From NCBI GenBank assembly GCA_002256345.1, contig NKIY01000003.1:1-64000 (forward strand): DNA of 64,000 nt. Reading direction: 5' to 3'. Of the stretch, positions 1 through 64,000 are shown in pieces; the first letter of the stretch is position 1, and each line of letters begins with the position of its first letter. A model generated the notes under the pieces. That model was not told where the DNA came from, searched no databases, and saw nothing but the letters and a program-made list of their open reading frames with translations. Origin of the DNA: Bradyrhizobiaceae bacterium PARB1 (GTDB lineage Bacteria > Pseudomonadota > Alphaproteobacteria > Rhizobiales > Xanthobacteraceae). Both the position numbers and the translations under genes were made by a program.

Positions 1-201
1 GCTGCCGCCACAGTCGCGACCTCAACGATTTGCAACGCGTTGATCAACGGATTTGCAGTCCGTTGCGCCAACGCGTTGCAATCCGTCCCTCCAAATCTTT
101 GCGAATGGGACGTGGACGTCGCTTACGCTGCGGCTGAGCCCGACGATGATGAAGACAGCGACGGCAAGAAAAAGAAGAAGCGCAAGAAGAAGGACGACTG
201 A
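1..201 (+). CDS. 3' end of a hypothetical protein (5' end outside window)
   Basis: Frame 1 is open from the first base of the window to TGA at 199-201, giving the last 66 residues of a protein whose start lies upstream. The tail is strongly charged: a short acidic run (DDDED) is followed by an almost pure Lys/Arg stretch ending in KKKDD. A strong rho-independent terminator begins 30 bases after the stop, which supports this as a real gene end. The family cannot be recognised from the tail alone. A Lys-rich disordered C-terminus suggests nucleic-acid or polyanion binding, but that is only inference. Confidence 0.6.
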   Translation, partial: AAATVATSTICNALINGFAVRCANALQSVPPNLCEWDVDVAYAAAEPDDDEDSDGKKKKKRKKKDD

Positions 202-572
202 GCGCTATCTGCGCAATGTCCGACGAGCAAGCGGCACGGATTTCCGTGCCGCTTTTTTGTATGCCTCGTGCTCTCATCTTCCATTGAGGTATCCGGATAT
301 TTCCGGCCTGGATTGATGCACCCGCCGACTGCATCGCCGATCGCAAGACCAGCCGATGCTGCGCATTCACAATGTCGTCGGAATTGTATTTCGACACCGG
401 CGCCAGCCAAGATGCGGCGCCTGCATCGTGATAGTTATGGCAGTGCGACGACGGGCGGCGTTCGGGCGGCCTTTCATTTGGGCATGCATCTTCGCCACGG
501 CTCGGGCTTAATTGTCGTGCCAATTCGAATGGCCGGACCGAGTCGCGGCGCTGCCGCTCCGGCATAACCGAT
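202..572. other. Intergenic stretch, no gene seen
   Basis: Apart from the terminator at 231-258 I see no supported gene here. Open frames on both strands have no recognisable product, no good ribosome binding site and overlap each other. The promoter of the small exported protein that follows must lie in the downstream half, but no clear -35/-10 pair is visible. Confidence 0.5.
231..258 (+). terminator. Rho-independent terminator
   Basis: A perfect 10-bp stem (GCGGCACGGA pairing with TCCGTGCCGC, minimal loop) is followed by six T residues. It lies 30 bases after the stop of the partial gene at the window start. Confidence 0.9.
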
Positions 573-941
573 GTGAGGTTTCGCATGCGGTCAGGAATGC
601 GGCTTGTCTTCTTCGCGATGTCGATGGCCATCGTCCCGGCGGCATATGCCGTCGATCGCGGCCAGTTCGCCGATGTCCCCGAACATATCCGAAACTGGTT
701 CAAGAGCGTGGTCAGCCCCACGGGCGTACCCTGCTGCGATATGTCCGACGGCCATCGCACCGAATACGATGTGCGCGGCGGCTCCTACTGGGTCCCGATC
801 GACGGCGTTTGGACGCAAATTCCGGATCGCGCCATCATACGCGACCGCGGCAATCCGGTGGGCGAAGCAGTGGTCTGGTATATCCGGCGCAGCGACGGCA
901 TCATCATCATCAGCTGCTTCGTGCCCGCCGATGCGGTATGA
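573..941 (+). CDS. Small exported hypothetical protein
   Basis: A 122-residue product if read from GTG 573; in-frame ATG codons at 585 and 597 are alternative starts and give a more usual signal peptide. The N-terminus has Arg residues, a hydrophobic core (LVFFAMSMAIVPAA) and an AYA cleavage site before VDRGQF, so the protein is probably secreted to the periplasm. The mature part contains a CC pair (VPCCDMSDGHRTEY) and a late Cys, which could form disulfides. No enzymatic motif is seen. Such proteins are common conserved hypotheticals in Bradyrhizobium relatives. It ends 35 bases before the next gene, which is probably co-transcribed. Confidence 0.7.
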   Translation: MRFRMRSGMRLVFFAMSMAIVPAAYAVDRGQFADVPEHIRNWFKSVVSPTGVPCCDMSDGHRTEYDVRGGSYWVPIDGVWTQIPDRAIIRDRGNPVGEAVVWYIRRSDGIIIISCFVPADAV

Positions 942-976
942 TCCCGGCGGGGCGGCGCAAGACAAGCGAGAGCGAC

Positions 977-1222
977 ATGGCGGAAGTGACCTATGTGATC
1001 GTCGAACATGATGGCGGCTGGGCCTATAAGGTCGGCGCCGTGTTTTCCGAACCCTATCCGACCCGCGAGCGCGCCCTCGCCGCCGCCCGCCGCGCCGCCA
1101 TCGAACAACGCACGCCGGGCCGCACCGAAGTCATCTCCTACGAGGACGAGAACGGCAAATGGCATGAGGAGACTGCCGCCGGGAGCGATCGGCCCAACAC
1201 AGTCATCGTTGATAGATCCTAA
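977..1222 (+). CDS. DUF2188-like small protein
   Basis: An 81-residue cytoplasmic protein starting at ATG 977. It has the pattern of DUF2188 proteins: a short beta-rich core (YVIVEHDGGWAYKVG), a central helix rich in Ala/Arg (RERALAAARRAAIEQ) and a closing strand around TEVISYEDENGKWHEE. DUF2188 proteins have no established biochemical role. The frame is open much further upstream, but the ATG is the only start that gives the family's length. It follows the exported protein on the same strand by 35 bases. Confidence 0.7.
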   Translation: MAEVTYVIVEHDGGWAYKVGAVFSEPYPTRERALAAARRAAIEQRTPGRTEVISYEDENGKWHEETAAGSDRPNTVIVDRS

Positions 1223-1301
1223 TTTGGCCCGAGGCTGGCGAGCTTTGCAGCAGCAGGGCTGCGTGCTAGCTGGAGCATGACTATTTCGATTGGAGACGAC
1301 T

Positions 1302-1925
1302 GTGTCCGATGTGACCGCCGAAAAGCTGCGAGAGATCTATCCTGCCCCGCATCCGCGCGTGATCGCGAAGGCACGGCCAACGCTTGATGTGCATTCGAGC
1401 AAGTTCATTTCGCTGTCGCCATTCTGCGTGCTCGCCTCCTCCGGTCCCGATGGTACCGTCGATGCGTCGCCGCGCGGCGGCGGCATCGGCTTCGTCCAGA
1501 TCGCTTCGCCCACCGAATTGCGGCTGCCGGATCGCCCCGGCAACAACCGTATCGATACGTTCCAGAACGTGCTGAACGGCAGCGGGTATGTGCAGCTGAT
1601 TTTCTTCGTACCCGGCATCGACGACACGCTGCGCGTCAGCGGCATCGCGAAACTGTCGAAGGACCCGGAGCTGATGACGACGATGGAAGAGTTCGGCAAG
1701 CTGCCGCGCGCTGTTCTCTGCATCACCGTCACCGAAGCCTACTTCCATTGCGGCAAGGCGCTGATGCGCTCGAAGCTGTGGTCACCGGAAGTCCAGGTGA
1801 AGCGCGATGTGATGCCGTCGATTTCCGAAATGGTGTTCGACCAGACCAAGGCCGATACCAAACCCGAAGGCGATGCGCCGATGACCCAGGGTGAGATCGA
1901 AGTCGCCTACCGGAAGAATCTGTAA
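1302..1925 (+). CDS. Pyridoxamine 5'-phosphate oxidase-like FMN-binding protein
   Basis: A 207-residue protein of the split-barrel PNPOx-like superfamily. The segment from about residue 28 (HSSKFISLSPFCVLASSG...DASPRGGGIGFVQI) is the barrel half that binds FMN, and LPDRPGNNRIDTFQNVL is the usual second motif. Members of this subgroup (MSMEG_1061 type) bind flavin or F420; their substrates are mostly unknown, and this is not the pdxH enzyme of B6 synthesis. I chose GTG 1302 because GGAG lies at 1292-1295 with good spacing; TTG 1290 would overlap that ribosome binding site. It stands alone between the DUF2188 gene and a lipoprotein. Confidence 0.75.
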   Translation: MSDVTAEKLREIYPAPHPRVIAKARPTLDVHSSKFISLSPFCVLASSGPDGTVDASPRGGGIGFVQIASPTELRLPDRPGNNRIDTFQNVLNGSGYVQLIFFVPGIDDTLRVSGIAKLSKDPELMTTMEEFGKLPRAVLCITVTEAYFHCGKALMRSKLWSPEVQVKRDVMPSISEMVFDQTKADTKPEGDAPMTQGEIEVAYRKNL

Positions 1926-2032
1926 CGGACCGCTGCCGCAAGTCTGCCGCAACACCGGCAGACGGTCACCACAACCGACCTTGCAAAAATCACCCTAAAG
2001 TTGCATAATATGCAGGCTTGGGGAGAGCGTTT

Positions 2033-2626
2033 GTGCGTGGCGTCGCGTCAATTTGCATGATCGTGGCTGCAAGCCTCGTGCTTTGCGGCTGCGCGCGCGA
2101 TCCCTTCGTCACAGAGGCCGGTGAAGCAAGGGTCCACGAGTGGTGGATCGTGCATCAGGTCGACCGCGTCACAGACGCCGCACTCCCGAGTGCCTTCGTT
2201 TACGCCAAGGCGTCGAACAGCAATGTCGAATATCCAAGGGTTTCTTCGCTTCAGCTTACATGCATGGAGGGCAAGCAACCGCTGATCCGTCTCGCCTTCG
2301 ATTTCAGGATCGGTACTGAAGAAAACACGATGCTGGGCTATCGGTTCGACGACCTGCCAGGCCACCAGAACGTAACAACTCGCGTGTTGGCCAACAAAAA
2401 AATTGTCGTCATCGACGATCGCGAGACGATCGCGCGCTTCGTGGCGGAGCTCGAGAAATCGCAAACGCTGTATGTGAGGATCAGGTCGATCGACGGCGGG
2501 CGCACCACCGTCGAATATCCTGTCGCCGGCGCGTGGACGGCGATCCGCGCCGCCTTCGCCAATTGCGACATGCCGGCACCTGCCCAGCTCAATCCGGGGC
2601 GGGCCAGACTGCCCGGCATCTATTAG
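2033..2626 (+). CDS. Putative lipoprotein, function unknown
   Basis: About 197 residues from GTG 2033, preceded by GGGGAGAG at 2020-2027; an upstream TTG at 2018 is possible but overlaps that site. The N-terminus is a lipoprotein signal: Arg, a hydrophobic run (SICMIVAASLVL) and a lipobox-like LCGC, so the protein is probably anchored to a membrane on the periplasmic side. The rest is soluble and has one further Cys near the middle and one near the end. The layout weakly recalls type VI-associated VasI/TagO proteins, but nothing else of a type VI system is present, so I do not assign that role. Confidence 0.6.
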   Translation: MRGVASICMIVAASLVLCGCARDPFVTEAGEARVHEWWIVHQVDRVTDAALPSAFVYAKASNSNVEYPRVSSLQLTCMEGKQPLIRLAFDFRIGTEENTMLGYRFDDLPGHQNVTTRVLANKKIVVIDDRETIARFVAELEKSQTLYVRIRSIDGGRTTVEYPVAGAWTAIRAAFANCDMPAPAQLNPGRARLPGIY

Positions 2627-2652
2627 AGACGCCGGACACTGTTTTTAGCAAA

Positions 2653-2696
2653 GCATGATCTTCTTCGAAAAACGTCCTCGCCTTTCGGGATCATGC
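2653..2696. repeat. 44-bp palindromic repeat (GCATGATC type)
   Basis: Outer arms GCATGATC and GATCATGC are perfect inverted repeats, with further pairing between TTCGAAAA and the CTTTCGGG part. The same 44-base layout with different outer bases occurs at 24965-25008. It lies between the convergent lipoprotein and bfr genes and may also stop transcription from either side. Confidence 0.75.
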
Positions 2697-2704
2697 CTGC
2701 AGAC

Positions 2705-3190
2705 TTAGAACTCGCCTTCGAGGCCGCCCATATGCTTCTGGGTGTAGAGCTCGATGCCGATGCGCTCGATAAGGTCGAGCTGGGTTTCGAGGAAGTCGAT
2801 ATGGCCTTCCTCATCCTTCATCAGCGACTCGAACAGGTCACGCGACACGTAGTCCCTGACGCCGTGGGCGTAGGTCGCCGCTTCTTCATAGAGCGTGCGG
2901 GCGCCGATCTCGGCTGCCAGATCGCATTCAATGATTTCCTTGACGTTCTGGCCGATCTTCAACGGATCGAGCACCTGCATGTTCGGGAAACCATCGAGGA
3001 ACAGAATACGGTCGGTGAAACGGTCGGCGTGGTGCATCTCCTCGATGGACTCCTTGCGCCACATCTTGGCCATGTCCAGGAGGCCCCAATGGTTGAGCAG
3101 GCGGAAATGCAGCCAATACTGGTTGATGGCCGTCAGCTCGCTGCGCAGACCCTTGTTGAGATAATCGATGACCTTCGGGTCGCCTTTCAT
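2705..3190 (-). CDS. bfr: Bacterioferritin
   Basis: A 161-residue ferritin-like protein that stores iron as a ferric mineral in a 24-subunit haem-containing shell. The ferroxidase ligands are in place: a Glu in [10 protein letters not shown], the EEMHH motif, a Glu in [10 protein letters not shown], and DEEGHIDF near the C-terminus. A Met in [11 protein letters not shown] is at the usual haem-ligand region. ATG 3190 follows a purine-rich AGAGGAGAGA ribosome binding site; an in-frame start at 3214 is less likely. An almost ideal ICE box lies 47 bases upstream (3237-3253), indicating Irr/iron control. The partner ferredoxin gene bfd lies upstream on the same strand. Confidence 0.95.
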
Positions 3191-3236
3191 GGCTCTCTCC
3201 TCTTGCCAGGCCAAACCAAAATGGCCCGAAACTGAA

Positions 3237-3253
3237 TTTAGAACGTTTCTAAA
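3237..3253 (-). promoter_or_regulatory. Iron control element (ICE box, Irr target)
   Basis: TTTAGAACGTTTCTAAA is a perfect 7-bp inverted repeat around a 3-base spacer. It matches the ICE motif bound by the haem-responsive regulator Irr in Bradyrhizobium and other Rhizobiales. Its centre is about 55 bases upstream of the bfr start codon, so it probably overlaps the bfr promoter and represses bfr when iron is low. Confidence 0.85.
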
Positions 3254-3338
3254 TCAGTTCGAAGGAGAGAACAAGCCCGTCTCGATCCGCAACAAGCGAA
3301 ATCAAGAGAATTCAGGATTATCTTGTGATGAGAGGACC

Positions 3339-3629
3339 TTAGGCAGCAACACCGATGGTGGCCGGAGCGTTCATCCCGACCGGCGCGGGCATCTCGGCCG
3401 CGGGAGCCGAGCCATGAGCCGCCGTATGCGGACAGCCGGCGCAGCAAGATTTCGCGCAAGCGCCGAGCGCCTCGTCCATGATCTTCTTGATTGTCCGTGC
3501 ACATCGTCCGCACTGGGCACTGCAGCCCAGGCAGCCATAAACCTGCCCCGGCGTCCGCGGCGGCTGAGCCCCGGAGACAGCCTTGCGGATGTCATGGTCG
3601 GAAAAGACGTTGCAGGAACAAACGATCAT
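3339..3629 (-). CDS. bfd: Bacterioferritin-associated (2Fe-2S) ferredoxin
   Basis: A 96-residue protein of the BFD-like [2Fe-2S] family. Cluster ligands are C4-x-C6 (MIVCSC) and C40-x2-C43 (AQCGRC), the arrangement of Bfd, which passes electrons to bacterioferritin haem so that stored ferric iron is reduced and released. It has two more cysteines in CLGC just before the second pair and a Cys-rich, Ala/Pro-rich tail (SCCAGC) that makes it about 30 residues longer than E. coli Bfd. It lies 148 bases upstream of bfr on the same strand, with the ICE box between them, so the two genes probably have separate promoters. Confidence 0.9.
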   Translation of the reverse strand: MIVCSCNVFSDHDIRKAVSGAQPPRTPGQVYGCLGCSAQCGRCARTIKKIMDEALGACAKSCCAGCPHTAAHGSAPAAEMPAPVGMNAPATIGVAA

Positions 3630-3985
3630 TAGCTGAAGGCACGCTCACAGGGTCGGTACACATCTTGGATATGGAAGCCGCCGTCCGGATGCAAAGCCAA
3701 AACACGCACCTTCAAGCTATTCCAAACTACTGATCCGCCTGCACAATCTGGAATGAATCTAAACTCTGAAAAATGGGCCTGCTACCGCCCTGAGCGGGTA
3801 AGAAAAGACCGCTGAACCGCTATTGCCGTGAACCCGCCCGCCCAACCACGCGTCCAACTGTTACCGGCTGTGAATTTGCGACCAAATCAGCGCGGTTCCG
3901 TTCATTGAACATTCAAGTCGGATGTGAAACTTTTGGTCCCATGCCGCGCTATTTGGTGCGTATCGGAAGTGAATGAGGTGACGCC
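3630..3985. other. Intergenic region between divergent bfd and Gly-rich gene
   Basis: No supported gene. It contains the ICE-like box at 3747-3763 and must hold the promoters of bfd (minus) and of the exported Gly-rich protein (plus). I see no other clear element. Confidence 0.5.
3747..3763 (-). promoter_or_regulatory. Degenerate ICE-like box upstream of bfd
   Basis: On the minus strand the sequence reads TTTAGATTCATTCCAGA. It matches the TTTAGAA-N3-TTCTAAA pattern at 11 of 14 defined positions with the same spacer length as the perfect box in front of bfr. It is 118 bases upstream of the bfd start. This could let Irr control bfd as well; the match is too imperfect for certainty. Confidence 0.4.
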
Positions 3986-4294
3986 ATGAAGAAGACCCTG
4001 ATGGCCCTTGCCGCTGTTGCCACGCTGGCCGTTGCGGCTGCGCCGACCACTGCAAGCGCACAACACTGGCACGGCGGCGGCGTCGGCGCCGGCGTTGCAG
4101 CCGGGCTGATCGGCGGCGCCCTGCTCGGCGGCGCCATTGCCTCGGGCTCCGGCTATTACGGTCCGGGTTACGGCTATTATGGCGGCCCGGCCTATGTCGC
4201 TGGCCCCGGCTATTACGGCGATTGCTACTGGCAACGTCAGCGCTTCTGGGACGGCTATGGCTGGCGCTTCCGCCGCGTTCGCGTTTGCGGCTGA
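3986..4294 (+). CDS. Gly/Tyr-rich exported small protein (paralogue 1)
   Basis: A 102-residue protein with a clear signal peptide (MKKTLMALAAVATLAVAAAPTT, cleavage after ASA). A glycine-zipper-like segment follows (GVGAGVAAGLIGGALLGGAIASG), then Gly-Tyr repeats and a Cys-containing C-terminal motif (DCYWQRQRFWDGYGWRFRRVRVCG). The Gly zipper suggests association with the outer membrane or self-assembly. GAGGTG seven bases upstream fixes the start. The next gene encodes a paralogue with the same three-part layout. Confidence 0.75.
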   Translation: MKKTLMALAAVATLAVAAAPTTASAQHWHGGGVGAGVAAGLIGGALLGGAIASGSGYYGPGYGYYGGPAYVAGPGYYGDCYWQRQRFWDGYGWRFRRVRVCG

Positions 4295-4500
4295 GATTTG
4301 AGAAATTCGTTGCACATCGAACCAGATCAATTCCGATGTGCACGACTTGAAGTGGCGCGAAAAAACCGCTTTTTCGGGTCACTGCTTCGTGAGTGTTTAC
4401 GCCGGATTGACGGTTGGGCCTTTGAAATGGCTGTCAGTTCGAATCTCGCGTGAGAACCTTTAACGCGCCGCTTGCGGCGTCCTTGTGGGAGAGACTTGAA

Positions 4501-4797
4501 ATGAAGAAGACTGTTTCCGCTCTGGTTGCCGCTGCGACGGTTGCGGCTTCGCTGGTTGCCGTGGCGCCCGCCGCCAAGGCCGATGGCGGCCGTATCGCCG
4601 CCGGCGTTGCCGGTGGCCTGATCGGCGGCGCATTGCTCGGTGGCGCCATTGCTGCCAGCCGCCCGGCGCCGGTTTACGGCTACGGCTACGCGCCTGCCCC
4701 GGTTTATGTGGAGCCGGCTTGCCGCGTCGTTCGTCAGCGCGTCTGGGACGACTATCGCGGCGTCTGGCGTTACCGCCCGGTCGAGGTTTGCGATTAA
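4501..4797 (+). CDS. Gly-rich exported small protein (paralogue 2)
   Basis: A 98-residue protein starting at ATG 4501 after a GGGAGAG site. It repeats the layout of the protein at 3986: signal peptide (MKKTVSALVAAATVAASLVA...AKA), glycine zipper (GVAGGLIGGALLGGAIAAS) and a C-terminal CRVVRQRVWDDYRGVWRYRPVEVCD segment with two Cys that probably form a disulfide. The shared GLIGGALLGGAIA string and the RxRxWD...RPV/RV-CD/CG ending show tandem duplication with later divergence. Transcription ends at a strong terminator 27 bases after the stop. Confidence 0.75.
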   Translation: MKKTVSALVAAATVAASLVAVAPAAKADGGRIAAGVAGGLIGGALLGGAIAASRPAPVYGYGYAPAPVYVEPACRVVRQRVWDDYRGVWRYRPVEVCD

Positions 4798-4823
4798 TCG
4801 TTAGGTTTCATCATCACGATTTC

Positions 4824-4850
4824 AAAGCCCGGCCCTGCGGCCGGGCTTTT
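4824..4850 (+). terminator. Rho-independent terminator
   Basis: AAAGCCCGGCC and GGCCGGGCTTTT form a long GC-rich stem with a 4-base loop and a T run, after the second Gly-rich gene and just before the convergent transglycosylase gene. Confidence 0.9.
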
Positions 4851-4865
4851 CATTTGCGATGAATG

Positions 4866-6113
4866 TCATCGCGCCTGCATTGCGCGCAAGACTGCCTCGC
4901 TCGGCCAGCAATCGAGCTTGAGTTTTGCCGACTTCTGAAACGCGCCAAGCGCCGCACGCGTCTTCATTCCGGCCTTGCCATCCACCTTGTCGCTGTAAAG
5001 CCCGAGCGAGGTCAGATGGCGCTGCATCGCTTCAACGTCAGTGCTGCGCAATTGCTTGGTCGCCGCCCAAGGCGTCGCGAATGACTGGCCGCCCGCGATG
5101 CGATCCGCGACATGGCCGACGAACAACACATAGAGATCGGAGAAATTGTATTCCTTGATGACGAAGTAGTTTTTCGTGGTCAGGAAAGCCGGGCCGTAGA
5201 TGCCCTCCGGCTGGAGCAGCGAGGCTGGCTGCGCCTGTTCGGCAGCACTCACCCTCTCCCCACGCACCGGTGCGAAGCCGGCACGGATCCATTCGCCGAT
5301 CGGCCGCGTCACCTCCGGCACGCCCATGGTGCAATCGGCATTGGCGGGCGCACGCACCTCATAGGCCCAGCGCAGACCGCGCTGCCACCCCTTGTTGACG
5401 AGTTGCTGCGCAGCCGAGGCAAGCGCATCAGGGACGGATTTCCAGATATCCACCTTGCCGTCACCGTCGAAATCGACGCCATGCTTTTCGAGCTCCGACG
5501 GCAGGAATTGCGTCAGGCCGGTCGCGCCGCCCCATGACACGCGCAGATCCTGCCGCGAGACAACGCCGCTTTCGATCAGTCTGAGCGCCGCGATGAATTC
5601 GCCGCGATACTGCTCCTTGCGACGACCGACATAGGCCTGCGTCGCCAGCGTCCGGATGCCGTCATAGGGCAATCGATGACGACCGTAATCGGTCTCGCGG
5701 CCCCAGATCGCCAGGATGATGGAGCCAGGCACGCCGGTCTGCTGCTCGATGGCCTGCAGTGTCTTGCGGTGCAGCTCATAGAGCCGCCGCCCCTCTGCCG
5801 CGAGTCGCGCAATGCTCGCTTCTTTCAGATAATCGGCCGGCACCTGCACGAATTCGGCCTGCGCCGGCGCACCGGTCGCGGGACGGCCGGGCAACAGGAG
5901 ATCGGGCAGCTTGTAGTCAGGCTCGAGGCCGCGCGTCGCGTCGTCAAAGGTCTTTCGCGACACACCGGCTTTCTGGGCTTCGGGCCACAGCGACGCCACG
6001 AAACTGGTGAAGGCAGCATCGGCGGCCGACACCGGAGAGGCGGACAAAGCAAAGGCGATCAGCACGCCACAAAGCAGCGCACGTAGTGCCGATCGCTTGC
6101 CCAGTTCCCTCAA
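4866..6113 (-). CDS. Lytic murein transglycosylase, MltB type
   Basis: About 415 residues. A signal peptide (residues 8-30, ending PVSA) leads to an SLT_2/MltB catalytic domain and a C-terminal peptidoglycan-binding helix bundle (about 350-412). The catalytic Glu is E140 in [11 protein letters not shown], and a long groove motif [15 protein letters not shown] follows. Such enzymes cleave the MurNAc-GlcNAc bond with 1,6-anhydro product. I chose TTG 6113 because it overlaps the stop of the upstream yqhA gene (TTGA), suggesting translational coupling; an upstream extension to 6242 would run deep into yqhA and break the signal peptide. Confidence 0.85.
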
Positions 6114-6727
6114 TGCCCGTGTGCTCCGTGATCCGCCTTGTGCTTCCCGGCCCCATTCGCCTCGCCGCTGTTCGACAGTTTGTCGACATAGGCGATGCCG
6201 ACCGCCGAGAGGATGAAGACCACGTGGATGATGGTCTGCCACATCACGCCGGTTTCAGTGAAACTGGTGGTGCGTGCGCCGGTATTGCCGAGACCGCCAG
6301 CCTCGATGAAGGTCCGCAGCAGATGGATCGACGAAATGCCGATGATCGCCATCGCCAGCTTGATCTTCAACACGCTGGCATTGACATGGCTGAGCCATTC
6401 CGGCTCGTCCGGATGCCCCCTCAGATTGAGGCGAGAAACGAAGGTCTCATAGCCGCCGACGATGACCATCACCAGAAGATTGGAGATCATCACGACATCG
6501 ATCAGGCCGAGCACGACCAGCATGATCTGCTGCTCGCTGAAATCGAAACTATGGGTGATGAGGTGCCACAGCTCCTTCAGGAACAGCACCACATAGACGC
6601 CCTGGGCAATGATCAGGCCGATATAGAGCGGCAGCTGCAGCCAGCGCGATCCAAAGATCAGAATCGGAATGGGGCGCATCGCCGGAGCCTTCTTTGGCGG
6701 CAACGGCAGTTCAGGCGTCATGGACAT
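6110..6727 (-). CDS. yqhA: UPF0114/TIGR00645 family membrane protein YqhA
   Basis: A 205-residue inner-membrane protein with about four membrane segments ([77 protein letters not shown]). It keeps the family signature [10 protein letters not shown]...[17 protein letters not shown]. The family is widespread and its function unknown. The C-terminal tail is His-rich. The stop overlaps the start of the lytic transglycosylase, so the two are probably one operon. Confidence 0.9.
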
Positions 6728-6839
6728 GCGGGAGGTCTCATTGTCGGGAGAATCTTCGGTGCGGTCTGCAATGCGGACTTATATCGGCGGGTTCCGGACA
6801 TCATGATGTCCGGCCGCGCGGCAACTGGCCGCATCGACA

Positions 6840-7610
6840 CTACTTCACAGCGACGATGAAGATTCGCGGAAAACGCAGCAGCACCTTGCCGTCGGCATGG
6901 GGCAGATAGGTTGCGGCGATACGCGCCGTGTATTCAGCGAGATATGCCTTGCGATCGGCGCTTTCGAGCGGATCGACAAAGGGACGCAGGCCGGTGCCCT
7001 TCACCCATTCCACGATCGCCGTGGCATCTGCCAGCGCGTGATTGTAGACGGTGTGCCAGATATCGACACGCGAACAAATCGGCTGCAGCGCATCATAATA
7101 GACGCCGGGCTTCGGCAGCGAGTCGCGCAGCTCGGCCGCTTTCGAGAGCTGCTTGCGCCACGGCTCCATGTAGGCGACCTCACGCATCAGCACATGGCTC
7201 GGCTCATCGAGATTGTCCGGCATCTGCACGGCGAGCACGCCCCCTGGCGGGAGGCCGGTGGCGAGGCGCTTGAGCTGCTTGACGTGATCCGGCACCCATT
7301 GGAACACCGCATTGGCGAACAGCATGTCGGAGCCCGCCGGCGGCACCCAATGGGCAATATTGGCTTCGATGAACGTCTGGTTCGGCAGGCGCTCGCGCGC
7401 CTGACGGAGCATGTCGGCAGAGGTATCGACACCGATGACCGAGGCATCCGGCCAGCGATTGACGAGCAGCTCGGTGGAGTTGCCGGGGCCGCAGCCGATA
7501 TCGACGACTTTTCGCGCTTCTGCCAGCGGCACCTGCGCGAGCAGATCCCGCGCCGGGCGGGTCCGCTCATCCTCGAATTTCAGATATTGCTGCGCGCTCC
7601 AGTCCGACAT
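6840..7610 (-). CDS. tam: Trans-aconitate 2-methyltransferase
   Basis: A 256-residue class I SAM-dependent methyltransferase. The SAM-binding motif is [11 protein letters not shown] at 35-45, followed by the acidic residue in VIGVDTS and the [12 protein letters not shown] motif. The N-terminal signature [21 protein letters not shown] is characteristic of Tam, which methylates trans-aconitate, an inhibitor of aconitase, using SAM in the cytoplasm. Length equals that of E. coli Tam (252). It stands just downstream of ettA on the same strand, 14 bases away. Confidence 0.9.
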
Positions 7611-7624
7611 CTTGAAGCCTCCCC

Positions 7625-9274
7625 TTAACGCGTCAGTTTCTTGTACTTCACGCGATGCGGAATGATGCTGTCCTGGCCGAGGCGGCGCATCTTGTCCTTC
7701 TCGTAATCCTGGAAGTTACCCTCGAACCATTCGACATGGCTATCGCCTTCGAAAGCGAGGATGTGCGTGGCGATACGGTCGAGGAACCAGCGGTCATGGC
7801 TGATGATCACGGCGCAGCCGGCGAAGTCCTCGAGCGCCTCTTCGAGAGCACGCAGCGTATCGACGTCGAGATCGTTGGTCGGTTCGTCGAGCAGGAGGAC
7901 GTTGGCGCCGGACTTCAGCATCTTGGCGAGATGGACGCGATTACGTTCACCGCCCGAAAGCGAGCCGACCTTCTTCTGCTGGTCGCCGCCCTTGAAATTG
8001 AATGCCGAGCAATAGCCGCGCGAATTGACTTCCTTCTTGCCGAGCAGGATCAGCTCGTTCTTGCCAGAAATTTCTTCCCACACGGTCGCCTTGTCGTCGA
8101 GCGCATCGCGCGACTGGTCGACATAACCGAGCTGCACGGTCTCGCCGACGGTGATGGTGCCGCCGTCCGGCGTCTCCTGCTTTGTGATCATCTTGAACAG
8201 CGTCGACTTGCCGGCGCCGTTCGGGCCGATGACGCCGACGATGCCGCCCGGCGGCAGCCTGAAGGTCAGATCGTCGATCAGCAGGCGATCGCCAAAACCT
8301 TTGTTGAGGTGCTCGAAATCGACCACGTTGTCGCCGAGGCGTTCGGCCACCGGAATGATGATCTGCGCGGCCTGGGTCTGCTTCTCGCTGGCCTGCTTGA
8401 GCAGGTCCTCATAGCGCTGGTAACGCGCCTTCGACTTGGCCTGACGCGCCTTGGGCGACGAGGCGATCCATTCCTGCTCGCGGGCGAGCGTCTTCTGGTG
8501 CGCTGCGTCCTCGCGGCCTTCCTGCTCGAGGCGCTTCTGCTTCTGCACCAGCCAGGACGAGTAGTTGCCCTCATAGGGAATGCCGCGGCCGCGATCGAGC
8601 TCGAGGATCCAGGACGTGACGTTGTCGAGGAAGTAGCGATCGTGGGTCACGATCAGGATGGCGCCGGGATAGTTGCGCAGATGGCCTTCCAGCCATGACA
8701 CGGATTCGGCGTCGAGATGGTTGGTCGGTTCGTCCAGCAGCAGCAGTTCGGGCGCGTCGAGCAGCAGCTTGCACAGGGCGACGCGGCGGCGTTCACCGCC
8801 CGAGAGCTTGCTGACATCGGCATCGTCCGGCGGACAGCGCAACGCGTCCATCGCCTGATCGACCTTGCTGTCGAGATCCCACAGGCCCTGGGCCTCGATC
8901 TCGTCCTGCAGCTTGGTCATCTCGTCGGCGGTCTCTTCCGAGTAGTTCATCGCCAGCTCGTTGTAGCGATCGAGGATCGCCTTCTGCTTGGCGACGCCGA
9001 GCATGACGTTCTCGCGAACCGTCAGGGATGCGTCGAGCTGCGGCTCCTGTTCGAGATAGCCGACGCGGGCACCCTGCGCGACCCAGGCCTCGCCGGTATA
9101 TTCCTTGTCGAGACCCGCCATGATCTTCAGCAGCGTCGATTTACCGGCGCCGTTGACGCCGAGCACGCCGATCTTGGCGTCCGGGTAGAACGACAAATGG
9201 ACGTTATCCAGCACCTTGCGGGTCGGATAGGCCTTGGTGAGACCCTGCATGAAATAGACGAACTGGCGAGCCAT
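7625..9274 (-). CDS. ettA: Energy-dependent translational throttle protein EttA (ABC-F)
   Basis: 549 residues, two ABC ATPase domains and no membrane segments. Walker A motifs are GVNGAGKST (39-47) and GPNGAGKST in the second half; both signature motifs ([16 protein letters not shown]) and both [22 protein letters not shown] Walker B motifs are intact. The Lys/Arg/Glu-rich linker ([15 protein letters not shown]...) is the P-site tRNA interaction motif. EttA binds the ribosomal E site and gates the first peptide bond according to ADP/ATP ratio. I chose ATG 9274 because [12 protein letters not shown] is the conserved EttA start and AAGGA precedes it; the longer frame to 9367 is not conserved-looking. 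Confidence 0.95.
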
Positions 9275-9523
9275 ATTGATCCTTAAAGGAGCGGGATCCT
9301 TGAATCCGGAGCTGAAGCGTGAAAATCGGGTTGCCACCGATGTAGCGGCCACGCCCCCAAAGGGCAACCGGGGGGCCTTAAGCTTTTGGTAACGCTAGCT
9401 TCCGAACGCATCCGGATCATGACAATTCGAACCGCTTTTTAACGACTGGCGACCACTGTGCGGACAGGGCGATTCCTCACGCCCGCCGCGGCCGGAGCCG
9501 CGGGCAGACAGGCGGAGCCCGTC

Positions 9524-9721
9524 ATGGCGAATATAGCATCAGCACCTACAGCCGCACACACCGACGCCCGAGTTGCGTCTGCCGGACTGCTGCAGGAAAT
9601 TCGACAATTCTGGCAGACATTCTTCGTCGCGGCGTTTAATCCCTACCATCCGGAACAGCACTATATGCGCGGTCCCGGCCCGGCCTGCCGCGCCAAGGAA
9701 AAGGCGCCGACCTCACATTGA
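9524..9721 (+). CDS. Small hypothetical protein (65 aa)
   Basis: From ATG 9524 the product begins MANIASAPTAAHTDARV and has a central aromatic helix (LLQEIRQFWQTFFVAAFNPYHPEQHY) and a basic tail. No signal peptide and no known domain. Codon use resembles neighbouring genes. The aromatic helix could be membrane-associated or a protein-binding segment. It is kept as a likely gene because the frame has a sensible helix and lies between two unrelated promoters, but the call is uncertain. Confidence 0.45.
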   Translation: MANIASAPTAAHTDARVASAGLLQEIRQFWQTFFVAAFNPYHPEQHYMRGPGPACRAKEKAPTSH

Positions 9722-9834
9722 GCTGATCGACCCGGAATAGCAGACTACGGCGCTTGCGCCCTCACGCGTGTCGCGCGATGTCTCCATCTCCTGACGGCAT
9801 CTGGCGCCGTCAACCGACCGGATGGATCGACCTC

Positions 9835-10794
9835 ATGACGCGGCTGCGCTGTGCAATCCTCGACGACTATCAGAATGTGGCGCTGAAACTGGCCGACTGG
9901 TCCACGCTCGGTGACCGCATCGACATCAAGGTGTTCGACAAACCGTTCGCTTCCAGCGACGAGGCTGCGGCCGCGCTGAAGGATTTCGAGATCGTCTGCG
10001 CCATGCGCGAACGCACCCCGTTTCCTCGCACGCTGTTCGACGCGCTGCCGAAACTGAAACTCCTGATCACGTCAGGCATGCGCAATGCAGCGATCGACCT
10101 GACAGCTGCCAAGGCGCATGGCGTCACGGTCTGCGGTACCGCGATGGTGGGTAATCCGACGGCAGGCCTCGCCATCGGCCTGATGCTGGAACTGACCCGG
10201 AAGATCGGCTTCGAGCATGCGCGGATGAAGGCCGGCGAGCCGTGGCAGGTGACGCTCGGCGAAGATGTCGAAGGGAAGACGCTGGGCATCATCGGCCTCG
10301 GCAAGCTCGGCACCAAGGTCGCCAGGATCGCGCAGGCGCTCGGCATGAAGGTGCTCGCCTGGAGCACCAATCTGACGCCGGAGGCCTGCGCGGAGGCCGG
10401 CGTGACCTATGCCACGAAGCAGGAACTGTTTGCGCAGTCCGACGTCATCACGATTCACGTCGTGCTGAGCGATCGCTCGCGCGGGCTGGTGTCGCGCGAA
10501 GATCTCGCGCGCATGAAGCCGACGGCGTATCTGATCAATACGGCGCGCGGGCCCATCGTAGACGAAGATGCGCTGCTCGAAACCCTGCAGGCCAGGAAGA
10601 TCGCAGGCGCCGGCATCGATACCTATTCGCACGAGCCGCTCCCCATCGACAGCCCGCTGCGCAAGCTCGACAATGTCGTGATCACGCCGCATCTCGGCTA
10701 CGTCACGGCGGAAAACTACAAACGCATCTATGCCGAGATGATCGAAGGCATCGGTGCGTTCCTGAAGGGCGAGCCAGCGCGTCCGTTGAACTGA
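9835..10794 (+). CDS. D-2-hydroxyacid dehydrogenase family protein
   Basis: About 319 residues from ATG 9835 (MTRLRCAILDDYQNVAL); an upstream in-frame ATG at 9754 adds 27 residues not typical of the family. The NAD-binding motif is GKTLGIIGLGKLGTKVARIAQALGMKVLAWS. Catalytic residues follow the family order: Arg in NTARGPIVDE, Glu in YSHEPLP and His in PHLGYVT. The family reduces 2-oxoacids to D-2-hydroxyacids or the reverse; the substrate cannot be inferred. It is a single gene ending in a terminator shared with the convergent L,D-transpeptidase. Confidence 0.9.
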   Translation: MTRLRCAILDDYQNVALKLADWSTLGDRIDIKVFDKPFASSDEAAAALKDFEIVCAMRERTPFPRTLFDALPKLKLLITSGMRNAAIDLTAAKAHGVTVCGTAMVGNPTAGLAIGLMLELTRKIGFEHARMKAGEPWQVTLGEDVEGKTLGIIGLGKLGTKVARIAQALGMKVLAWSTNLTPEACAEAGVTYATKQELFAQSDVITIHVVLSDRSRGLVSREDLARMKPTAYLINTARGPIVDEDALLETLQARKIAGAGIDTYSHEPLPIDSPLRKLDNVVITPHLGYVTAENYKRIYAEMIEGIGAFLKGEPARPLN

Positions 10795-10811
10795 TCCAGC
10801 GATCAACCTCA

Positions 10812-10859
10812 CAAAACAAAACGGGCGCTGTGTTTTCACACCGCGCCCGTTTTGTTTTG
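10812..10859. terminator. Bidirectional rho-independent terminator
   Basis: AAAACAAAACGGGCGC...TGTG, a TTTT loop, then CACA...GCGCCCGTTTTGTTTT form a long stem with T runs in both directions, between two convergent genes. Confidence 0.9.
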
Positions 10860-10875
10860 AATTAGCGTTCCGAAA

Positions 10876-12165
10876 TCAGCGAACCGTTACCGGGGCCGGC
10901 AGCGGCTGCACGGAGGACGGCTGCGATCCCGGCAGCGGCGCCACATTGGCGCTCGGCATTGGAGCAGCATTGGCGCTCGGACCCGGCGCAGCCGACGCCG
11001 TGGTTGCCGGAGCCTTGCCCGGCCACACCACCACGCGGGTGCCGACCTTGGTGCGCTCGAACAAATCCGAGACGTCGTCGTTCAGCATGCCGATGCAGCC
11101 GGACGACACCGACTTGCCGATGGTCGATGGCTGATTGGTGCCGTGGATGCGATAAACGGTCGAGCCGAGATACATGGCACGGGCGCCCATCGGGTTGCCC
11201 TCGCCGCCGGCCATGAAGCGCGGCAGATAAGGCTGGCGCTCGATCATTTCCGCTGGCGGATGCCAATCCGGCCACTCGGCCTTGCGGGTGATTTTCTGCA
11301 CGCCGTTCCAGGTGAAACCGTCGCGGCCGACGCGCACGCCGTAGCGCATCGCGCGGTTGTTCCCGAGCACGTAATACAGGTGATAGTTCGGCGTATCGAC
11401 GATGATGGTGCCAGCCGGCTCCTTGGTCACGAAGCTCACTTCCTGCCGACGCAGATTCGGTGGCAACTGGACCGGACCATCATCGGGCTGCTCTTCCGGC
11501 GGCAGCGAGGCGACCATCACCGAGCGGCCATTGGCGCCCATGGCGGGATCGCCCGGCTGCACCGAACCCGTCACCGGAGCGCCCTGCGGCGTACCGTAAG
11601 CCTGAGTACCAACAACGCCTTCCGGCGGACGCGGGCCGGCCTCGGCGGGACCACGATAGGATTCGGCCGGGCCGCGATAGGAATAGGTCTGCGGCTGCTG
11701 CATCGGGCGACCATAGCGCGGATCGTCCGGCGACATCACCGGGCCTTGTGGCAGAGCGCGGTCGGAATACTGGGGTGCACCGGCCGGCGGAGCCAGCGGC
11801 GAAGCGGGCGGCAGATCGGGATTGTAGGCCGTGCGCGGCGCCTGAGCCGGACGACCGTAGCGTGGATCATCCGGTGACATCACCGGACCCTGATTGGCAT
11901 AGCCGGGGCTCGACAAGCCGCCCTGCGGACGGCCGTTGCGCGACGGAGTGTCATCCTCGTCCAGTGCATCGAAATCGGGCATTGCGTCCATCGCGCTGCC
12001 GCGCGGACCTGCGGGATAACCACCGGGCTGATAGCCAGGTTCAGCCGGAATCGAATAGCCACTGGGCGATGCTTGCGGATAGCCCTGCGCAACCGCGAGC
12101 GAATGCCCGGCGGCGCTGCTGAGAGCTAGGGTCGCGAACGTCGTCAGATAACGCTTGATCATCAT
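10876..12165 (-). CDS. L,D-transpeptidase (YkuD) with Pro-rich repeat region
   Basis: About 429 residues. A signal peptide (MMIKRYLTTFATLALSSAAGHSLAVAQ) is followed by a roughly 200-residue Pro/Gly-rich linker holding two copies of GPVMSPDDPRYGRP and a YRGPAE repeat. The C-terminal YkuD domain has YRIHGTNQPSTIGK and catalytic Cys in SSGCIGMLNDDV. The enzyme makes 3-3 peptide cross-links or attaches proteins to peptidoglycan in the periplasm. Start is uncertain between ATG 12165 and 12162, just after AAGGG; TTG 12177 is also in frame. A C-terminal Ala/Pro tail is also present. Confidence 0.9.
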   Translation of the reverse strand: MMIKRYLTTFATLALSSAAGHSLAVAQGYPQASPSGYSIPAEPGYQPGGYPAGPRGSAMDAMPDFDALDEDDTPSRNGRPQGGLSSPGYANQGPVMSPDDPRYGRPAQAPRTAYNPDLPPASPLAPPAGAPQYSDRALPQGPVMSPDDPRYGRPMQQPQTYSYRGPAESYRGPAEAGPRPPEGVVGTQAYGTPQGAPVTGSVQPGDPAMGANGRSVMVASLPPEEQPDDGPVQLPPNLRRQEVSFVTKEPAGTIIVDTPNYHLYYVLGNNRAMRYGVRVGRDGFTWNGVQKITRKAEWPDWHPPAEMIERQPYLPRFMAGGEGNPMGARAMYLGSTVYRIHGTNQPSTIGKSVSSGCIGMLNDDVSDLFERTKVGTRVVVWPGKAPATTASAAPGPSANAAPMPSANVAPLPGSQPSSVQPLPAPVTVR

Positions 12166-12502
12166 TGCCCTTGTCAAAGCTTCGAGCAGTAAATCGGGTT
12201 GAAAGTTCAGATCGCGCAGGATCGCGGCGCATTCAAGACAAATCCGGGAAAAAGCCCCGCATTTCCGTCACATTCACACGATTGCCAGCTGCCGTGGCCA
12301 ACATGCCGCAGCTGCTGGCGCTTAACACCGCGATAAGCACGCTTCGTTTCTGCCCCGCATCTTTTAACAAACGGTTCGCGAGGCGCTGCGGTATTCTGTA
12401 AACGGCCTGATTCGCGCTGGCGAAACGGCCACTCCTGTGTGTTTCACCGCGTTCCCCCTGGTTCGAAAGCCTTTGTATCGGTCGAAGGCGGAACAGCAAG
12501 TC
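12166..12502. other. Divergent promoter region
   Basis: No supported gene between the divergent L,D-transpeptidase and the Ala/Pro-rich membrane protein. It must contain both promoters; I could not fix convincing -35/-10 pairs. Confidence 0.5.
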
Positions 12503-13270
12503 ATGCTTCCCGGCATCCGTTTCCTGTGCGCCGCTGTCGTCCTCGCGGTCTCTCTGGTCATCTTCGGCATGGGCGCCGCTGCACTCCTGCGTAGTGCCCA
12601 CGAGGAATTTGCCAGCCTCCCGAACCGCCGTCCGCCGGTTCCCGTCTTCAGCCCGCAGCCGGAACCTCCGCCCTCACTGGCGATGCTGCGGTTCGAACCG
12701 CGCGTGACCGAAGCCGCAGAGCCGGTCGTTGCAACAGCCCCGGAAGCCAGCACGCCGATGCCAACGACTGGGCAGGCAGACCTCGAGACGAACCAACCTG
12801 CGCCCGAAACAATCATAACAGCAGCCGTGGCGTCTGCGGTTGAGCCCGGGACGCCTGTTGTCGAAGCAGCTCCTGCGCAGCCGGGTGGGCCAGCCATGAT
12901 CGCTGCTGCTCCGGCAGAGACATCCGAGCCTGCCGCCGCGCCACAGTCCACTCCGGCTCCCGAGACCACAGCGAGCATCTCGTTGCCGACGGCGACGATC
13001 ATGGAGCTGCCGACCGCGACGCTCACGGCAGAGGATGCCAGGCTGTCGTCGAGTAAGGTCGCCCTACTCGGCGGGCCGCCGATCGACACCGAACCGGTGC
13101 CTCTCCCGAATTCGCGCCCGACGGCGGAGCCGCCCAAGGCGAAGCCCGTGAAGAAAGTGGTGAAAAAGCCGGCCATGAGACAAAGGCGATTGGCTGCACG
13201 CGCCACGCCTGCAGCGGCGCCAGTCGCTCCGCAGCAGGTCGATCCGTTCGGGCTATCGCAGATCCGTTGA
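12503..13270 (+). CDS. Single-pass membrane protein with Ala/Pro-rich periplasmic domain
   Basis: 255 residues from ATG 12503. One N-terminal membrane segment (FLCAAVVLAVSLVIFGMGAAALL) precedes a long low-complexity region rich in Ala, Pro, Glu and Thr, and then a basic stretch (KPVKKVVKKPAMRQRRLAARA). A longer frame to 12437 adds no plausible sequence. The single anchor plus extended Pro-rich stalk suggests a periplasm-spanning or cell-wall-linked protein, which fits the divergent L,D-transpeptidase gene, but no function can be assigned. Confidence 0.65.
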   Translation: MLPGIRFLCAAVVLAVSLVIFGMGAAALLRSAHEEFASLPNRRPPVPVFSPQPEPPPSLAMLRFEPRVTEAAEPVVATAPEASTPMPTTGQADLETNQPAPETIITAAVASAVEPGTPVVEAAPAQPGGPAMIAAAPAETSEPAAAPQSTPAPETTASISLPTATIMELPTATLTAEDARLSSSKVALLGGPPIDTEPVPLPNSRPTAEPPKAKPVKKVVKKPAMRQRRLAARATPAAAPVAPQQVDPFGLSQIR

Positions 13271-13288
13271 TCTCTCCGGATTGAATTT

Positions 13289-13346
13289 GTCCCGGTTCTG
13301 CGAAGCATCACGTCGACGATGACGTGCTGCACCGCGCCCGGGACAC
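13289..13346. repeat. GTCCCGG-type palindromic repeat, copy 1
   Basis: The segment starts GTCCCGGTTCTGCGAAGC and ends GCACCGCGCCCGGGACAC, an imperfect inverted repeat about 58 bases long. Related copies lie at 37373-37500 and 57341-57435. Such elements are typical intergenic repeats of Bradyrhizobiaceae. Confidence 0.7.
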
Positions 13347-13354
13347 AAACGAAC

Positions 13355-14209
13355 TCACGCCGGCCCGGTTGCGACGGGCGGGCCATTCTGCATGCCCCAT
13401 TCCGACCATGAGCCGTCATAGAGCGCCGAGCCGCGCACGCCCAGGCGATAGAGCGCCAGCGTGAGCACAGCAGCAGAGACGCCGGAGCCGCAGGTGGTGA
13501 CGACGGGCTTGCCGAGATCGAGACCGGACTTGCCGAACGCGTTCCGCAGATCGTCGAGCGACTTCATGGTGCCCGTCGCGGCATCGAACAATTCGTTGTA
13601 GGGCAGATTGCGGCTGCCGGGGATGTGGCCCGACCGCAGACCCGGCCGCGGCTCGGCGACACTGCCTTCGAAACGATTGGCGGCGCGCGCATCAATCGTC
13701 TGTTCGGCACGGCTGTCGAGATTGGCGACGAGCTGCGCCTTGCTGCGCACATAGGATGGATCGAATGTCGCAGTGAATTTGCCCGGCTGCGGCGTCACCT
13801 TGCCGGCATCGACCGGACGGCCCTCGGCGCGCCACTTCTTCAGCCCGCCATCGAGAATCCTGACCTTCGCATGGCCGAAGGACAGGAACATCCACCATAC
13901 CCGCGGTGCGGCGACCCAGCCGCCCGTGTCATAGAGCACCACCGTATCATCCGACGAGATGCCGAGCGCGCCGATGTCCCGCGCGAACTGGTCTTCGCTC
14001 GGATACATATGCGGCAGATCGATGGAATGATCGGACACCGCATCGACATCGAAGAACACGGCGCCGGGAATATGCGCGGCGAGATAATCGTCGACCGGCA
14101 GCGGCAGCACGCCGGGCATCTTGAAGGATGCATCGACCACCTTGACCTTGGGATCGCCGAGATGTGCGGCGAGCCATTCGGTGGAGACAAGCGGATCAGT
14201 GGAGGTCAT
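13355..14209 (-). CDS. sseA: 3-mercaptopyruvate sulfurtransferase
   Basis: 284 residues with two tandem rhodanese domains (about 8-125 and 155-275). The active Cys is C240 in CGSGVSA, the loop type of mercaptopyruvate sulfurtransferases rather than thiosulfate sulfurtransferases (CRxGxR/T). The enzyme transfers sulfur from 3-mercaptopyruvate to thiol acceptors or cyanide. The first domain lacks the catalytic Cys (DTGGWVA), as expected. It lies upstream of no obvious partner; a GTCATGGCCGGG repeat separates it from the rhodanese gene on the same strand. Confidence 0.9.
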   Translation of the reverse strand: MTSTDPLVSTEWLAAHLGDPKVKVVDASFKMPGVLPLPVDDYLAAHIPGAVFFDVDAVSDHSIDLPHMYPSEDQFARDIGALGISSDDTVVLYDTGGWVAAPRVWWMFLSFGHAKVRILDGGLKKWRAEGRPVDAGKVTPQPGKFTATFDPSYVRSKAQLVANLDSRAEQTIDARAANRFEGSVAEPRPGLRSGHIPGSRNLPYNELFDAATGTMKSLDDLRNAFGKSGLDLGKPVVTTCGSGVSAAVLTLALYRLGVRGSALYDGSWSEWGMQNGPPVATGPA

Positions 14210-14232
14210 GCTGCAAAGCCTTTTTGAACGCC

Positions 14233-14313
14233 GTCATGGCCGGGCTTGTCCCGGCCATCGATGTCTTTCGCTAGAGTAAAGACGTAGATGCCCGGCACAA
14301 GGCCGGGCATGAC
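14233..14313. repeat. GTCATGGCCGGG-type repeat pair, copy 1
   Basis: Two inverted units, GTCATGGCCGGGCTTGTC and the ending GGCCGGGCATGAC, face each other across about 40 bases. Copies at 43825, 48445 and 61085 share the same layout. It lies between the sseA and rhodanese genes. Confidence 0.8.
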
Positions 14314-14341
14314 GAAAGATGGTCAGGTGCTCGTGATATGA

Positions 14342-14761
14342 TCAGGCGCCCTTCGGCGCCTTCGGCTCGACCTTCTCCACCGCACCGCCGGCATTACGCC
14401 AGGCGGTGAAGCCGCCGCCGAGATGTGCGACCGGCTTCAGGCCCATATCGGCCGCCGTCTTCGCTGCCAGCGCGGAGCGCCAGCCTGACGCGCAATGGAA
14501 GATGAATTTCTTGTCTTCCTGGAAGATCGGCTTGCCATAGGGGCTCTCGGGGTCGATCCAGAATTCCAGCATGCCGCGCGTGCAGGAGAACGAGCCGGGA
14601 ATCTTGCCTTCGCGCTCGATCTCGCGGGGATCGCGGATATCGACGATCACCACATCGGGACTCTGGGCAGCCTTGATCACGTCCTCAACGCTCATGGTCT
14701 CGATCTGTGCATTGGCCTCGTCGAGCAGCGCCTTGTAGCCACGGGTAATTTTCTGGGTCAT
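14342..14761 (-). CDS. Single-domain rhodanese-like protein
   Basis: 139 residues, one rhodanese domain with the persulfide-forming Cys C90 in FHCASGWRSA and the upstream VVIVDIRDPREIEREGKIPGS signature. Such proteins transfer sulfane sulfur or act as thiol switches in the cytoplasm. The ATG overlaps the stop of the upstream VWA gene (ATGA at 14758-14761), so the two are translationally coupled. This coupling suggests a shared role with the CoxE-like protein, perhaps in sulfur insertion into a metal cofactor, but that is inference. Confidence 0.85.
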   Translation of the reverse strand: MTQKITRGYKALLDEANAQIETMSVEDVIKAAQSPDVVIVDIRDPREIEREGKIPGSFSCTRGMLEFWIDPESPYGKPIFQEDKKFIFHCASGWRSALAAKTAADMGLKPVAHLGGGFTAWRNAGGAVEKVEPKAPKGA

Positions 14762-15939
14762 GCCTTCCTCACCAATTCCTTCATCGCGCCTTCAAGGCCT
14801 TCGATGGTCAGCGGATACATGCGCTCGGAGAACAGGCGACGGATGATCGTCGTCGATTCCGAGTAGTCCCAGTGCCGCTGCGCCACTGGATTGAGCCACA
14901 CCGTATTCGGATAGGTCTGCGTCACGCGCTCGAGCCAAACCGAACCGGCCTCTTCATTGACATGCTCGACCGAGCCGCCGGGCACCATGATCTCATAGGG
15001 CGACATCGAGGCATCGCCCACGAACACGACCTTGTAGTCATGCGCGTATTTGTGCAGCACGTCCCAGGTCGGCGTACGGTCGGTGAAGCGGCGCTTGTTC
15101 TGCTTCCAGACGCCTTCATAGAGGCAGTTGTGGAAGTAGAAATACTCCATGTGCTTGAATTCGCTCTTCGCAGCCGAGAACAGCTCCTCGACCTGCTCGA
15201 TATGCGAATCCATCGATCCGCCGATATCGAAGAACACCAGCACCTTCACCGCATTGCGGCGCTCCGGACGCATATGGACATCGAGATAGCCGTGATTGGC
15301 GGTCTCGCGGATCGTGGTGTCGAGATCGAGTTCGTCCGGCGCGCCGGTACGGGCGAATTTGCGCAGCCGGCGCAGCGCCACCTTGATGTTGCGGATGCCG
15401 AGTTCGACATTGCCGTCGAGATCCTTGAACTCGCGCTTGTCCCAGACTTTCACGGCGCGACGGTTGCGGCTCTTCTCCTGGCCGATGCGGATGCCTTCGG
15501 GATTGTAGCCCTGTGCGCCGAAAGGCGAGGTACCGGCCGTGCCGATCCACTTGTTGCCGCCCTGATGGCGCTCCTTCTGCTCTTCCAGCCGCTTCTTCAG
15601 CGTCTCCATGAGCTTGTCCCAGCCCATGGCCTCGATCTGTTTCTTCTCTTCGTCGGTGAGATATTTTTCCGCCAGCTTGCGCAGCCACTCTTCCGGGATC
15701 TCCGCCTTCTCCATGGCATCGAGAAGGTTCTCGAGGCCCTTGAAGGTCGAGCCGAACACTCGGTCGAACTTGTCGAGATTGCGCTCGTCCTTCACCAGCG
15801 CGGCGCGGGAGAGATAATAGAAATTCTCCACCGATTGATCCGCCAGATTGGCGTCGAGCGCTTCCATCAGCGTGAGATATTCACGCAGCGTGACCGGAAC
15901 CTGCGCGTCGCGCAGTGAAGTGAAAAATTGCAGGAACAT
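14758..15939 (-). CDS. VWA domain protein, CoxE-like
   Basis: 393 residues from ATG 15939 (MFLQFFTSLRDAQVPVTLREYL). The N-terminal half is helical; the C-terminal half is a von Willebrand A domain starting VKVLVFFDIGGSMDSH, where the MIDAS motif is DIGGS instead of the usual DxSxS. CoxE-type proteins work with a MoxR-type AAA ATPase to mature metalloenzymes. A MoxR ATPase gene lies 2.7 kb away on the other strand (18609). The longer frame to 16053 has no conserved sequence. Coupled by ATGA overlap to the downstream rhodanese gene. Confidence 0.85.
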   Translation of the reverse strand: MFLQFFTSLRDAQVPVTLREYLTLMEALDANLADQSVENFYYLSRAALVKDERNLDKFDRVFGSTFKGLENLLDAMEKAEIPEEWLRKLAEKYLTDEEKKQIEAMGWDKLMETLKKRLEEQKERHQGGNKWIGTAGTSPFGAQGYNPEGIRIGQEKSRNRRAVKVWDKREFKDLDGNVELGIRNIKVALRRLRKFARTGAPDELDLDTTIRETANHGYLDVHMRPERRNAVKVLVFFDIGGSMDSHIEQVEELFSAAKSEFKHMEYFYFHNCLYEGVWKQNKRRFTDRTPTWDVLHKYAHDYKVVFVGDASMSPYEIMVPGGSVEHVNEEAGSVWLERVTQTYPNTVWLNPVAQRHWDYSESTTIIRRLFSERMYPLTIEGLEGAMKELVRKA

Positions 15940-16241
15940 GATGGACAGATTGCCCGAGCGCCGGCGTCCGTCAAGGGTGCGCGCGGTATATAGTTGCGCA
16001 GCCGATCGCCGCCCCCTGCCCGCCGCGGCCGCGAAATTTGCAATGCAGCTCAAGGCGGAAGCCGAATTCCGCCGAGCGGCATGGCAGGTTCGCCGTCATG
16101 GCGATTGCAGGTATTTGTTTCAACTCTTCCGGCAACAGTAACCACATGAGAGAGTGTCACGCCTACACTCTGGTTTCTTAGCTATCGTGAAAGCAGCGCG
16201 GATCATGCTGACGATCCGACTTTGTAGCGAATGCAGCAGGC
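15940..16241. other. Divergent intergenic region
   Basis: No supported gene between the divergent VWA protein and the diguanylate cyclase. A short inverted repeat GGATCATGCTGACGATCC at 16200-16217 lies about 25 bases upstream of the cyclase start and might be an operator; nothing else stands out. Confidence 0.4.
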
Positions 16242-18161
16242 ATGGCCGTAGCGACGACATCGACAGCGCGTTCTCTGAGCAGGCTCTCGGCCCCCGGCGT
16301 GATCGTCGCGGTGTTCGTGCTGGCGATGAGTGCTTGCGTGGTCGGTCTCGTATTGTGGAAGGCGGTCGATGCGCGGCGCAGCGCGTTGCTGCAGAGCGAG
16401 GTCGATATCCGCAATCTCGCGCATTCGCTCCAGGAACAGGCGTCACATACGTTTCAGGCCGCGGACGTCGCCATGGCCGGCATGGTCGATCTGCTGAAAT
16501 ATCAGAATCCACGTGCCGACCGCTTCAACCAGTTTCTGGTCAACACCATCAAGTCACTGCCGCAAATCCGTGAATTTGGCGTCCTCGATGCGACCGGCGA
16601 GTGGCGTTACTCATCCCTGCCCAAGACGCCGCTGCACAACAATTACGACCGCAACTATTTCACCTTTCATCGTGAGAATGACGATCCCGGCCTGCGCATC
16701 AACGATCCGCTGCTGTCGCGCCTGACGGGTCAGATGACGATCCTGCTGACGCGGCGGCTGAACAATCAGGATGGCAGTTTTAACGGCGTGCTGGTCGCGG
16801 CCATCCCCAGCGACTATTTCAACGATTTTTTCAAAAGCTTCGACCTCGGTGAGCAGGCGGGCATCAGCCTGCTGCGCAATGACGGTATCGTGCTGGCGCA
16901 TTGGCCGTCGCTCGATGTCGGGAAGGACCTGTCAAATACCGAGTTGTTCCGGAACAAGGTGAAGGAAGCCCGGAGCGGCTACTATCGGATCACATCGCCA
17001 TTCGACGGCGTAACCAAATATTTCGGCTATGAGCAAAGTGCAGGCTATCCGGTCCTCGTCACCGTCGCCATTCCCGAGAAACAGGTGCTGGCCGACTGGC
17101 GCGGCCACCTACGGTCTGACATCGCCGTGGCCGCCGTGCTCCTGTGCAGCGTGATCCTGCTCGCCACCTTGCTATCGACCCAGTTCCGGTTTCGTCTCAA
17201 CATGGAGAAAGCGCTGCGCGAGCGCGAATCGCGCTATCGCCTGCTCGCAGACAACATCGCCGATGTGGTGATCCTGCTCGATCACGCCGGGAATTTTCTC
17301 TACGTGTCGCACTCGGTCGAATTCGTTCTCGGACTCGATCCGGCCACGTTGATCGGCCGATCCTGCCTCGAGCTCGTGCATCCAGACGACATTTCCGCGG
17401 TCCGCGCGGCCAATGCCAAACTGACCGATTCATCCACCATGCAAAGCATCGTCTTCCGCACCTATCGCGATGACAGATCGACGGCATGGGTCGAAATCAA
17501 CTTCAAACATGCCGAGCGCGCCGAGGACGCCGACGAGAGGATCGAGATTGTCGGCGTGCTGCGCGATGTGACCCTGCGCAAGATCATGCAGGACGAACTG
17601 ACCGCACTGAATACGCGGCTCGCCGAACTTGCGACCACCGACGGTCTCACCGGACTGGCCAATCGCCGCACCCTCGATGGCTTCCTGAATCGCGCCTTCA
17701 CGCAGGACGACCAGCTCTCGGTGCTGCTGATCGATATCGATCACTTCAAGGGCTACAATGACAGCATGGGTCATCAAGCTGGCGACGGTTGCCTCAAGCG
17801 CGTCGCCTCGGTGCTGGCCGATGCCACCATCAATACATCCGCCCTCGCCGCACGCTACGGGGGCGAGGAGTTCGCCATCATCCTACCCGGCGTCGCCGAG
17901 GCGGAAGCCATGATCGTTGCGGAGGCCGTGAGGCTTCGGGTACGCGCCCTTGAGATCGTGAACGGCGCCGCCGCGCGTGGCTATCTGTCCGTCAGCATCG
18001 GCGTTGCCAGCCGCAACGCGCGCACCGCGAACGAGACGGTATTGCTGGGCGAGGCGGATCTGGCGCTCTACGAAGCCAAGCGGCGCGGCCGCGACTGCGT
18101 CATCGCGCAAAGCACGCTGGAGCAGGATTATTTCAGCGCCGGCTTCCAGCAACACGGCTGA
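16242..18161 (+). CDS. Membrane diguanylate cyclase with periplasmic sensor and PAS domain
   Basis: 639 residues: N-terminal membrane segment (about 18-40), a periplasmic dCACHE-like sensor (about 45-285), a second membrane segment (about 290-310), a PAS domain (about 325-450) and a GGDEF domain (about 465-630). The catalytic GGEEF motif is at 540-544, so cyclic-di-GMP synthesis is expected. The inhibitory I-site RxxD that should lie at 531-534 is NTSA, so product feedback inhibition is probably lost. No EAL domain. Monocistronic as far as can be seen. The ligand of the sensor is unknown. Confidence 0.9.
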   Translation: MAVATTSTARSLSRLSAPGVIVAVFVLAMSACVVGLVLWKAVDARRSALLQSEVDIRNLAHSLQEQASHTFQAADVAMAGMVDLLKYQNPRADRFNQFLVNTIKSLPQIREFGVLDATGEWRYSSLPKTPLHNNYDRNYFTFHRENDDPGLRINDPLLSRLTGQMTILLTRRLNNQDGSFNGVLVAAIPSDYFNDFFKSFDLGEQAGISLLRNDGIVLAHWPSLDVGKDLSNTELFRNKVKEARSGYYRITSPFDGVTKYFGYEQSAGYPVLVTVAIPEKQVLADWRGHLRSDIAVAAVLLCSVILLATLLSTQFRFRLNMEKALRERESRYRLLADNIADVVILLDHAGNFLYVSHSVEFVLGLDPATLIGRSCLELVHPDDISAVRAANAKLTDSSTMQSIVFRTYRDDRSTAWVEINFKHAERAEDADERIEIVGVLRDVTLRKIMQDELTALNTRLAELATTDGLTGLANRRTLDGFLNRAFTQDDQLSVLLIDIDHFKGYNDSMGHQAGDGCLKRVASVLADATINTSALAARYGGEEFAIILPGVAEAEAMIVAEAVRLRVRALEIVNGAAARGYLSVSIGVASRNARTANETVLLGEADLALYEAKRRGRDCVIAQSTLEQDYFSAGFQQHG

Positions 18162-18293
18162 CGGCTTTCACGTTCCGCGCCATGGCATTTGGGCATCTGG
18201 CCTGTCCGTTCCCCCGGCTGGACCTGACCGATAATTCAATTAAACTTCCACCGGACGCACGGCACCCTGCCGGTGCCGCTGAAGGATGAATGA

Positions 18294-18536
18294 ATGAGTA
18301 TTCTCGCAGCATTGCTGATCGGCGCCATTGCCGGCTGGCTTGCCGGACTGATCGTGCGCGGCGCCGGCTTTGGCCTGCTCGGCAATATCGTGGTCGGCAT
18401 CATCGGCGCGCTGGTCGCCGGATGGTTGTTGCCAAAGCTCAACGTCACGCTGGCCACCGGCACGCTGGGTTCGATCCTCGATGCCACCGTCGGCGCCGTC
18501 GTCGTTCTGGTCGTGCTGTCGCTGATCCGGCGCTAG
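18294..18536 (+). CDS. GlsB/YeaQ/YmgE family membrane protein
   Basis: 80 residues with three membrane segments rich in Gly (ILAALLIGAIAGWLAGLIVRG, LLGNIVVGIIGALVAGWLLP, ILDATVGAVVVLVVLSLI). The GAGFGLLGNIVVGIIGA stretch is the family hallmark (transglycosylase-associated protein family). Members are stress-induced inner-membrane proteins of unknown mechanism. The start at 18294 is four codons into a region with AAGGATGAATGA; the second ATG fits the family length. Confidence 0.9.
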   Translation: MSILAALLIGAIAGWLAGLIVRGAGFGLLGNIVVGIIGALVAGWLLPKLNVTLATGTLGSILDATVGAVVVLVVLSLIRR

Positions 18537-18608
18537 CACCTCTCACTCACCGCGAATTCCCGTTACCACGCGTCGCCGCGCGACAAGAATAACAAGGCAA
18601 GCCTGCTC

Positions 18609-19451
18609 ATGAAATTTACTGGTACCAAAGACTACGTCGCCACCGATGACCTCAAGGTCGCCGTCAATGCCGCTATCGTGCTGGAACGCCCGCTGCTGGT
18701 GAAGGGCGAGCCCGGCACCGGCAAGACCGTGCTGGCCGAGGAAATCGCCAAGGCGCTCGGTTCGCCGCTCCTGACCTGGCACATCAAATCCACCACCAAG
18801 GCGCAGCAGGGCCTTTACGAATACGACGCGGTCTCGCGCCTGCGCGACAGCCAGCTCGGCGATCCCCGCGTCTCGGACATCGCCAACTACATCAAGCGCG
18901 GCAAGCTGTGGGAAGCCTTCACCCATGCCGAGCGTCCGGTGCTGCTGATCGACGAAATCGACAAGGCCGATATCGAATTCCCGAACGACCTCCTGCTCGA
19001 ACTCGATCGCATGGAATTCCATGTCTACGAGACCGGCGAAACCATCAAGGCCGCGAAGCGCCCGGTGGTCATCATCACCTCGAACAATGAGAAGGAACTG
19101 CCGGACGCCTTCCTGCGTCGCTGCTTCTTCCACTACATCAAGTTCCCCGATAGCGAGACCATGGCGCAGATCGTCGAGGTGCATTTCCCCGGCATCAAAC
19201 AGCGCCTGGTCGCCGAAGCGATGCGCATCTTCTTCGAGGTGCGCGACGTGCCCGGCCTGAAGAAGAAGCCATCGACCTCCGAACTGCTCGACTGGCTCAA
19301 GCTGCTGGTCAACGAGGACATGTCGCCGGAGCAGCTTCGCGAACGCGACCCGCGAAAACTGATCCCGCCACTGCACGGCGCCCTGCTCAAGAACGAGCAG
19401 GACGTGCATCTGTTCGAACGGCTGGCATTCCTGAACCGCCGCGAGGTCTGA
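18609..19451 (+). CDS. MoxR-family AAA ATPase
   Basis: 280 residues. Walker A is GEPGTGKT at 33-40, Walker B LLIDEID at 112-118, sensor 1 in VVIITSNNEKELPDAFLRRC with the arginine finger. MoxR ATPases of this subgroup pair with VWA (CoxE) proteins to remodel metalloenzymes; the CoxE-like gene lies at 14758-15939 on the opposite strand rather than adjacent. It acts in the cytoplasm. A terminator follows the stop by 25 bases, so it ends a transcription unit. Confidence 0.9.
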   Translation: MKFTGTKDYVATDDLKVAVNAAIVLERPLLVKGEPGTGKTVLAEEIAKALGSPLLTWHIKSTTKAQQGLYEYDAVSRLRDSQLGDPRVSDIANYIKRGKLWEAFTHAERPVLLIDEIDKADIEFPNDLLLELDRMEFHVYETGETIKAAKRPVVIITSNNEKELPDAFLRRCFFHYIKFPDSETMAQIVEVHFPGIKQRLVAEAMRIFFEVRDVPGLKKKPSTSELLDWLKLLVNEDMSPEQLRERDPRKLIPPLHGALLKNEQDVHLFERLAFLNRREV

Positions 19452-19458
19452 CATCTCG

Positions 19459-19605
19459 GTATACAGGCAACGACGAAAACCGCCCTCTCGGGCGGTTTTT
19501 TAGTACCTTAAAAATCAGATAAATGAGATTTCAGTATACATTATCGCTTCACAACAGGCCGATACTGACGATATCCTCCTTCCGAACCGCCCATCTGTAT
19601 ACAGA
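19459..19605 (+). promoter_or_regulatory. Cluster of GTATAC operator-like palindromes upstream of vanA
   Basis: Three GTATAC cores occur at 19459-19464, 19534-19539 and 19597-19602. The last is embedded in the perfect 12-bp palindrome TCTGTATACAGA (19594-19605), 33 bases before the vanA start. GTATAC-centred palindromes are typical of FCD-type GntR regulators, and a GntR gene is in this operon, so these are candidate VanR operators. Confidence 0.55.
19476..19501 (+). terminator. Rho-independent terminator
   Basis: AAAACCGCCC, loop TCTC, GGGCGGTTTTTT: a perfect stem with T run after the MoxR gene. Confidence 0.9.
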
Positions 19606-19637
19606 CGGAACGCTGAATAGCGTGAAGGAGGAGTACA

Positions 19638-20684
19638 ATGCCCGCTTCATTCCCGATGAATGCCTGGTACGTCGCGGCTTGGGATGTGGAGATCAAACAC
19701 CAGCTTTTTCCGCGCACGATCTGCGGCAAGCACGTGGTGATGTATCGCCGCGCAGATGGCGGGGTGAGCGCGCTTGAGGATGCGTGCTGGCATCGTCTTG
19801 TGCCCCTCTCCAAGGGCCGGCTCGAAGGCGACACTGTCGTCTGCGGCTATCACGGCCTCAAATACAATCCGCAAGGTCGCTGCACCTTCATGCCCTCGCA
19901 GGAAACCATCAATCCATCGGCCTGCGTGCGCTCCTATCCGGTGGTGGAGCGCCATCGCTATGTCTGGCTCTGGATGGGTGACCCTGCCCTCGCCGATCCC
20001 GCTCTGGTGCCCGACCTGCACTGGAACGACGATCCGGAATGGGCCGGCGACGGCAAGACCATCCATGTCAAATGCGACTACCGGCTGGTGCTGGACAATC
20101 TGATGGACCTCACCCACGAGACCTTCGTGCATGGCTCCAGCATCGGTCAGGACGATGTCGCCGAGGCGCCGTTCGACGTCAGCCATGGCGACAAGACCGT
20201 GACCGTGACGCGCTGGATGAAAGGCATTGCGGCGCCGCCGTTCTGGGCCGCGCAATTGCAGAAGTCCGGCCCCGTCGATCGCTGGCAGATCATCCGCTTC
20301 GAAGTGCCCTGCACAATCGCCATCGATGTCGGCGTGGCGCTGGCAAACACCGGCGCTCCCGAAGGCGACCGGTCCCAGGGCGTCAACGGCTTCGTGCTCA
20401 ACACGATCACGCCGGAGACCGAGACCACCTGCCACTACTTCTGGTCCTTCATGCGCAACTATCGCCGCCACGAGCAGCGCCTGACCACGGAGATTCGCGA
20501 TGGCGTCGCCGGCATCTTCCACGAAGACGAACTGATCCTCGAAGCCCAGCAGAAGGCGATGGACGAGAATCCGGACCGCATCTTCTACAATCTCAATATC
20601 GACGCCGGCGCCATGTGGGCGCGGCGTCTGATCGATCGCATGGTCGCACGGGAAGCCGGGTCCCATCTGCAGGCGGCGGAGTAG
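19638..20684 (+). CDS. vanA: Vanillate O-demethylase oxygenase subunit
   Basis: 348 residues, a Rieske non-haem iron oxygenase. The Rieske [2Fe-2S] ligands are C50-x-H52 and C69-x2-H72; the mononuclear iron site is the DLTHETFVH segment with H160 and H165. The N-terminal MNAWYVAAW and the overall length match vanillate monooxygenase VanA, which converts vanillate to protocatechuate and formaldehyde with electrons from VanB. AAGGAGGAG precedes the start. GntR and VanB genes follow immediately. A related phenolic ether could be the substrate instead. Confidence 0.88.
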   Translation: MPASFPMNAWYVAAWDVEIKHQLFPRTICGKHVVMYRRADGGVSALEDACWHRLVPLSKGRLEGDTVVCGYHGLKYNPQGRCTFMPSQETINPSACVRSYPVVERHRYVWLWMGDPALADPALVPDLHWNDDPEWAGDGKTIHVKCDYRLVLDNLMDLTHETFVHGSSIGQDDVAEAPFDVSHGDKTVTVTRWMKGIAAPPFWAAQLQKSGPVDRWQIIRFEVPCTIAIDVGVALANTGAPEGDRSQGVNGFVLNTITPETETTCHYFWSFMRNYRRHEQRLTTEIRDGVAGIFHEDELILEAQQKAMDENPDRIFYNLNIDAGAMWARRLIDRMVAREAGSHLQAAE

Positions 20685-20688
20685 AAGC

Positions 20689-21444
20689 ATGAGCGACCGC
20701 GAGTCCGAGCGCTCGATTTCCCAAACTGTCCGCGCCCAGCTTGCCTTGCGCGACATGATCCTGTCCGGCCAGTTGCGTTCGGGCGAACGCATCTCGGAAC
20801 TGCAGGCGGTGGATATCACCGGCGTATCGCGTACGCCGGTGCGCTTGGCATTGGTGCGGCTCGAGGACGAAGGGCTGCTGCAGGCGATCCCCTCCGGCGG
20901 CTTCATGGTGAAGGCCTTTTCGGAACGCGATATCCTCGATTCCATCGAGCTGCGCGGCACCATGGAGGGTCTGGCCGCCCGCCTTGCTGCCGAACGCGGC
21001 GCCAGCGCGCGCCATCTCGAACCGCTCAAGGAATGCCTCGCCGATCTCGATCAGCTGGTGCGGCAGGATCCGATCTCCGTCGAAGCCTTTTCCGCCTATG
21101 TGACGTTGAATGCGCGTTTTCATGCGCTACTCACCGAATTGTCCGGCAGCCCGCCGGTGGTGCGCCAGATCGATCGCGTTGCCGCCATGCCGTTCGCATC
21201 GCCAAGCGCCTTCGTGATGGCGCAATCGGCGCTGCCAGAGGCCCATCACATCCTGCTCATCGCGCAGGAGCATCACCGCATCGTCGTCGATGCCATCGAG
21301 AACCGCGAAGGCGCGCGGGCGGAGGCGATCATGCGGGAGCATGCGCGGCTCGCCGTGCGGAATCTGCGCCTGGCGCTACGCAACCGGACCAATCTCGATC
21401 TGCTGCCTGCACTGGCCCTGCTCACCGCATCGTCTACGGACTGA
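20689..21444 (+). CDS. GntR-family regulator (FCD type), probable VanR
   Basis: 251 residues: an N-terminal winged helix (about 10-75, with SGERISELQAVDITGVSRTPVRLAL) and a C-terminal FCD ligand domain (about 90-225) whose Asp/His residues normally bind a metal (LNARFHALL, EHHRIVVDAIENR). The gene sits between vanA and vanB with only 4 and 11 bases of spacing, so the regulator is made with the enzymes it presumably controls. Vanillate is the likely effector. Candidate operators are the GTATAC sites upstream of vanA. Confidence 0.85.
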   Translation: MSDRESERSISQTVRAQLALRDMILSGQLRSGERISELQAVDITGVSRTPVRLALVRLEDEGLLQAIPSGGFMVKAFSERDILDSIELRGTMEGLAARLAAERGASARHLEPLKECLADLDQLVRQDPISVEAFSAYVTLNARFHALLTELSGSPPVVRQIDRVAAMPFASPSAFVMAQSALPEAHHILLIAQEHHRIVVDAIENREGARAEAIMREHARLAVRNLRLALRNRTNLDLLPALALLTASSTD

Positions 21445-21455
21445 GGAGACGCATC

Positions 21456-22433
21456 ATGCGCTTTGCCGATCACTGGACATCGGGCACCGTCGAGACGATC
21501 CGCGATCTCACGGCGCAGATCCGCGAATTCACACTGAAGCCCGACGCGCCGCTGAGCGGCTTCCCACCCGGCAGCCATATCACCGTGAACCTGTTGATCG
21601 ACGAACAGCCGCAGACGCGATCCTATTCCGTCGTCGGCGCACGCAGCGTGGACCGGTTGCGCATCGCCGTACGGCTGGCGCCGGACAGCCGCGGCGGCTC
21701 GCAAGCGATGTGGGCGTTGCAGCCGGGCGCCCGGCTGGATTTCACCGCACCTTCCACCCTGCTCGATCTCGACTGGACCCGTGACAATTATTGCCTGATC
21801 GCCGGCGGCATCGGCATCACGCCCATCTCTGCCGTGGCGCATGCGCTATGCCAACGTGGCGTGAACGCGGCCCTGCACTATGCGGTGAAGACGCGCAGCG
21901 ATGCGGCCTATCTGGACGACATGACGGCCCTGCTCGGCGATCGCCTGCATGTTCATGCCAGTGACGAAGACAGTCGTCTCGACTTCGCGGAGGCCTTCGC
22001 GGCTCTGCCGGCCGACGCCATCGCCATCATCTGTGGGCCTATGCGCATGACCGAAGACGCCCGCCGCGCCTGGCACGCGGCCGGCCGCCGTCCAACCGAT
22101 CTGCGCTATGAGACCTTCGGTTCGAGCGGCCTGCTGCCGGCAACGGAGTTCCGCGTCAGGCTGAAAGGCATCGGCACCGAAATCGTGGTGCCGCAGAACC
22201 GCTCCATGCTGGCGACGCTTCGCGACGCCGGACATGAGGTGATTTCCGATTGCGAGCGCGGCGAATGCGGCATCTGCGCCATCGGCGTGACCGCCGTCGA
22301 CGGCGAGATCGACCATCGCGACGTGTTCTTCAGCGCACATCAGAAACAGGACAATGCCAAGATCTGCCCGTGCGTCTCGCGCGCCATCGGCACGGTGACG
22401 GTCGATACGCTCTATCGGCCCGATACGATCTGA
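21456..22433 (+). CDS. vanB: Vanillate demethylase reductase subunit
   Basis: 325 residues. The order is a flavin domain (about 8-105, FMN motif RSYS at 55-58), an NAD domain (about 110-215, GGIGITPI) and a C-terminal plant-type [2Fe-2S] domain (about 230-325) with C266, C271, C274 and C304. This is the class IA reductase that passes electrons from NADH to VanA. ATG 21456 follows a GAGGAGAC site; the longer frame upstream overlaps gntR and is not used. It is followed by a convergent MFS gene. Confidence 0.88.
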   Translation: MRFADHWTSGTVETIRDLTAQIREFTLKPDAPLSGFPPGSHITVNLLIDEQPQTRSYSVVGARSVDRLRIAVRLAPDSRGGSQAMWALQPGARLDFTAPSTLLDLDWTRDNYCLIAGGIGITPISAVAHALCQRGVNAALHYAVKTRSDAAYLDDMTALLGDRLHVHASDEDSRLDFAEAFAALPADAIAIICGPMRMTEDARRAWHAAGRRPTDLRYETFGSSGLLPATEFRVRLKGIGTEIVVPQNRSMLATLRDAGHEVISDCERGECGICAIGVTAVDGEIDHRDVFFSAHQKQDNAKICPCVSRAIGTVTVDTLYRPDTI

Positions 22434-22435
22434 CG

Positions 22436-23650
22436 TCACGCCTCGCTGCGCACGGTGGCAATCAAAGAGACGATCGCCAGCAGGATAACGACGCCGCCCA
22501 TGACATAGGCGACGGTGGCGAGGCCCGCATAAGGCACCGATAAACCCGCCGCCAACGCTGGCAGGCTGAACGCCAGATACGAGATGATATAGAATGTCGC
22601 CAGCAAGCCGGCACGCTGATGCGCCTCTGCGGTCGGCAGCAACGTGCTGAGCGTTCCTGCGAAGGACGCACCGAAACCGATGCCGGCAATGATCGTGCCG
22701 AGAAACAAAGCAACGACGCTGTGCTGCCAGATGCCCAGAAGCGATACGGCCACGCCCACCGATAAGGTCGCCGTGCCGAGCAACAGCAACCGCCGCGCTG
22801 GCAACAACCGAAGCGCGCCCACCGTTAGCGCGCCGGACAGCATCAGCGCGGCCACCACCACGCCGCCGACCCATGGCGCGTTGATGCTCATGGCCGTGGC
22901 CACCACGGTCGGCATCAGCGACAGATAGAAGCCGCCCAGTGCCCAGCTGGCGATGGTCGCCGGCGCAACTCGCAACAACGCGCTGCGCGATTGTGCGGGC
23001 ACGCGGACATGCGGCCGTAGCGAAGCCAGCGCACCGGGTTTGCGGGACACGGTTTCGGGCATGAACCAGAGCAGGACGATCATCACGGCCGTGATGGCGA
23101 ACAGCACCTCATAGACGAGATGCAATGGATCGGGACCGAAAGTCACCAGCAAAGCTGCGCCAAGCGCGCCGATCATCAGGCCGATAAATGCAGTCACGCT
23201 GTTGAGCAGCGGTCCGCGCTTGCGATCGCTATCCAGGATGGCGGCACCGAGCGTGGTGGTCGCCGCGCCGACGCAGAGGCCCTGCACGGCGCGGGCCAGG
23301 ATCAGGTGGCTGACATCGGTGGCATAGGAGAAGAGCACCATTGCAGCCGCATTCACCAATAGTCCACCAAGGATCACCGGCTTGCGACCGACATAATCGG
23401 ACAGGCCGCCGACGGTGAGTAGCGCCGCCAGCAGGCTGATCGCGTAGACCGCGAAGACAAGTGTGATCATCAGCGGCGTCAGATGCATGGACTGCTGATA
23501 GAGCCGGTAGAGCGGCGTCACCGCGCTGCTGCTCGCGGCCACCAGCGCGGCCGACACGAAACTGAAAGCCGTCATCGCCCAAAGCGGGAGCACCCATCGC
23601 CCTGCCGGGCGGGACGCAGAAATGCAGGCATCTCCGGGACTTCCTTGCAT
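22436..23650 (-). CDS. MFS transporter
   Basis: 404 residues and about 12 membrane segments in two halves. The first cytoplasmic loop carries the MFS motif A variant GGLSDYVGRKPVILGG, and the fifth helix has the ARAVQGLCVGAATTTLGAAILD pattern. This resembles drug-efflux members of the superfamily; the substrate is unknown. The divergent TetR gene at 23771 is the likely regulator. The stop lies two bases after vanB in the convergent direction, so it is not part of the van operon, but export of aromatic acids is possible. Confidence 0.85.
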   Translation of the reverse strand: MQGSPGDACISASRPAGRWVLPLWAMTAFSFVSAALVAASSSAVTPLYRLYQQSMHLTPLMITLVFAVYAISLLAALLTVGGLSDYVGRKPVILGGLLVNAAAMVLFSYATDVSHLILARAVQGLCVGAATTTLGAAILDSDRKRGPLLNSVTAFIGLMIGALGAALLVTFGPDPLHLVYEVLFAITAVMIVLLWFMPETVSRKPGALASLRPHVRVPAQSRSALLRVAPATIASWALGGFYLSLMPTVVATAMSINAPWVGGVVVAALMLSGALTVGALRLLPARRLLLLGTATLSVGVAVSLLGIWQHSVVALFLGTIIAGIGFGASFAGTLSTLLPTAEAHQRAGLLATFYIISYLAFSLPALAAGLSVPYAGLATVAYVMGGVVILLAIVSLIATVRSEA

Positions 23651-23666
23651 GGCCCACTCCTAAAGG

Positions 23667-23691
23667 CTAAATATTCGCTTTAGTCATTTAG
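23667..23691. promoter_or_regulatory. Inverted repeat in the MFS/TetR divergent promoter
   Basis: CTAAAT and ATTTAG half sites, with an internal TTTAG that can also pair with CTAAA, lie in an AT-rich patch 17 bases upstream of the MFS start and 80 upstream of the TetR start. It is a reasonable operator for the TetR protein, but short. Confidence 0.4.
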
Positions 23692-23770
23692 GGCGCCGCC
23701 GCCCTTAATGCAAATATTTTGCGTTAACAAATCCGTGCGTTTGGGCATGCCACGGTTGCAGGAGACCGAT

Positions 23771-24328
23771 GTGACGGTGAAAGAGCGGGTTCGGATTGGC
23801 GGACGCAGCGCACGCATTCAACAGGCGGTGCACGATGCTGTTCGCAAACTCGATGCGTTTTCCACCCGAAACCAGATCACCGTCCCGCAGATCGCCGCCG
23901 AGGCCGGCGTGACGCCCTCGACCATCTATCGCCGCTGGGGCGATCTTTCGGCCCTGCTCGCCGACGTTGCCGTGGAGCGGTTAAGGCCGATCGCCGATCC
24001 CGACGATACTGGGTCCATCGAAGGCGACCTGCGGGCCTTCATCGAACAATATGCGGAGGAAATGTCATCGCCAGTCGGTCTCGCGCTGATGCGCGACGTG
24101 CTGGCGACAACAGGACAGGGGCAGCCCGGCGCCTGCGCGGGCTTTACCTGCGATCACCTCACCACCATCAACGAACGCGCAAAAGCACGCGGCGAGCAGC
24201 CTTTCGATATCGACGAAGTGATCGACCATGTTGTGGCGCCGATCGTCTATCGTACGCTGTTCAGCGATGAGATGCCGACAGCGGCGTATTGCCGGCAGCT
24301 GGTAGACCGGATTTATCCGAAGACGTAG
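23771..24328 (+). CDS. TetR-family transcriptional regulator
   Basis: 185 residues from GTG 23771, chosen because GGAGA lies at 23761-23765; the frame extends to 23708 without a better start. The N-terminal HTH is about residues 15-65 with recognition region ITVPQIAAEAGVTPSTIYRRWGDLSALLADV. The C-terminal part is the TetR_C type with conserved Leu/Arg (VGLALMRDVLA). It is divergent from the MFS transporter and probably represses it. Confidence 0.85.
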   Translation: MTVKERVRIGGRSARIQQAVHDAVRKLDAFSTRNQITVPQIAAEAGVTPSTIYRRWGDLSALLADVAVERLRPIADPDDTGSIEGDLRAFIEQYAEEMSSPVGLALMRDVLATTGQGQPGACAGFTCDHLTTINERAKARGEQPFDIDEVIDHVVAPIVYRTLFSDEMPTAAYCRQLVDRIYPKT

Positions 24329-24346
24329 GCTTCGCGTGCGCTCTGG

Positions 24347-24940
24347 CTACTCTGCCTTACGCTCCAATTGATACGTCAGATGCGCCTTCACCGTCGGCCA
24401 TTCGCCGGGCAAAATACTGTACACGACCGTATCACGTAGCGTGCCGTTGGGAGCGATCTGGTGGTTACGCAGGATGCCGTCCTGCTTGGCGCCGAGACGT
24501 TCGATGGCGCGGCGGGACTGGTGGTTGAAGAAATGCGTGCGGAACTCCACGGCGATGCAATCGAGCTTCTCGAAGGCATGCCCGAGAAGCATCAGCTTGC
24601 ACTGGGTGTTGAGCGCCGTGCGCTGAACCCATTTGCCATACCAGGTCGAGCCAATCTCGACACGGCGATTGGCAGCGTCGACATTCATATAGGTTGTCAT
24701 GCCGGCGATTTTGCCGGTGGCGTCCTTCACCGTGAAAGGCAGCATCGCGCCCGAAGCCTGCAGCGACAGCCGCCGATCGATCTCGGCGTCCATCTTCTCG
24801 GGCGCCGGGATCGCGGTGTACCAAATTTTGGACAGATCGCCATCCTGTGCAGCCGCAATCAGGCCGTCGCGGTGCTCTTTGGCGAGAGGTTCGAGCCGGG
24901 CGTGAGGTCCAGAAAGCGTAACGGGTTCAAGCCACGGCAT
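24347..24940 (-). CDS. GNAT-family N-acetyltransferase (RimJ/RimL-like)
   Basis: 197 residues with the acetyl-CoA fold of the RimJ/RimL subgroup: early HARLEPLAKEHRDGL, the central beta strand KIAGMTTYMNVDAANRRVEIGSTWYG, and the late NHQSRRAIERLGAKQDGILR motif where the acetyl-CoA pyrophosphate and substrate bind. Probably acetylates a protein N-terminus or small amine in the cytoplasm; substrate unknown. Single gene, convergent with the TetR gene. Confidence 0.85.
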   Translation of the reverse strand: MPWLEPVTLSGPHARLEPLAKEHRDGLIAAAQDGDLSKIWYTAIPAPEKMDAEIDRRLSLQASGAMLPFTVKDATGKIAGMTTYMNVDAANRRVEIGSTWYGKWVQRTALNTQCKLMLLGHAFEKLDCIAVEFRTHFFNHQSRRAIERLGAKQDGILRNHQIAPNGTLRDTVVYSILPGEWPTVKAHLTYQLERKAE

Positions 24941-24964
24941 CGATCGGTCCTTTGTTGTTTAGAC

Positions 24965-25008
24965 GCGCGACCGGGCGCAAAACCGGACACCACTTTTGCT
25001 GGTCGCGC
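24965..25008. repeat. 44-bp palindromic repeat (GCGCGACC type)
   Basis: Arms GCGCGACC and GGTCGCGC flank a core with CAAAACCGG and CACTTTTG. Same length and design as the repeat at 2653-2696. It lies between the GNAT and SMP-30 genes. Confidence 0.7.
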
Positions 25009-25013
25009 TTCGG

Positions 25014-25949
25014 CTACTTGTTCAAGAAATTCAGCGGCAGGCCACCGCGCGGCCAGTCCATCGCGATCAGCTCGCCCTTGCCGGACAGCGTGATATAGGC
25101 CGTCTTCAGCTCGGGACCGCCAAAAGCAATATTCGTCGTCACGCGATCACCCGTCTCGACTTGTTCGACCAATTTGCCGTCCGGCGCAATGACAGAAATG
25201 CAGCCGCTCACCAGCGTTGCGACACAGACATTGCCGGAGGCCTCAACCGCCAGCGAGTCGAACATCTGATAGCCGCCGAGACCACAGATCGGCCGCCCGC
25301 GCTCGCCGCGATAGATCGTGTCGCCGGGCACCACCTCGCCGGGCGCACCGACATTGTAGGCCCACAGACGGCCGGTCGGGGTTTCCGCGATATACATGGT
25401 CTTCTCGTCCGGAGAGAGACCGATCCCGTTGGCCGGCAGCACGCCGATCACCTGTTCGGTGATCTCGCTCATCCCCGGCTTGATGTAATAGGCGCCGCCC
25501 ACATCCATGTCGCGCGCGCGGCGCTTGCCGAGCTCGCTGAACCACAAGCCGCCCTGCTTGTCGAAGACGAGATCGTTGGGGCCCTTCAGATTGTGCTCGC
25601 CGCATTTGGTGAACAACGTCTCGACCTTGCCGCTGGCGAGATCGACGCGCTGGATCGCACCGCCGATATATTCATGCGGCTCCGGCGCATGCGGCATCAA
25701 GGTGCCGCGCGACGGCACCCAGCTGAAGCCGCCATTGTTGGTGATGTACATCTTGCCGTCCGGCCCGAGCGCCGCGCCATTCGGGCCACCCGCAATTTTG
25801 GCGACAACCTCCTTGCGGCCATCGGGATAGACCCGCGTCAATTGCTGCGCACGGATCTCGACCAGCACCACGGAGCCATCAGGCATCACCACCGGACCTT
25901 CGGGGAATGCGAGATCGGTGGCGAGGACACGGATGTTGGGGCTGGACAT
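25014..25949 (-). CDS. SMP-30/gluconolactonase family protein
   Basis: About 311 residues from ATG 25949, preceded by GGGAGAG; the frame to 26090 is unsupported. It is a six-bladed beta-propeller of the SMP-30/LRE type, with LAFPEGPVVMPDGSVVLVEI at the start, GGPNGAALGPDGKMYITNNGG, the KGPNDLVFDKQGGLWFSE metal-site blade and NGIGLSPDEKTMYIAET. Family members are Ca/Zn-dependent lactonases (gluconolactone, other sugar or aromatic lactones). No signal peptide. The substrate cannot be told; neighbours are an enoyl-CoA hydratase (divergent) and a GNAT gene. Confidence 0.85.
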   Translation of the reverse strand: MSSPNIRVLATDLAFPEGPVVMPDGSVVLVEIRAQQLTRVYPDGRKEVVAKIAGGPNGAALGPDGKMYITNNGGFSWVPSRGTLMPHAPEPHEYIGGAIQRVDLASGKVETLFTKCGEHNLKGPNDLVFDKQGGLWFSELGKRRARDMDVGGAYYIKPGMSEITEQVIGVLPANGIGLSPDEKTMYIAETPTGRLWAYNVGAPGEVVPGDTIYRGERGRPICGLGGYQMFDSLAVEASGNVCVATLVSGCISVIAPDGKLVEQVETGDRVTTNIAFGGPELKTAYITLSGKGELIAMDWPRGGLPLNFLNK

Positions 25950-26148
25950 AAGCAAGCTCTCCCTTTGAACTTTCCTTGGCTTTTCTTGGTCTCGCCGATC
26001 CATGCCGGCGCGCGAACGCGCAAAGTAGAGCAAACCGGCTCCGCCCTGCCAAGGCGCGCAAATGCATGGCCTCTTGCACGCCAACGCCATTCCGCCTTAG
26101 CTGGTGCCACAAAAACAGAACGCCAGAAGAAACGCCAAGAGGAAGCCC

Positions 26149-26961
26149 ATGTCTGAAGCCGCGACATCCGACGAAGTGCTCTATGCCGTCGCCGACAATA
26201 TCGCGACGATCACGCTCAATCGCCCCGAGCGCATGAACACGATCTCGCGGGAGATGCTGGCGCAGCTCAGTGCCTTGTTCCTGAAGGCCGACGCAGATCC
26301 TGACGTGCGCGTCGTCGTCTTGACCGCTGGCGGCCGTATGTTCTGCGCCGGGCTCGACATGGTGAGCGCCACCCAGGGCAAAGGCATCGGCTCAGCCAAC
26401 GACGCCAACAGCTCGCGCACCACACTCGACATGAAGGCGGCACAGCCGATCGTCATGTTCAATATGGAAAAGCCGACCATCTGCCTGCTCAACGGCGCCG
26501 CCGCGGGCTACGGCATGGATATCGCGCTCAATTGCGACATCCGCATCATGGCGGAGAGCGCCAAGTTCGCTGCCGCCTTCGTCAAGCGCGGCGTCGTCCC
26601 GGAATCCGGCGGCACGTGGTTTCTCCCGCGCATGATCGGCTGGGCCAAGGCCGCCGAACTGATCTTTACCGGCCGCACGCTTTCGGCGCGCGAAAGCCTG
26701 GAGATGGGCTTGACCAACGAGGTCGTTCCCGATGCCGATCTGCAGGCGCGTGGCCGCATCGTCGCCGCCGAGATCGCTGCCAATGCGCCGCTTGCTGTCC
26801 AGGCTGCGAAGCGCATGATGCGCGCGGGTCTGTCCGAGAATTTCGGCGAGCACGTCCATCACGTCTTCCTGCAATTGCTCCCGCTATTCCGCACCGAAGA
26901 CTTTCGCGAGGGCATGGCCTCGTTCCTCGAAAAACGCCCGGCCGACTTCAAGGGCCGCTAA
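26149..26961 (+). CDS. Enoyl-CoA hydratase/isomerase family protein
   Basis: 270 residues of crotonase fold from ATG 26149 after AAGAGGAAG. The CoA oxyanion hole is formed by MFCAGLDM and NGAAAGYGMDIAL. The two classical hydratase glutamates are replaced (D124 and F144); an extra Glu, E152, is present in VVPESGGTWFLPR, a pattern seen in many proteobacterial hydratase/isomerase homologues. Function is therefore a CoA-thioester hydration or isomerisation with unknown substrate. It is followed by two solute-binding protein genes on the same strand, 172 bases away. Confidence 0.85.
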   Translation: MSEAATSDEVLYAVADNIATITLNRPERMNTISREMLAQLSALFLKADADPDVRVVVLTAGGRMFCAGLDMVSATQGKGIGSANDANSSRTTLDMKAAQPIVMFNMEKPTICLLNGAAAGYGMDIALNCDIRIMAESAKFAAAFVKRGVVPESGGTWFLPRMIGWAKAAELIFTGRTLSARESLEMGLTNEVVPDADLQARGRIVAAEIAANAPLAVQAAKRMMRAGLSENFGEHVHHVFLQLLPLFRTEDFREGMASFLEKRPADFKGR

Positions 26962-27133
26962 GGACCCGTGCAGCGCGATAGCGCGGCGCTTGTGCGCCGC
27001 GGCGACGATTGCGCTGCCGGCTCGCTTTCCAAGCCTCCCGCTTGGTGCATACTCCCTCGCATTCGAGCCGCATCATAAAAGTCCGCGCAGACGGGCGGTG
27101 CGGTTGATCGAAGCAAAGGGAGGACAAATCATC

Positions 27134-28354
27134 ATGCATGACTTGAAAGTCCTGCGAGCGCTGGCGCTCGCCTGTTTTGCCTTGACACTGACCACGACCG
27201 CTCACGCACAGAAGAAATACGACACCGGCGCTACCGATACCGAGATCAAGATCGGCAATATCATGCCCTATAGCGGGCCGGCCTCGTCCTACGCCACCAT
27301 CGGCAAGACCGAAGCGGCTTATTTCAAGATGATCAACGAGAAGGGCGGCATCAACGGCCGCAAGATCACGTTCATTTCCTATGACGACGGCTATTCGCCG
27401 CCGAAGACCGTCGAGCAGGCGCGCAAGCTGGTCGAGAACGACGAAGTGCTCTTCATCATGAACCCGCTGGGCACGCCGGGAAACACGGCGATCCAGAAAT
27501 ACATGAACGCCAAGAAGGTGCCGCAGCTGTTCGTCTCCACCGGTGCGGCGAAATGGGCCGACCCGAAGAATTTCCCGTGGACGATGGGATGGCAGCCCAG
27601 CTACCAGGCCGAAGCGCGCATCTACGCGCAATACATCATGAAGAACCATCCCGGCAAAAAGGTCGGCGTTCTCTATGCCAATGACGACTTCGGCAAAGAT
27701 TACATCATCGGCTTGCACGAAGGTTTTGGCGACAAACTGAAGGACTACATTGTCTCCGAAGTACCTTATGAAACGGCTTCACCGACGGTGGATTCTCAGA
27801 TCGTGCAGATCAAGGCGGCCAATCCCGATATCTTCATCAACATCGCCACGCCGAAGTTCGCCGCACAGGCGATCAAGAAGGTCGGCGAGATGGGCTGGAA
27901 GCCGGTCCATATCGTGACCAATGTCTCGGCTTCGGTGGGCAGTGTGATGAAGCCTGCCGGCTACGCCAATTCGCAGGACGTGCTTAGCGCTGCCTATATG
28001 AAGGATCCCAAGGATCCGACGTGGAAAGACGATGCTGGCATGAAGGAATGGAGCGCCTTCATGGACAAGTACTATCCTGAAGGCGACAAGGACGATGGCG
28101 CCACGGTGTTCGGCTATGGCGTCTCGCAAGGGATCGTGCAGGTGCTCAAACAATGCGGCGACGATCTCACGCGCGAAAACATCATGCGGCAGGCCGCCAA
28201 TCTGAACATGGAAATCGGCATCTACCTGCCGGGCACCAAGATCAAGACCAGCCCAACCGACTTCAGCCCGCTCGAGCAACTACAGATGATGCGCTTCAAA
28301 GGCGAAAGCTGGGAGCTGTTCGGCCCACTGATGTCCGGCGAGAAGGGATCGTAG
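27134..28354 (+). CDS. Branched-chain-type ABC transporter substrate-binding protein (tandem copy 1)
   Basis: 406 residues from ATG 27134, preceded by GGGAGGA. Signal peptide MHDLKVLRALALACFALTLTTTAHAQ directs it to the periplasm. It has the two-lobed type I periplasmic-binding fold of the LivK group (IKIGNIMPYSGPASSYATIG, then GGINGRKITFISYDDGYSPPKTVEQARKLVE). Ligands of this subgroup include amino acids, amides and aromatic acids. No permease or ATPase gene is adjacent; a close paralogue follows at 28503. Confidence 0.88.
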   Translation: MHDLKVLRALALACFALTLTTTAHAQKKYDTGATDTEIKIGNIMPYSGPASSYATIGKTEAAYFKMINEKGGINGRKITFISYDDGYSPPKTVEQARKLVENDEVLFIMNPLGTPGNTAIQKYMNAKKVPQLFVSTGAAKWADPKNFPWTMGWQPSYQAEARIYAQYIMKNHPGKKVGVLYANDDFGKDYIIGLHEGFGDKLKDYIVSEVPYETASPTVDSQIVQIKAANPDIFINIATPKFAAQAIKKVGEMGWKPVHIVTNVSASVGSVMKPAGYANSQDVLSAAYMKDPKDPTWKDDAGMKEWSAFMDKYYPEGDKDDGATVFGYGVSQGIVQVLKQCGDDLTRENIMRQAANLNMEIGIYLPGTKIKTSPTDFSPLEQLQMMRFKGESWELFGPLMSGEKGS

Positions 28355-28375
28355 ACGAATTCCGCAACACGGTTT

Positions 28376-28403
28376 CCCCTCTCCATTTCTGGAGAGGGGT
28401 TTT
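28376..28403 (+). terminator. Hairpin with T run between tandem binding-protein genes
   Basis: CCCCTCTCCA, loop TTTC, TGGAGAGGGG, TTTT. A perfect 10-bp stem 22 bases after the stop of the first binding-protein gene. It may terminate or attenuate transcription before the second. Confidence 0.85.
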
Positions 28404-28502
28404 CCCGCTCACATTGCTATGCGCTCCAGCGCAAACATGCATACTCGACGTCGAACAGAAGGCCAGCGAAACGGCCGGCAACAAACGACGCCAGAGGAAA
28501 CG

Positions 28503-29720
28503 ATGAACTGGATACACCTCCGCAGCGCAGTCGCCCTTGTCGCTACGCTCGCGATCGGCGCCCTCACCTCACCTGCGTCAGCGCAGAAGAAATACGATCC
28601 CGGCGCCTCCGACACCGAGATCAAGATCGGCAACATCATGCCCTATAGCGGGCCGGCATCGTCCTATGCCTCGATCGGCAAATCCGAAGCCGCCTATTTC
28701 CGCATGGTCAACGACCTTGGCGGCGTCAACGGCCGCAAAATCAACTTCATCAGCTATGACGATGCCTATTCGCCGCCCAAGACGGTCGAGCAGGCGCGTA
28801 AACTCGTCGAAAGCGATGAGGTCCTTCTCTTTTTCAATCCGCTGGGGACCGCGACCAATTCGGCGATTCAGAAATACATGAACATCAAGAAGGTGCCGCA
28901 CCTCTTCGTGTCATCGGGCGCCTCGAAATGGGCCGATCCAAAACACTTTCCGTGGACGATGGGCTGGTCGCCCAGTTATCACAATGAAGGGCGCATCTGG
29001 GCGACGTGGATCTTGAAGAACCATCCCGATGCCAAGATCGGCGTGCTCTTCCAGAACGACGACATGGGCAAGGACTATTTGAGCGGCGTGCGCGAGGGCC
29101 TTGGCGACAAGGCCGACAAGATGATCGTGACGCAAGCAAGCTTCGAGACCAGCTCGCCCACAGTGGACTCGCAGATCGTCCAGATCCGCACCGCCAATCC
29201 CGATATCTTCCTCAACATCGCTTCCCCCAAGTTCGCGGCCCAGGCCATCAAGAAAGTCGCCGAACTCAATTGGAAGCCGGTGCAGATGCTGGTCAATGTC
29301 TCGCAATCGGTCGGCTCGGTGATCAAGCCGGCGGGCTTCGACAATGCTCAGGGCGTGATCAGCGCAGCCTATATGAAGGACCCAACCGATCCGCAGTGGA
29401 AGGACGATCCGACCATCGCGGAATGGCGCATCTTCATGGACAGATACTATCCGGACGGCGACAAGAACGACATCTACACGCTATATGGGTTTGGCATCGC
29501 GCGCACGCTGGTGCATATCCTGCAACAGTGCGGCGACAATCTCACGCGTGAGAACGTGATGAAACAGGCGACCAGTCTGGATTACGAGGTCGGCATCTTC
29601 TTGCCGGGCACACGCATCAAGACAAGTTCGACCGATTACAGCCCGATACAGCAATTGCAGATGATGCGCTTCAAGGGCGAGCGTTGGGAATTGTTCGGGC
29701 CGGTGCTGAGCAGCGAATAG
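28503..29720 (+). CDS. Branched-chain-type ABC transporter substrate-binding protein (tandem copy 2)
   Basis: 405 residues from ATG 28503 after GAGGAAAC, with signal peptide MNWIHLRSAVALVATLAIGALTSPASAQ. It aligns almost without gaps with the protein at 27134; long blocks are identical (TEIKIGNIMPYSGPASSY, GYSPPKTVEQARKLVE versus AYSPPKTVEQARKLVE, FAAQAIKKV). This is a tandem duplication. Differences cluster in the second half, which may change ligand specificity. No membrane or ATPase component nearby, so both must feed a transporter encoded elsewhere. Confidence 0.88.
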   Translation: MNWIHLRSAVALVATLAIGALTSPASAQKKYDPGASDTEIKIGNIMPYSGPASSYASIGKSEAAYFRMVNDLGGVNGRKINFISYDDAYSPPKTVEQARKLVESDEVLLFFNPLGTATNSAIQKYMNIKKVPHLFVSSGASKWADPKHFPWTMGWSPSYHNEGRIWATWILKNHPDAKIGVLFQNDDMGKDYLSGVREGLGDKADKMIVTQASFETSSPTVDSQIVQIRTANPDIFLNIASPKFAAQAIKKVAELNWKPVQMLVNVSQSVGSVIKPAGFDNAQGVISAAYMKDPTDPQWKDDPTIAEWRIFMDRYYPDGDKNDIYTLYGFGIARTLVHILQQCGDNLTRENVMKQATSLDYEVGIFLPGTRIKTSSTDYSPIQQLQMMRFKGERWELFGPVLSSE

Positions 29721-29726
29721 GCCGCA

Positions 29727-30089
29727 CTATTTCGCAGCATCCTTGGCTGTTGGGGCCGCATCCTTTACCGGCGCGGGCGCCCCCTTCACCGCAGATGCCG
29801 CCGCAGCCTTCTGGGCTGCCTGCAGTTCATCGACTGTCTTTTGCAGATTCGCCACCGTCGCCTTCAATGCATCGATCTGGCGATTGGCGGCATCGAGCCG
29901 CTGTTGCTGATCCAGCCGCAGCTTGCCGACGGTCTGCTGCAGAAAATTGACATTGCTCTGCAAGCAACCGGTGCGCCGCTCCATGGTCTTCTCGGCCGTG
30001 CAGATTTCGATGCCGGGCACATCCTGCGCCACAGCGGCGCTACAGCACGCGGCGAAGAAAGTCAGAGCGAGTATTGTCCAGCCACGCAT
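29727..30089 (-). CDS. Exported coiled-coil small protein
   Basis: 120 residues from ATG 30089 (AAAGGAT upstream). Signal peptide MRGWTILALTFFAACCSAAVAQ. The mature part has a predicted helical coiled coil (LRLDQQQRLDAANRQIDALKATVANLQKTVDELQAAQ) and an Ala/Lys/Pro tail (KGAPAPVKDAAPTAKDAAK). Two Cys residues (EICTAEK, TGCLQ) could pair. No function known. Convergent with the binding-protein gene. Confidence 0.7.
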   Translation of the reverse strand: MRGWTILALTFFAACCSAAVAQDVPGIEICTAEKTMERRTGCLQSNVNFLQQTVGKLRLDQQQRLDAANRQIDALKATVANLQKTVDELQAAQKAAAASAVKGAPAPVKDAAPTAKDAAK

Positions 30090-30202
30090 TGCACATCCTT
30101 TCGTCGACCTGGGACCATGAGAGCAACGGTATTCGTCATCGACTGTCAATCAAACCTGGGAACTAGAGCCGCGGCGTGCCGTTCCTTCAGCCGGAGCATC
30201 CC

Positions 30203-30412
30203 ATGGTGACACGCGATCAACGGCTGGCGGAATTCGACGGTCAGGGCACCCCACCGCCCGACGAGCCCGTGGAGGTCTTGTGCGAAGACAAAAGCGGGAC
30301 CTATCTCCTGCCCTTTGTCTGCGTTTACGCCGCCGGGCAATGGCGGAATGCAGCGACTGGCGACCTCGTCGAAGCTCAGGTGATTGGCTGGCGCCTGCCG
30401 CGGATCGGTTGA
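30203..30412 (+). CDS. Small hypothetical protein (69 aa)
   Basis: From ATG 30203 (CGGAGC upstream) the product is MVTRDQRLAEFDGQGTPPP..., ending with GDLVEAQVIGWRLPRIG. It looks like a small beta-rich cytoplasmic protein: VEVLCEDKSGTYLLPFVCVY then GQWRNAATGDLVEA. Similar short proteins occur in Bradyrhizobium relatives with no known role. Divergent from the coiled-coil protein. Confidence 0.55.
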   Translation: MVTRDQRLAEFDGQGTPPPDEPVEVLCEDKSGTYLLPFVCVYAAGQWRNAATGDLVEAQVIGWRLPRIG

Positions 30413-30635
30413 AACTCACCCCGAAAAGTTCCGCCCGTCTCCGGATGAGACGCAGAGTCAAATATTTCCGCAAAATCTCACCCAAATTGGTGACGCGCAG
30501 TTTCGCGCGATCGCCTACGTCGATACCGGGGGCCGGGTTTGCCGCTGCGCACGCAGCCTTGAGCGGTTTCAAATTACCGCTTCGGCGGACCATATATTGA
30601 TGACGCAGACCTTTTGACTGGCGATACTGACGATC

Positions 30636-30661
30636 AGGCCGGCTTCACCGCCGGCCTTTTT
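30636..30661 (+). terminator. Rho-independent terminator
   Basis: AGGCCGGC, loop TTCACC, GCCGGCC, then TTTTT. The T run is on the plus strand only, so it stops transcripts from the left; it lies 224 bases after the 69-residue gene, in a stretch with no other supported gene. Confidence 0.85.
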
Positions 30662-30669
30662 CTTTTGCC

Positions 30670-31770
30670 TTAAAGCGTCGGTTGACCATGCCGTTGCCCG
30701 AGCAGACGGACGAGATCGACCTGACGGTCGACGCCGGTCTTCATGAACACGGATTTCAGCTGCGTCCGCACCGTGTTGAGACTGACTCTCTGAATCTTGG
30801 AGATCGAATCCACGGACTTTCCGTCGATCACCAGACTGGCGATACGCGCTTCGGCCGGGGTGAGATCGAACAGGGCCTGCAGCAATTCGGGACCCGGGCT
30901 GCGCTGCTGCGTCACGGGCGTGAGAAACACGATAGACACGGCGCCGGCAAACAGATCGAGACCAGACAGGCGGAGCGGCAGGACGTGGGCGATGAATGGC
31001 GCATTCACCTCGCTGCCGGCGACAGGAATAGACCGCCCTGCCTTGATGAGCGACGACGGTACCGTCAGCGCTTCCTTGAACATGATCTGCGCGGCGGACG
31101 ATGCGAACTGGACCTGATCGTTCGCCCCCACTTGAACGGCGAGACCGAGGGCCAGAAAGCTCGGATTGGCGGCCACCGCCCGGCCTGTCTGGGTGACGGC
31201 CGCAGCCGGGAGTCCGATCAGATCAAGCGTGTTGACGGCAATCCGCGCGCGCTCGAAGCCGAGGCGGCCGGACAGCACCGCAGCGCGCGCAAGATGCGGG
31301 CGCAAGATGTCGAGTTTTTCCGCGGTGGCCCGCTCGACCGGCCCTTTGGCATAGGCCTTCTCGATCGAAATCACGAGCGTGTCGCCTGCAGGCGACCGGA
31401 TCGTCGTGCCGACACACCAGCCGAGACCGTTCGGGCGTAGAAGCTCGCTATAGAACGGCTCGGCGTCGAGTTCCGCTTCGGTGAAGGCATCGAGATCGGT
31501 GAGAAACCGGGCTTCGGTATTGGGCACAAGGCGCTCGCCGCGCGGGTTGCGCTGTGCGTAAGGACTGCGGGTCCAGCGCTCGACGCGGCCGTAGATGCGT
31601 TCCGATGACAGCCAACGTGGAACGCCAGGCGCGGCAGCAAAAATCAGTGCGCCTTCGCCATCGACGACGGCAGCAAGGCGATCAAGAAGCGGCGGCCAGC
31701 GATCAGCCATCACGCTCGCTTCATAGATCTCGTCGATCAGCGGTTCAAAGTCTGCAGATGCATCCGGCAC
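30670..31770 (-). CDS. LuxR-type helix-turn-helix regulator
   Basis: 366 residues from GTG 31770, with AGGA six bases upstream; TTG 31794 and longer starts are possible. The C-terminal 60 residues form a LuxR/GerE HTH (DLTPAEARIASLVIDGKSVDSISKIQRVSLNTVRTQLKSVFMKTG). The N-terminal 300 residues have no receiver or autoinducer domain that I can recognise but resemble the sensor part of proteins found often in Bradyrhizobium, with a PAS-like stretch (LDLIGLPAAAVTQTGRAVAANPSFLAL). Target genes unknown. Confidence 0.8.
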   Translation of the reverse strand: MPDASADFEPLIDEIYEASVMADRWPPLLDRLAAVVDGEGALIFAAAPGVPRWLSSERIYGRVERWTRSPYAQRNPRGERLVPNTEARFLTDLDAFTEAELDAEPFYSELLRPNGLGWCVGTTIRSPAGDTLVISIEKAYAKGPVERATAEKLDILRPHLARAAVLSGRLGFERARIAVNTLDLIGLPAAAVTQTGRAVAANPSFLALGLAVQVGANDQVQFASSAAQIMFKEALTVPSSLIKAGRSIPVAGSEVNAPFIAHVLPLRLSGLDLFAGAVSIVFLTPVTQQRSPGPELLQALFDLTPAEARIASLVIDGKSVDSISKIQRVSLNTVRTQLKSVFMKTGVDRQVDLVRLLGQRHGQPTL

Positions 31771-31997
31771 GGCGGGTCCTGACAACGCTGCAATGTTTCC
31801 GAAATGTGGAATCCTTGCTCTGCGATGCAACACCTCAAAACGCGACACATTCCCGTGCTGGTTCACGGAAAGCGTTTGGCGACGACGGCTGCGCGAAAAG
31901 CAACAAGCTACTCGCCCCCCGGCCATAAGGCACGCAGGGGGCGGTTCAGCTTTGTTTATACCGCACTGCAGCGTGCGCCAAGCGAATTCGTTAACGA

Positions 31998-33170
31998 TCA
32001 GGCAGATGTTTTGGCCGGAAGTTCCGGTGGCAGAATCAAAGCTGCAATGATCACCAGCACCGAGAGGCCGGCGAAGGCGTGCAGCATCAGCATGAAGCCG
32101 CCGAGTTCATAGAGCCAGGCGACCAGCCCGACCGAGGCGCCAGCCGCAGTGAAGCCGACGAAGTAACGCACCGCATAGGCCCGCGACCGCCATTCCTCCG
32201 CAGTGTACTTGCCGACGATGGTTTCATTGACGGTGATCTGACCGAACAGGCCGACAATGACGCCGATGGCAACAAGGATCAGCGACACATTCGACATGGT
32301 TGCGGCGAAATACAGGAATGGCGCCAGTACGAGCGAGAGCGGCACGCAGACGGCACGCAGCGAATACCGATCGATCAGCCAGCCGATATTGTACTGCGTC
32401 AGCGCGCCGAACACGTAGACGCCCGCGGCGATGACGCCGAGTGTGGCCGGGCTCTGCGTCAGTTCCGAGAGCCTTTCGGCAAACAGCTTCGGCAATGCAA
32501 TGGTGATGGCATTGAACACGGTGGAGATCGCGATCACCGTCACCAGCAGCGCGACGATGACGCGCCACATATCGGACTTGGCCACGCGCGCCTGCGCGGC
32601 CGCCTGCTTGAAGCCGGAACGATCTTCATGCTTCACCTGCATCATGAACACGACGCCGGCCGCGATGGTGATGATGCCGGGAATGATGAAGGCCCAGCGC
32701 CAGCCGAGGAACTGGCCGATGGCGCCGGTGATCAGCGCCGAGGATGCGACACCGAAATTGCCGAACACACCGTTGACGCCCATCTCGCGGCCGAGCTTGT
32801 CGGCATAGGAGACGATCATCGCAGTGCCGACCGGATGATAGATCGAGGCGAACAGGCCAACGGCGAACAGCGCCGCGCCGAGCTGCAGCGGCGTCTGCAC
32901 GAAGCCGACCGCAATCATCGACAAGCCAATGCCGTAGAAGAAGATCACCATCATGTGGCGGCGGCTCCAGCGATCGCCGAGCCAGCCGGTGAACAGCGAT
33001 CCCGCACCGAAGGCGATGAAGCCTGGCGTCGCATAGGGCAGCAGTTCCGTATAGGTCTTGTCCATCGATGGACCCATTACCAGCACGGCCGCGGCGAAGA
33101 TCAGCATCGCATAGTGATCGATGAAGTGGGCGACGTTGACGAGAGTGATAACGCGAGCTGGTGAGTTCAT
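31998..33170 (-). CDS. MFS transporter
   Basis: 390 residues with about 12 membrane segments, starting at ATG 33170 (MNSPARVITLVNVAHFIDHYAML). The motif A region is FTGWLGDRWSRRHMMVIFF and the following GIGLSMIAVGFVQTPLQL and FASIYHPVGTAMI are typical. The pattern recalls fosmidomycin-resistance-like exporters, but substrate is not assignable. A longer frame (to 33845) runs over the divergent AraC gene and is rejected. The AraC gene, 54 bases away and divergent, is the likely regulator. Confidence 0.85.
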   Translation of the reverse strand: MNSPARVITLVNVAHFIDHYAMLIFAAAVLVMGPSMDKTYTELLPYATPGFIAFGAGSLFTGWLGDRWSRRHMMVIFFYGIGLSMIAVGFVQTPLQLGAALFAVGLFASIYHPVGTAMIVSYADKLGREMGVNGVFGNFGVASSALITGAIGQFLGWRWAFIIPGIITIAAGVVFMMQVKHEDRSGFKQAAAQARVAKSDMWRVIVALLVTVIAISTVFNAITIALPKLFAERLSELTQSPATLGVIAAGVYVFGALTQYNIGWLIDRYSLRAVCVPLSLVLAPFLYFAATMSNVSLILVAIGVIVGLFGQITVNETIVGKYTAEEWRSRAYAVRYFVGFTAAGASVGLVAWLYELGGFMLMLHAFAGLSVLVIIAALILPPELPAKTSA

Positions 33171-33224
33171 GAATCGATTTCCAAGATAACCTGTGATGCC
33201 GTTATAAGCATTGGGCACAACGGG

Positions 33225-34031
33225 ATGTCGCCAATGACTATCGTGGAAACGCCAATTCTGCCGCTCTCGGACCGAAGCCAGTCCACGGCCGATGGCGTCC
33301 ATATGCTGGCGACCCGCTACTCCAAGGGCACGCGGCTCGACAACCACGCGCATCGCGAGGCACAGCTCGTCTATGCCGCCGCCGGCACGATGCAGGTGAC
33401 GACGCCGAAGGGACGCTGGCTGGTACCGCCGGATCGGGCGGTGTGGGTACCGGCCCACCTGCCGCACGCCATCGATGTGCTCGCCGATATCGAGATGCGC
33501 TCGCTTTATTTCAACACCGAACGGCTGGCGCAAGATCGCAACGAAGAGCTCGCGTCCGAATTCGTCGTGCGTGTGTCGCGCCTGCTGCATGAAGCAATCC
33601 TTGCGCTGTTCGATGGCAGCAGCGATCCCTTGCGGATTGATCTGTTGATCAGGCTGGCACTGCTCGAATTGCAGCAGGCCGGCGATCCCACCACCTTCAT
33701 GCCGCTGCCGCAGGAGCCGCGCTGCCGGCGAGCGGCGGAAATCGTGCTCGCCGATCCCACCCGCAATTACGAAATCGAGACGCTGGCGCACATGGTGGGG
33801 ACATCGACACGCACGCTGTCGCGGCTGTTCTCGGCAGAGACGCAACTCAGCTTCAAAAGCTGGTGCCAGCGCGCGCGCATCGCGGCGGCAATCGAGCGGC
33901 TATCGGTGAATGGCAATTTATCGATGAAGCAGCTGGCCTCGGATCTCGGCTATGCGAGCGTGCCCGCCTTCTCACACGCGTTCCGGCAGGTAACGGGCAA
34001 GAGCCCGACGGAGTTTGCGGCGACGAAGTGA
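33225..34031 (+). CDS. AraC-family regulator with N-terminal cupin
   Basis: 268 residues. N-terminal cupin sensor (DNHAHREAQLVYAAAGTMQVTTPKGRWLVPPDRAVWVPAHLPHAID) followed by the two-helix-turn-helix AraC domain (about 170-265; ETLAHMVGTSTRTLSRLFSAETQLSFKSW and LASDLGYASVPAFSHAFRQVTGKSP). The layout is that of NimR/YeaM-type regulators that control a divergent MFS exporter, and an MFS gene is indeed divergent here. Start 33225 or 33234. Confidence 0.88.
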   Translation: MSPMTIVETPILPLSDRSQSTADGVHMLATRYSKGTRLDNHAHREAQLVYAAAGTMQVTTPKGRWLVPPDRAVWVPAHLPHAIDVLADIEMRSLYFNTERLAQDRNEELASEFVVRVSRLLHEAILALFDGSSDPLRIDLLIRLALLELQQAGDPTTFMPLPQEPRCRRAAEIVLADPTRNYEIETLAHMVGTSTRTLSRLFSAETQLSFKSWCQRARIAAAIERLSVNGNLSMKQLASDLGYASVPAFSHAFRQVTGKSPTEFAATK

Positions 34032-34043
34032 GGTAGTTCTTCT

Positions 34044-34240
34044 CCCTCCCCCAAGCGGCGCAGCCGCGCAGCGGGGTCTGGCGGACGAACTCGTCCGCCA
34101 TAGGTGGATCAAAGCGAGCGTTCAGCGAGCTTCGAGACGGGTGGGGTGTCTCCCCACGTGACGTCTGTCGTGGGGAGACACCCCACCCGGCGCTACGCGC
34201 CACCCTCCCCGCTGCGCCGCTACGCGGCTTGAGGGAGGGA
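34044..34240. repeat. Long CCCTCCCC...GGGGTG-type intergenic repeat, copy 1
   Basis: Starts CCCTCCCCCAAGCGGCGCAG and ends GCGGCTTGAGGGAGGGA, so the ends are inverted; inside are paired GTGGGGTGTCTCCCCAC-like arms. A related element lies at 44439-44607. The shared part containing the CGCTGAACGCTCG/CGAGCGTTCAGCG string is in opposite orientation in the two copies. Open frames within are not believable genes. Confidence 0.75.
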
Positions 34241-34279
34241 GACCGTTGGCCTCCGCGCGTCGCTTCTGATTCAACTGTC

Positions 34280-34792
34280 AAACAGCCCCGTCATTCCTGA
34301 ATTCATGCGATCCCGTTCTCGCGGCGCGTTTGCGCCCGAGGTGTGAGCATTCCTTCCGCCCTCTTCGCAAAGAGGGCGCACGGAACGCCGGGTGCCCAAA
34401 GCACCCATGGCCTGCACGCCGATGCGGTCTTCCGCATGGAATGCGCACAGGACTTCCGGAGACCCCAGGCGAGTGCCCAGCGTTCCGCGCGCGATGCGCT
34501 TCCGGTTGCTTCGTGCTCTCCAGGGTGCTGACTGGTCACCCTCGGGTTGAGATTGTTTCTCAAGGCCGGTTGACCAGGAGAACCCTCGACCCCTCGCGCC
34601 TCTAGGCACGGGACGGCACGACTTGGCCGGCGCTCTCGGACATGGCCCATCCAGCGCCTTGGAACGATGACTCACAGTGCCTCTCGGCCCCGCCCTGTCA
34701 CCTTCCCGCCGCGCCTGACGCCGAGAGCGTCACCGCATCCCACCTCGCAGATCGTGACGATCGCGAACCACCCCTCTCAGTGAGGCGGGACA
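34280..34792 (-). other. Structured gene-free element, possibly transcribed
   Basis: About 510 bases full of hairpins: GCCCTCTT/AAGAGGGC, GGGTGC/GCACCC, ATGCGG/CCGCAT and AGGGTG/CACCCT, with a long-range pair between GGCGCTCTCGG and CCGAGAGCG. Both strands carry open frames, but their products are low-complexity Arg/Ala/Pro-rich and none has a start site or family. A good sigma-70 promoter on the minus strand at 34799-34826 points into the element. It is best described as a conserved-looking repeat or non-coding RNA candidate. Confidence 0.45.
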
Positions 34793-34798
34793 GGTCGG

Positions 34799-34826
34799 AT
34801 AATAATCCTTTCGGGAAAATCGTCAA
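34799..34826 (-). promoter_or_regulatory. Sigma-70 type promoter reading into the structured element
   Basis: On the minus strand TTGACG (34826-34821) and TATTAT (34804-34799) are separated by 16 bases. A start near 34792 would transcribe the gene-free element toward 34280. It is among the best -35/-10 matches I noticed in the window, and no gene lies directly behind it. Confidence 0.5.
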
Positions 34827-34873
34827 GAACAAAACAGGAATATTTTCTGAGCGCCGTTCGTCCTGCCCCACGC

Positions 34874-35028
34874 GTCATTCCGGGGACGGACCGGCGTCGC
34901 AGACGGCGGGACGGAGCCCGGAATCTCGACGTGTTCATCACCTCTGTCCGCATGGTGGGAGAGAGGTGATGAACATTACGGGATTCCGGGTTCGCATCCG
35001 GCAAGGGCCGGCTGCGCCCCGGAATGAC
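34874..35028. repeat. GTCATTCCGGGG-type repeat with internal hairpin
   Basis: Ends GTCATTCCGGGG and CCCCGGAATGAC are inverted; inner units GGAGCCCGGAATCTC and GGATTCCGGGTTC also pair, and TGTTCATCACCTCT pairs with AGAGGTGATGAACA in the middle. This is a typical Bradyrhizobiaceae intergenic repeat. Confidence 0.75.
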
Positions 35029-35051
35029 AGTGTGGGGCCGGGCTCGCGCCC

Positions 35052-35510
35052 TCAGCGCGGCACAACTGCCGTCGCTTCGATCTCCACGCGCGCCGCGCGT
35101 TCGACCAGGCGGACCACCTGCACCAGCGCCATCGCCGGATAATGCGCACCGAGAACTTCGCGATAGGCGGCGCCGAGCGCCTTGAGGCTGCTCATATATT
35201 CCTCGATATCGACGACATACCAGGTGAGCCGGACCAGATGCTCGGGTCCGGCGCCGCCCTCAGCGAGAATGTCGGCGATGTTCTGCAGCGCCTGACGAAC
35301 CTGGCCCACAAAATCCGGCTTCAGCTTTTCCTCGGCGTCCCAGCCGATCACGCCGCCGGTGACCACGATGCGGCCGTCCGCGGTCATGCCATTGGCATAG
35401 CCCTTCGGCTTCGGCCAGCCCGATGGCTGCAACACGCGCACGCCCGACGGCGCGCTCTCGGCCTTCGTACCTGGCACCACGGTCAATGTCGGCCCCTTTG
35501 GTGACGTCAC
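35052..35510 (-). CDS. RidA-family enamine/imine deaminase-like protein
   Basis: 152 residues with the YjgF/RidA fold: VRVLQPSGWPKPKGYANGM, GGVIGWDAEEK, FVGQVRQALQNIADILAEGGAGPEHLVRLTWYV and the C-terminal ARVEIEATAVVP with the conserved Arg that holds the substrate carboxylate. RidA proteins hydrolyse reactive enamines/imines to ketone and ammonia. The GTG start is 33 bases after the CoA-ligase stop, so the two form an operon. In this pathway RidA could release the amino group from the enamine product of the ring-reducing oxygenase (inference). Confidence 0.85.
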   Translation of the reverse strand: MTSPKGPTLTVVPGTKAESAPSGVRVLQPSGWPKPKGYANGMTADGRIVVTGGVIGWDAEEKLKPDFVGQVRQALQNIADILAEGGAGPEHLVRLTWYVVDIEEYMSSLKALGAAYREVLGAHYPAMALVQVVRLVERAARVEIEATAVVPR

Positions 35511-35542
35511 CGGGCAATACTCCTCAATTCACATCTTCATAT

Positions 35543-37207
35543 TCAGGCCGCGGCGACGGAGGCCGTCTCCGCAGCCAGCTTGCGCAGCGCAAAGCGCTGC
35601 AGCTTGCCGGTCTGGGTCTTCGGCAGCTGCTGGACGAATTCGATCGCGCGCGGATACTTGTACGGCGCAATCTCACGTTTGACGTGGTTCTGCAACTCCG
35701 TGACCAGCGCATCGCTTGGCGAATGGCCCGGTGCCAGAACGACATAGGCCTTCACGATCATGCCGCGATCGGGATCGGGGCAACCGACAACCCCTGCTTC
35801 TGCGACCGCATCATGGGTGAGCAATGCGGCTTCGACATCGGGACCGGCAATATTGTAGCCGGACGAGACGATCATGTCGTCGGAGCGCGACTGGTACCAG
35901 AAGTAACCGTCCTCATCCATCACGAATGTATCGCCGGTCAGGTTCCAGCCGTTCTGGACATATTTGGTCTGACGCGGATCGGCCATGTATTTGCAGCCTG
36001 TCGGACCGCGGACGGCGAGACGTCCCATGGTACCGGGCATCACGTCATTGCCGTTGTCATCGACGATCTTCGCCTCGTAGCCCGGCACCGGCTTGCCGGT
36101 GGAACCCGGACGAATTTCATCTTCGATCGAGCAAATGAAGATGTGCAGCATCTCGGTGCCGCCGATGCCGTCCATCAGCTTGATACCCGTCGCCTTGTAC
36201 CAGGCATCGAAAGTGCCCTTCGGCAGCGTCTCGCCGGCGGAGACGCATTTTCGCAGCGACGACAGATCGTAACTGTCGATCTTGCTCAGGATGGCACGAT
36301 ATGCAGTCGGAGCCGTGAAGGTGACGGTGACCTTGTGCCTGGCGATCTCGGTGGCGAGATCGTCGGGCGTGGTCTTCTCCGGCACGACGAAGGACGCGCC
36401 GATATGCAGCGGGAACAGCACGCCGCCGAAGCCGAAGGTGAAAGCGAGCGGCGCGGAGCCGATGAAGCGATCATCGGCCGAGGCGCGAAGGACGTTGCGC
36501 GCAAAGCCGTCGCAGACAGCCAGCATATCGCGGTGGAAATGCATCGTGCCCTTCGGATCGCCGGTGGTGCCCGACGTGAATGCGATCAGACAGATGTCGT
36601 CGGCGGCTGTATCGACCGCTCTGAATTCCGGGCTGGCATCGGCGATCAACGCTTCCAGCGAAGTGTCCTTGCCGGTGCCCCAATAGACCACGCGCTTCAT
36701 CTCCGGGGCGCTCGCGACGGCCTTGTCGAGTTCGTCGGAGAGTTTACCGTCGCACAGCGCGATCGCGATCTTCGCCTTCTGAATCGGATAGATCAGCTCT
36801 TTCGCGCGCAGCAGCGGCATGGTGGCGACGCAGACGCCGCCGGCCTTGATGATAGCGAGATAGGCCGCAACCATCATCGGATTGTTGGCGGAACGCAGCA
36901 GCACGCGGCCGCCGGGCACGAGGCCGAGCTTGTTCACCAGCACATTGCTGATCCTGTTCACCAGCTCATAGAGCTGGCGATAGGTGTAGCTCTCGTTCGG
37001 GCCGATCATGCACATCGCGTCGCCGCGCCCTTCCGCGACCCAGCGATCGAGAAAAGGCACCACGCAATTGATGCGCTCGGGGTAGTGGAATTCGGGACGC
37101 GTGAAGGTGAATTCCGGCAACTGCTCCGCCGGCGGCATGTTGTCCCACGCGAAGGTGTCCACATGCGCGGTGTAGCGCTTCCCCGTCTGTATATCGGCAG
37201 CGGCCAT
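35543..37207 (-). CDS. abmG: 2-Aminobenzoate-CoA ligase-like acyl-CoA synthetase
   Basis: 554 residues of the ANL superfamily, benzoate-CoA-ligase branch. The P-loop is TSGTTGDPKG at 211-220, the A5 region reads DGIGGTEM, the hinge is near YFWYQSRSDDMI and the catalytic Lys lies in TQTGKLQR near the C-terminus. It should activate a benzoate to its CoA thioester with ATP. The 2-aminobenzoate assignment rests on resemblance to this branch plus the linked monooxygenase/reductase, RidA and formamidase-like genes; benzoate or salicylate are alternatives. A candidate MarR site lies 46 bases upstream. Confidence 0.75.
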   Translation of the reverse strand: MAAADIQTGKRYTAHVDTFAWDNMPPAEQLPEFTFTRPEFHYPERINCVVPFLDRWVAEGRGDAMCMIGPNESYTYRQLYELVNRISNVLVNKLGLVPGGRVLLRSANNPMMVAAYLAIIKAGGVCVATMPLLRAKELIYPIQKAKIAIALCDGKLSDELDKAVASAPEMKRVVYWGTGKDTSLEALIADASPEFRAVDTAADDICLIAFTSGTTGDPKGTMHFHRDMLAVCDGFARNVLRASADDRFIGSAPLAFTFGFGGVLFPLHIGASFVVPEKTTPDDLATEIARHKVTVTFTAPTAYRAILSKIDSYDLSSLRKCVSAGETLPKGTFDAWYKATGIKLMDGIGGTEMLHIFICSIEDEIRPGSTGKPVPGYEAKIVDDNGNDVMPGTMGRLAVRGPTGCKYMADPRQTKYVQNGWNLTGDTFVMDEDGYFWYQSRSDDMIVSSGYNIAGPDVEAALLTHDAVAEAGVVGCPDPDRGMIVKAYVVLAPGHSPSDALVTELQNHVKREIAPYKYPRAIEFVQQLPKTQTGKLQRFALRKLAAETASVAAA

Positions 37208-37252
37208 AACATGCTCCTGCGTCCGGACGCGTCGAGGCGTCGCTGGAAATCA

Positions 37253-37265
37253 TTTTAGACTTAAA
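37253..37265 (-). promoter_or_regulatory. Candidate MarR operator, site 1
   Basis: Reads TTTAAGTCTAAAA on the minus strand, identical to site 6 (55151). It lies 46 bases upstream of the CoA-ligase/ridA operon and fits the 13-base consensus TTTAARYYTMAAR shared by seven sites in this window. Confidence 0.65.
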
Positions 37266-37372
37266 ACATATCGGCGCAACTGCGGAAATCGGGGGCACGC
37301 TGAAATTTTTGGCGCGGACTGGCGATTGCCGCGGATAGTTTGGGCAGATGGCCTAGCGTTTAATCCGCTCCT

Positions 37373-37500
37373 GTGTCCCGGACGCGATGCGGCATACAAT
37401 GCCGCTTCGCAGAGCCGGTACCGTCAAAGGCTCCAGCGACAGGTACGGTCCCGGCTCTGCGGAGCAGCGTTTCACGCTGCACCGCGCCCGGGATACAGGC
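37373..37500. repeat. GTCCCGG-type palindromic repeat, copy 2
   Basis: Outer ends TGTGTCCCGGACGCGATGC and GCACCGCGCCCGGGATACAGG are inverted; internal GAGCCGGTACCGT and ACGGTCCCGGCTC segments also pair. Related to copies at 13289 and 57341. It sits between the convergent-facing ends of the CoA-ligase promoter region and the hydrolase gene. Confidence 0.7.
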
Positions 37501-37511
37501 GGAAGCAAAGA

Positions 37512-38327
37512 CTACGCAGTTGCCAGCGCGTTCAACCGCTGCACCATCTCCGAATCCGGATCAGCGAGCGGTGCGATGGCGGTGAAATGATTGGCGCCGG
37601 GAATGGTATCGTAGCGCGTCGGAATCGCCCTGCCCCAGACCTCGACAATGCTGCGGCTCTGGCGGAAATATTCGCTGCTCTCTTCTCCGCCAACGACCGC
37701 ATCGAGGCTGCCATGGGACGGCACCGGGCCGAACAACGGGCTGACGGCGCGGGCGCTGGCCTCGTCGAGCTGCAGCGCCCTGTTAAGGGAGGTCGGTACC
37801 AGCGGCGGTAGATCGAACAGACCGGAAATGGAGTAAGCCGCCCTCACAGTGTCGTTCGACAATACAGGATCAATCGCCTTCCAGTCGGTCGCCAGCATGC
37901 AGGCGGCGAGATGGCCGCCAGCCGAATGGCCGGAGATCACCAGCGGCCGGGTGAGTTTTGCAAGCTCGCATACCGCCATGCGCATTTGCGCGACAATATC
38001 GGCCACCGAGACCTGCGGGCAGAGATCGTAACTCGGCATCGCGACGCTGACGCCATGGCTGGTGAGGCCACGCGACAGATGGCTGAAGAAAGATGCGTCC
38101 AGCGCCTGCCAATAGCCGCCGTGAATGAAGACCACGATCGGACCTCGATCGGCAGCCGCGAAATAGTCGATCGCATGACGCGCGCCGGCCCCATAGGGAA
38201 TGACATCAGGTACATTCCCCTGCTCGCGCCAGGCCTTGGCATCGCGCGCCCAGCCGGCGATGAGTTCGCTGCTTTCGGGCACACGAGCGCGGTTGTTGTA
38301 TTCGGCTTCGAGATCGATGGCAGTCAT
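37512..38327 (-). CDS. Alpha/beta hydrolase, kynurenine formamidase-like
   Basis: 271 residues from ATG 38327, overlapping the stop of marR by ATGA. The motif HGGYW at 69-73 and the nucleophile elbow GHSAG at 133-137 (S135), with a late GANHF His, are the pattern of animal-type arylformamidases, which hydrolyse N-formylkynurenine; relatives hydrolyse N-formylanthranilate. Such an enzyme would feed anthranilate into the ring-degradation genes around it. No kynureninase or tryptophan dioxygenase is present in the window, so an N-formylanthranilate or other carbamoyl substrate is equally possible. Confidence 0.75.
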   Translation of the reverse strand: MTAIDLEAEYNNRARVPESSELIAGWARDAKAWREQGNVPDVIPYGAGARHAIDYFAAADRGPIVVFIHGGYWQALDASFFSHLSRGLTSHGVSVAMPSYDLCPQVSVADIVAQMRMAVCELAKLTRPLVISGHSAGGHLAACMLATDWKAIDPVLSNDTVRAAYSISGLFDLPPLVPTSLNRALQLDEASARAVSPLFGPVPSHGSLDAVVGGEESSEYFRQSRSIVEVWGRAIPTRYDTIPGANHFTAIAPLADPDSEMVQRLNALATA

Positions 38328-38824
38328 GGCACCTTGGCAGCTTTTTGCCCGGCCTTTTGCGCCGAGCCTTTTGTCTTGGCCAGCAGGCGCATCAGCTCGC
38401 GCACATCCTTCGGCGTCAGATCCGTAAATATCTCGGAGATCCACGTCTCGTGCTCCTCCGCCATCCGGCGAAACTCGGCGCGGCCGAGCTTTGTCAGGCG
38501 GATCACCTGGACGCGGCGGTCGGTGTCCGAGGTACGGCGGTCAACATGACCGGATTCGACGAGGCGCTCGACGAGGCCCGTCACATTGCCGTTCGACACC
38601 ATCATGCGCTTGGAGACGTCCGACAGGGTCATGCCGTCGGGGACCTTATCGAGCTGCGCCATCAGATCGAAACGCGGCAGCGTGACATCGAAGCGCTCAC
38701 GCAGGCGGCTGCGCACTTCGCCCTCGATCAGGGTGGTGCATGTCAGCAAGCGCAGCCATAGCCGCAGCTCATCGCCGTGATCTTCAGGGAGTTCGACAGC
38801 CTTGGTCTCGGAGTCGAGAATCAT
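38324..38824 (-). CDS. MarR-family regulator of the aromatic cluster
   Basis: 166 residues with a MarR winged helix (about 35-130): LPRFDLMAQLDKVPDGMTLSDVSKRMMVSNGNVTGLVERLVESGHVDRRTSDTDRRVQVIRLT. It is similar in layout to regulators of benzoate and aryl-CoA degradation, which bind the aryl-CoA or free acid. It is encoded centrally in the cluster, is coupled to the formamidase-like gene and faces the liv transporter across an intergenic region carrying site 2. The seven shared operator-like sites make it the best candidate regulator of the whole block. Confidence 0.85.
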   Translation of the reverse strand: MILDSETKAVELPEDHGDELRLWLRLLTCTTLIEGEVRSRLRERFDVTLPRFDLMAQLDKVPDGMTLSDVSKRMMVSNGNVTGLVERLVESGHVDRRTSDTDRRVQVIRLTKLGRAEFRRMAEEHETWISEIFTDLTPKDVRELMRLLAKTKGSAQKAGQKAAKVP

Positions 38825-38982
38825 GATGCGATCTTACCAGTCCGGTCGCCCGGCAGCGGATATCGCCGCCGTCCATCCACAAACGCCATGCTGCAACTGC
38901 GATCTTTTGACCTTCAAGCAATTTTCACACAACCGCAAGCCAAAACGCCGCAGGTCCACCAATCCTTGATTTCAAATAATTC

Positions 38983-38995
38983 TTTAAGCTTCAAG
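38983..38995. promoter_or_regulatory. Candidate MarR operator, site 2 (marR/liv intergenic)
   Basis: TTTAAGCTTCAAG on the plus strand, 159 bases upstream of marR and 178 bases upstream of the transporter binding-protein gene. Fits the common consensus; could mediate autoregulation and transporter control. Confidence 0.65.
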
Positions 38996-39000
38996 TAAAT

Positions 39001-39016
39001 TGGCCTGCCCCTTGCA
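39001..39016 (+). promoter_or_regulatory. Sigma-54-like promoter upstream of the liv operon
   Basis: TGGCCTGCCCCTTGCA has the -24 GG and -12 GC of sigma-54 promoters at exact spacing and matches TGGCACG-N4-TTGCA at all but two positions. It lies 157 bases before the binding-protein start and only five bases after the MarR-like site 2. No sigma-54 activator gene is in the window. Confidence 0.45.
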
Positions 39017-39172
39017 TAGTCTCCGCTATCGTGTTCTTGCGCCCAAAGACTGAGCAACATTGCTTGCGGCAGCCGCCACGCTCAGCTTAAGCTGCGGGCA
39101 AAAGAACACAACTCGGTTGGGTTGAAGCGCTTAAATCGGCCGCCTGTCGCCGCCGATCGGAGGAGGACACTG

Positions 39173-40360
39173 ATGAAGAAGCATCTCAAACTGGCAGGAT
39201 TTGCCGCATTGATGAGCGCCGTCGCCATGCCGGCATTGTCACAAAGTGCGGCGGCGCAGGAGAAAATCAAAGTCGGCGTGATCGTGTCGCTGTCCGGCGC
39301 CGGCGCCGTGCTCGGTCAGCAGGCCCGCGACGGCTTCAACCTCGCCGTCAAGGATCTCGGTGGCAAGATGGGCGGCAAGGACGTCGAGGTGGTGGTCGTC
39401 GATGACGAACTCAAGCCCGACGTCGCCGTCACCAAGGTCAAGGGCCTGCTGGAACGCGACAAGGTCGATTTCGTGGTCGGCCCGATCTTCTCCAACATCC
39501 TGCAGGCGATCCATAAACCGGTCACCGAGAACAAGACCTTCCTGATCTCGCCGAATGCCGGCCCGTCCAGCTACGCGGGCAAGGAGTGCAATCCGTATTT
39601 CTATGTGACGTCGTATCAGAACGACCAGATCCACCAGATCCTGGGCAACGTCGCGCAGAAGCGCGGCTACAAGAAGATCTATCTGATCACGCCGAACTAT
39701 CAGGCTGGCAAGGATTTCGTGGCCGGCGTGAAGATGGACTTCAAGGGCGACATCGTCGAAGAGAGCTACATGCCGCTCGGCACGCTCGACTTCCAGGCGG
39801 AGCTGTCGAAGATCGCTTCGATGAAGCCCGATGCCGTGCTGACCTTCATGCCAGGCGGCATGGGCGTGAATCTCGTCAAGCAGTACAAGCAGGCCGGCCT
39901 GCTCGACCGCATCCCGTTCCTCTCCACCTTCACCGTGGATGAATCGACGCTGCCGGCGCAGCAGGACGCAGCCATCGGCATGTTCGGCGGCTCCAACTGG
40001 GCGCCGAACCTCGACACTGCGCAGAACAAGAAGTTCGTCGCGGAATATGAGAAGGCCTATAACAGCGTACCGGCAACCTATGCCTTCCAGGCCTATGACG
40101 CGGCGATGCTGATCAACAGCGCCGTCTCGTCGCTGAAGGGCGACCTCTCCGACAAGACCAAGGTGGCGGCGGCGCTGAAGAAGGCCGATTTCCCCTCGAT
40201 CCGCGGCAGCTTCAAGTTCAGCAATAACGGCTATCCGATCCAGGACTTCTACCTGACCAAGGTCGCCAAGCGCGCCGATGGCAAGTTCCAGACCGAGATC
40301 GCGGAGAAGGTGTTTACCAACTACGCCGATCGCTACGCGAAGGATTGCGCCGCACAGTAA
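39173..40360 (+). CDS. Liv-type ABC transporter substrate-binding protein
   Basis: 395 residues from ATG 39173 after AGGAGGA. Signal peptide MKKHLKLAGFAALMSAVAMPALSQSAAAQ, then the type I periplasmic-binding fold (KVGVIVSLSGAGAVLGQQARDGFNLAVKDLGGKMGG, FVVGPIFSNILQAIHKPV, NAGPSSYAGKECNPYFYVTSYQNDQ). The operon of permeases and ATPases follows, and the location inside the aromatic-degradation block suggests an aromatic acid ligand such as anthranilate, as for other liv-type aromatic transporters. Confidence 0.9.
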   Translation: MKKHLKLAGFAALMSAVAMPALSQSAAAQEKIKVGVIVSLSGAGAVLGQQARDGFNLAVKDLGGKMGGKDVEVVVVDDELKPDVAVTKVKGLLERDKVDFVVGPIFSNILQAIHKPVTENKTFLISPNAGPSSYAGKECNPYFYVTSYQNDQIHQILGNVAQKRGYKKIYLITPNYQAGKDFVAGVKMDFKGDIVEESYMPLGTLDFQAELSKIASMKPDAVLTFMPGGMGVNLVKQYKQAGLLDRIPFLSTFTVDESTLPAQQDAAIGMFGGSNWAPNLDTAQNKKFVAEYEKAYNSVPATYAFQAYDAAMLINSAVSSLKGDLSDKTKVAAALKKADFPSIRGSFKFSNNGYPIQDFYLTKVAKRADGKFQTEIAEKVFTNYADRYAKDCAAQ

Positions 40361-40450
40361 CAGCGCGACGCCGATCATCGTTACCGGGCCGTCTCTGCAC
40401 AGGCGGGGCGGCCCGGTCTTTTATTCGATCCAAGGCCACAAGTTTCTCTG

Positions 40451-41371
40451 ATGACTTTGACCCTCGCCCTCGTTCAAATTCTGAACGGCCTGCAATTCGG
40501 GCTGATCCTGTTCCTGATCGCCGCCGGCCTGACGCTGGTGTTCGGCGTGATGGATTTCATCAATCTCGCCCACGGCGTGCAATACATGGTCGGCGCGTAT
40601 CTCGTCGCCGCCTTCACCGCCATGACCGGCAGCTTCTTCACCGGTCTCGCGCTGGCGCTGCCGGCCGCGCTGCTCTTTGGCCTGCTGCTGGAGATCCTGA
40701 TCTTCCGGCATCTTTATGATCGCGATCATCTCGATCAGGTGCTGGCGACCTTCGGCGTCATCATCTTCCTCAACCAGGCCGTCAAATATGTCTGGGGTGC
40801 CGCGCCGCTGAACGTGCCGATCCCCGATGCACTGTCCGGCGCCATCGAGATCACCGATGGCCTGCTCTATCCCGTCTGGCGCCTCGTCATCATCGCCGTC
40901 GGCCTCCTAGTCGGCCTCGCGCTCTATCTCGTCGTCAACAAGACCAAACTCGGCATGCTCGTGCGCGCCGGTGCGAGCAATGCGGCAATGGTCTCCGCGC
41001 TCGGCGTCAATATCCGCCTGCTCTTCACCATCGTGTTCGGCGTCGGCGCGATGCTGGCGGGCTTTGCCGGCGCCATGATCGCGCCGATCCTGTCGGTTGA
41101 ACCAGGCATGGGCGACAATGTGCTGATCTTGGCATTCGTCGTCATCGTGATCGGCGGCATCGGCTCGATCCGCGGCGCTTTCATCGCGGCGCTCCTGATC
41201 GGCCTCGTCGATACACTCGGCCGTTTCTTCGCGCCAACCCTGCTGCGCGCGCTGCTCGATCCGTCCGCTGCGAGCCAGACCGGCCGCGCGGTGGCACCGA
41301 TGCTGATCTATATCCTGATGGCTGCCGTGCTGTTCTTCCGGCCATCCGGCCTGTTCCCGGCCAAGAAGTAA
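40451..41371 (+). CDS. Branched-chain-type ABC transporter permease (LivH-like)
   Basis: 306 residues, about eight membrane segments, starting MTLTLALVQILNGLQFGLILFLIAAGLTLVFGVMDFINLAHGVQYMVGAYL, the LivH signature with the conserved NLAHG. The inner-membrane coupling loop is at about 210-240 (LGVNIRLLFTIVFGVGAMLAGFAGAMIAPI). It forms the channel with the LivM-like partner encoded 12 bases downstream. Confidence 0.92.
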   Translation: MTLTLALVQILNGLQFGLILFLIAAGLTLVFGVMDFINLAHGVQYMVGAYLVAAFTAMTGSFFTGLALALPAALLFGLLLEILIFRHLYDRDHLDQVLATFGVIIFLNQAVKYVWGAAPLNVPIPDALSGAIEITDGLLYPVWRLVIIAVGLLVGLALYLVVNKTKLGMLVRAGASNAAMVSALGVNIRLLFTIVFGVGAMLAGFAGAMIAPILSVEPGMGDNVLILAFVVIVIGGIGSIRGAFIAALLIGLVDTLGRFFAPTLLRALLDPSAASQTGRAVAPMLIYILMAAVLFFRPSGLFPAKK

Positions 41372-41383
41372 CGGGAGCAGCCT

Positions 41384-42367
41384 ATGAACAATCTCGTCGA
41401 TCTCGATGCCGCCCCGGCCCTGGCTGCACCAGCGCGCGCCAATCGTGCACTGGTGTTGCCTGCGCTGATCTTCGCAGCCTTCGCGCTGGTGCCCCTGGCA
41501 TTGCTGCTCGGACCGCAGAGCTATGTGCTCGCCGTCGTCACCCGCATCATGATCCTCGCGCTCGGTGCCATGTCGCTCGATCTCCTGATCGGCTATGGCG
41601 CCATGATCTCCTTCGGCCATGCCGCCTTCATCGGCCTCGGCGCCTATAGCGTCGCGATCCTGGCGAGCCACGGTATTACCGACGGTTTCGTCCAGCTGGC
41701 TGCGGTCGTCGCCACCTCGGTCGTCTTCGCGCTGTTCACCGGTGCGATCTCGCTGCGGACCAAGGGCGTCTATTTCATCATGATCACCCTGGCCTTCGGC
41801 CAGATGCTGTTCTTCCTGACGACATCGCTTGCCGCCTATGGCGGCGACGACGGCCTGACGCTTGCCGCACGCAGCACCTTCTTTGGCTTGAACTTTCTGA
41901 AGAACGAATTGGCGATGTACTACGTCACCTTGGGCGTGCTGCTTGGCGCTTACATCCTGCTCCGCGCCGTGGTCGCCTCGCGCTTCGGCCGCGTGCTGCG
42001 CGGCATCCGCGAAAATCCGGTGCGCATGGAGGCGATCGGCTTTGCGCCTTATCGTTACCAACTCACCGCTTATGTGATCGCAGGTCTCATCGCCGGCGTC
42101 TCCGGCTTCCTGCTGGCCAACCAGACCGAATTCGTCAGCCCCGCCTATACCGCGTGGCAGCGCTCCGGCGAACTCATCTTCGTGCTGGTGCTCGGCGGCC
42201 TCGGCTCGTTGCATGGTGCGATCCTGGGTGCCGCAGCCTTCACGCTGCTCGCCGACATCCTGTCGCACTACACCGAAAACTGGACGATGATCTTCGGGCC
42301 GATCCTGATTCTGGTCGTGCTGTTCGCGCGCGGCGGCATCCAGAGCCTGCTTGGGGGGAAGTCATGA
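41384..42367 (+). CDS. Branched-chain-type ABC transporter permease (LivM-like)
   Basis: 327 residues, about nine membrane segments with the LivM signature GAMISFGHAAFIGLGAYSVAIL and the coupling segment RFGRVLRGIRENPVRMEAIGFAPYRYQL. It is the second channel subunit. Its stop overlaps the ATPase start (ATGA). Confidence 0.92.
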   Translation: MNNLVDLDAAPALAAPARANRALVLPALIFAAFALVPLALLLGPQSYVLAVVTRIMILALGAMSLDLLIGYGAMISFGHAAFIGLGAYSVAILASHGITDGFVQLAAVVATSVVFALFTGAISLRTKGVYFIMITLAFGQMLFFLTTSLAAYGGDDGLTLAARSTFFGLNFLKNELAMYYVTLGVLLGAYILLRAVVASRFGRVLRGIRENPVRMEAIGFAPYRYQLTAYVIAGLIAGVSGFLLANQTEFVSPAYTAWQRSGELIFVLVLGGLGSLHGAILGAAAFTLLADILSHYTENWTMIFGPILILVVLFARGGIQSLLGGKS

Positions 42368-43116
42368 ACGCCCCCCTCCTGCAACTTCAGAACCTGACCA
42401 AGAACTACGGCGCGCTACGCGTCACCGACGACGTCACCTTCGACGTCAAGCCCGACGAGCTGCATGCCATCATCGGCCCCAATGGCGCCGGCAAGACGAC
42501 GCTGATCCACCAGATCTCCGGCCATGCGAAGCCCGACAGCGGACGTATTATCTTCGACGGCATCGACATGGTGCCGCTGCCGATGGCGGCACGCGCCCAG
42601 CGCGGCCTCGTGCGTTCGTTCCAGATCACCTCGATCCTGCCGCGCTTCTCGGCGCTGGAGAATGTCGCAATCGCCGCGCAGGCGCGCGACGGATCGAGCT
42701 TCCGTTTCCTCGGTAATGCCGCGAGCGAGCGCGATCTCAACGACATCGCCATGGGCCTGCTCACCCGCTTCGGCCTTGGCGCGCGTGCGCACGTGCCGGC
42801 CGGGCAGATGTCACATGGCGAGAAACGCCAGCTGGAAATCGCTATCGCGCTGGCGGCGAAGCCGAAACTGCTGCTGCTGGACGAGCCGCTGGCCGGCACC
42901 AGCCATGATGAATCGCAGCGGCTGATCAATATTTTGCAGGAGCTGCGCAAGGAGCTCCCGATCATCCTGATCGAGCACGACATGGATGCGGTGTTCGCGC
43001 TGGCCGATCGCGTCTCGGTGCTGGTCTATGGCCGCATCATCGCCTGCGGCAAACCGCAGGACATCCGCGACAATGCCGAAGTGCGCGCTGCCTATCTCGG
43101 CGAGGAGGCCGCCTGA
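42364..43116 (+). CDS. Branched-chain-type ABC transporter ATPase (LivG-like)
   Basis: 250 residues from ATG 42364. Walker A GPNGAGKTT, signature MSHGEKRQLEIAIALA (LSGGQ position changed to MSHGE, as usual in this subfamily) and Walker B KLLLLDEPLAG. The upstream frame to 42154 overlaps the permease and is not used. Stop and next start overlap (TGATG). Confidence 0.92.
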   Translation: MNAPLLQLQNLTKNYGALRVTDDVTFDVKPDELHAIIGPNGAGKTTLIHQISGHAKPDSGRIIFDGIDMVPLPMAARAQRGLVRSFQITSILPRFSALENVAIAAQARDGSSFRFLGNAASERDLNDIAMGLLTRFGLGARAHVPAGQMSHGEKRQLEIAIALAAKPKLLLLDEPLAGTSHDESQRLINILQELRKELPIILIEHDMDAVFALADRVSVLVYGRIIACGKPQDIRDNAEVRAAYLGEEAA

Positions 43117-43814
43117 TGCTCGCTGTATCCAACCTGCAGGCCGCCTATGGCGCCGCCAAGGTGCTGTTCGATATCTCGCTGACCATCAATGCCGGCGAGG
43201 TCGTGACGCTGCTCGGCCGCAACGGCATGGGCAAGACGACCACCATCAACGCCATCATGGGCCTGCTGCATCCGACTGGCGGCAGCATCACCTTCGACAA
43301 CAAGCCGATGGCCGGGCGGCCGTCCTATCGCATCGCGCAGGCGGGGATCGGCCTTGTGCCCGAAGGTCGACAGATCTTTCCGACGCTGACGGTGGAAGAG
43401 AACCTGGTCGCCACCGCAGCCGTGCGCCATCCGCCGGCGCGCTGGACGCTGGACAAGATCTACGACCTGTTTCCGCGGCTGAAGGAACGCCGCAGCAATC
43501 TCGGCACGCAGCTCTCGGGCGGCGAGCAGCAGATGCTCGCGGTCGGGCGCGCGCTGATGACCAATCCGAAGCTGTTAATCCTTGATGAGGCGACCGAAGG
43601 TCTGGCGCCGCTGATCCGGCTCGAGATCTGGAATTGCCTGAAAAAGCTGAAGGCGGAGAAGCAATCTATTCTGGTGATCGACAAGAATGTCGATGCGCTC
43701 GCAGCGTTTGCGGATCGTCATGTGGTGATCGAGAAAGGCCGCGTGGTGTGGACCGGCACATCCGAGCAGCTGAAGAGTGATTCAACCGTGAAGGATCGCT
43801 TCCTGCATGTATAG
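43116..43814 (+). CDS. Branched-chain-type ABC transporter ATPase (LivF-like)
   Basis: 232 residues with Walker A GRNGMGKTT, signature LSGGEQQMLAVGRALM and Walker B KLLILDEATEG. The second ATPase subunit of the transporter. It ends the five-gene unit; a repeat separates it from the cupin gene 130 bases on. Confidence 0.92.
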   Translation: MLAVSNLQAAYGAAKVLFDISLTINAGEVVTLLGRNGMGKTTTINAIMGLLHPTGGSITFDNKPMAGRPSYRIAQAGIGLVPEGRQIFPTLTVEENLVATAAVRHPPARWTLDKIYDLFPRLKERRSNLGTQLSGGEQQMLAVGRALMTNPKLLILDEATEGLAPLIRLEIWNCLKKLKAEKQSILVIDKNVDALAAFADRHVVIEKGRVVWTGTSEQLKSDSTVKDRFLHV

Positions 43815-43824
43815 TAGAAACACC

Positions 43825-43906
43825 GTCATGGCCGGGCTTGACCCGGCCATCCATCTTTCGTCCTTCTCGGTTAAAGATGGGTGCCCGGGTCAAGCCCGGG
43901 CATGAC
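43825..43906. repeat. GTCATGGCCGGG-type repeat pair, copy 2
   Basis: GTCATGGCCGGGCTTGACCC faces GGGTCAAGCCCGGGCATGAC across about 40 bases, between the transporter and cupin genes. Confidence 0.8.
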
Positions 43907-43943
43907 AGCGCGTGAGGCTAACTGGACGACCAAAGGAGACAGC

Positions 43944-44402
43944 ATGACAAAAACCGAGATCGCCGGCATCACCCGCGCCAATGAGGGCATGCAGGGCATC
44001 ACCTGGAGCATCCTCGGCCAGACCTATGTGCCGAAGAACTGCACCGAGGATTCGTTCTCGTGGCACGCCACCTTCCCGCCCGGCACTTTTGTGCCGCCGC
44101 ATATTCATCCGGACCAGGACGAATATCTCTACATCCTCGAAGGCAAGCTCGACTTCTTCCTCGACGGCAACGAGACCTCGGCGACGCCGGGCGATCTCGT
44201 CCGGCTCGCCCGCGGTATTCCGCATGGCATTTTCAACAAGTCGGACCAGACTGCGAAAGTGCTGTTCTGGGTGTCGCCGAGCCGCCGGCTCTATGACCTG
44301 TTCTGGGCGATCCATAATATGAAAGAGCAGAAGCCCGAGGAGGTGGTGGCGCTGGCCGCGACCTACAACATCCACTTCCTACCGCCGCCTCCGGGCGCGT
44401 AA
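43944..44402 (+). CDS. Cupin-domain protein (paralogue A)
   Basis: 152 residues from ATG 43944 after AAAGGAGA. One cupin barrel with complete metal ligands: HIHPDQDEY (two His, one Glu) and the third His in GIPHGIFN. About half its residues match the cupin at 51552, including ILGQ, FxPxHIHPxQxE and RGIPHGxFNKSD. It could be a small dioxygenase or isomerase acting on a pathway intermediate; the reaction is not known. It follows the liv genes on the same strand with a repeat between them. Confidence 0.8.
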   Translation: MTKTEIAGITRANEGMQGITWSILGQTYVPKNCTEDSFSWHATFPPGTFVPPHIHPDQDEYLYILEGKLDFFLDGNETSATPGDLVRLARGIPHGIFNKSDQTAKVLFWVSPSRRLYDLFWAIHNMKEQKPEEVVALAATYNIHFLPPPPGA

Positions 44403-44438
44403 GGGCTTCTGCGACAGAAGCGAAGGCGGAAGTAGTAT

Positions 44439-44607
44439 CCCTCCCCCAAGCGAAGCGCAGCGGGGAGGGTCCGCCGATAGGCGGGGGTGGGGTCGATCCC
44501 CACGCGAGGTCAGAGATTGTGGAAGCACCCCACCCGTCTCGATGCTCGCTGAACGCTCGTACCGATCCACCCTCCCCGCTGCGCGGCTGCGCCGCTTGGG
44601 AGAGGGA
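44439..44607. repeat. Long CCCTCCCC-type intergenic repeat, copy 2
   Basis: Starts CCCTCCCCCAAGCGAAGCGC and ends GCGCCGCTTGGGAGAGGG, with inner GTGGGGTCGATCCCCAC arms. Related to 34044-34240; the shared CGCTGAACGCTCG string is in the other orientation. Confidence 0.75.
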
Positions 44608-44614
44608 AAGAACG

Positions 44615-45865
44615 TTACCCGTTCACCACCTGAAGTCCCGGCTGCGCACCAAACCCTGCCTTGTGCGCATAGCCCCTCACGATGGCCTCGCGCTGGGTGT
44701 AGCTCAGCACGTTGTCGACATTGTCAAAACCATCCGGCGCGATCTGCTCCACCGCATCGATAACGCCTTCCGGGCCGCCGCGGCGGTTGGCGCGTACGAT
44801 CTCGGCCGTCATCGGCAAGCGCTTGCGCTCATAGGCCATCAGCGCCTGACGCGGATGTTCGGCATGCGCCAGCGAGTCCGCCAGCGCGCGGGCATCGAGG
44901 ATCGCCTGCGACGCGCCGTTGGAGCCGACCGGATACATGGGATGCGCGGCGTCGCCGAGCAGCGTGACACGCCCGCTCGACCAGTAGGGCAACGGATCGC
45001 GGTCGCAGCAGGGATACTCCCAGAACTCAGGCGTCGCGGTAATCAGCGCGGGGACGTCGATATGAGGCACCTTGAAGCGCGCCACATGCGGCATCAGCTC
45101 TTCGCGCTTGCCGATCCGCGACCAGTCCTCGCGACGCGGCGGCAGTGAGCCACCCTCGCCGGTCTTCACCAGCACGGCCCAGTTGGTCAGGCGGTTGCCG
45201 GGCGTCTCACCCTCGGCGATGGGATAGACCACGACCTTGGCATGCAGACCGCCGGCGACGATCATGGAATTGCCGGTGAGGAATGACGGCCAGTCACGCG
45301 CACCGCGCCACAGCATCAATCCGTTCCAGATCGGGCCACCCTCGTTCGGGAAGATCGTGCTGCGCACCTTGGAATGGATACCGTCGGCGCCGACCAGGAT
45401 GTCGCCGCGCGCGGTCTCCACATGGTTGTTGTCGCGATCGAAGAAATAGGCGGTGACGCCGCCTTCGTCCTGCGTGAAATAGCCGAGCTTGCGGCCAGTG
45501 TGGATCGCCTCAGGCCCCAGACGTTCTTCCACCGCGTGGTGGATCACGCTCTGCAGACGACCGCGATGGATCGAGAATTGCGGCACGTCGAAGCCTGCGC
45601 CATAGCCGCGCTTCTCGCGCCAGACTTCCTGGCCATGACGATTGAGATAGTGCAGCTCGTCGGTTCGGATGGCGACGGCATCGAGCTTGTCGAGCAGACC
45701 GAGACCTGTGAGTTCGCGGATCGCATGGGTCAGCGTGTTGATGCCGACGCCGAGTTCGCGGATGGAATCAGCCTGCTCGAACAACTCGCAATGAATGCCA
45801 CGAGCCCGCAGCATCAATGCCGTGGTCAAACCGCCAATGCCGCCACCGACGATGATCGCCTTCAT
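44615..45865 (-). CDS. FAD-dependent aromatic monooxygenase (PhzS-like)
   Basis: 416 residues, group A flavoprotein hydroxylase. FAD motif GGGIGGLTTALML at 8-20, DG motif ILVGADGIHSKVR and GD motif VTLLGDAAHPMYPVGSNGASQAILDA. Similar proteins oxidise an aromatic acid with NAD(P)H and O2; PhzS-type and salicylate-hydroxylase-type members are the nearest patterns. The gene starts 59 bases after the stop of the fused oxygenase gene, suggesting one operon. It may hydroxylate a side substrate; the precise compound is unknown. Confidence 0.8.
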   Translation of the reverse strand: MKAIIVGGGIGGLTTALMLRARGIHCELFEQADSIRELGVGINTLTHAIRELTGLGLLDKLDAVAIRTDELHYLNRHGQEVWREKRGYGAGFDVPQFSIHRGRLQSVIHHAVEERLGPEAIHTGRKLGYFTQDEGGVTAYFFDRDNNHVETARGDILVGADGIHSKVRSTIFPNEGGPIWNGLMLWRGARDWPSFLTGNSMIVAGGLHAKVVVYPIAEGETPGNRLTNWAVLVKTGEGGSLPPRREDWSRIGKREELMPHVARFKVPHIDVPALITATPEFWEYPCCDRDPLPYWSSGRVTLLGDAAHPMYPVGSNGASQAILDARALADSLAHAEHPRQALMAYERKRLPMTAEIVRANRRGGPEGVIDAVEQIAPDGFDNVDNVLSYTQREAIVRGYAHKAGFGAQPGLQVVNG

Positions 45866-45923
45866 CCGCTCTACTCCGCTTGACGCAACGCCCTTATTTT
45901 AACCGTTAACGTCGCATGCCAAA

Positions 45924-48275
45924 TCATTCGGCGGCAAGCGACTTTGCCGCATCGGCGCGCATTTCCGCGCGGGTTTTCGGCTTAGCCTTAATTTTCAGGT
46001 CGTCGAAATCCTGCCTGTCGCGCACGCTGTTGCGGAAGATCTGGTCCTTACCGGGCATGTATTGCGGCGGCGCATAGGCCTCCTTCGCGCCATACCAGGC
46101 CGCGGCCTTGATGGTGAAGGATGGATCGGTGAGATGCGGACGGCCGAGCGCGACAAGATCGGCGCGGCCGGCGGCCAGAATCGTGTTCACCTGATCTGCC
46201 GTGGTGATGTTGCCCACGCACATGGTGGCGACATGAGCCTCGTTACGCACCTGATCGGAGAACGGCGTCTGGAACATGCGGCCGTAGATCGGACGCGACT
46301 CCTTCACAGTCTGGCCGGTGGAAATATCGGCGAGATCGACGCCGGCTTCCGCGAAGGCACGCGCAATCTCGACCGCATCTTCACCGGTGTTGCCGCCATC
46401 GGCCCAGTCGGTGGCCGAGATGCGTACCGACATCGGCTTGTGCTTGGGCCATGCTTCGCGCATCGCGTGAAACACTTCGAGCGGGAAGCGCAGGCGATTC
46501 TCCAGCGAACCGCCATACTCATCGGTGCGATGATTGGTGAGCGGCGACAAGAAACTCGCGAGCAGATAGCCGTGCGCCGTGTGCATCTCCAGCATGTCGA
46601 AACCGGCGCGATCGCCGCGCAGCGTGGCGTCGACGAATTCCTGCTTGATGCGGTCCATACCGGCGCGGTCAAGCTCGGCAGGCACCTGGCTATCCGGGAA
46701 ATAAGGCAGCGGCGATGCGGAGACGATATCCCACGCGCCTTCGGAGAGCGGGCGATCCATGCCCTCCCACATCAGCTTGCTGGCGCCCTTGCGGCCGGCA
46801 TGGCCGAGCTGCAGGCAGATTTTTGCAGCCGAATTGCCATGCACGAAATCGACGATGCGCTTCCACTGCGCTTCCTGCTCGTCCGTATAGAGGCCGGCGC
46901 AACCGGGAGTGATGCGTGCATCCTTGCCGACACAGACCATCTCGGTGAAAACGAGACCCGCGCCGCCCATGGCGCGGGCGCCGTAATGCACGAGATGGAA
47001 ATCGTTCGGCATGCCGTCCTTGGCGGAGTACATGCACATCGGCGACACCACCGCGCGATTGGCGAGCACCATGTCGCGCATCCTGAACGGCTGGAACATC
47101 GGCACTTCGGGCTTCTCGACATCGACGTCGAAGCCGGCGGCGCGCACCTGTTTGGCGAACACCTTGTCCACCTGCCTGACGAAATCCGGCGCACGCATGG
47201 CAAGATTGTCATAGGTGATCGCCTTGGCGCGCGTCATGACGCCGAAAGCGAATTGCACGGGATCAAAATCCCAGAAGCGATCGACATGCTCGAACCAGAC
47301 CAGCGACACGTCGGCGGAATGCTGGATCTTCTCCACTTCCTCGCGGCGGCCGGTCTCATAGGCATGCAACGCGGCTTCGACGGTCGGCGCCTTCGCCATG
47401 GCATCGGCGAGCGCAATGGCATCTTCCATCGCCAGCTTGGTGCCGGAGCCAATGGAGAAATGCGCGGTCGCCTTGGCGTCGCCGAGCAGGACCATATTGT
47501 CCTTCACCCAGCGCTTGTTGCGCATCATCGGGAAATTGCGCCACATGGAGCGATTGATCAGCAGCTTGTGGTCGCCCAGGAAGTCCTTGAAGATCGCATG
47601 CATGCGATCAGCGGACTCCTGCTCGCTCAGGCCCTCGAGCCCAGCACGCTGGAAGGTTTCCGCGTCGGTCTCGAAGATCCAGGTCGAGCGGCCCACCTCA
47701 TACTGATAGGCATGCGCGATGAACGGGCCCCATTCGGTTTCCTGGAACAGAAAGGTGAAGGCATCGAGCGGCTTGGTCGAGCCCATCCAGGTAAACTTGT
47801 TGGTGCGCCAATCGATCTCGGGCGAAAAGTGCTCGATATATTTGTTGCGGAAGTGGCTGTTGATGCCGTCCGCCAACAGCACGAGATCGCAATCGACGAA
47901 GCGCGCTTCGTCGATGATGTCGGCCTCGAAGATCAGATGCACCCCGAGTTCGCGGGCGCGCTCTTGCAGGATCAGCAGCAGCGTGCGGCGCGAGCAGCCG
48001 CAGAAACCGTTGCCGCCGACGCGATGCTGGGTGCCACGGAAGTGAATGGCGATATCATCCCAGTAGGCGAATTCCTGGGTGATGCGCTGATAGCTGGGAA
48101 GATCGTGCTTCTCGAAGGTATCGAGCGTGGTGTCTGAGAAGACAACGCCAAAGCCGAAGGTGTCATCGGAGCGATTGCGCTCATAGACGGTGATCTCTGC
48201 CGTCGGCCGCTGCTTCTTGAGCAGGATCGCCGAATAGAGCCCCGCCGGTCCGCCACCGATGATTGCGATCTTCAT
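45924..48275 (-). CDS. abmA: Bifunctional 2-aminobenzoyl-CoA monooxygenase/reductase (salicylyl-CoA 5-hydroxylase family)
   Basis: 783 residues, a fusion of two enzymes. Residues 1-about 390 are a group A flavin monooxygenase ([10 protein letters not shown] near 7-16; GD motif [18 protein letters not shown]). Residues about 400-760 are an old-yellow-enzyme domain ([57 protein letters not shown]). This architecture is that of Azoarcus evansii 2-aminobenzoyl-CoA monooxygenase/reductase, which oxygenates C5 and reduces the ring. Homologues are also named salicylyl-CoA 5-hydroxylase, so salicylyl-CoA is possible. ATG 48275 follows GGAGG; a MarR-like site lies 49 bases upstream. Confidence 0.85.
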
Positions 48276-48323
48276 GTCAGCCTCCGCAGTCGTGCTTGGC
48301 AGTCGTGCCTGATGAGAAGATAT

Positions 48324-48336
48324 TTTAAACCTAAAG
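48324..48336 (-). promoter_or_regulatory. Candidate MarR operator, site 3
   Basis: TTTAAACCTAAAG on the plus strand, identical to site 5 (54979). It lies 49 bases upstream of the fused monooxygenase/reductase gene. Confidence 0.65.
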
Positions 48337-48444
48337 TAATTTCTGGCAAGCCCGATCAATCGGCATTCGACTGGCTTTTGATGCACATCAAAAGGTCAGC
48401 GCCTCGTCGTTGCAGTCAAGGCATGGCCGCGCCGATCTTACTCT

Positions 48445-48527
48445 GTCATGGCCGGACTTGACCCGGCCAGCCAACTTTAACAGCGGCGCCGACAACGATG
48501 GATCCCCGGGTCAAGCCCGGGGATGAC
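48445..48527. repeat. GTCATGGCCGG-type repeat pair, copy 3
   Basis: GTCATGGCCGGACTTGACCC faces GGGTCAAGCCCGGGGATGAC, just after the crotonase gene on the minus strand. Confidence 0.8.
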
Positions 48528-48542
48528 CACCAAGAGCGGGGG

Positions 48543-49394
48543 TCAATTCCCCTCGAATACCGGCTTCTGCTTGTTCGCAAACGCGTGATACGCCCGCGCG
48601 AAATCTTCCGTGGTCATGCACAGCGCCTGCGCCACGGCTTCGGCTTCGATGGCTTCGTCCACCGACATCGCCCATTCCATCGCCAGCATGCGCTTGGTCA
48701 TGGTGTTGGCATAGGTCGGGCCTTCGGAGATCGATTTCGCCAGTGCCTGAGCCTGCGCCAGCACTTCCTCCGGCGCGACGATGCGGCTGAAGAAGCCCCA
48801 GCGCTCGCCCTCCTCCGCGCTCATGAAGCGGCCGGTATAAAGCAGCTCCGAGGCCCTTGCCTGGCCGATGATGCGCGGCAGGATCGCACAGGCGCCCATG
48901 TCGCAGCCGGCGAGGCCGACCTTATTGAACAGGAAGCCGACCTTGGTGCCGGTGGCCGCGAGGCGCATGTCCGACGCCATCGCCATGATCGCGCCGGCGC
49001 CGGCGCAGATGCCTTCGACAGCAGCGATGATCGGCTGGGGACAGGCGCGCATGGCCTTCACGAGATCGCCCGTCATGCGGGTGAAGGCGGTGAGATCCTT
49101 GGTGTTCATCTCGATCAGCGGGCCGATGATCTCGAACACGTCGCCGCCCGACGAGAAATTGCCGCCAGCACCGGTGACGACGATGGTCTTCACCTGATCG
49201 TCGAATGCGCAGGCACGGAAGAAGTCGGTGAGCTCGCGATAACTCTGGAAGGTGAGCGGATTCTTCTTCTCCGGGCGGTTCAGGGTCACCGTCGCGACGC
49301 TGCCGTCCACGCTGAGCAGGAAATGCTCGGGCTTGTAGCCGGCCAGTGGCAGCGTGACGGGATTGGCGATGGTGTTCTTGACGAGTGCAGTCAT
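48543..49394 (-). CDS. Crotonase-family protein with unusual active site
   Basis: 283 residues of enoyl-CoA hydratase fold. Oxyanion-hole segments NFSSGGDV and [10 protein letters not shown] are present. The positions of both hydratase glutamates are I136 and F156, so ordinary hydration is unlikely. D165 in LAGCDMGA occupies the loop where dienoyl-CoA isomerase and 4-chlorobenzoyl-CoA dehalogenase carry their catalytic Asp. The reaction may be isomerisation or hydrolytic ring cleavage of a cyclic CoA intermediate. Co-transcribed with the upstream SDR gene (42 bases). Confidence 0.8.
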
Positions 49395-49436
49395 GACGTC
49401 TCCCTGAATGCGTCTTCTGTATTCGTTACGGTGAGC

Positions 49437-50195
49437 CTACACCTCGCCGCCGGCGACGGCGATGCTCTGCCCGGTGATGGAACCTGCGCCCGCGCCACAG
49501 AGCCACAGCACGGCGTCGGCGACTTCCTCGGGCTTCACCAGACGACCCTGCGGATTGTGTTTGGCGAGTTCGGCGATGGCCTGCTCGCGGGTGCGACCGG
49601 TCTTGCTCATGATGTTGTCGATGGAGTCTTCGAGCAGATCGGTCTCGGTGAAGCCCGGACACACCGCATTGACGGTGACGTTCTTGGTGGCGACTTCCAG
49701 CGCCAGCGAGCGCACGAGTCCGACAACGGCGTGCTTGGCGGCGACATAGGCGCTGACATAACCGTAGCCCTTGAGGCCTGCCGTGGAAGCAACGGCGACG
49801 ATGCGCCCCTGTTTGCGTGCGACCATGTCGGGCAGCACGGCATGAACGGCATGGACGACGCCCATGAAGTTCACATCCATCATGCGCTGGAACAGCGCGG
49901 CATCGGATTTGAGAAATGGCGCGGACTCGGCGGCCCCGGCATTGGCGACGAGGATGTCGATGGGCTGGCGTTTTGCGGCTTCGGCGATCGCCGCTTGCAT
50001 CGCCGCCTGATCAGACACATCGGCAGCGAGTGCATGATGCGCATCGCCTGCAGAGACCACCTCGTCCAGCACCGCGCGATTGCGGCCCATGATGGTGACA
50101 GTCGCGCCAGCTTTCACCAGCGAGGCCGATATGGCGCGGCCGATGCCGCGGCCGCCGCCGGTGACCAGAGCGTGGGAGGAACGGGACAAGGACAT
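49437..50195 (-). CDS. Short-chain dehydrogenase/reductase
   Basis: 252 residues with TGGGRGIG at 12-19 for NAD(P), NAGA at 85-88, and the catalytic S137, Y150 and K154. No Asp after strand 2 that is clearly NAD-selective; the GRNR stretch suggests NADP. It should oxidise or reduce a hydroxy/keto group, perhaps a 3-hydroxyacyl-CoA or a cyclic alcohol of the degradation pathway. A MarR-like site lies 39 bases upstream, and the crotonase gene follows in the same operon. Confidence 0.85.
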   Translation of the reverse strand: MSLSRSSHALVTGGGRGIGRAISASLVKAGATVTIMGRNRAVLDEVVSAGDAHHALAADVSDQAAMQAAIAEAAKRQPIDILVANAGAAESAPFLKSDAALFQRMMDVNFMGVVHAVHAVLPDMVARKQGRIVAVASTAGLKGYGYVSAYVAAKHAVVGLVRSLALEVATKNVTVNAVCPGFTETDLLEDSIDNIMSKTGRTREQAIAELAKHNPQGRLVKPEEVADAVLWLCGAGAGSITGQSIAVAGGEV

Positions 50196-50233
50196 GGCAG
50201 GCCTTCCAGCTTGGATGCGCCTGCCGGATATAT

Positions 50234-50246
50234 TTTAAACTTCAAG
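50234..50246 (-). promoter_or_regulatory. Candidate MarR operator, site 4
   Basis: TTTAAACTTCAAG on the plus strand, 39 bases upstream of the SDR/crotonase operon. Confidence 0.65.
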
Positions 50247-50289
50247 CTTTTGCAAGAAAGCGCGCTGCTCGCTTATGCGGCAGGCCGCA

Positions 50290-51315
50290 TCACTCGCCGC
50301 GCCGCAGCGTCTCCGACGGGCTTTCGCCGAAGCGCGCGCGATAGGCGCTGGCCATACGGCTTGGATGGCTGAAGCCGAGATCGAAGGCGATGTCGATGAC
50401 CCGCTCGCAGGGCTGCGCAGCGCACAGGCGCGCATGCAGATGCGACAGGCGAATATCCTGCAGCATCTGGGAAATAGAGGTGCCGAAGTGCCGCTGGAAG
50501 CCGAGCTGCAGCGAGCGGATGCCGATGCCGGCCGCGTGCGCCATCCGCTCGAGATCGAGCGGTTCGGCGGCGTGGGCCTCAAGATATTGCCGCGCCTTGC
50601 GGAGCACGCCGGGCAGCGGCCCCGGACGCCGATCGATCTGTGCGATGGCTTCGGTGAAACTGTGGTGCTGCCCCGTGAGCAGCAGGCCGAGCGCGGCTTC
50701 CCGCAGCATCGCCGTCAGCGCCGGGGAGAATGCCTGCTCGGGACCGGCATGTTCGGCAAGATCGACGAGATAATCGAGCTGCGCGCGAAGTGCACGGCCA
50801 AAAGGCGTTGTGAGGTCGATCTCGGGATCGAATTCGATCACGCGCTCACCGCATTCCGCCAGCGCAGCCGCGCGCTGCTCGACCACGCGGCGGTCCAGCA
50901 GCATGATCAGCTTGGCGCAGTCGTCCTGCCACACCATCCGCGTCGGCAGCGTCGGCGAAAGCAGCGATGCGGTGCGCGCGGGCGCGGCATCGACCACGCG
51001 CCCACCAGTCTTCACGCGCGCTCGGCCACGCAGTGGCACCTGCAGCAGAAAGAAGCGATCGAGGCAGCCGGGATCGATATCCACCGATCCGCCATAGGAG
51101 ACATAGTTGACCGAGAAATCGCCGAAGCCGGCGCTGTTGTGCCGAGCGTGAAAGCTGGGCGCGCTATGCGCCACCGGCATCAGCGCATGCGGGCAGAAGA
51201 TGCGGCCGATGGCGTCGGCAGCCTCGTCGATATCGTCGGTCCAAACGCGCGAGAACGCCGCAAGCCGATCCGGCGCCGCGCTGCCGCCCGTTGATCCCGT
51301 TCCACCCATCATCAT
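50290..51315 (-). CDS. AraC-family regulator (AraC_binding_2 type)
   Basis: 341 residues. The N-terminal 200 residues resemble the AraC_binding_2 sensor domain (FSVNYVSYGGSVDIDPGCLDRFFLLQVPLRG), and the C-terminal 100 residues are the AraC HTH pair (LDLERMAHAAGIGIRSLQLGFQRHFGTSISQML and VIDIAFDLGFSHPSRMASAYRARFGESP). Regulators of this type often control aromatic oxygenases. The divergent cupin-FMO genes are the natural targets. The start is one of three consecutive ATG codons (51315, 51312, 51309). Confidence 0.85.
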   Translation of the reverse strand: MMMGGTGSTGGSAAPDRLAAFSRVWTDDIDEAADAIGRIFCPHALMPVAHSAPSFHARHNSAGFGDFSVNYVSYGGSVDIDPGCLDRFFLLQVPLRGRARVKTGGRVVDAAPARTASLLSPTLPTRMVWQDDCAKLIMLLDRRVVEQRAAALAECGERVIEFDPEIDLTTPFGRALRAQLDYLVDLAEHAGPEQAFSPALTAMLREAALGLLLTGQHHSFTEAIAQIDRRPGPLPGVLRKARQYLEAHAAEPLDLERMAHAAGIGIRSLQLGFQRHFGTSISQMLQDIRLSHLHARLCAAQPCERVIDIAFDLGFSHPSRMASAYRARFGESPSETLRRGE

Positions 51316-51551
51316 GGCCCGATCGCTCGCTTTGTCGGGGATTGATACTAATCAACGCGCAGGACGCCGAACAAGCAACCCGGCCGCCGCAATTTTTGCC
51401 GCCCTGCACAATCCAAGTGCAGATTTGCTGCACCACAGCACGTCCGACCATCCGATTATTTCGTCAGTCGGACAGCGATTTCGTTCAACGGCTAGCGGAG
51501 GCGTTGCATCCGGCGCAGCATCTTCCCAGCGAGACAACGGAGGAGCGAGCG

Positions 51552-52001
51552 ATGGCAGAGCTTGAGAAGGGCATTACCGAAAACGGCACCGGATATGGCG
51601 GCGTCACCTGGAACATCCTGGGCCAAGTCTACTATCCCAAGGCCGTAACGGATTCGACCTTTGCGTTCGAGACCAACAGCGATCCCGGCCAGTTCGTGCC
51701 GGTGCATATCCATCCAACCCAGGAGGAATTCATCCTGGTGCAGGAAGGCACGCTCGACCTCAAGCTGGACGGAAAATGGGTGCGCGCCCATGCCGGCGAT
51801 CTCGTGCGCATGCCGCGCGGCATTCCGCATGGCTATTTCAACAAATCCGACAAGCCATGCCGCGCCTTGTTCTGGGTGTCGCCGGCGGCGAAGCTCGAGG
51901 CTCTGTTCAAGAAGCTCGATAATCTCACCGACGTTGCCGAGATCGTGCGGATTTCCGCCGAGCATGAGGTCGACTTCCTGCCGCCGGAAGCCAACGACTA
52001 A
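51552..52001 (+). CDS. Cupin-domain protein (paralogue B)
   Basis: 149 residues from ATG 51552 after GGAGGAGCGAG. Same barrel as the cupin at 43944 with metal ligands in HIHPTQEEF and GIPHGYFN. The long upstream frame (to 51291) runs through the AraC promoter region and is not used. It is followed 96 bases later by the flavin monooxygenase gene and is divergent from AraC. Duplicated cupins in the same aromatic block suggest paired roles on related substrates. Confidence 0.8.
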   Translation: MAELEKGITENGTGYGGVTWNILGQVYYPKAVTDSTFAFETNSDPGQFVPVHIHPTQEEFILVQEGTLDLKLDGKWVRAHAGDLVRMPRGIPHGYFNKSDKPCRALFWVSPAAKLEALFKKLDNLTDVAEIVRISAEHEVDFLPPEAND

Positions 52002-52097
52002 CAGACGCTCCACAGCTCAATCACCGATCCATCGCGCAGGCATTCGTTTGCGCGGGTGGAATCGTGCGTCCCGAATTCGACAACAGGAGACACGGTC

Positions 52098-53630
52098 ATG
52101 GTCATGCAAAAGAATATCTGCGTCATCGGCGCGGGGATCGCAGGTCTCGCGGCCGCCAAGGCCTTCAAGGGGCACGGCCACCGCGTCACCATTCTGGAGC
52201 GCAGTGGCGATCTCGGAGGCGTCTGGGAGCCGGCACGCTCCTATCCGGAGGTGCAGACCCAGAGCCCGAAAGAACTCTATCGCTTCACCGACAAGCCGAT
52301 GCCGGACAGTTACCCGGAATGGCCGAAGGGACCGCAAGTCCACGCTTATCTCGTTGACTACGCAAATGACTATGGCCTGCTTCCGTTAATGCAGTTCAAC
52401 ACCATGGTGACGGGTGTGGAACGCCGCACGAACGGAAAGCCAGGCTGGTCGGTCGCAACACGAGACGCAGCCGGGCATGACGCGACCACGGATTATGATT
52501 TCGTGGCCGTCTGCACCGGCCAGTTCAACGAGCGCAAAGAGCTGCACCACTATGGCGAGGAAGGGTTCAAGGCTGCCGGCGGCGTGATCCTGCATTCGGC
52601 CGAACACACCGATCCGTCTCGCGTGAAGGGCAAAAAGGTCGTCGTGCTCGGCGGCTCGAAATCGGCCACCGATATTGCCGTGCATTCGGTGAAGGCCGGC
52701 GCGAGCGCCGTCACCTTCGTCTATCGCGAACCGGTGTGGCGTATCCCCTACTTCGTCGGCGGCCTCATCAACTTCAAGCGCATTCTCTATATCCGCGCAC
52801 AGGAAGAGATGTTTCCCGGCTGGGGCCTCAGCGCACTCTCGCGCATCAAGCATGCCCTCGCCAAACCATTCGTCTGGGCGCATTGGCGCGGGCTGGAGAG
52901 CCTGCTGAAAATGCAGCTCAAGCTCAACAAATGCGACATGGTGCCGGAAGGCCGCATCGAGGATGGCGTGAACTGTTCGGTGCCGATCGCCACGCCGGAC
53001 TTCTTCCCGATGGTGGCCGACGGCCGCATCACGGCGATCCGCGGCACCTTTGATCGCTATGACGGCAAGACCATCGTGATGGCCGGCGGACAGCGCGTGG
53101 AAGCCGACATGGCGATCCTTGCCATCGGCTTCAAGCTGGACGTTCCGTTCCTGCCGCAGGCCTATCGCGACAAGCTGGTTCAGCCCGATGGGCAGTATCG
53201 GCTGTATCGCGTGATCGCCAATCCCGACCTGCCAGAGATGGGATTTGTCGGCTTCAACTCCAGCTTCTGCTCGGTGCTGACGGCCGAGATGGCCGCCAAC
53301 TGGCTGGTGCGCTATGCCGATAGCCAATTGGCGAAGCAGCCAACGCCGCATGAGATGCAGGTCAATATGGACATGATGCTGCATTTCAAGAGGACGGAAC
53401 GCCCTGCGGCCGGTGTCTATGGTGGGCTGTGCGTAGCACCCTATCACTTCAAGCACTTCGATGAACTGCTCGATGACATGGGCGCGGCGGTGACACGGCG
53501 CGGCGCGTTGGCGGAGAAGTTCCTGCCGCCGGATGCGGATGCCTATGCGCGGTTTCTGGCGTCGGCGCCGACGTACAAGGCGGAAGCTGCGACTACTCCC
53601 ATTAGCAAAGTGGCAGCTGCTGTCGCCTAG
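52098..53630 (+). CDS. Flavin-containing monooxygenase
   Basis: 510 residues. FAD motif GAGIAGLAAAKAF near the N-terminus, NADPH motif VVLGGSKSATDIA in the middle, and the LHSAEHTDP stretch corresponding to the FMO fingerprint. It resembles FMO/Baeyer-Villiger type enzymes that oxygenate N, S or ketones; the substrate cannot be told. CAGGAGA precedes ATG 52098 (ATG 52104 is alternative). Likely co-transcribed with the cupin under the divergent AraC regulator; no MarR-like site is seen here, so it may be a separate module. Confidence 0.8.
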   Translation: MVMQKNICVIGAGIAGLAAAKAFKGHGHRVTILERSGDLGGVWEPARSYPEVQTQSPKELYRFTDKPMPDSYPEWPKGPQVHAYLVDYANDYGLLPLMQFNTMVTGVERRTNGKPGWSVATRDAAGHDATTDYDFVAVCTGQFNERKELHHYGEEGFKAAGGVILHSAEHTDPSRVKGKKVVVLGGSKSATDIAVHSVKAGASAVTFVYREPVWRIPYFVGGLINFKRILYIRAQEEMFPGWGLSALSRIKHALAKPFVWAHWRGLESLLKMQLKLNKCDMVPEGRIEDGVNCSVPIATPDFFPMVADGRITAIRGTFDRYDGKTIVMAGGQRVEADMAILAIGFKLDVPFLPQAYRDKLVQPDGQYRLYRVIANPDLPEMGFVGFNSSFCSVLTAEMAANWLVRYADSQLAKQPTPHEMQVNMDMMLHFKRTERPAAGVYGGLCVAPYHFKHFDELLDDMGAAVTRRGALAEKFLPPDADAYARFLASAPTYKAEAATTPISKVAAAVA

Positions 53631-53640
53631 CTCTTCACCT

Positions 53641-53759
53641 GTCATCGCCCGCCCTGGCGCGCAATTGCGCGCTTGGAGCGGGCGATCCAGTATGCGGTAT
53701 CGTTCGTGTGTCTTTCTGACGCCAGTGTCTACTGGATCCCCGCTTTCGCGGGTACAGTC
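53641..53759. repeat. Repeat-like segment between convergent genes
   Basis: GTCATCGCCCGCC...GGAGCGGGCGAT and TGTCTACTGGATCCCCGC units in the style of Bradyrhizobiaceae intergenic repeats, with the inner palindrome GCGCGCAATTGCGCGC. No gene is seen here. Confidence 0.6.
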
Positions 53760-53766
53760 CGAGCGA

Positions 53767-54942
53767 TCAGAGGCCCGCCTGCGCCGACTTGATCAGATCA
53801 CGGCCGATCACGACTTTCTGCACTTCCGTCGCGCCTTCATAGATGCGCAGCGCGCGGATCTCGCGATAAAGCTCCTCGACCTTCACGCCGGACTGCACGC
53901 CGAGGCCGCCAAAAATCTGCACCGCGCGATCGATCACGCTCTGCGCGGCTTCCGTCGCATACATCTTCGCCATGGCGGCTTCGCGCGTCACGCGCGGCAC
54001 GCCCTGATCCTTGGTCCAGGCGGAGCGATAAACCAGCAGCGCTGAGGCGTCGATGGAGGTCGCCATTTCGGCAAGGCCAGCCTGGGTGAGTTGCAGATCG
54101 CCCAGCGTATGGCCGAACATCTTTCGTGTGACGGAGCGATGCAGGCCCTCATCCAGCGCGCGGCGGCCGAGGCCGAGCGCGGCGGCGCCGACCGTCGAGC
54201 GGAAGACATCCAGCGTCGCCATGGCGACCTTGAAGCCTTCGCCCTCCTTGCCGATGCGATTCTTCACCGGTACGCGGCAATCCTCAAATTTCAACGTTGC
54301 CAGCGGATGCGGCGCGATGACATCGATGCGGCCATCGATCTTGAAACCGGGTGTATCGGCATCGATCACGAAAGCGCTGATGCCGCGCGCGCCGGCCTCG
54401 CCGGTGCGGACGAAGACGACATACTGATCGGCGATACCGCCGTTCGAGATCCAGGTCTTGAGGCCGTTGATGCGGACATGATCAGGGCCATCGGCCACCG
54501 CCGTGGTGCTCATCGCGGCGACATCCGAGCCGGCGTCGGGCTCCGACAGCGCAAAGGCAGCGATCGCCTCCCCCTTCGCCACGCGCGGCAGATAGCGCTG
54601 CTTGATCTCTTCGGAGCCGTAGAGCGTGATCGGTCCGGTGCCGAGGCCCTGCATGGCGAAGGCGAAATCGGCGAGACCGTTCTGATAGGCCAGCGTCTCG
54701 CGGATCAGGCACAGCGCACGCACGTCGAAATTCTCATAGAGCCCGCCATAGGCCGCCGGCACCGCGGCGCGCAGCCAGCCGGCTTCGCCCATCGCCTTCA
54801 CCAACTTGCGGCAGGAGCCATCGGTGTCGTGATGATCGACGAGACCATTCACATGCTCCGCCGCCCAGCGCGACAGATCCGTGGCGAGCTTGCGGTGATG
54901 GTCCTCGAAAAACGGCCAGGTGAGAAATGACGTGTCGGGCAT
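53767..54942 (-). CDS. Acyl-CoA dehydrogenase
   Basis: 391 residues from ATG 54942 after AAGGGAG. Typical three-domain flavoprotein: [18 protein letters not shown] (FAD binding), [13 protein letters not shown] and C-terminal [40 protein letters not shown]. The Glu of YEGATEV is the usual catalytic base. It oxidises a CoA thioester, passing electrons to ETF. MarR-like site 5 lies 37 bases upstream. Together with the second dehydrogenase it would dehydrogenate cyclic or opened-ring intermediates. Confidence 0.9.
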
Positions 54943-54978
54943 GGGTTGCTCCCTTGTCGCGCGCGATCCGCGGATTGT

Positions 54979-54991
54979 TTTAAACCTAAAG
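54979..54991 (-). promoter_or_regulatory. Candidate MarR operator, site 5
   Basis: TTTAAACCTAAAG on the plus strand, identical to site 3, 37 bases upstream of the acyl-CoA dehydrogenase gene and in the same divergent region as site 6. Confidence 0.65.
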
Positions 54992-55150
54992 AATTTTCCG
55001 GCAAGGGTGATTGTGTCTCTGCCGTGCAACGAGTGTCCCCTCCCCCGCAAGAGCGGGGCGAGGGAACGACGGTGCGTCGTCGAGACTCCCTGACATCAAA
55101 CCGCTGAAAATTGGTGCTGCATTGCACGCACGCTAGGCAGCTCTAGACCC

Positions 55151-55163
55151 TTTAAGTCTAAAA
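55151..55163 (+). promoter_or_regulatory. Candidate MarR operator, site 6
   Basis: TTTAAGTCTAAAA, identical to site 1 read on the other strand. It lies 66 bases upstream of the five-gene operon starting at 55229. Confidence 0.65.
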
Positions 55164-55228
55164 CTATCGCTTTTCATATATCTCGGTCATGCTAGGATCA
55201 TCGTGTCCGATCGTACAGGAGGCCTAAC

Positions 55229-56056
55229 GTGCCGAACTCACAAGCCCTGACAACCAAGGACGGCCGTTTCGGCTATGAAGCAAAAGGCGATGCGTCGATG
55301 ACGCCGCTGGTGTTTCTGCACGGGATCGGCGGTGCTGGCCGCGGCTGGCGCAACCAGATCGACATCTTCGGTGATCGCTACTTTACCATCGGCTGGGATG
55401 CGCCGGGCTATGGCGGATCGAAACAGCTCGATGAGCCCAGCATTCCCGGCTTTGCCGCCGCGCTGAAGGATTTTCTCGCGCAGGTCGGCGCGAAGAAGCC
55501 CGTGCTGGTCGGCCATTCCATCGGCGGCATGATCGTACAGCGTTTCCTTCACGATTATCCGGACCTCGCCGGCGCCGCGGTGCTGGCGCAGACCACCTCC
55601 GTGTTCGGTAGCTCCGACGGCGAGTGGCAGAAGAACTTTATCGATGCCCGGCTCGGGCCGCTGGAGCGCGGCGAGACCATGGTGTCGATGGCGCCAAAAC
55701 TGGTCGCCGGCCTGATCGGCGACGATCCAGATCCGAAGGGCCTCGAACTCGCGCGCGACTGCATGGCATCGGTGAAGCCGGACACCTATCGCGCATCGAT
55801 GATGTCGATGATCGGCTTCAATCTCCGCGGCGAGATCGCCGACATCAAGGTGCCGACGCTGCTGCTGTCCGGCTCCAAGGACAACAATGCGCCCGCCAAG
55901 ACCATGGCAAAGATGGCGAGCATGGTGTCCGGCGCGACCTATGTCGAACTCGAAGGCGTCGGCCATCTGGCGAGCTTTGAACGCCCGCAGGAATTCAACG
56001 ACGTGCTCGCCGATTTCCTCAAGACCTATCACAACCTCTCGGGATCATCCTCATGA
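55229..56056 (+). CDS. Alpha/beta hydrolase
   Basis: 275 residues starting at GTG 55229 right after GGAGG. Oxyanion region FLHGIGGAGRGW, nucleophile GHSIGG, acid Asp in SGSKDNNAP and catalytic His in EGVGHLASF. The pattern is that of carbon-carbon or ester hydrolases such as enol-lactonase and MhpC. In a cluster without thiolase it could open the ring hydrolytically; a thioesterase role is also possible. It overlaps the next gene by ATGA and begins the MarR-type operon. Confidence 0.85.
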   Translation: MPNSQALTTKDGRFGYEAKGDASMTPLVFLHGIGGAGRGWRNQIDIFGDRYFTIGWDAPGYGGSKQLDEPSIPGFAAALKDFLAQVGAKKPVLVGHSIGGMIVQRFLHDYPDLAGAAVLAQTTSVFGSSDGEWQKNFIDARLGPLERGETMVSMAPKLVAGLIGDDPDPKGLELARDCMASVKPDTYRASMMSMIGFNLRGEIADIKVPTLLLSGSKDNNAPAKTMAKMASMVSGATYVELEGVGHLASFERPQEFNDVLADFLKTYHNLSGSSS

Positions 56057-57330
56057 ACGCGCCTGCTCCCAAAGCCGACGGCATCGTGCTCGACAAGCCG
56101 ATGTTCGATCCCAAGGCCTTTCGTCTCAATGACGAGCAGGCTGCGTTGATCACCAAGGCACGCGAACTCGCGCAGGCGAATTTTGCGCCGCGCGCTGCGA
56201 AGTGGGACCGTGAGGCGATCTTCCCGATGGAGAATTATCGGGACATGCACAAGGCCGGCCTGCTCGGCATTTCCGTGCCGAAAGCCAATGGCGGATCGGG
56301 CGCGGACTATCAGACCTATTCGCTCGCCGCTGCCGAGATCGGTCGCTATTGCGGCGCCACGGCACTGACATGGAACATGCATGTCTGCTCGACGCTGTGG
56401 TCCGGCCCGCTGGCCGACGATCTCGACATGGACGCGCAGACCCGCGCCGATCACGAGCGCCGCCGCGCCGTGCATTACAAGCGCATTCTCGAAGATGGCG
56501 CTATCTATGCGCAGCCGTTCTCCGAGGGCGGCGCTGCTGCGGCAGGTGGTGTTGCGTTCGGCACCGAAGCAAAGCCAGTCAAAGGCGGCTGGATCGTCAA
56601 CGGCAAGAAGATCTTTGCCTCGCTGTCAGGGTCTGCAAATTTCTACGGCGTGCTCTGCACGGAAATCACCGAGGGTGAAAAAGCCTCACGCCGCAATACG
56701 CTGTATCTCGCCATCGACGCGACATCTGAAGGCGTCTCGGTCGTCGGCGACTGGGATCCGCTCGGCATGCGCGGCACGGTCTCGCGCACGCTTATCTTCA
56801 AGGACGTGTTCGTACCGGAAGACTCGGCGCTGATGCCACGCGGCGTGTATTTCCAGGCGGCGATGCGCTGGCCGCATATGTTCATGACGCTGTCGCCGAC
56901 TTACATGGGTCTCGCCCAGGCCTCCTATGATTTCACGGTGAAATATCTGCGCGGCGAAGTACCGGGCATGCCGCCAGTGAAGCGCCGCATGTATCCGACC
57001 AAGCAGATTGCGGTGGCGCAGATGCAGGTGAAGCTGGAGCAGATCAAAGGCATCTGGTTCCAGGCCGTGACCGAAGCCTGCGCCAATCCGACCAAGGAAC
57101 AGGTGCTGCGCGCCTATGCGTCGCAATACACCGTGATGGAAGGCGCCAACGAACTCGCGGCCCTCGCCATCCGCACCTGCGGCGGCCAGTCGATGCTGAA
57201 GACGCTGCCGCTGGAACGCATCTATCGCGACAGCCGCTGCGGCGCGTTGATGCTGCCGTGGACCGCCGAGCTTTGCCTCGACCGCATCGGCCGCGAAGCG
57301 CTGTATGAGCCGGGAGAGAAGGACGAGTAG
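56053..57330 (+). CDS. Acyl-CoA dehydrogenase (second)
   Basis: 425 residues. FAD/substrate segments QPFSEGGAAAAGGVAFGTEAKPVKGGWIVNGKKIFAS and C-terminal YTVMEGANELAALAIRTCGGQSMLKTLPLERIYRDSRCGALMLP. It lacks the canonical CIG/YEGT pattern in the last helix, so it is a divergent member, perhaps for an aromatic or alicyclic acyl-CoA. Coupled to the hydrolase gene by ATGA. A repeat of about 95 bases follows before the ligase gene. Confidence 0.85.
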   Translation: MNAPAPKADGIVLDKPMFDPKAFRLNDEQAALITKARELAQANFAPRAAKWDREAIFPMENYRDMHKAGLLGISVPKANGGSGADYQTYSLAAAEIGRYCGATALTWNMHVCSTLWSGPLADDLDMDAQTRADHERRRAVHYKRILEDGAIYAQPFSEGGAAAAGGVAFGTEAKPVKGGWIVNGKKIFASLSGSANFYGVLCTEITEGEKASRRNTLYLAIDATSEGVSVVGDWDPLGMRGTVSRTLIFKDVFVPEDSALMPRGVYFQAAMRWPHMFMTLSPTYMGLAQASYDFTVKYLRGEVPGMPPVKRRMYPTKQIAVAQMQVKLEQIKGIWFQAVTEACANPTKEQVLRAYASQYTVMEGANELAALAIRTCGGQSMLKTLPLERIYRDSRCGALMLPWTAELCLDRIGREALYEPGEKDE

Positions 57331-57340
57331 CCTCTTTTGC

Positions 57341-57435
57341 TCCGCAGAGTCGGGGCCATACCAAACGTCGGAGCCTGATGCGGTCCCGGCGCTGCGAAGC
57401 GGCATCAACATGCCGCATCGCGTCCGGGACACAGG
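57341..57435. repeat. GTCCCGG-type palindromic repeat inside an operon, copy 3
   Basis: TCCGCAGAGTCGGGGCC...GTCCCGGCGCTGCGAAGCGGC pairs with GCCGCATCGCGTCCGGGAC. It lies between the acyl-CoA dehydrogenase and CoA-ligase genes, so it interrupts an otherwise tight operon and carries no believable gene start. Confidence 0.75.
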
Positions 57436-57458
57436 ATCTCTCTCACTGGATCACGCCT

Positions 57459-58970
57459 TTGGACCTCTCCAGCCTCATCGCACGCAACGCGGCCTTCACG
57501 CCGGACAAGCCCGCGATTCATTTCGAGGGCGCGACGCTGACCTACGCCGCGTTCAATGCGCGCATCGAGGCCACGGCCAAGGCGCTGAAAGCCGAATGCG
57601 GCGTGGGGCGCGGAGATCGCGTCGCAATCCTCAGCCTCAACCGGCCGGACTATCTCGTCCTGCTCTATGCCTGCGCGCGGCTTGGCGCGATCCTGGTGCC
57701 GCTGAACTGGCGGCTCGCCGTCGCGGAGCAGCTCTTCATTCTGTCCGATGCCTCGGTGAAGGTGCTGGTGCTCGAAGAAGACTTTGCGGCGATCCTGTTG
57801 CAGCTTGCACAGGAACTGCCGGATACGCGCGTTGTCGCTCTCGACTTCGCACCACCTGCGCCGGCACAGACATTTGATGCATTGTTATCGAAGGCATCAG
57901 GCGACGGCAGCAATCCACATACCGACCTCACCTGCCCGTTGCTGATCGTCTATACGTCGGGCACCACGGGCCGGCCGAAAGGCGCTGTGCTGCGTCAGGA
58001 GGCTCTGCTGTGGAACGGGGTGATGAGCCAGCACATGCATGGCCTCACCTCCGACGATCACGTGCTCACGGTGCTGCCATTTTTTCATGTCGGCGGCCTC
58101 AACATCCAGACCACGCCGGCGCTGCATCACGGCGCAACCGTGACTATCCACGCGCGCTTCACGCCGGACACGACATTAGCCACGATCGCAAATGAGCGCC
58201 CAACGCTCACCGTGCTGGTGCCCGCGACCATTCAGGCCGTCAGCGAACATCCGGCATGGGCGGCTACAGACCTGTCCTGCCTGAAAGCGGTTTCCACAGG
58301 CTCCAGCATCGTTCCCCCGCATCTCATCGCACGCTTCACCGATCGTGGTATTCCGGTGCTGCAGGTCTACGGCTCCACCGAAACCTGCCCGATCGCCGTT
58401 TACACGCGGCTCGGCGGCGAAGCCCGCGCTGGATCGACCGGATTGCCGGGCCTGTGCTGCGAGGCGAAGGTGATCGACGACAGCGGTGCCGAAGTCGCAG
58501 CCGGCACGGCCGGCGAGATCGTCGTGCGCGGCTCCAACGTGTTCTACGAATACTGGGGCAATGAAACCGCCACGCGCGATGCCCTGCATGACGGCTGGTA
58601 TCGCACCGGCGATATCGGCACGCGCGACATCGATGGCTATTTCTGGGTCCATGACCGCAAGAAGAACATGATCATTTCCGGCGGCGAGAATGTCTATCCC
58701 GCCGAAATCGAGCGCGTCATCCTCGAACATCCGGATGTGGCCGATGTCGGCGTGATCGGCGTGGCCGATCCGAAGTGGCAGGAAGTGCCGGTCGCTTACG
58801 TGGTGCTGCGCCCAGACTGCGATTGCACGGCCGAGATTTTGAAGGCGCATGTCGCGACGCAGCTTGCGCGCTTCAAACATCCGCGCGACATCATCTTCGT
58901 CACCGACCTGCCGCGCACCGCGCTCGGCAAGGTGCAGCATTTCAAATTGAAGCAGACGACGCATTCGTAA
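57459..58970 (+). CDS. Acyl-CoA/aryl-CoA synthetase (second ligase)
   Basis: About 503 residues if started at TTG 57459 (MDLSSLIARNAAFTPDKPAIHFEG); the frame continues into the repeat to 57378, but that part is repeat-derived. P-loop YTSGTTGRPKG at 165-175, A5 YGSTETCP, hinge DRKKNMIISGGENVYPAEIE, and catalytic Lys in TALGKVQHFK. This is the medium-chain/aryl ligase type. Substrate unknown; it may activate a second acid entering the pathway or re-activate an opened-ring acid. It is preceded and followed by pathway genes on the same strand. Confidence 0.82.
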   Translation: MDLSSLIARNAAFTPDKPAIHFEGATLTYAAFNARIEATAKALKAECGVGRGDRVAILSLNRPDYLVLLYACARLGAILVPLNWRLAVAEQLFILSDASVKVLVLEEDFAAILLQLAQELPDTRVVALDFAPPAPAQTFDALLSKASGDGSNPHTDLTCPLLIVYTSGTTGRPKGAVLRQEALLWNGVMSQHMHGLTSDDHVLTVLPFFHVGGLNIQTTPALHHGATVTIHARFTPDTTLATIANERPTLTVLVPATIQAVSEHPAWAATDLSCLKAVSTGSSIVPPHLIARFTDRGIPVLQVYGSTETCPIAVYTRLGGEARAGSTGLPGLCCEAKVIDDSGAEVAAGTAGEIVVRGSNVFYEYWGNETATRDALHDGWYRTGDIGTRDIDGYFWVHDRKKNMIISGGENVYPAEIERVILEHPDVADVGVIGVADPKWQEVPVAYVVLRPDCDCTAEILKAHVATQLARFKHPRDIIFVTDLPRTALGKVQHFKLKQTTHS

Positions 58971-58988
58971 GAATTCAGGGGACCACGC

Positions 58989-60083
58989 ATGAAGATCGCA
59001 GTACTCGGCGGCGGCAACGGCTCTTTTGCAGCCGCAGGCGATTTCGCGCTGCAGGGCCACGATGTCCGCCTCTGGCGCCGCGATGCAGAGGCCGTGGCTG
59101 CGCACAAGGCCGCGAGTTCACGCATCAAGGTCAAGAATGCGCAGGGAACGCACGATACCCAGCTTGCGCTCGTCACCACCGACATCGCCGCCGCGATTGA
59201 CGGCGTCGAACTGATCCTCTGCCCTGCCCCCGCTTTCGCGCAGCCGGACATTGCGAAGCAGATCGCGCCGCATTTGAAGGACGGCCAGGTCGTCTATCTA
59301 CCGCCCGCCACCTTCGGCGCGATGATCTTTGCCAAGGCCGCGCATGACGCCGGCAACAAGGCGAGGGTCGCCTTCGCCGAGACCGGCACGCTGCCGTGGC
59401 TCGCGCGCAAGCATGGGCCGTTCGAAGTCGCCATCACCATCCGCGCCAAGCGGCTGCCGACCGGTGTGTTTCCGCTGTCGATGTCCGACTATGCCTGCAA
59501 GGTGATCGACAAGGCGTTTCCCAGCGTGATCGAGCCCTGCGGCGATGCGCTGTCGGGCGCGCTGATGAATGCCGGGCCGATCATCCATCCGCCGCTGATC
59601 GTAATGAATGCAGGCCCGCTCGAACACTTTCCGAAGTGGGACATCCACAAGGAGGGAACTCAGGCGTCGATCCGCCGCGTCACCGACCAGCTCGACGGCG
59701 AGCGCATCGCGATCCGCGAGGCGCTTGGTTATCACGGCCCGCATTTCCCGCTCGTCCATCACTACAATCGGGAAGGCGAGGAGTGGATGTATGGCCGCGG
59801 CTCGCATGATCGCCTGACCGATAGCGGCGACTGGCGCGAAAACATCGTGCTGCTGGAACATCGCTATATGCGCGAGGACCTGCGCACCGGCCTCTCCTTC
59901 TTCCTCTCCTGCGCCCAGCTCGCCGGCGTCGAGACGCCGCTCGTGAAGGCATTCCTCGCGATCGGCGGCGCCATCTGTGGCGAGAACTTCTTCGAGGACG
60001 GTCGCACGCTGGCCTCGCTCGGCTTTGGCGACCTATCGCGTGATGACCTGCAGAAGCTGCTGCGCGAAGGTTTTGCCGCATGA
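58989..60083 (+). CDS. NAD/NADP octopine/nopaline dehydrogenase family protein
   Basis: 364 residues. N-terminal NAD(P) domain MKIAVLGGGNGSFAAAGDFALQGHDVRLWRRD, C-terminal opine-dehydrogenase-like helical domain (GALMNAGPIIHPPLIVMNAGPLEHF with the conserved His, then REALGYHGPHFPLVHHYN). Members oxidise or form opine-type secondary amines, or are related ketopantoate-reductase-like dehydrogenases. In an anthranilate context an amino/keto interconversion would fit, but there is no direct evidence. It overlaps the next gene by ATGA. Confidence 0.8.
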   Translation: MKIAVLGGGNGSFAAAGDFALQGHDVRLWRRDAEAVAAHKAASSRIKVKNAQGTHDTQLALVTTDIAAAIDGVELILCPAPAFAQPDIAKQIAPHLKDGQVVYLPPATFGAMIFAKAAHDAGNKARVAFAETGTLPWLARKHGPFEVAITIRAKRLPTGVFPLSMSDYACKVIDKAFPSVIEPCGDALSGALMNAGPIIHPPLIVMNAGPLEHFPKWDIHKEGTQASIRRVTDQLDGERIAIREALGYHGPHFPLVHHYNREGEEWMYGRGSHDRLTDSGDWRENIVLLEHRYMREDLRTGLSFFLSCAQLAGVETPLVKAFLAIGGAICGENFFEDGRTLASLGFGDLSRDDLQKLLREGFAA

Positions 60084-61063
60084 GCCAGCGCCCTGTCATC
60101 GCATGCCTCGGCGCAGGCCGCATGGGCCGCGGCATCGCCGTGGCCTTTGCCTATGCCGGACATGAGGTCGCCATCGTCGATTTCAAGCCGCGCGACGCGG
60201 ACAAGTTCAAGGCGCTCGAAGCCGAGGCCATCGGCGAAGTGCGAAAAACCTTCGCCAGCATGGCACGCTTCGGGCTGTTGAAAGACGCCGACATCGAAAC
60301 ATTGGTGTCGCGCGTCCACGTCGTTCCGGAAGCCGATGCTGGCGCCGCGCTCAGCGGCTCGGCGATCATTTTCGAAGGTGTTCCGGAAGTGCTCGACCAG
60401 AAGCGCGAGGCGTTGGCACGCGTGTCGCAGCTTGCCGGGCCCGAGCCGATCATCGCTTCGACGACATCGACCATTCTCGTCGACGATCTATCCGGCGCCA
60501 TCGAGAAGCCAGAGCGCTTTCTCAATGCGCACTGGCTCAACCCCGCTTATCTCGTGCCCTTGGTCGAAGTCTCGCCGGGCGCGAAGACCGATCCCGCGGT
60601 GACGGCGAAAGTGAAAGAACTGCTCGAAAGCATCGGTAAGGTGCCCGTAGTTTGCGCGGCTTCGCCTGGTTATATCGTGCCGCGCATCCAGGCCTTGGCG
60701 ATGAACGAGGCCGCGCGCATGGTCGAGGAAGGCGTCGCATCGCCGGAAGAACTCGACAAGGCGATCAAATATGGCTTCGGCTTCCGCTTTGCCGTCCTGG
60801 GCCTGCTCGAATTCATCGACTGGGGCGGCGGCGACATTCTGCATTACGCCAGCAAGTATATGACGTCGGCGCTGAACAACGACCGTTACGCCGCACCGGA
60901 GATCATCGGCCGCAACATGGCCGAAGGAAAGATCGGGCTACGCACGGGCGAAGGCTTTCTCAATTATGAGGGGCTTGATGTGGATGCGTATCGTGAAGGT
61001 CGGCTGTCGGCCTTCGTGGATCTGCTGAAGCATTTTCAACTGCAGAAGCCGCCGGTGCTTTGA
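60080..61063 (+). CDS. 3-Hydroxyacyl-CoA dehydrogenase
   Basis: 327 residues. NAD domain GAGRMGRGIAVAFAYAGHEVAIVDF at 12-36, catalytic NAHWLNPAYLVPLVEVSPG segment with the conserved His and Asn, and GYIVPRIQALAMNEAARMVEEGVASPEELDKAIKYGFGFR. It is a stand-alone dehydrogenase without a fused hydratase. It would oxidise a 3-hydroxyacyl-CoA with NAD+. Overlap with the upstream gene (ATGA) puts it at the end of the 55229-61063 operon. Confidence 0.88.
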   Translation: MSQRPVIACLGAGRMGRGIAVAFAYAGHEVAIVDFKPRDADKFKALEAEAIGEVRKTFASMARFGLLKDADIETLVSRVHVVPEADAGAALSGSAIIFEGVPEVLDQKREALARVSQLAGPEPIIASTTSTILVDDLSGAIEKPERFLNAHWLNPAYLVPLVEVSPGAKTDPAVTAKVKELLESIGKVPVVCAASPGYIVPRIQALAMNEAARMVEEGVASPEELDKAIKYGFGFRFAVLGLLEFIDWGGGDILHYASKYMTSALNNDRYAAPEIIGRNMAEGKIGLRTGEGFLNYEGLDVDAYREGRLSAFVDLLKHFQLQKPPVL

Positions 61064-61084
61064 GCGTTTGGATACAATTCCCTC

Positions 61085-61172
61085 GTCATACCCGGGCTTG
61101 CCCCGGGTATCCATCTTTGCAGCAAAATTCCCGAAGGAAGATCGATGGCCGGGTCAAGCCCGGCCATGACGG
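61085..61172. repeat. GTCATACCCGGG-type repeat pair, copy 4
   Basis: GTCATACCCGGGCTTGCCCC and GGGTCAAGCCCGGCCATGAC face each other between the convergent operons ending at 61063 and 61181. Confidence 0.8.
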
Positions 61173-61180
61173 AGTGTTGT

Positions 61181-61942
61181 TCACACTTCCGGAAAGCCGC
61201 GCAACAGATAGCCGCGCAGCGCGTGCAGCAGACTGTTCAGGATCAGGCCCAGCAGCGAGATCATGATCAGCGGGACGAACATGTCCACGGTCTGGAATGT
61301 GCGCGCCGCTTGCACCAGCATGTGGCCGAGGCCATCGGTCGAGGTGATCATCTCGGCGAGGAATACCACGATGCAAGAGATCACGAGGCCGATCCGGCAG
61401 CCGGTGAGGATCGACGGCATCGCTGCCGGCAGCACCACCTTGAACAGGATCTGCCAGCGCGGCGTGCCGGCGGCCTGCGCCGACCAGATCAGCTTCTGCT
61501 CCACCATCGACGCACCGTAATAAGTGGACAGCAGGATTGGAAACAGCGCGTCAGCGGCGACCAGCGTGATCTTGGACGCATGGTCGAAGCCGAGGATGAG
61601 CAACAGCGCCGGATAGAGCGCAACCTTCGGGATCGGCGCCAGCACGCGCACCAGCGGCTTCACCACGGCATTGATCACCGGACTCACGGCAGCCGCAAGA
61701 CCGATCAGAACGCCGAGCACCACGGCAATGCCGAAGCCTGCAAACAGGCGGATCAGCGTCGCAGCGAGATCGTGCAGGAAATCGGCGGTGAAGAACTCCG
61801 TGGCCAGACGGCCGAACACCGCGCCGGGTGGCGGCAGCAGATTGGTCGGTGCGTAGCCGAACGAGACCAGCGACTGCCACAGCGCCAGAAACAGCGCGAT
61901 CGGGATGAGGCCGACAAGGAGGGAGTTGACGCGCGCGCTCAT
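61181..61942 (-). CDS. ABC transporter permease (NMT1/taurine-nitrate type), subunit 2
   Basis: 253 residues with about six membrane segments and the EAA loop AAGTPRWQILFKVVLPAAMPSILTGCRIGL. It belongs to the group that transports small organic acids, sulfonates or nitrate. It starts 7 bases after the stop of the other permease gene. Two different permeases in one operon imply a heterodimeric channel. Confidence 0.87.
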   Translation of the reverse strand: MSARVNSLLVGLIPIALFLALWQSLVSFGYAPTNLLPPPGAVFGRLATEFFTADFLHDLAATLIRLFAGFGIAVVLGVLIGLAAAVSPVINAVVKPLVRVLAPIPKVALYPALLLILGFDHASKITLVAADALFPILLSTYYGASMVEQKLIWSAQAAGTPRWQILFKVVLPAAMPSILTGCRIGLVISCIVVFLAEMITSTDGLGHMLVQAARTFQTVDMFVPLIMISLLGLILNSLLHALRGYLLRGFPEV

Positions 61943-61949
61943 GATCCCC

Positions 61950-62735
61950 TCACGTGAAGCTCAGAGGCATGTCGTCGCGCGGCTGCGACCACTTCACCAG
62001 ATACAATCGAATGCGCTCGAACACCGCATCGAAGATGATGCCGAGCAGGCCGACGATCAGGATCATCGCAAACACCGTGTCGTACTGCGCCATGTCGAGC
62101 GCATTGAACAGGATGTTGCCGGCGCCATTCTGCCGCGCGATCATTTCCGAGGTGATCATGGTGATCAGCGCCAGCACGAGGCCGGTGCGGCAGCCGGTGA
62201 GAATTTCAGGCAAAGCGGCCGGCAGCACGATGCGCAGCATGCGCGACGGCGCCGACATGCCCATCGCCGCCCCGGACCACAGCATCTTTTCTTCCACAGC
62301 CTTGCTGCCCTGGAACGCGTGATAGATGATCGGCAACGAGACGCCGAGAAAGATCACCAGCGTCTTGGAGACATCGCCGACACCGAGCCACAGCATGATG
62401 ATCGGCATCAGCGCCGCCTTCGGCACGGGATAGATGATCATCATCAGCGGATTGAAGAAATCCGCCACCGCCTTGATACGCCCCATCAAGAGGCCGAGCG
62501 GAATCGCGAAACAGACCGCCAACGACAGGCCGATGGCCATGCGGCGCAGGGAATCGAGAATGTTGCGGATCGATTCCTTGTCGGTGAGGATCGCCGGCAC
62601 CGCCTTCAGCGTCTCGATGGCGGTCGGGAAGCTTTCGGTGCCGAGCCGCATCGACGCGAATTGCCAGACGCAGAGCAGGCCGACGCAGGCGAAAAACGGC
62701 GACAGTGCTTTGAGCAAGCCGCGCGTGCTCATCAC
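61950..62735 (-). CDS. ABC transporter permease (NMT1/taurine-nitrate type), subunit 1
   Basis: 261 residues, about six membrane segments, EAA loop [29 protein letters not shown]. Overlaps the ATPase stop (ATGA at 62732-62735). Paralogue of the permease at 61181, sharing LPAAxPxILTGCR. Confidence 0.87.
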
Positions 62736-63595
62736 ATGTCTTCCGCGCGGTCGTCGATCATCTTCTCGATATCGACGATATACTTCTGGAAGCGTGCATC
62801 GAGCAGCAGATCGGCGCGCTTGCGCGGGCGCGGCAGATCGATCTCGACGATCTCCTTGATGCTGCCGGGTGAGCGCGACATCACGATCACCTTGTCCGAC
62901 AGATACACCGCCTCCTCCACCGAATGGGTGACGAACAGTACGGTCTTGCGTTGCGTGTCCCAGATATCGAGCAGGTCGTTCTGCAGGCGTGTGCGCGTAT
63001 GCGCATCGAGCGCGCCGAACGGCTCGTCCATCAGCAGAACGACGGGATCATAAGCCAGCGTGCGCGCGATCGCGACGCGCTGCTTCATGCCACCGGAGAG
63101 TTCTTTCGGAAAGAATTTCTCGTAGCCCTTGAGGCCGACCATCTCGAGCAGTTTGCGCCCGCGGCTATCGGCTTCAGATTTTCTGATACCTTGCTGCAGC
63201 ATGCCGTACATGACATTGCCGAGCACGGTCTTCCACGGAAACAGCGCGAATTCCTGAAACACCGGGCCACGATCGGGACCCGGACCGGTGATCACCTTGC
63301 CCTTCACCTTCGCGCTGCCTTCGGTCGGCTTGACGAAGCCTCCGACGATATAGAGCAGCGTGGACTTGCCGCACCCCGAAGGCCCAAGGATGGAGACGAA
63401 GGCACCTTCGTCGATCGCGAGATTGATATCCGACAGTGCAAGATGGCTTTGCCGGCCCGAAGTCTGGAAACGCTGCGAGACGTGATCGATTTCGATCATC
63501 GGCTCGGCAGCTTTGCGACTGGCAACCGGTTCGAGCTTGGTCGGAGCGTCCGAGCGCAGTGTTGCCACTTTCATTCCCGGTCCTTCATTGGCCAT
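62732..63595 (-). CDS. ABC transporter ATPase (SsuB/TauB-like)
   Basis: 287 residues. Walker [10 protein letters not shown], signature [16 protein letters not shown], Walker [14 protein letters not shown] and H-loop [13 protein letters not shown]. It drives the two permeases that follow. ATG 63595 is used; ATG 63574 has a good AAGGA at 6 bases and is a fair alternative. MarR-like site 7 lies 40 bases upstream of 63595. No solute-binding protein is encoded in the window next to it. Confidence 0.88.
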
Positions 63596-63634
63596 GACAG
63601 CGTTGCTCCAACATAGCCAGAACCGGCCGTTATT

Positions 63635-63647
63635 TTAAGCTTCAAAT
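63635..63647 (-). promoter_or_regulatory. Candidate MarR operator, site 7
   Basis: TTTAAGCTTCAAA on the plus strand, 40 bases upstream of the ATPase start. It differs from site 2 only in the last base. Confidence 0.65.
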
Positions 63648-63693
63648 TTAGCCGGACGCCGCCTTTTTGCTGGTCAGCCGTGCTGCACCGCAA

Positions 63694-63945
63694 TCAGTCG
63701 CGGTAATAAGGCTCGACTTCGCCTGACAGCTTGATCAGCAAGGGATTGCCGTGGCGGTCCTTGGCGGCGCCGGCAGGCACGCGCACCCAGCCCTCGCTGA
63801 CACAATATTCCTCGACATTGCTCTTCTCGGCGCCCTTGAAACGGATGCCGACATCGCGCTGCAGAACAGCCTCGTTGTAATAGGGGCTGCGGGGATCGAC
63901 CGAGAGACGGTCCGGCAGCGGGGGATTTTCAATGGTCTCGGTCAT
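63694..63945 (-). CDS. DUF3297 family protein
   Basis: 83 residues, the full length of the family, with the DPRSPYYNEAVLQRDVGIRFKG core and the C-terminal KDRHGNPLLIKLSGEVEPYYRD. DUF3297 proteins are small and widespread in proteobacteria; function unknown. The start overlaps the stop of an upstream gene (ATGA), so they are coupled. It is unrelated to the aromatic cluster. Confidence 0.85.
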   Translation of the reverse strand: MTETIENPPLPDRLSVDPRSPYYNEAVLQRDVGIRFKGAEKSNVEEYCVSEGWVRVPAGAAKDRHGNPLLIKLSGEVEPYYRD

Positions 63946-64000
63946 AGCAGCGCCTCGATCTTGTCTCGCAGGGATTGGGGTTTCGTGGTCGGCGCAAAGC
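63942..64000 (-). CDS. 3' end of an unidentified gene (start outside window)
   Basis: The minus-strand frame is open from the window edge and ends TGA at 63944-63942, overlapping the DUF3297 ATG. Visible residues are FAPTTKPQSLRDKIEALL. Too short to identify; the coupling shows it is a real gene in an operon with DUF3297. Confidence 0.55.
   Translation of the reverse strand, partial: FAPTTKPQSLRDKIEALL

Follow-up and report, generated by a model that had tools for sequence, protein, structure and literature searches.

The 64,000 nt of DNA analysed here (the window) contain a block of genes that appears to encode a CoA-dependent pathway for anthranilate degradation, together with two ABC transporters and a regulator of the MarR family.

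35543..37207, minus strand: benzoate-CoA-ligase-family protein, probably a 2-aminobenzoate-CoA ligase (TIGR02262, 399 bits, cut-off 375)
38324..38824, minus strand: MarR-family regulator, the proposed binder (Pfam MarR_2, 46 bits, cut-off 27)
39122..43814, plus strand: branched-chain-amino-acid-type ABC transporter livKHMGF (profile matches)
43881..44402, plus strand: cupin protein, downstream of livF (PF07883, 66 bits)
44615..45865, minus strand: FAD-dependent monooxygenase (NF005720, 565 bits, cut-off 400)
45924..48275, minus strand: bifunctional 2-aminobenzoyl-CoA (salicylyl-CoA type) monooxygenase/reductase (NF006101, 1123 bits, cut-off 1078)
48543..49394, minus strand: enoyl-CoA hydratase (ECH) family protein (NF006107, 468 bits, cut-off 330)
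49437..50195, minus strand: short-chain dehydrogenase (SDR; profile match)
50290..51315, minus strand: AraC-family regulator (profile match), no upstream operator
51591..53630, plus strand: cupin and FMO-like monooxygenase genes, no upstream operator; 5' bound of the cupin gene approximate
53767..54942, minus strand: acyl-CoA dehydrogenase 1 (profile match)
55229..61063, plus strand: alpha/beta hydrolase, acyl-CoA dehydrogenase 2, CoA ligase 2, octopine-DH-like protein and 3-hydroxyacyl-CoA dehydrogenase (NF006125)
61181..63595, minus strand: NitT/taurine-type ABC transporter, ATPase and two permeases

The cluster includes a probable aryl-CoA ligase, as in the aerobic 2-aminobenzoyl-CoA pathway, and what appears to be the fused flavin monooxygenase/old-yellow-enzyme-type reductase of the Azoarcus evansii type of that pathway. 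The latter is 783 aa long from the start codon chosen, its NF006101 score having been obtained on the longer ORF 45924-48386, where the match covers residues 38-792 of 820; its C-terminal half matches structures of old-yellow-enzyme type and its N-terminal half VioD. No ring dioxygenase gene was found among the scanned block ORFs, a subset of those in the window, and on this count a reading of the locus as an auxin (iad) cluster was set aside as less likely. Scanning the window for Rfam families and tRNA genes gave no matches.

The pattern TTTAARYYTMAAR has seven exact matches in the window, at 37253 (minus strand), 38983, 48324, 50234, 54979, 55151 and 63634, where 0.01 would be expected; seven were reached in none of 100 shuffles. 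These are the sites listed in an earlier note on this DNA, except that it placed the last at 63635, and its 13 bp unit is better described as an even 12 bp palindrome, of ideal form TTTAAGCTTAAA, with conserved A/T flanks. This palindrome is embedded in a 24 bp consensus, AAATATTTTAAGCTTAAAATAATT, the whole of which is symmetric. Each site in the window agrees with the ideal at 10 or 11 of its 12 bases; one or two mismatched pairs per site are read from the sequences. When scored with a matrix trained on sites from other genera only, each with at least 11 of 12 matches, the seven sites take ranks 1-7 in the window.

37254..37265, minus strand: operator 1, TTTAAGTCTAAA, 10/12; CoA ligase gene 46 bp downstream; 30.5 bits, rank 3
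38983..38994, plus strand: operator 2, TTTAAGCTTCAA, 11/12; marR/liv intergenic region; 30.8 bits, rank 2
48324..48335, plus strand: operator 3, TTTAAACCTAAA, 10/12; 2-aminobenzoyl-CoA monooxygenase/reductase gene 48 bp downstream; 36.4 bits, rank 1
50234..50245, plus strand: operator 4, TTTAAACTTCAA, 10/12; SDR-ECH unit 38 bp downstream; 28.9 bits, rank 4
54979..54990, plus strand: operator 5, TTTAAACCTAAA, 10/12; acyl-CoA dehydrogenase 1 gene 36 bp downstream; 26.8 bits, rank 6
55151..55162, plus strand: operator 6, TTTAAGTCTAAA, 10/12; alpha/beta hydrolase to 3-hydroxyacyl-CoA dehydrogenase unit 66 bp downstream; 15.9 bits, rank 7
63634..63645, plus strand: operator 7, TTTAAGCTTCAA, 11/12; NitT/taurine-type ABC transporter operon 38 bp downstream; 27.8 bits, rank 5
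38906..38917, plus strand: candidate eighth site, weak, TTTGACCTTCAA; marR gene 81 bp downstream; 8.3 bits, rank 8

Sites 3 and 5 are identical, as are sites 1 and 6, and six of the seven lie shortly upstream of start codons, all as previously described, at distances that depend on the starts chosen in our analysis. The remaining site, operator 2, lies between marR and liv, at distances of 158 bp (to marR) and 127 bp (to the first start of the livK ORF). Operators precede both transporters and most pathway units, as had been claimed, although the matrix scan of the window found none upstream of the araC or cupin-FMO units; a further target outside the block, at C1:359743, is likely. Operator 6 is the weakest of the seven: the maxima of 20 shuffled windows averaged 0.8 bits, and one reached 17.3. 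Given these values the site at 38906 is not significant alone, and we pose only as a question whether it might permit autoregulation of marR.

Across the whole genome (6,953,485 bases) the exact pattern occurs nine times, seven of these inside the block, and its reversed control twice. Once one mismatch is allowed, the 41 matches (many being a single place counted on both strands) are comparable with the 54 of the control, so only the block stands out genome-wide. A sequence model with the same training set, searched against the genome at E<=10, returned six block sites, missing operator 6, and one other place (best E 0.05; 150 of 337 candidates scored); hence neither the exact pattern nor the extended model yields the many unrelated matches at equal density that had been named as counter-evidence. 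An exact site at C26:121709 was not counted, its flanks also being well conserved and the site absent from the model search results. It is identical in four genus relatives; of its two neighbouring genes, identified by eye, one is exonuclease-III-like and the other is an RND-type membrane-fusion gene. A site at C1:372648 was dropped, the nearest gene start seen being some 325 bp away. When 60 palindromes of equal composition were ranked, TTTAAGCTTAAA came first in the window and in each of the three sets of relatives, whichever of two thresholds was applied. A chance origin of the sites is ruled out by the shuffles, the genome count, this ranking and the matrix from other genera.

The palindrome was found near marR in all 20 family relatives, which had been chosen for having marR, and 64 of their 65 sites lie upstream of the same pathway genes, including where gene order has been rearranged. 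At the 60 comparison loci, picked from marR matches, a site with at least 10 of 12 matches upstream of a block-gene homologue was present in 20/20 from the family, 16/20 from the class and 11/20 from the phylum draw. It was absent from four class loci (L087, L088, L095 and L101) and from nine of the phylum draw; as all nine fall outside the class, only 6 of the 15 loci there carry it. In raw counts of genomes, relatedness ignored, marR and the 2-aminobenzoyl-CoA monooxygenase/reductase occur together in 73, with 2 + 1 discordant (n=149). The two genes lie within 20 kb on one contig in 66 of 74 cases, and on different contigs in four genomes of genus g40. Among hand-picked genomes, the exact pattern is present in 32 of 36 with marR, compared to 4 of 17 lacking it. 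In relatives the operator accompanies marR and the same targets even where genes are ordered differently, which supports the proposal of a single MarR regulon.

The regulator itself matches winged-helix domain profiles of the MarR family (PF12802, 46.0 bits against 27; PF01047, 37.3 against 24.6), and its AlphaFold2 model is a winged helix (pLDDT 89.4, pTM 0.79). Its neighbours in Foldseek belong to the MarR family, several of them being complexes with operator DNA, and the top matches include MftR-DNA, MarR, MexR and FabT-DNA; the best match among solved structures is 3boq, a MarR-family protein of Silicibacter pomeroyi (E 1.5e-21) listed with no function. Two residues of the predicted recognition helix, N80 and T82, are invariant in 55 MarR proteins.

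We therefore consider, with a probability of roughly 0.83, that the block's own MarR protein uses the palindromes as operators, and that it would repress each unit until induction by anthranilate or its CoA ester. The conserved inverted repeat is seen upstream of the target genes, and a MarR dimer would putatively bind its 24 bp. The repeat precedes six start codons by 36-66 bp, and those of liv and marR by more, and often has a TAAAAT-like -10 hexamer in its downstream half, a position from which a bound dimer would block RNA polymerase and so repress each unit. There is a modest enrichment of -35 matches near oriented sites (2.87, against 2.38 ± 0.08 shuffled and 2.53 in the opposite-strand control); the count of promoter-like sites over 37200-55300 does not exceed that in shuffles (5 versus 3.8). 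Anthranilate would be imported by the two ABC transporters or, in relatives, come from tryptophan via kynurenine, and be turned into 2-aminobenzoyl-CoA by the ligase; either anthranilate or this ester would then release MarR, inducing all units together.

The choice of inducer follows from six relatives in which the palindrome is also found upstream of a tryptophan dioxygenase/kynureninase operon, which suggests either anthranilate or the CoA ester, although at 4 of the 10 dioxygenase loci in the family the site is absent from the fetched flank. Tardiphaga has no detectable tryptophan dioxygenase, so the link to tryptophan comes from relatives only. A different aromatic inducer, such as salicylate or salicyloyl-CoA, is improbable, if still the best placed of the alternatives: the model matching the key enzyme, NF006101, carries the name salicylyl-CoA 5-hydroxylase, and the enzyme's substrate specificity cannot be read from its sequence, yet the known products of the kynureninase and tryptophan dioxygenase genes behind the same operator lead to anthranilate.

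The palindromes might instead be promoter elements, A/T-rich -10 regions shared through one sigma factor. Of the 101 oriented sites, 49 have TAAAAT as their 3' end, and operator 3 is overlapped on the minus strand by a promoter-like TTGCCA-16-TAAAAT. However, the 24 bp symmetry, the first rank among 60 palindromes, the near absence of the motif elsewhere in the genome and its scarcity in the 17 marR-negative genomes (six matches in total, with 19 for the control) make this very unlikely. We give as little credence to binding by a different, unlinked MarR-family protein of the same specificity: genomes G114 and G064 encode MarR homologues of 46-50% identity, likewise with such a site nearby, so specificity may be subfamily-wide, but the window's own genome has only one marR homologue at E<=1e-30 among the 24 of 40 first-look candidates scored. 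Least probable of all is that the AraC-family regulator is the binder and marR a passenger, for although its gene lies inside the block and adjoins site 4, a symmetric palindromic site is unusual for AraC proteins, and a homologue of more than 40% identity is missing from 15 of the 20 family stretches (fetched by marR, the count covering the stretches themselves), all of which have sites and marR.

If the palindromes are operators of the block's MarR protein, the system resembles BadR of Rhodopseudomonas palustris and Aromatoleum CIB, described in the parts of PMC9795900 consulted as a MarR repressor of a CoA-thioester ring-degradation pathway with a CoA intermediate as inducer. The BadR operator is given there as CAATacATTG / CAAN4TTG and elsewhere, in an excerpt of PMC13118786, as ATTTGAT-N4-ATCAAAT; the operator here, TTTAAGCTTAAA, and the target genes differ, and by eye CAAN4TTG is not contained in the 24 bp consensus. 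CouR of Rhodococcus jostii RHA1 and R. palustris is likewise presented, in the sections seen of PMC4737184 and PMC10458429, as a MarR repressor with a promoter inverted repeat and an aryl-CoA inducer. In the RHA1 type, Arg36 and Arg38 contact the CoA phosphates. The RHA1 operator of CouR, cATTGA-N5-TCAATg at the -35 box (PMC4737184, in part), is on inspection not matched by AAATATTTTAAGCTTAAAATAATT, and the present repeat lies at the -10 side, in a different pathway. AcsR of Corynebacterium glutamicum, a MarR regulator of aromatic-compound genes that answers to catechol, has a palindrome, AATTTA-N9-14-TAAATT, within the -10/-35 region (PMC13118786, same excerpt), and differs in operator, lineage and targets. 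As compared with these partial accounts, the palindrome is none of the three known operators, the sequences being different. In plant-associated bacteria, the catabolism of indole-3-acetate is under the MarR regulators IadR/IacR (Variovorax, Pseudomonas and Bradyrhizobium; PMC9613470, in part). To these there is remote sequence similarity only (7kua, E 3.5e-8). MeqR2 of Arthrobacter Rue61a, a repressor reportedly answering to anthraniloyl-CoA, is said to be PaaX-type and not MarR, unlike the regulator described here. The text seen of PMC3534580 mentions PaaX-related regulators only, without the name MeqR2, and that of PMC10005059 reports that the aerobic 2-aminobenzoyl-CoA enzymes were not found in Rhodococcus strains.

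Our search of the open-access literature found no earlier MarR regulator of the CoA-dependent anthranilate pathway, and the putative pair of regulator and operator is a new one of a known kind. At slightly less than even odds, we suggest that one old MarR subfamily senses 2-aminobenzoyl-CoA and uses a single 24 bp operator, set in the -10 region, to co-ordinate the breakdown of tryptophan and kynurenine, the activation of anthranilate, the attack on the ring and two ABC uptake systems; the subfamily would occur across the sampled Alphaproteobacteria and in certain other members of the phylum, with units gained and lost and the operator travelling along. For the CoA-dependent anthranilate pathway the analysis supplies a candidate regulator, a list of targets and an operator matrix, with which regulon membership becomes predictable in many soil bacteria. 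The inclusion of two transporters suggests uptake of anthranilate or a related compound. Tryptophan and kynurenine turnover would be tied to a single sensor, which could serve as an anthranilate biosensor.

The earlier note had claimed seven occurrences of a short motif in the gene block around marR. The exact pattern TTTAARYYTMAAR indeed has seven matches in the window, all in the block (37253, 38983, 48324, 50234, 54979, 55151 and 63634, sites 1 to 7), where shuffled sequences give 0.01, and the genome-wide scan then proposed as a check found just two further exact matches in the 6.95 Mb genome, in which the window forms the opening 64 kb of contig 1. When one mismatch was allowed, TTTAARYYTMAAR was not commoner across the whole genome than its reversed control; hence the signal is the block itself. 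Those products of this putative anthranilate-degradation cluster that exceed the cut-off of a protein family model are as follows.

Block products assigned by family model
Benzoate-CoA-ligase-family protein, above cut-off of TIGR02262
Bifunctional salicylyl-CoA 5-hydroxylase/oxidoreductase, above cut-off of NF006101
Enoyl-CoA hydratase family protein, above cut-off of NF006107
FAD enzyme, above cut-off of NF005720
3-hydroxyacyl-CoA dehydrogenase type, above cut-off of NF006125

The block also encodes an SDR, two acyl-CoA dehydrogenases, a second ligase, hydrolases, cupins and an FMO-like protein, together with an AraC regulator, MarR, and ABC transporters of the liv and NitT/taurine types. The same arrangement of a fused monooxygenase/reductase with a CoA ligase characterises the aerobic 2-aminobenzoate (anthranilate) pathway of Azoarcus evansii, as described in part in PMC3534580. 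The NitT/taurine-type operon (61181-63595) consists of an ATPase and two permeases with no adjoining substrate-binding protein seen; in two relatives, G038 and G092, the operator is found at an ORF that by eye resembles a binding protein and stands before the ATPase.

The best named match to this marR is a Tardiphaga record, and Tardiphaga is the probable genus of the window. A marR homologue (E<=1e-30) is present in 75 of 149 family genomes, and its surroundings were fetched for 20 of these (40 kb each, except one of 31 kb and one of 39 kb). These stretches contain 65 sites agreeing with the 12 bp palindrome TTTAAGCTTAAA at 10 or more positions, 64 of which precede a block-gene homologue by no more than 300 bp, and none falls inside such a gene. 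All 20 loci have an upstream site at this level, and 14 have one at 11/12 or better. Gene order has changed among the relatives, with the site kept at the ligase, monooxygenase/reductase, SDR, acyl-CoA dehydrogenase, hydrolase unit, liv and marR genes, and also at the NitT/taurine-type operon in G026 and G140; the sites of G013 and G060 are diverged forms. In more distant sets, where MarR identity is 39-65% over the rows aligned, sites precede block-gene homologues at 16 of 20 class-level loci (7 at 11/12 or better) and at 11 of 20 loci drawn from the phylum (10 at 11/12 or better), the latter comprising all five inside the class and six of 15 outside it. The site-less loci count against a universal operator; two stretches from outside the class, L207 and L208, have few or no block genes adjoining marR.

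Across all the marR loci fetched for the consensus there are 129 sites, two of them inside a homologous gene. The 101 non-redundant sites with a gene start 5-130 bp downstream, once oriented, give the consensus AaaTatTTTAAGCTTAAAaTAatt, and the 56 from other genera give AAATATTTTAAGCTTAAAATAATT. A matrix built from these 56 ranks the window sites 1 to 7 (36.4 to 15.9 bits), followed by 38906, upstream of marR, at 8.3 bits, with all remaining positions at 0.1 or less; the maxima of 20 shuffled windows have a mean of 0.8 and a highest value of 17.3. By score alone site 6 (55151) is within the highest shuffle, and its support comes from its position and its occurrence in three Tardiphaga relatives. 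With 150 of 337 first-look candidates scored, a sequence-only model of the same 56 sites finds seven places in the whole genome at E<=10 (best E 0.05), namely the window sites other than 55151 plus C1:359743, on the same contig.

As to the binding protein, marR is present in all 20 site-bearing family stretches, which were selected by it, and AraC in five. Uncorrected for relatedness, 73 of the 149 genomes have both marR and the monooxygenase/reductase (E<=1e-150), two marR only and one the enzyme only. In 66 of 74 cases the enzyme match and a marR match are no more than 20 kb apart on one contig; of the other eight, one lacks marR, three have a hit near a contig start and four (G040, G112, G072 and G129, all of genus g40) have a 51-52% identical enzyme on a different contig. 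Among hand-picked genomes, the exact pattern is present in 32 of 36 with marR vs four of 17 without, the totals against control being 152 vs 66 and 6 vs 19 respectively, counts in which near-palindromes may figure twice. The window MarR is modelled with a MarR fold, near DNA-bound MarR proteins; in the predicted recognition helix N80 and T82 are invariant in 55 of 55 MarR proteins, and the heptad is SNGNVTG in 25, varying mainly in its first two positions. G114 (L196:7834) and G064 (L197:5990) encode a second MarR, 46-50% identical, with the same operator, near the sole monooxygenase/reductase match there (51% identity); hence the operator specificity may predate the divergence of these two kinds of MarR.

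Of the 101 oriented sites, 49 have TAAAAT as the 3' half of the operator. There is a slight enrichment of -35-like matches at 16-18 bp upstream (2.87 vs 2.38 +- 0.08, with 2.53 on the other strand), and the clearest promoter-like case is TTGCCA-16-TAAAAT at site 3. Promoter-like sites in 37200-55300 show no excess over shuffles (5 vs 3.8). The simplest reading is that a repressor would cover the -10 side of the promoter.

Further candidate sites lie outside the block. That at C1:359743 (L080:5744-5755; 11/12, model E 0.24), about 296 kb from the block, lies 75 bp before the gene of a SnoaL-like protein and is kept at 10-11/12 in three of the four genus relatives with an alignment across it (L237-L239; absent from L240), the stretch being unaligned in the remaining eight relatives of that search. 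At C26:121709 (L082:9710) the exact 13-mer separates two divergently oriented genes, one exonuclease-III-like and one of the RND-type membrane-fusion kind. It is identical in four genus relatives, but its flanks are conserved too, which makes it a doubtful operator. Far from the marR block in G024, a perfect palindrome (L199:1686) separates periplasmic binding protein (PF13458) and acyl-CoA dehydrogenase genes, and in G143 two 11/12 sites (L202:2819 and 4718) flank a dihydroxy-acid-dehydratase gene adjoining amidohydrolase and SsuA-type binding-protein genes.

MarR proteins that regulate aromatic and aryl-CoA pathways are an already known kind. A search of the open-access literature found no earlier account of this block's regulator, operator or regulon; the one MarR regulon listed for aromatic amino acids in the part of PMC5343134 consulted is the tyrosine regulon of HmgS, which differs from that of the anthranilate block.

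Outside the block in G024, G064 and G086, a perfect palindrome immediately precedes an operon that encodes an alpha/beta hydrolase, a tryptophan 2,3-dioxygenase (TIGR03036, in G024 430 bits vs 390.7) and a kynureninase (PF22580). The hydrolase is of the hormone-sensitive-lipase type by NCBIfam (NF058665, 377.5 vs 320), and its place in the operon suggests that it is the pathway's arylformamidase. In G105 and G122 (10/12) and G114 (11/12) the site is upstream of kynureninase, with the dioxygenase next; G024, G064, G086, G105 and G122 belong, with G138, to one genus. All six dioxygenases at least 65% identical to the query have the site; four at 40-53% identity have none within the fetched flank. 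The route through tryptophan 2,3-dioxygenase and kynureninase yields anthranilate, so these operator-bearing genes point to anthranilate or 2-aminobenzoyl-CoA as the probable signal, the choice between which would follow from likeness to BadR and CouR. Since no such dioxygenase was found at E<=1e-40 in the seven Tardiphaga genomes searched, anthranilate in this genus would come from elsewhere, perhaps through the two transporters.
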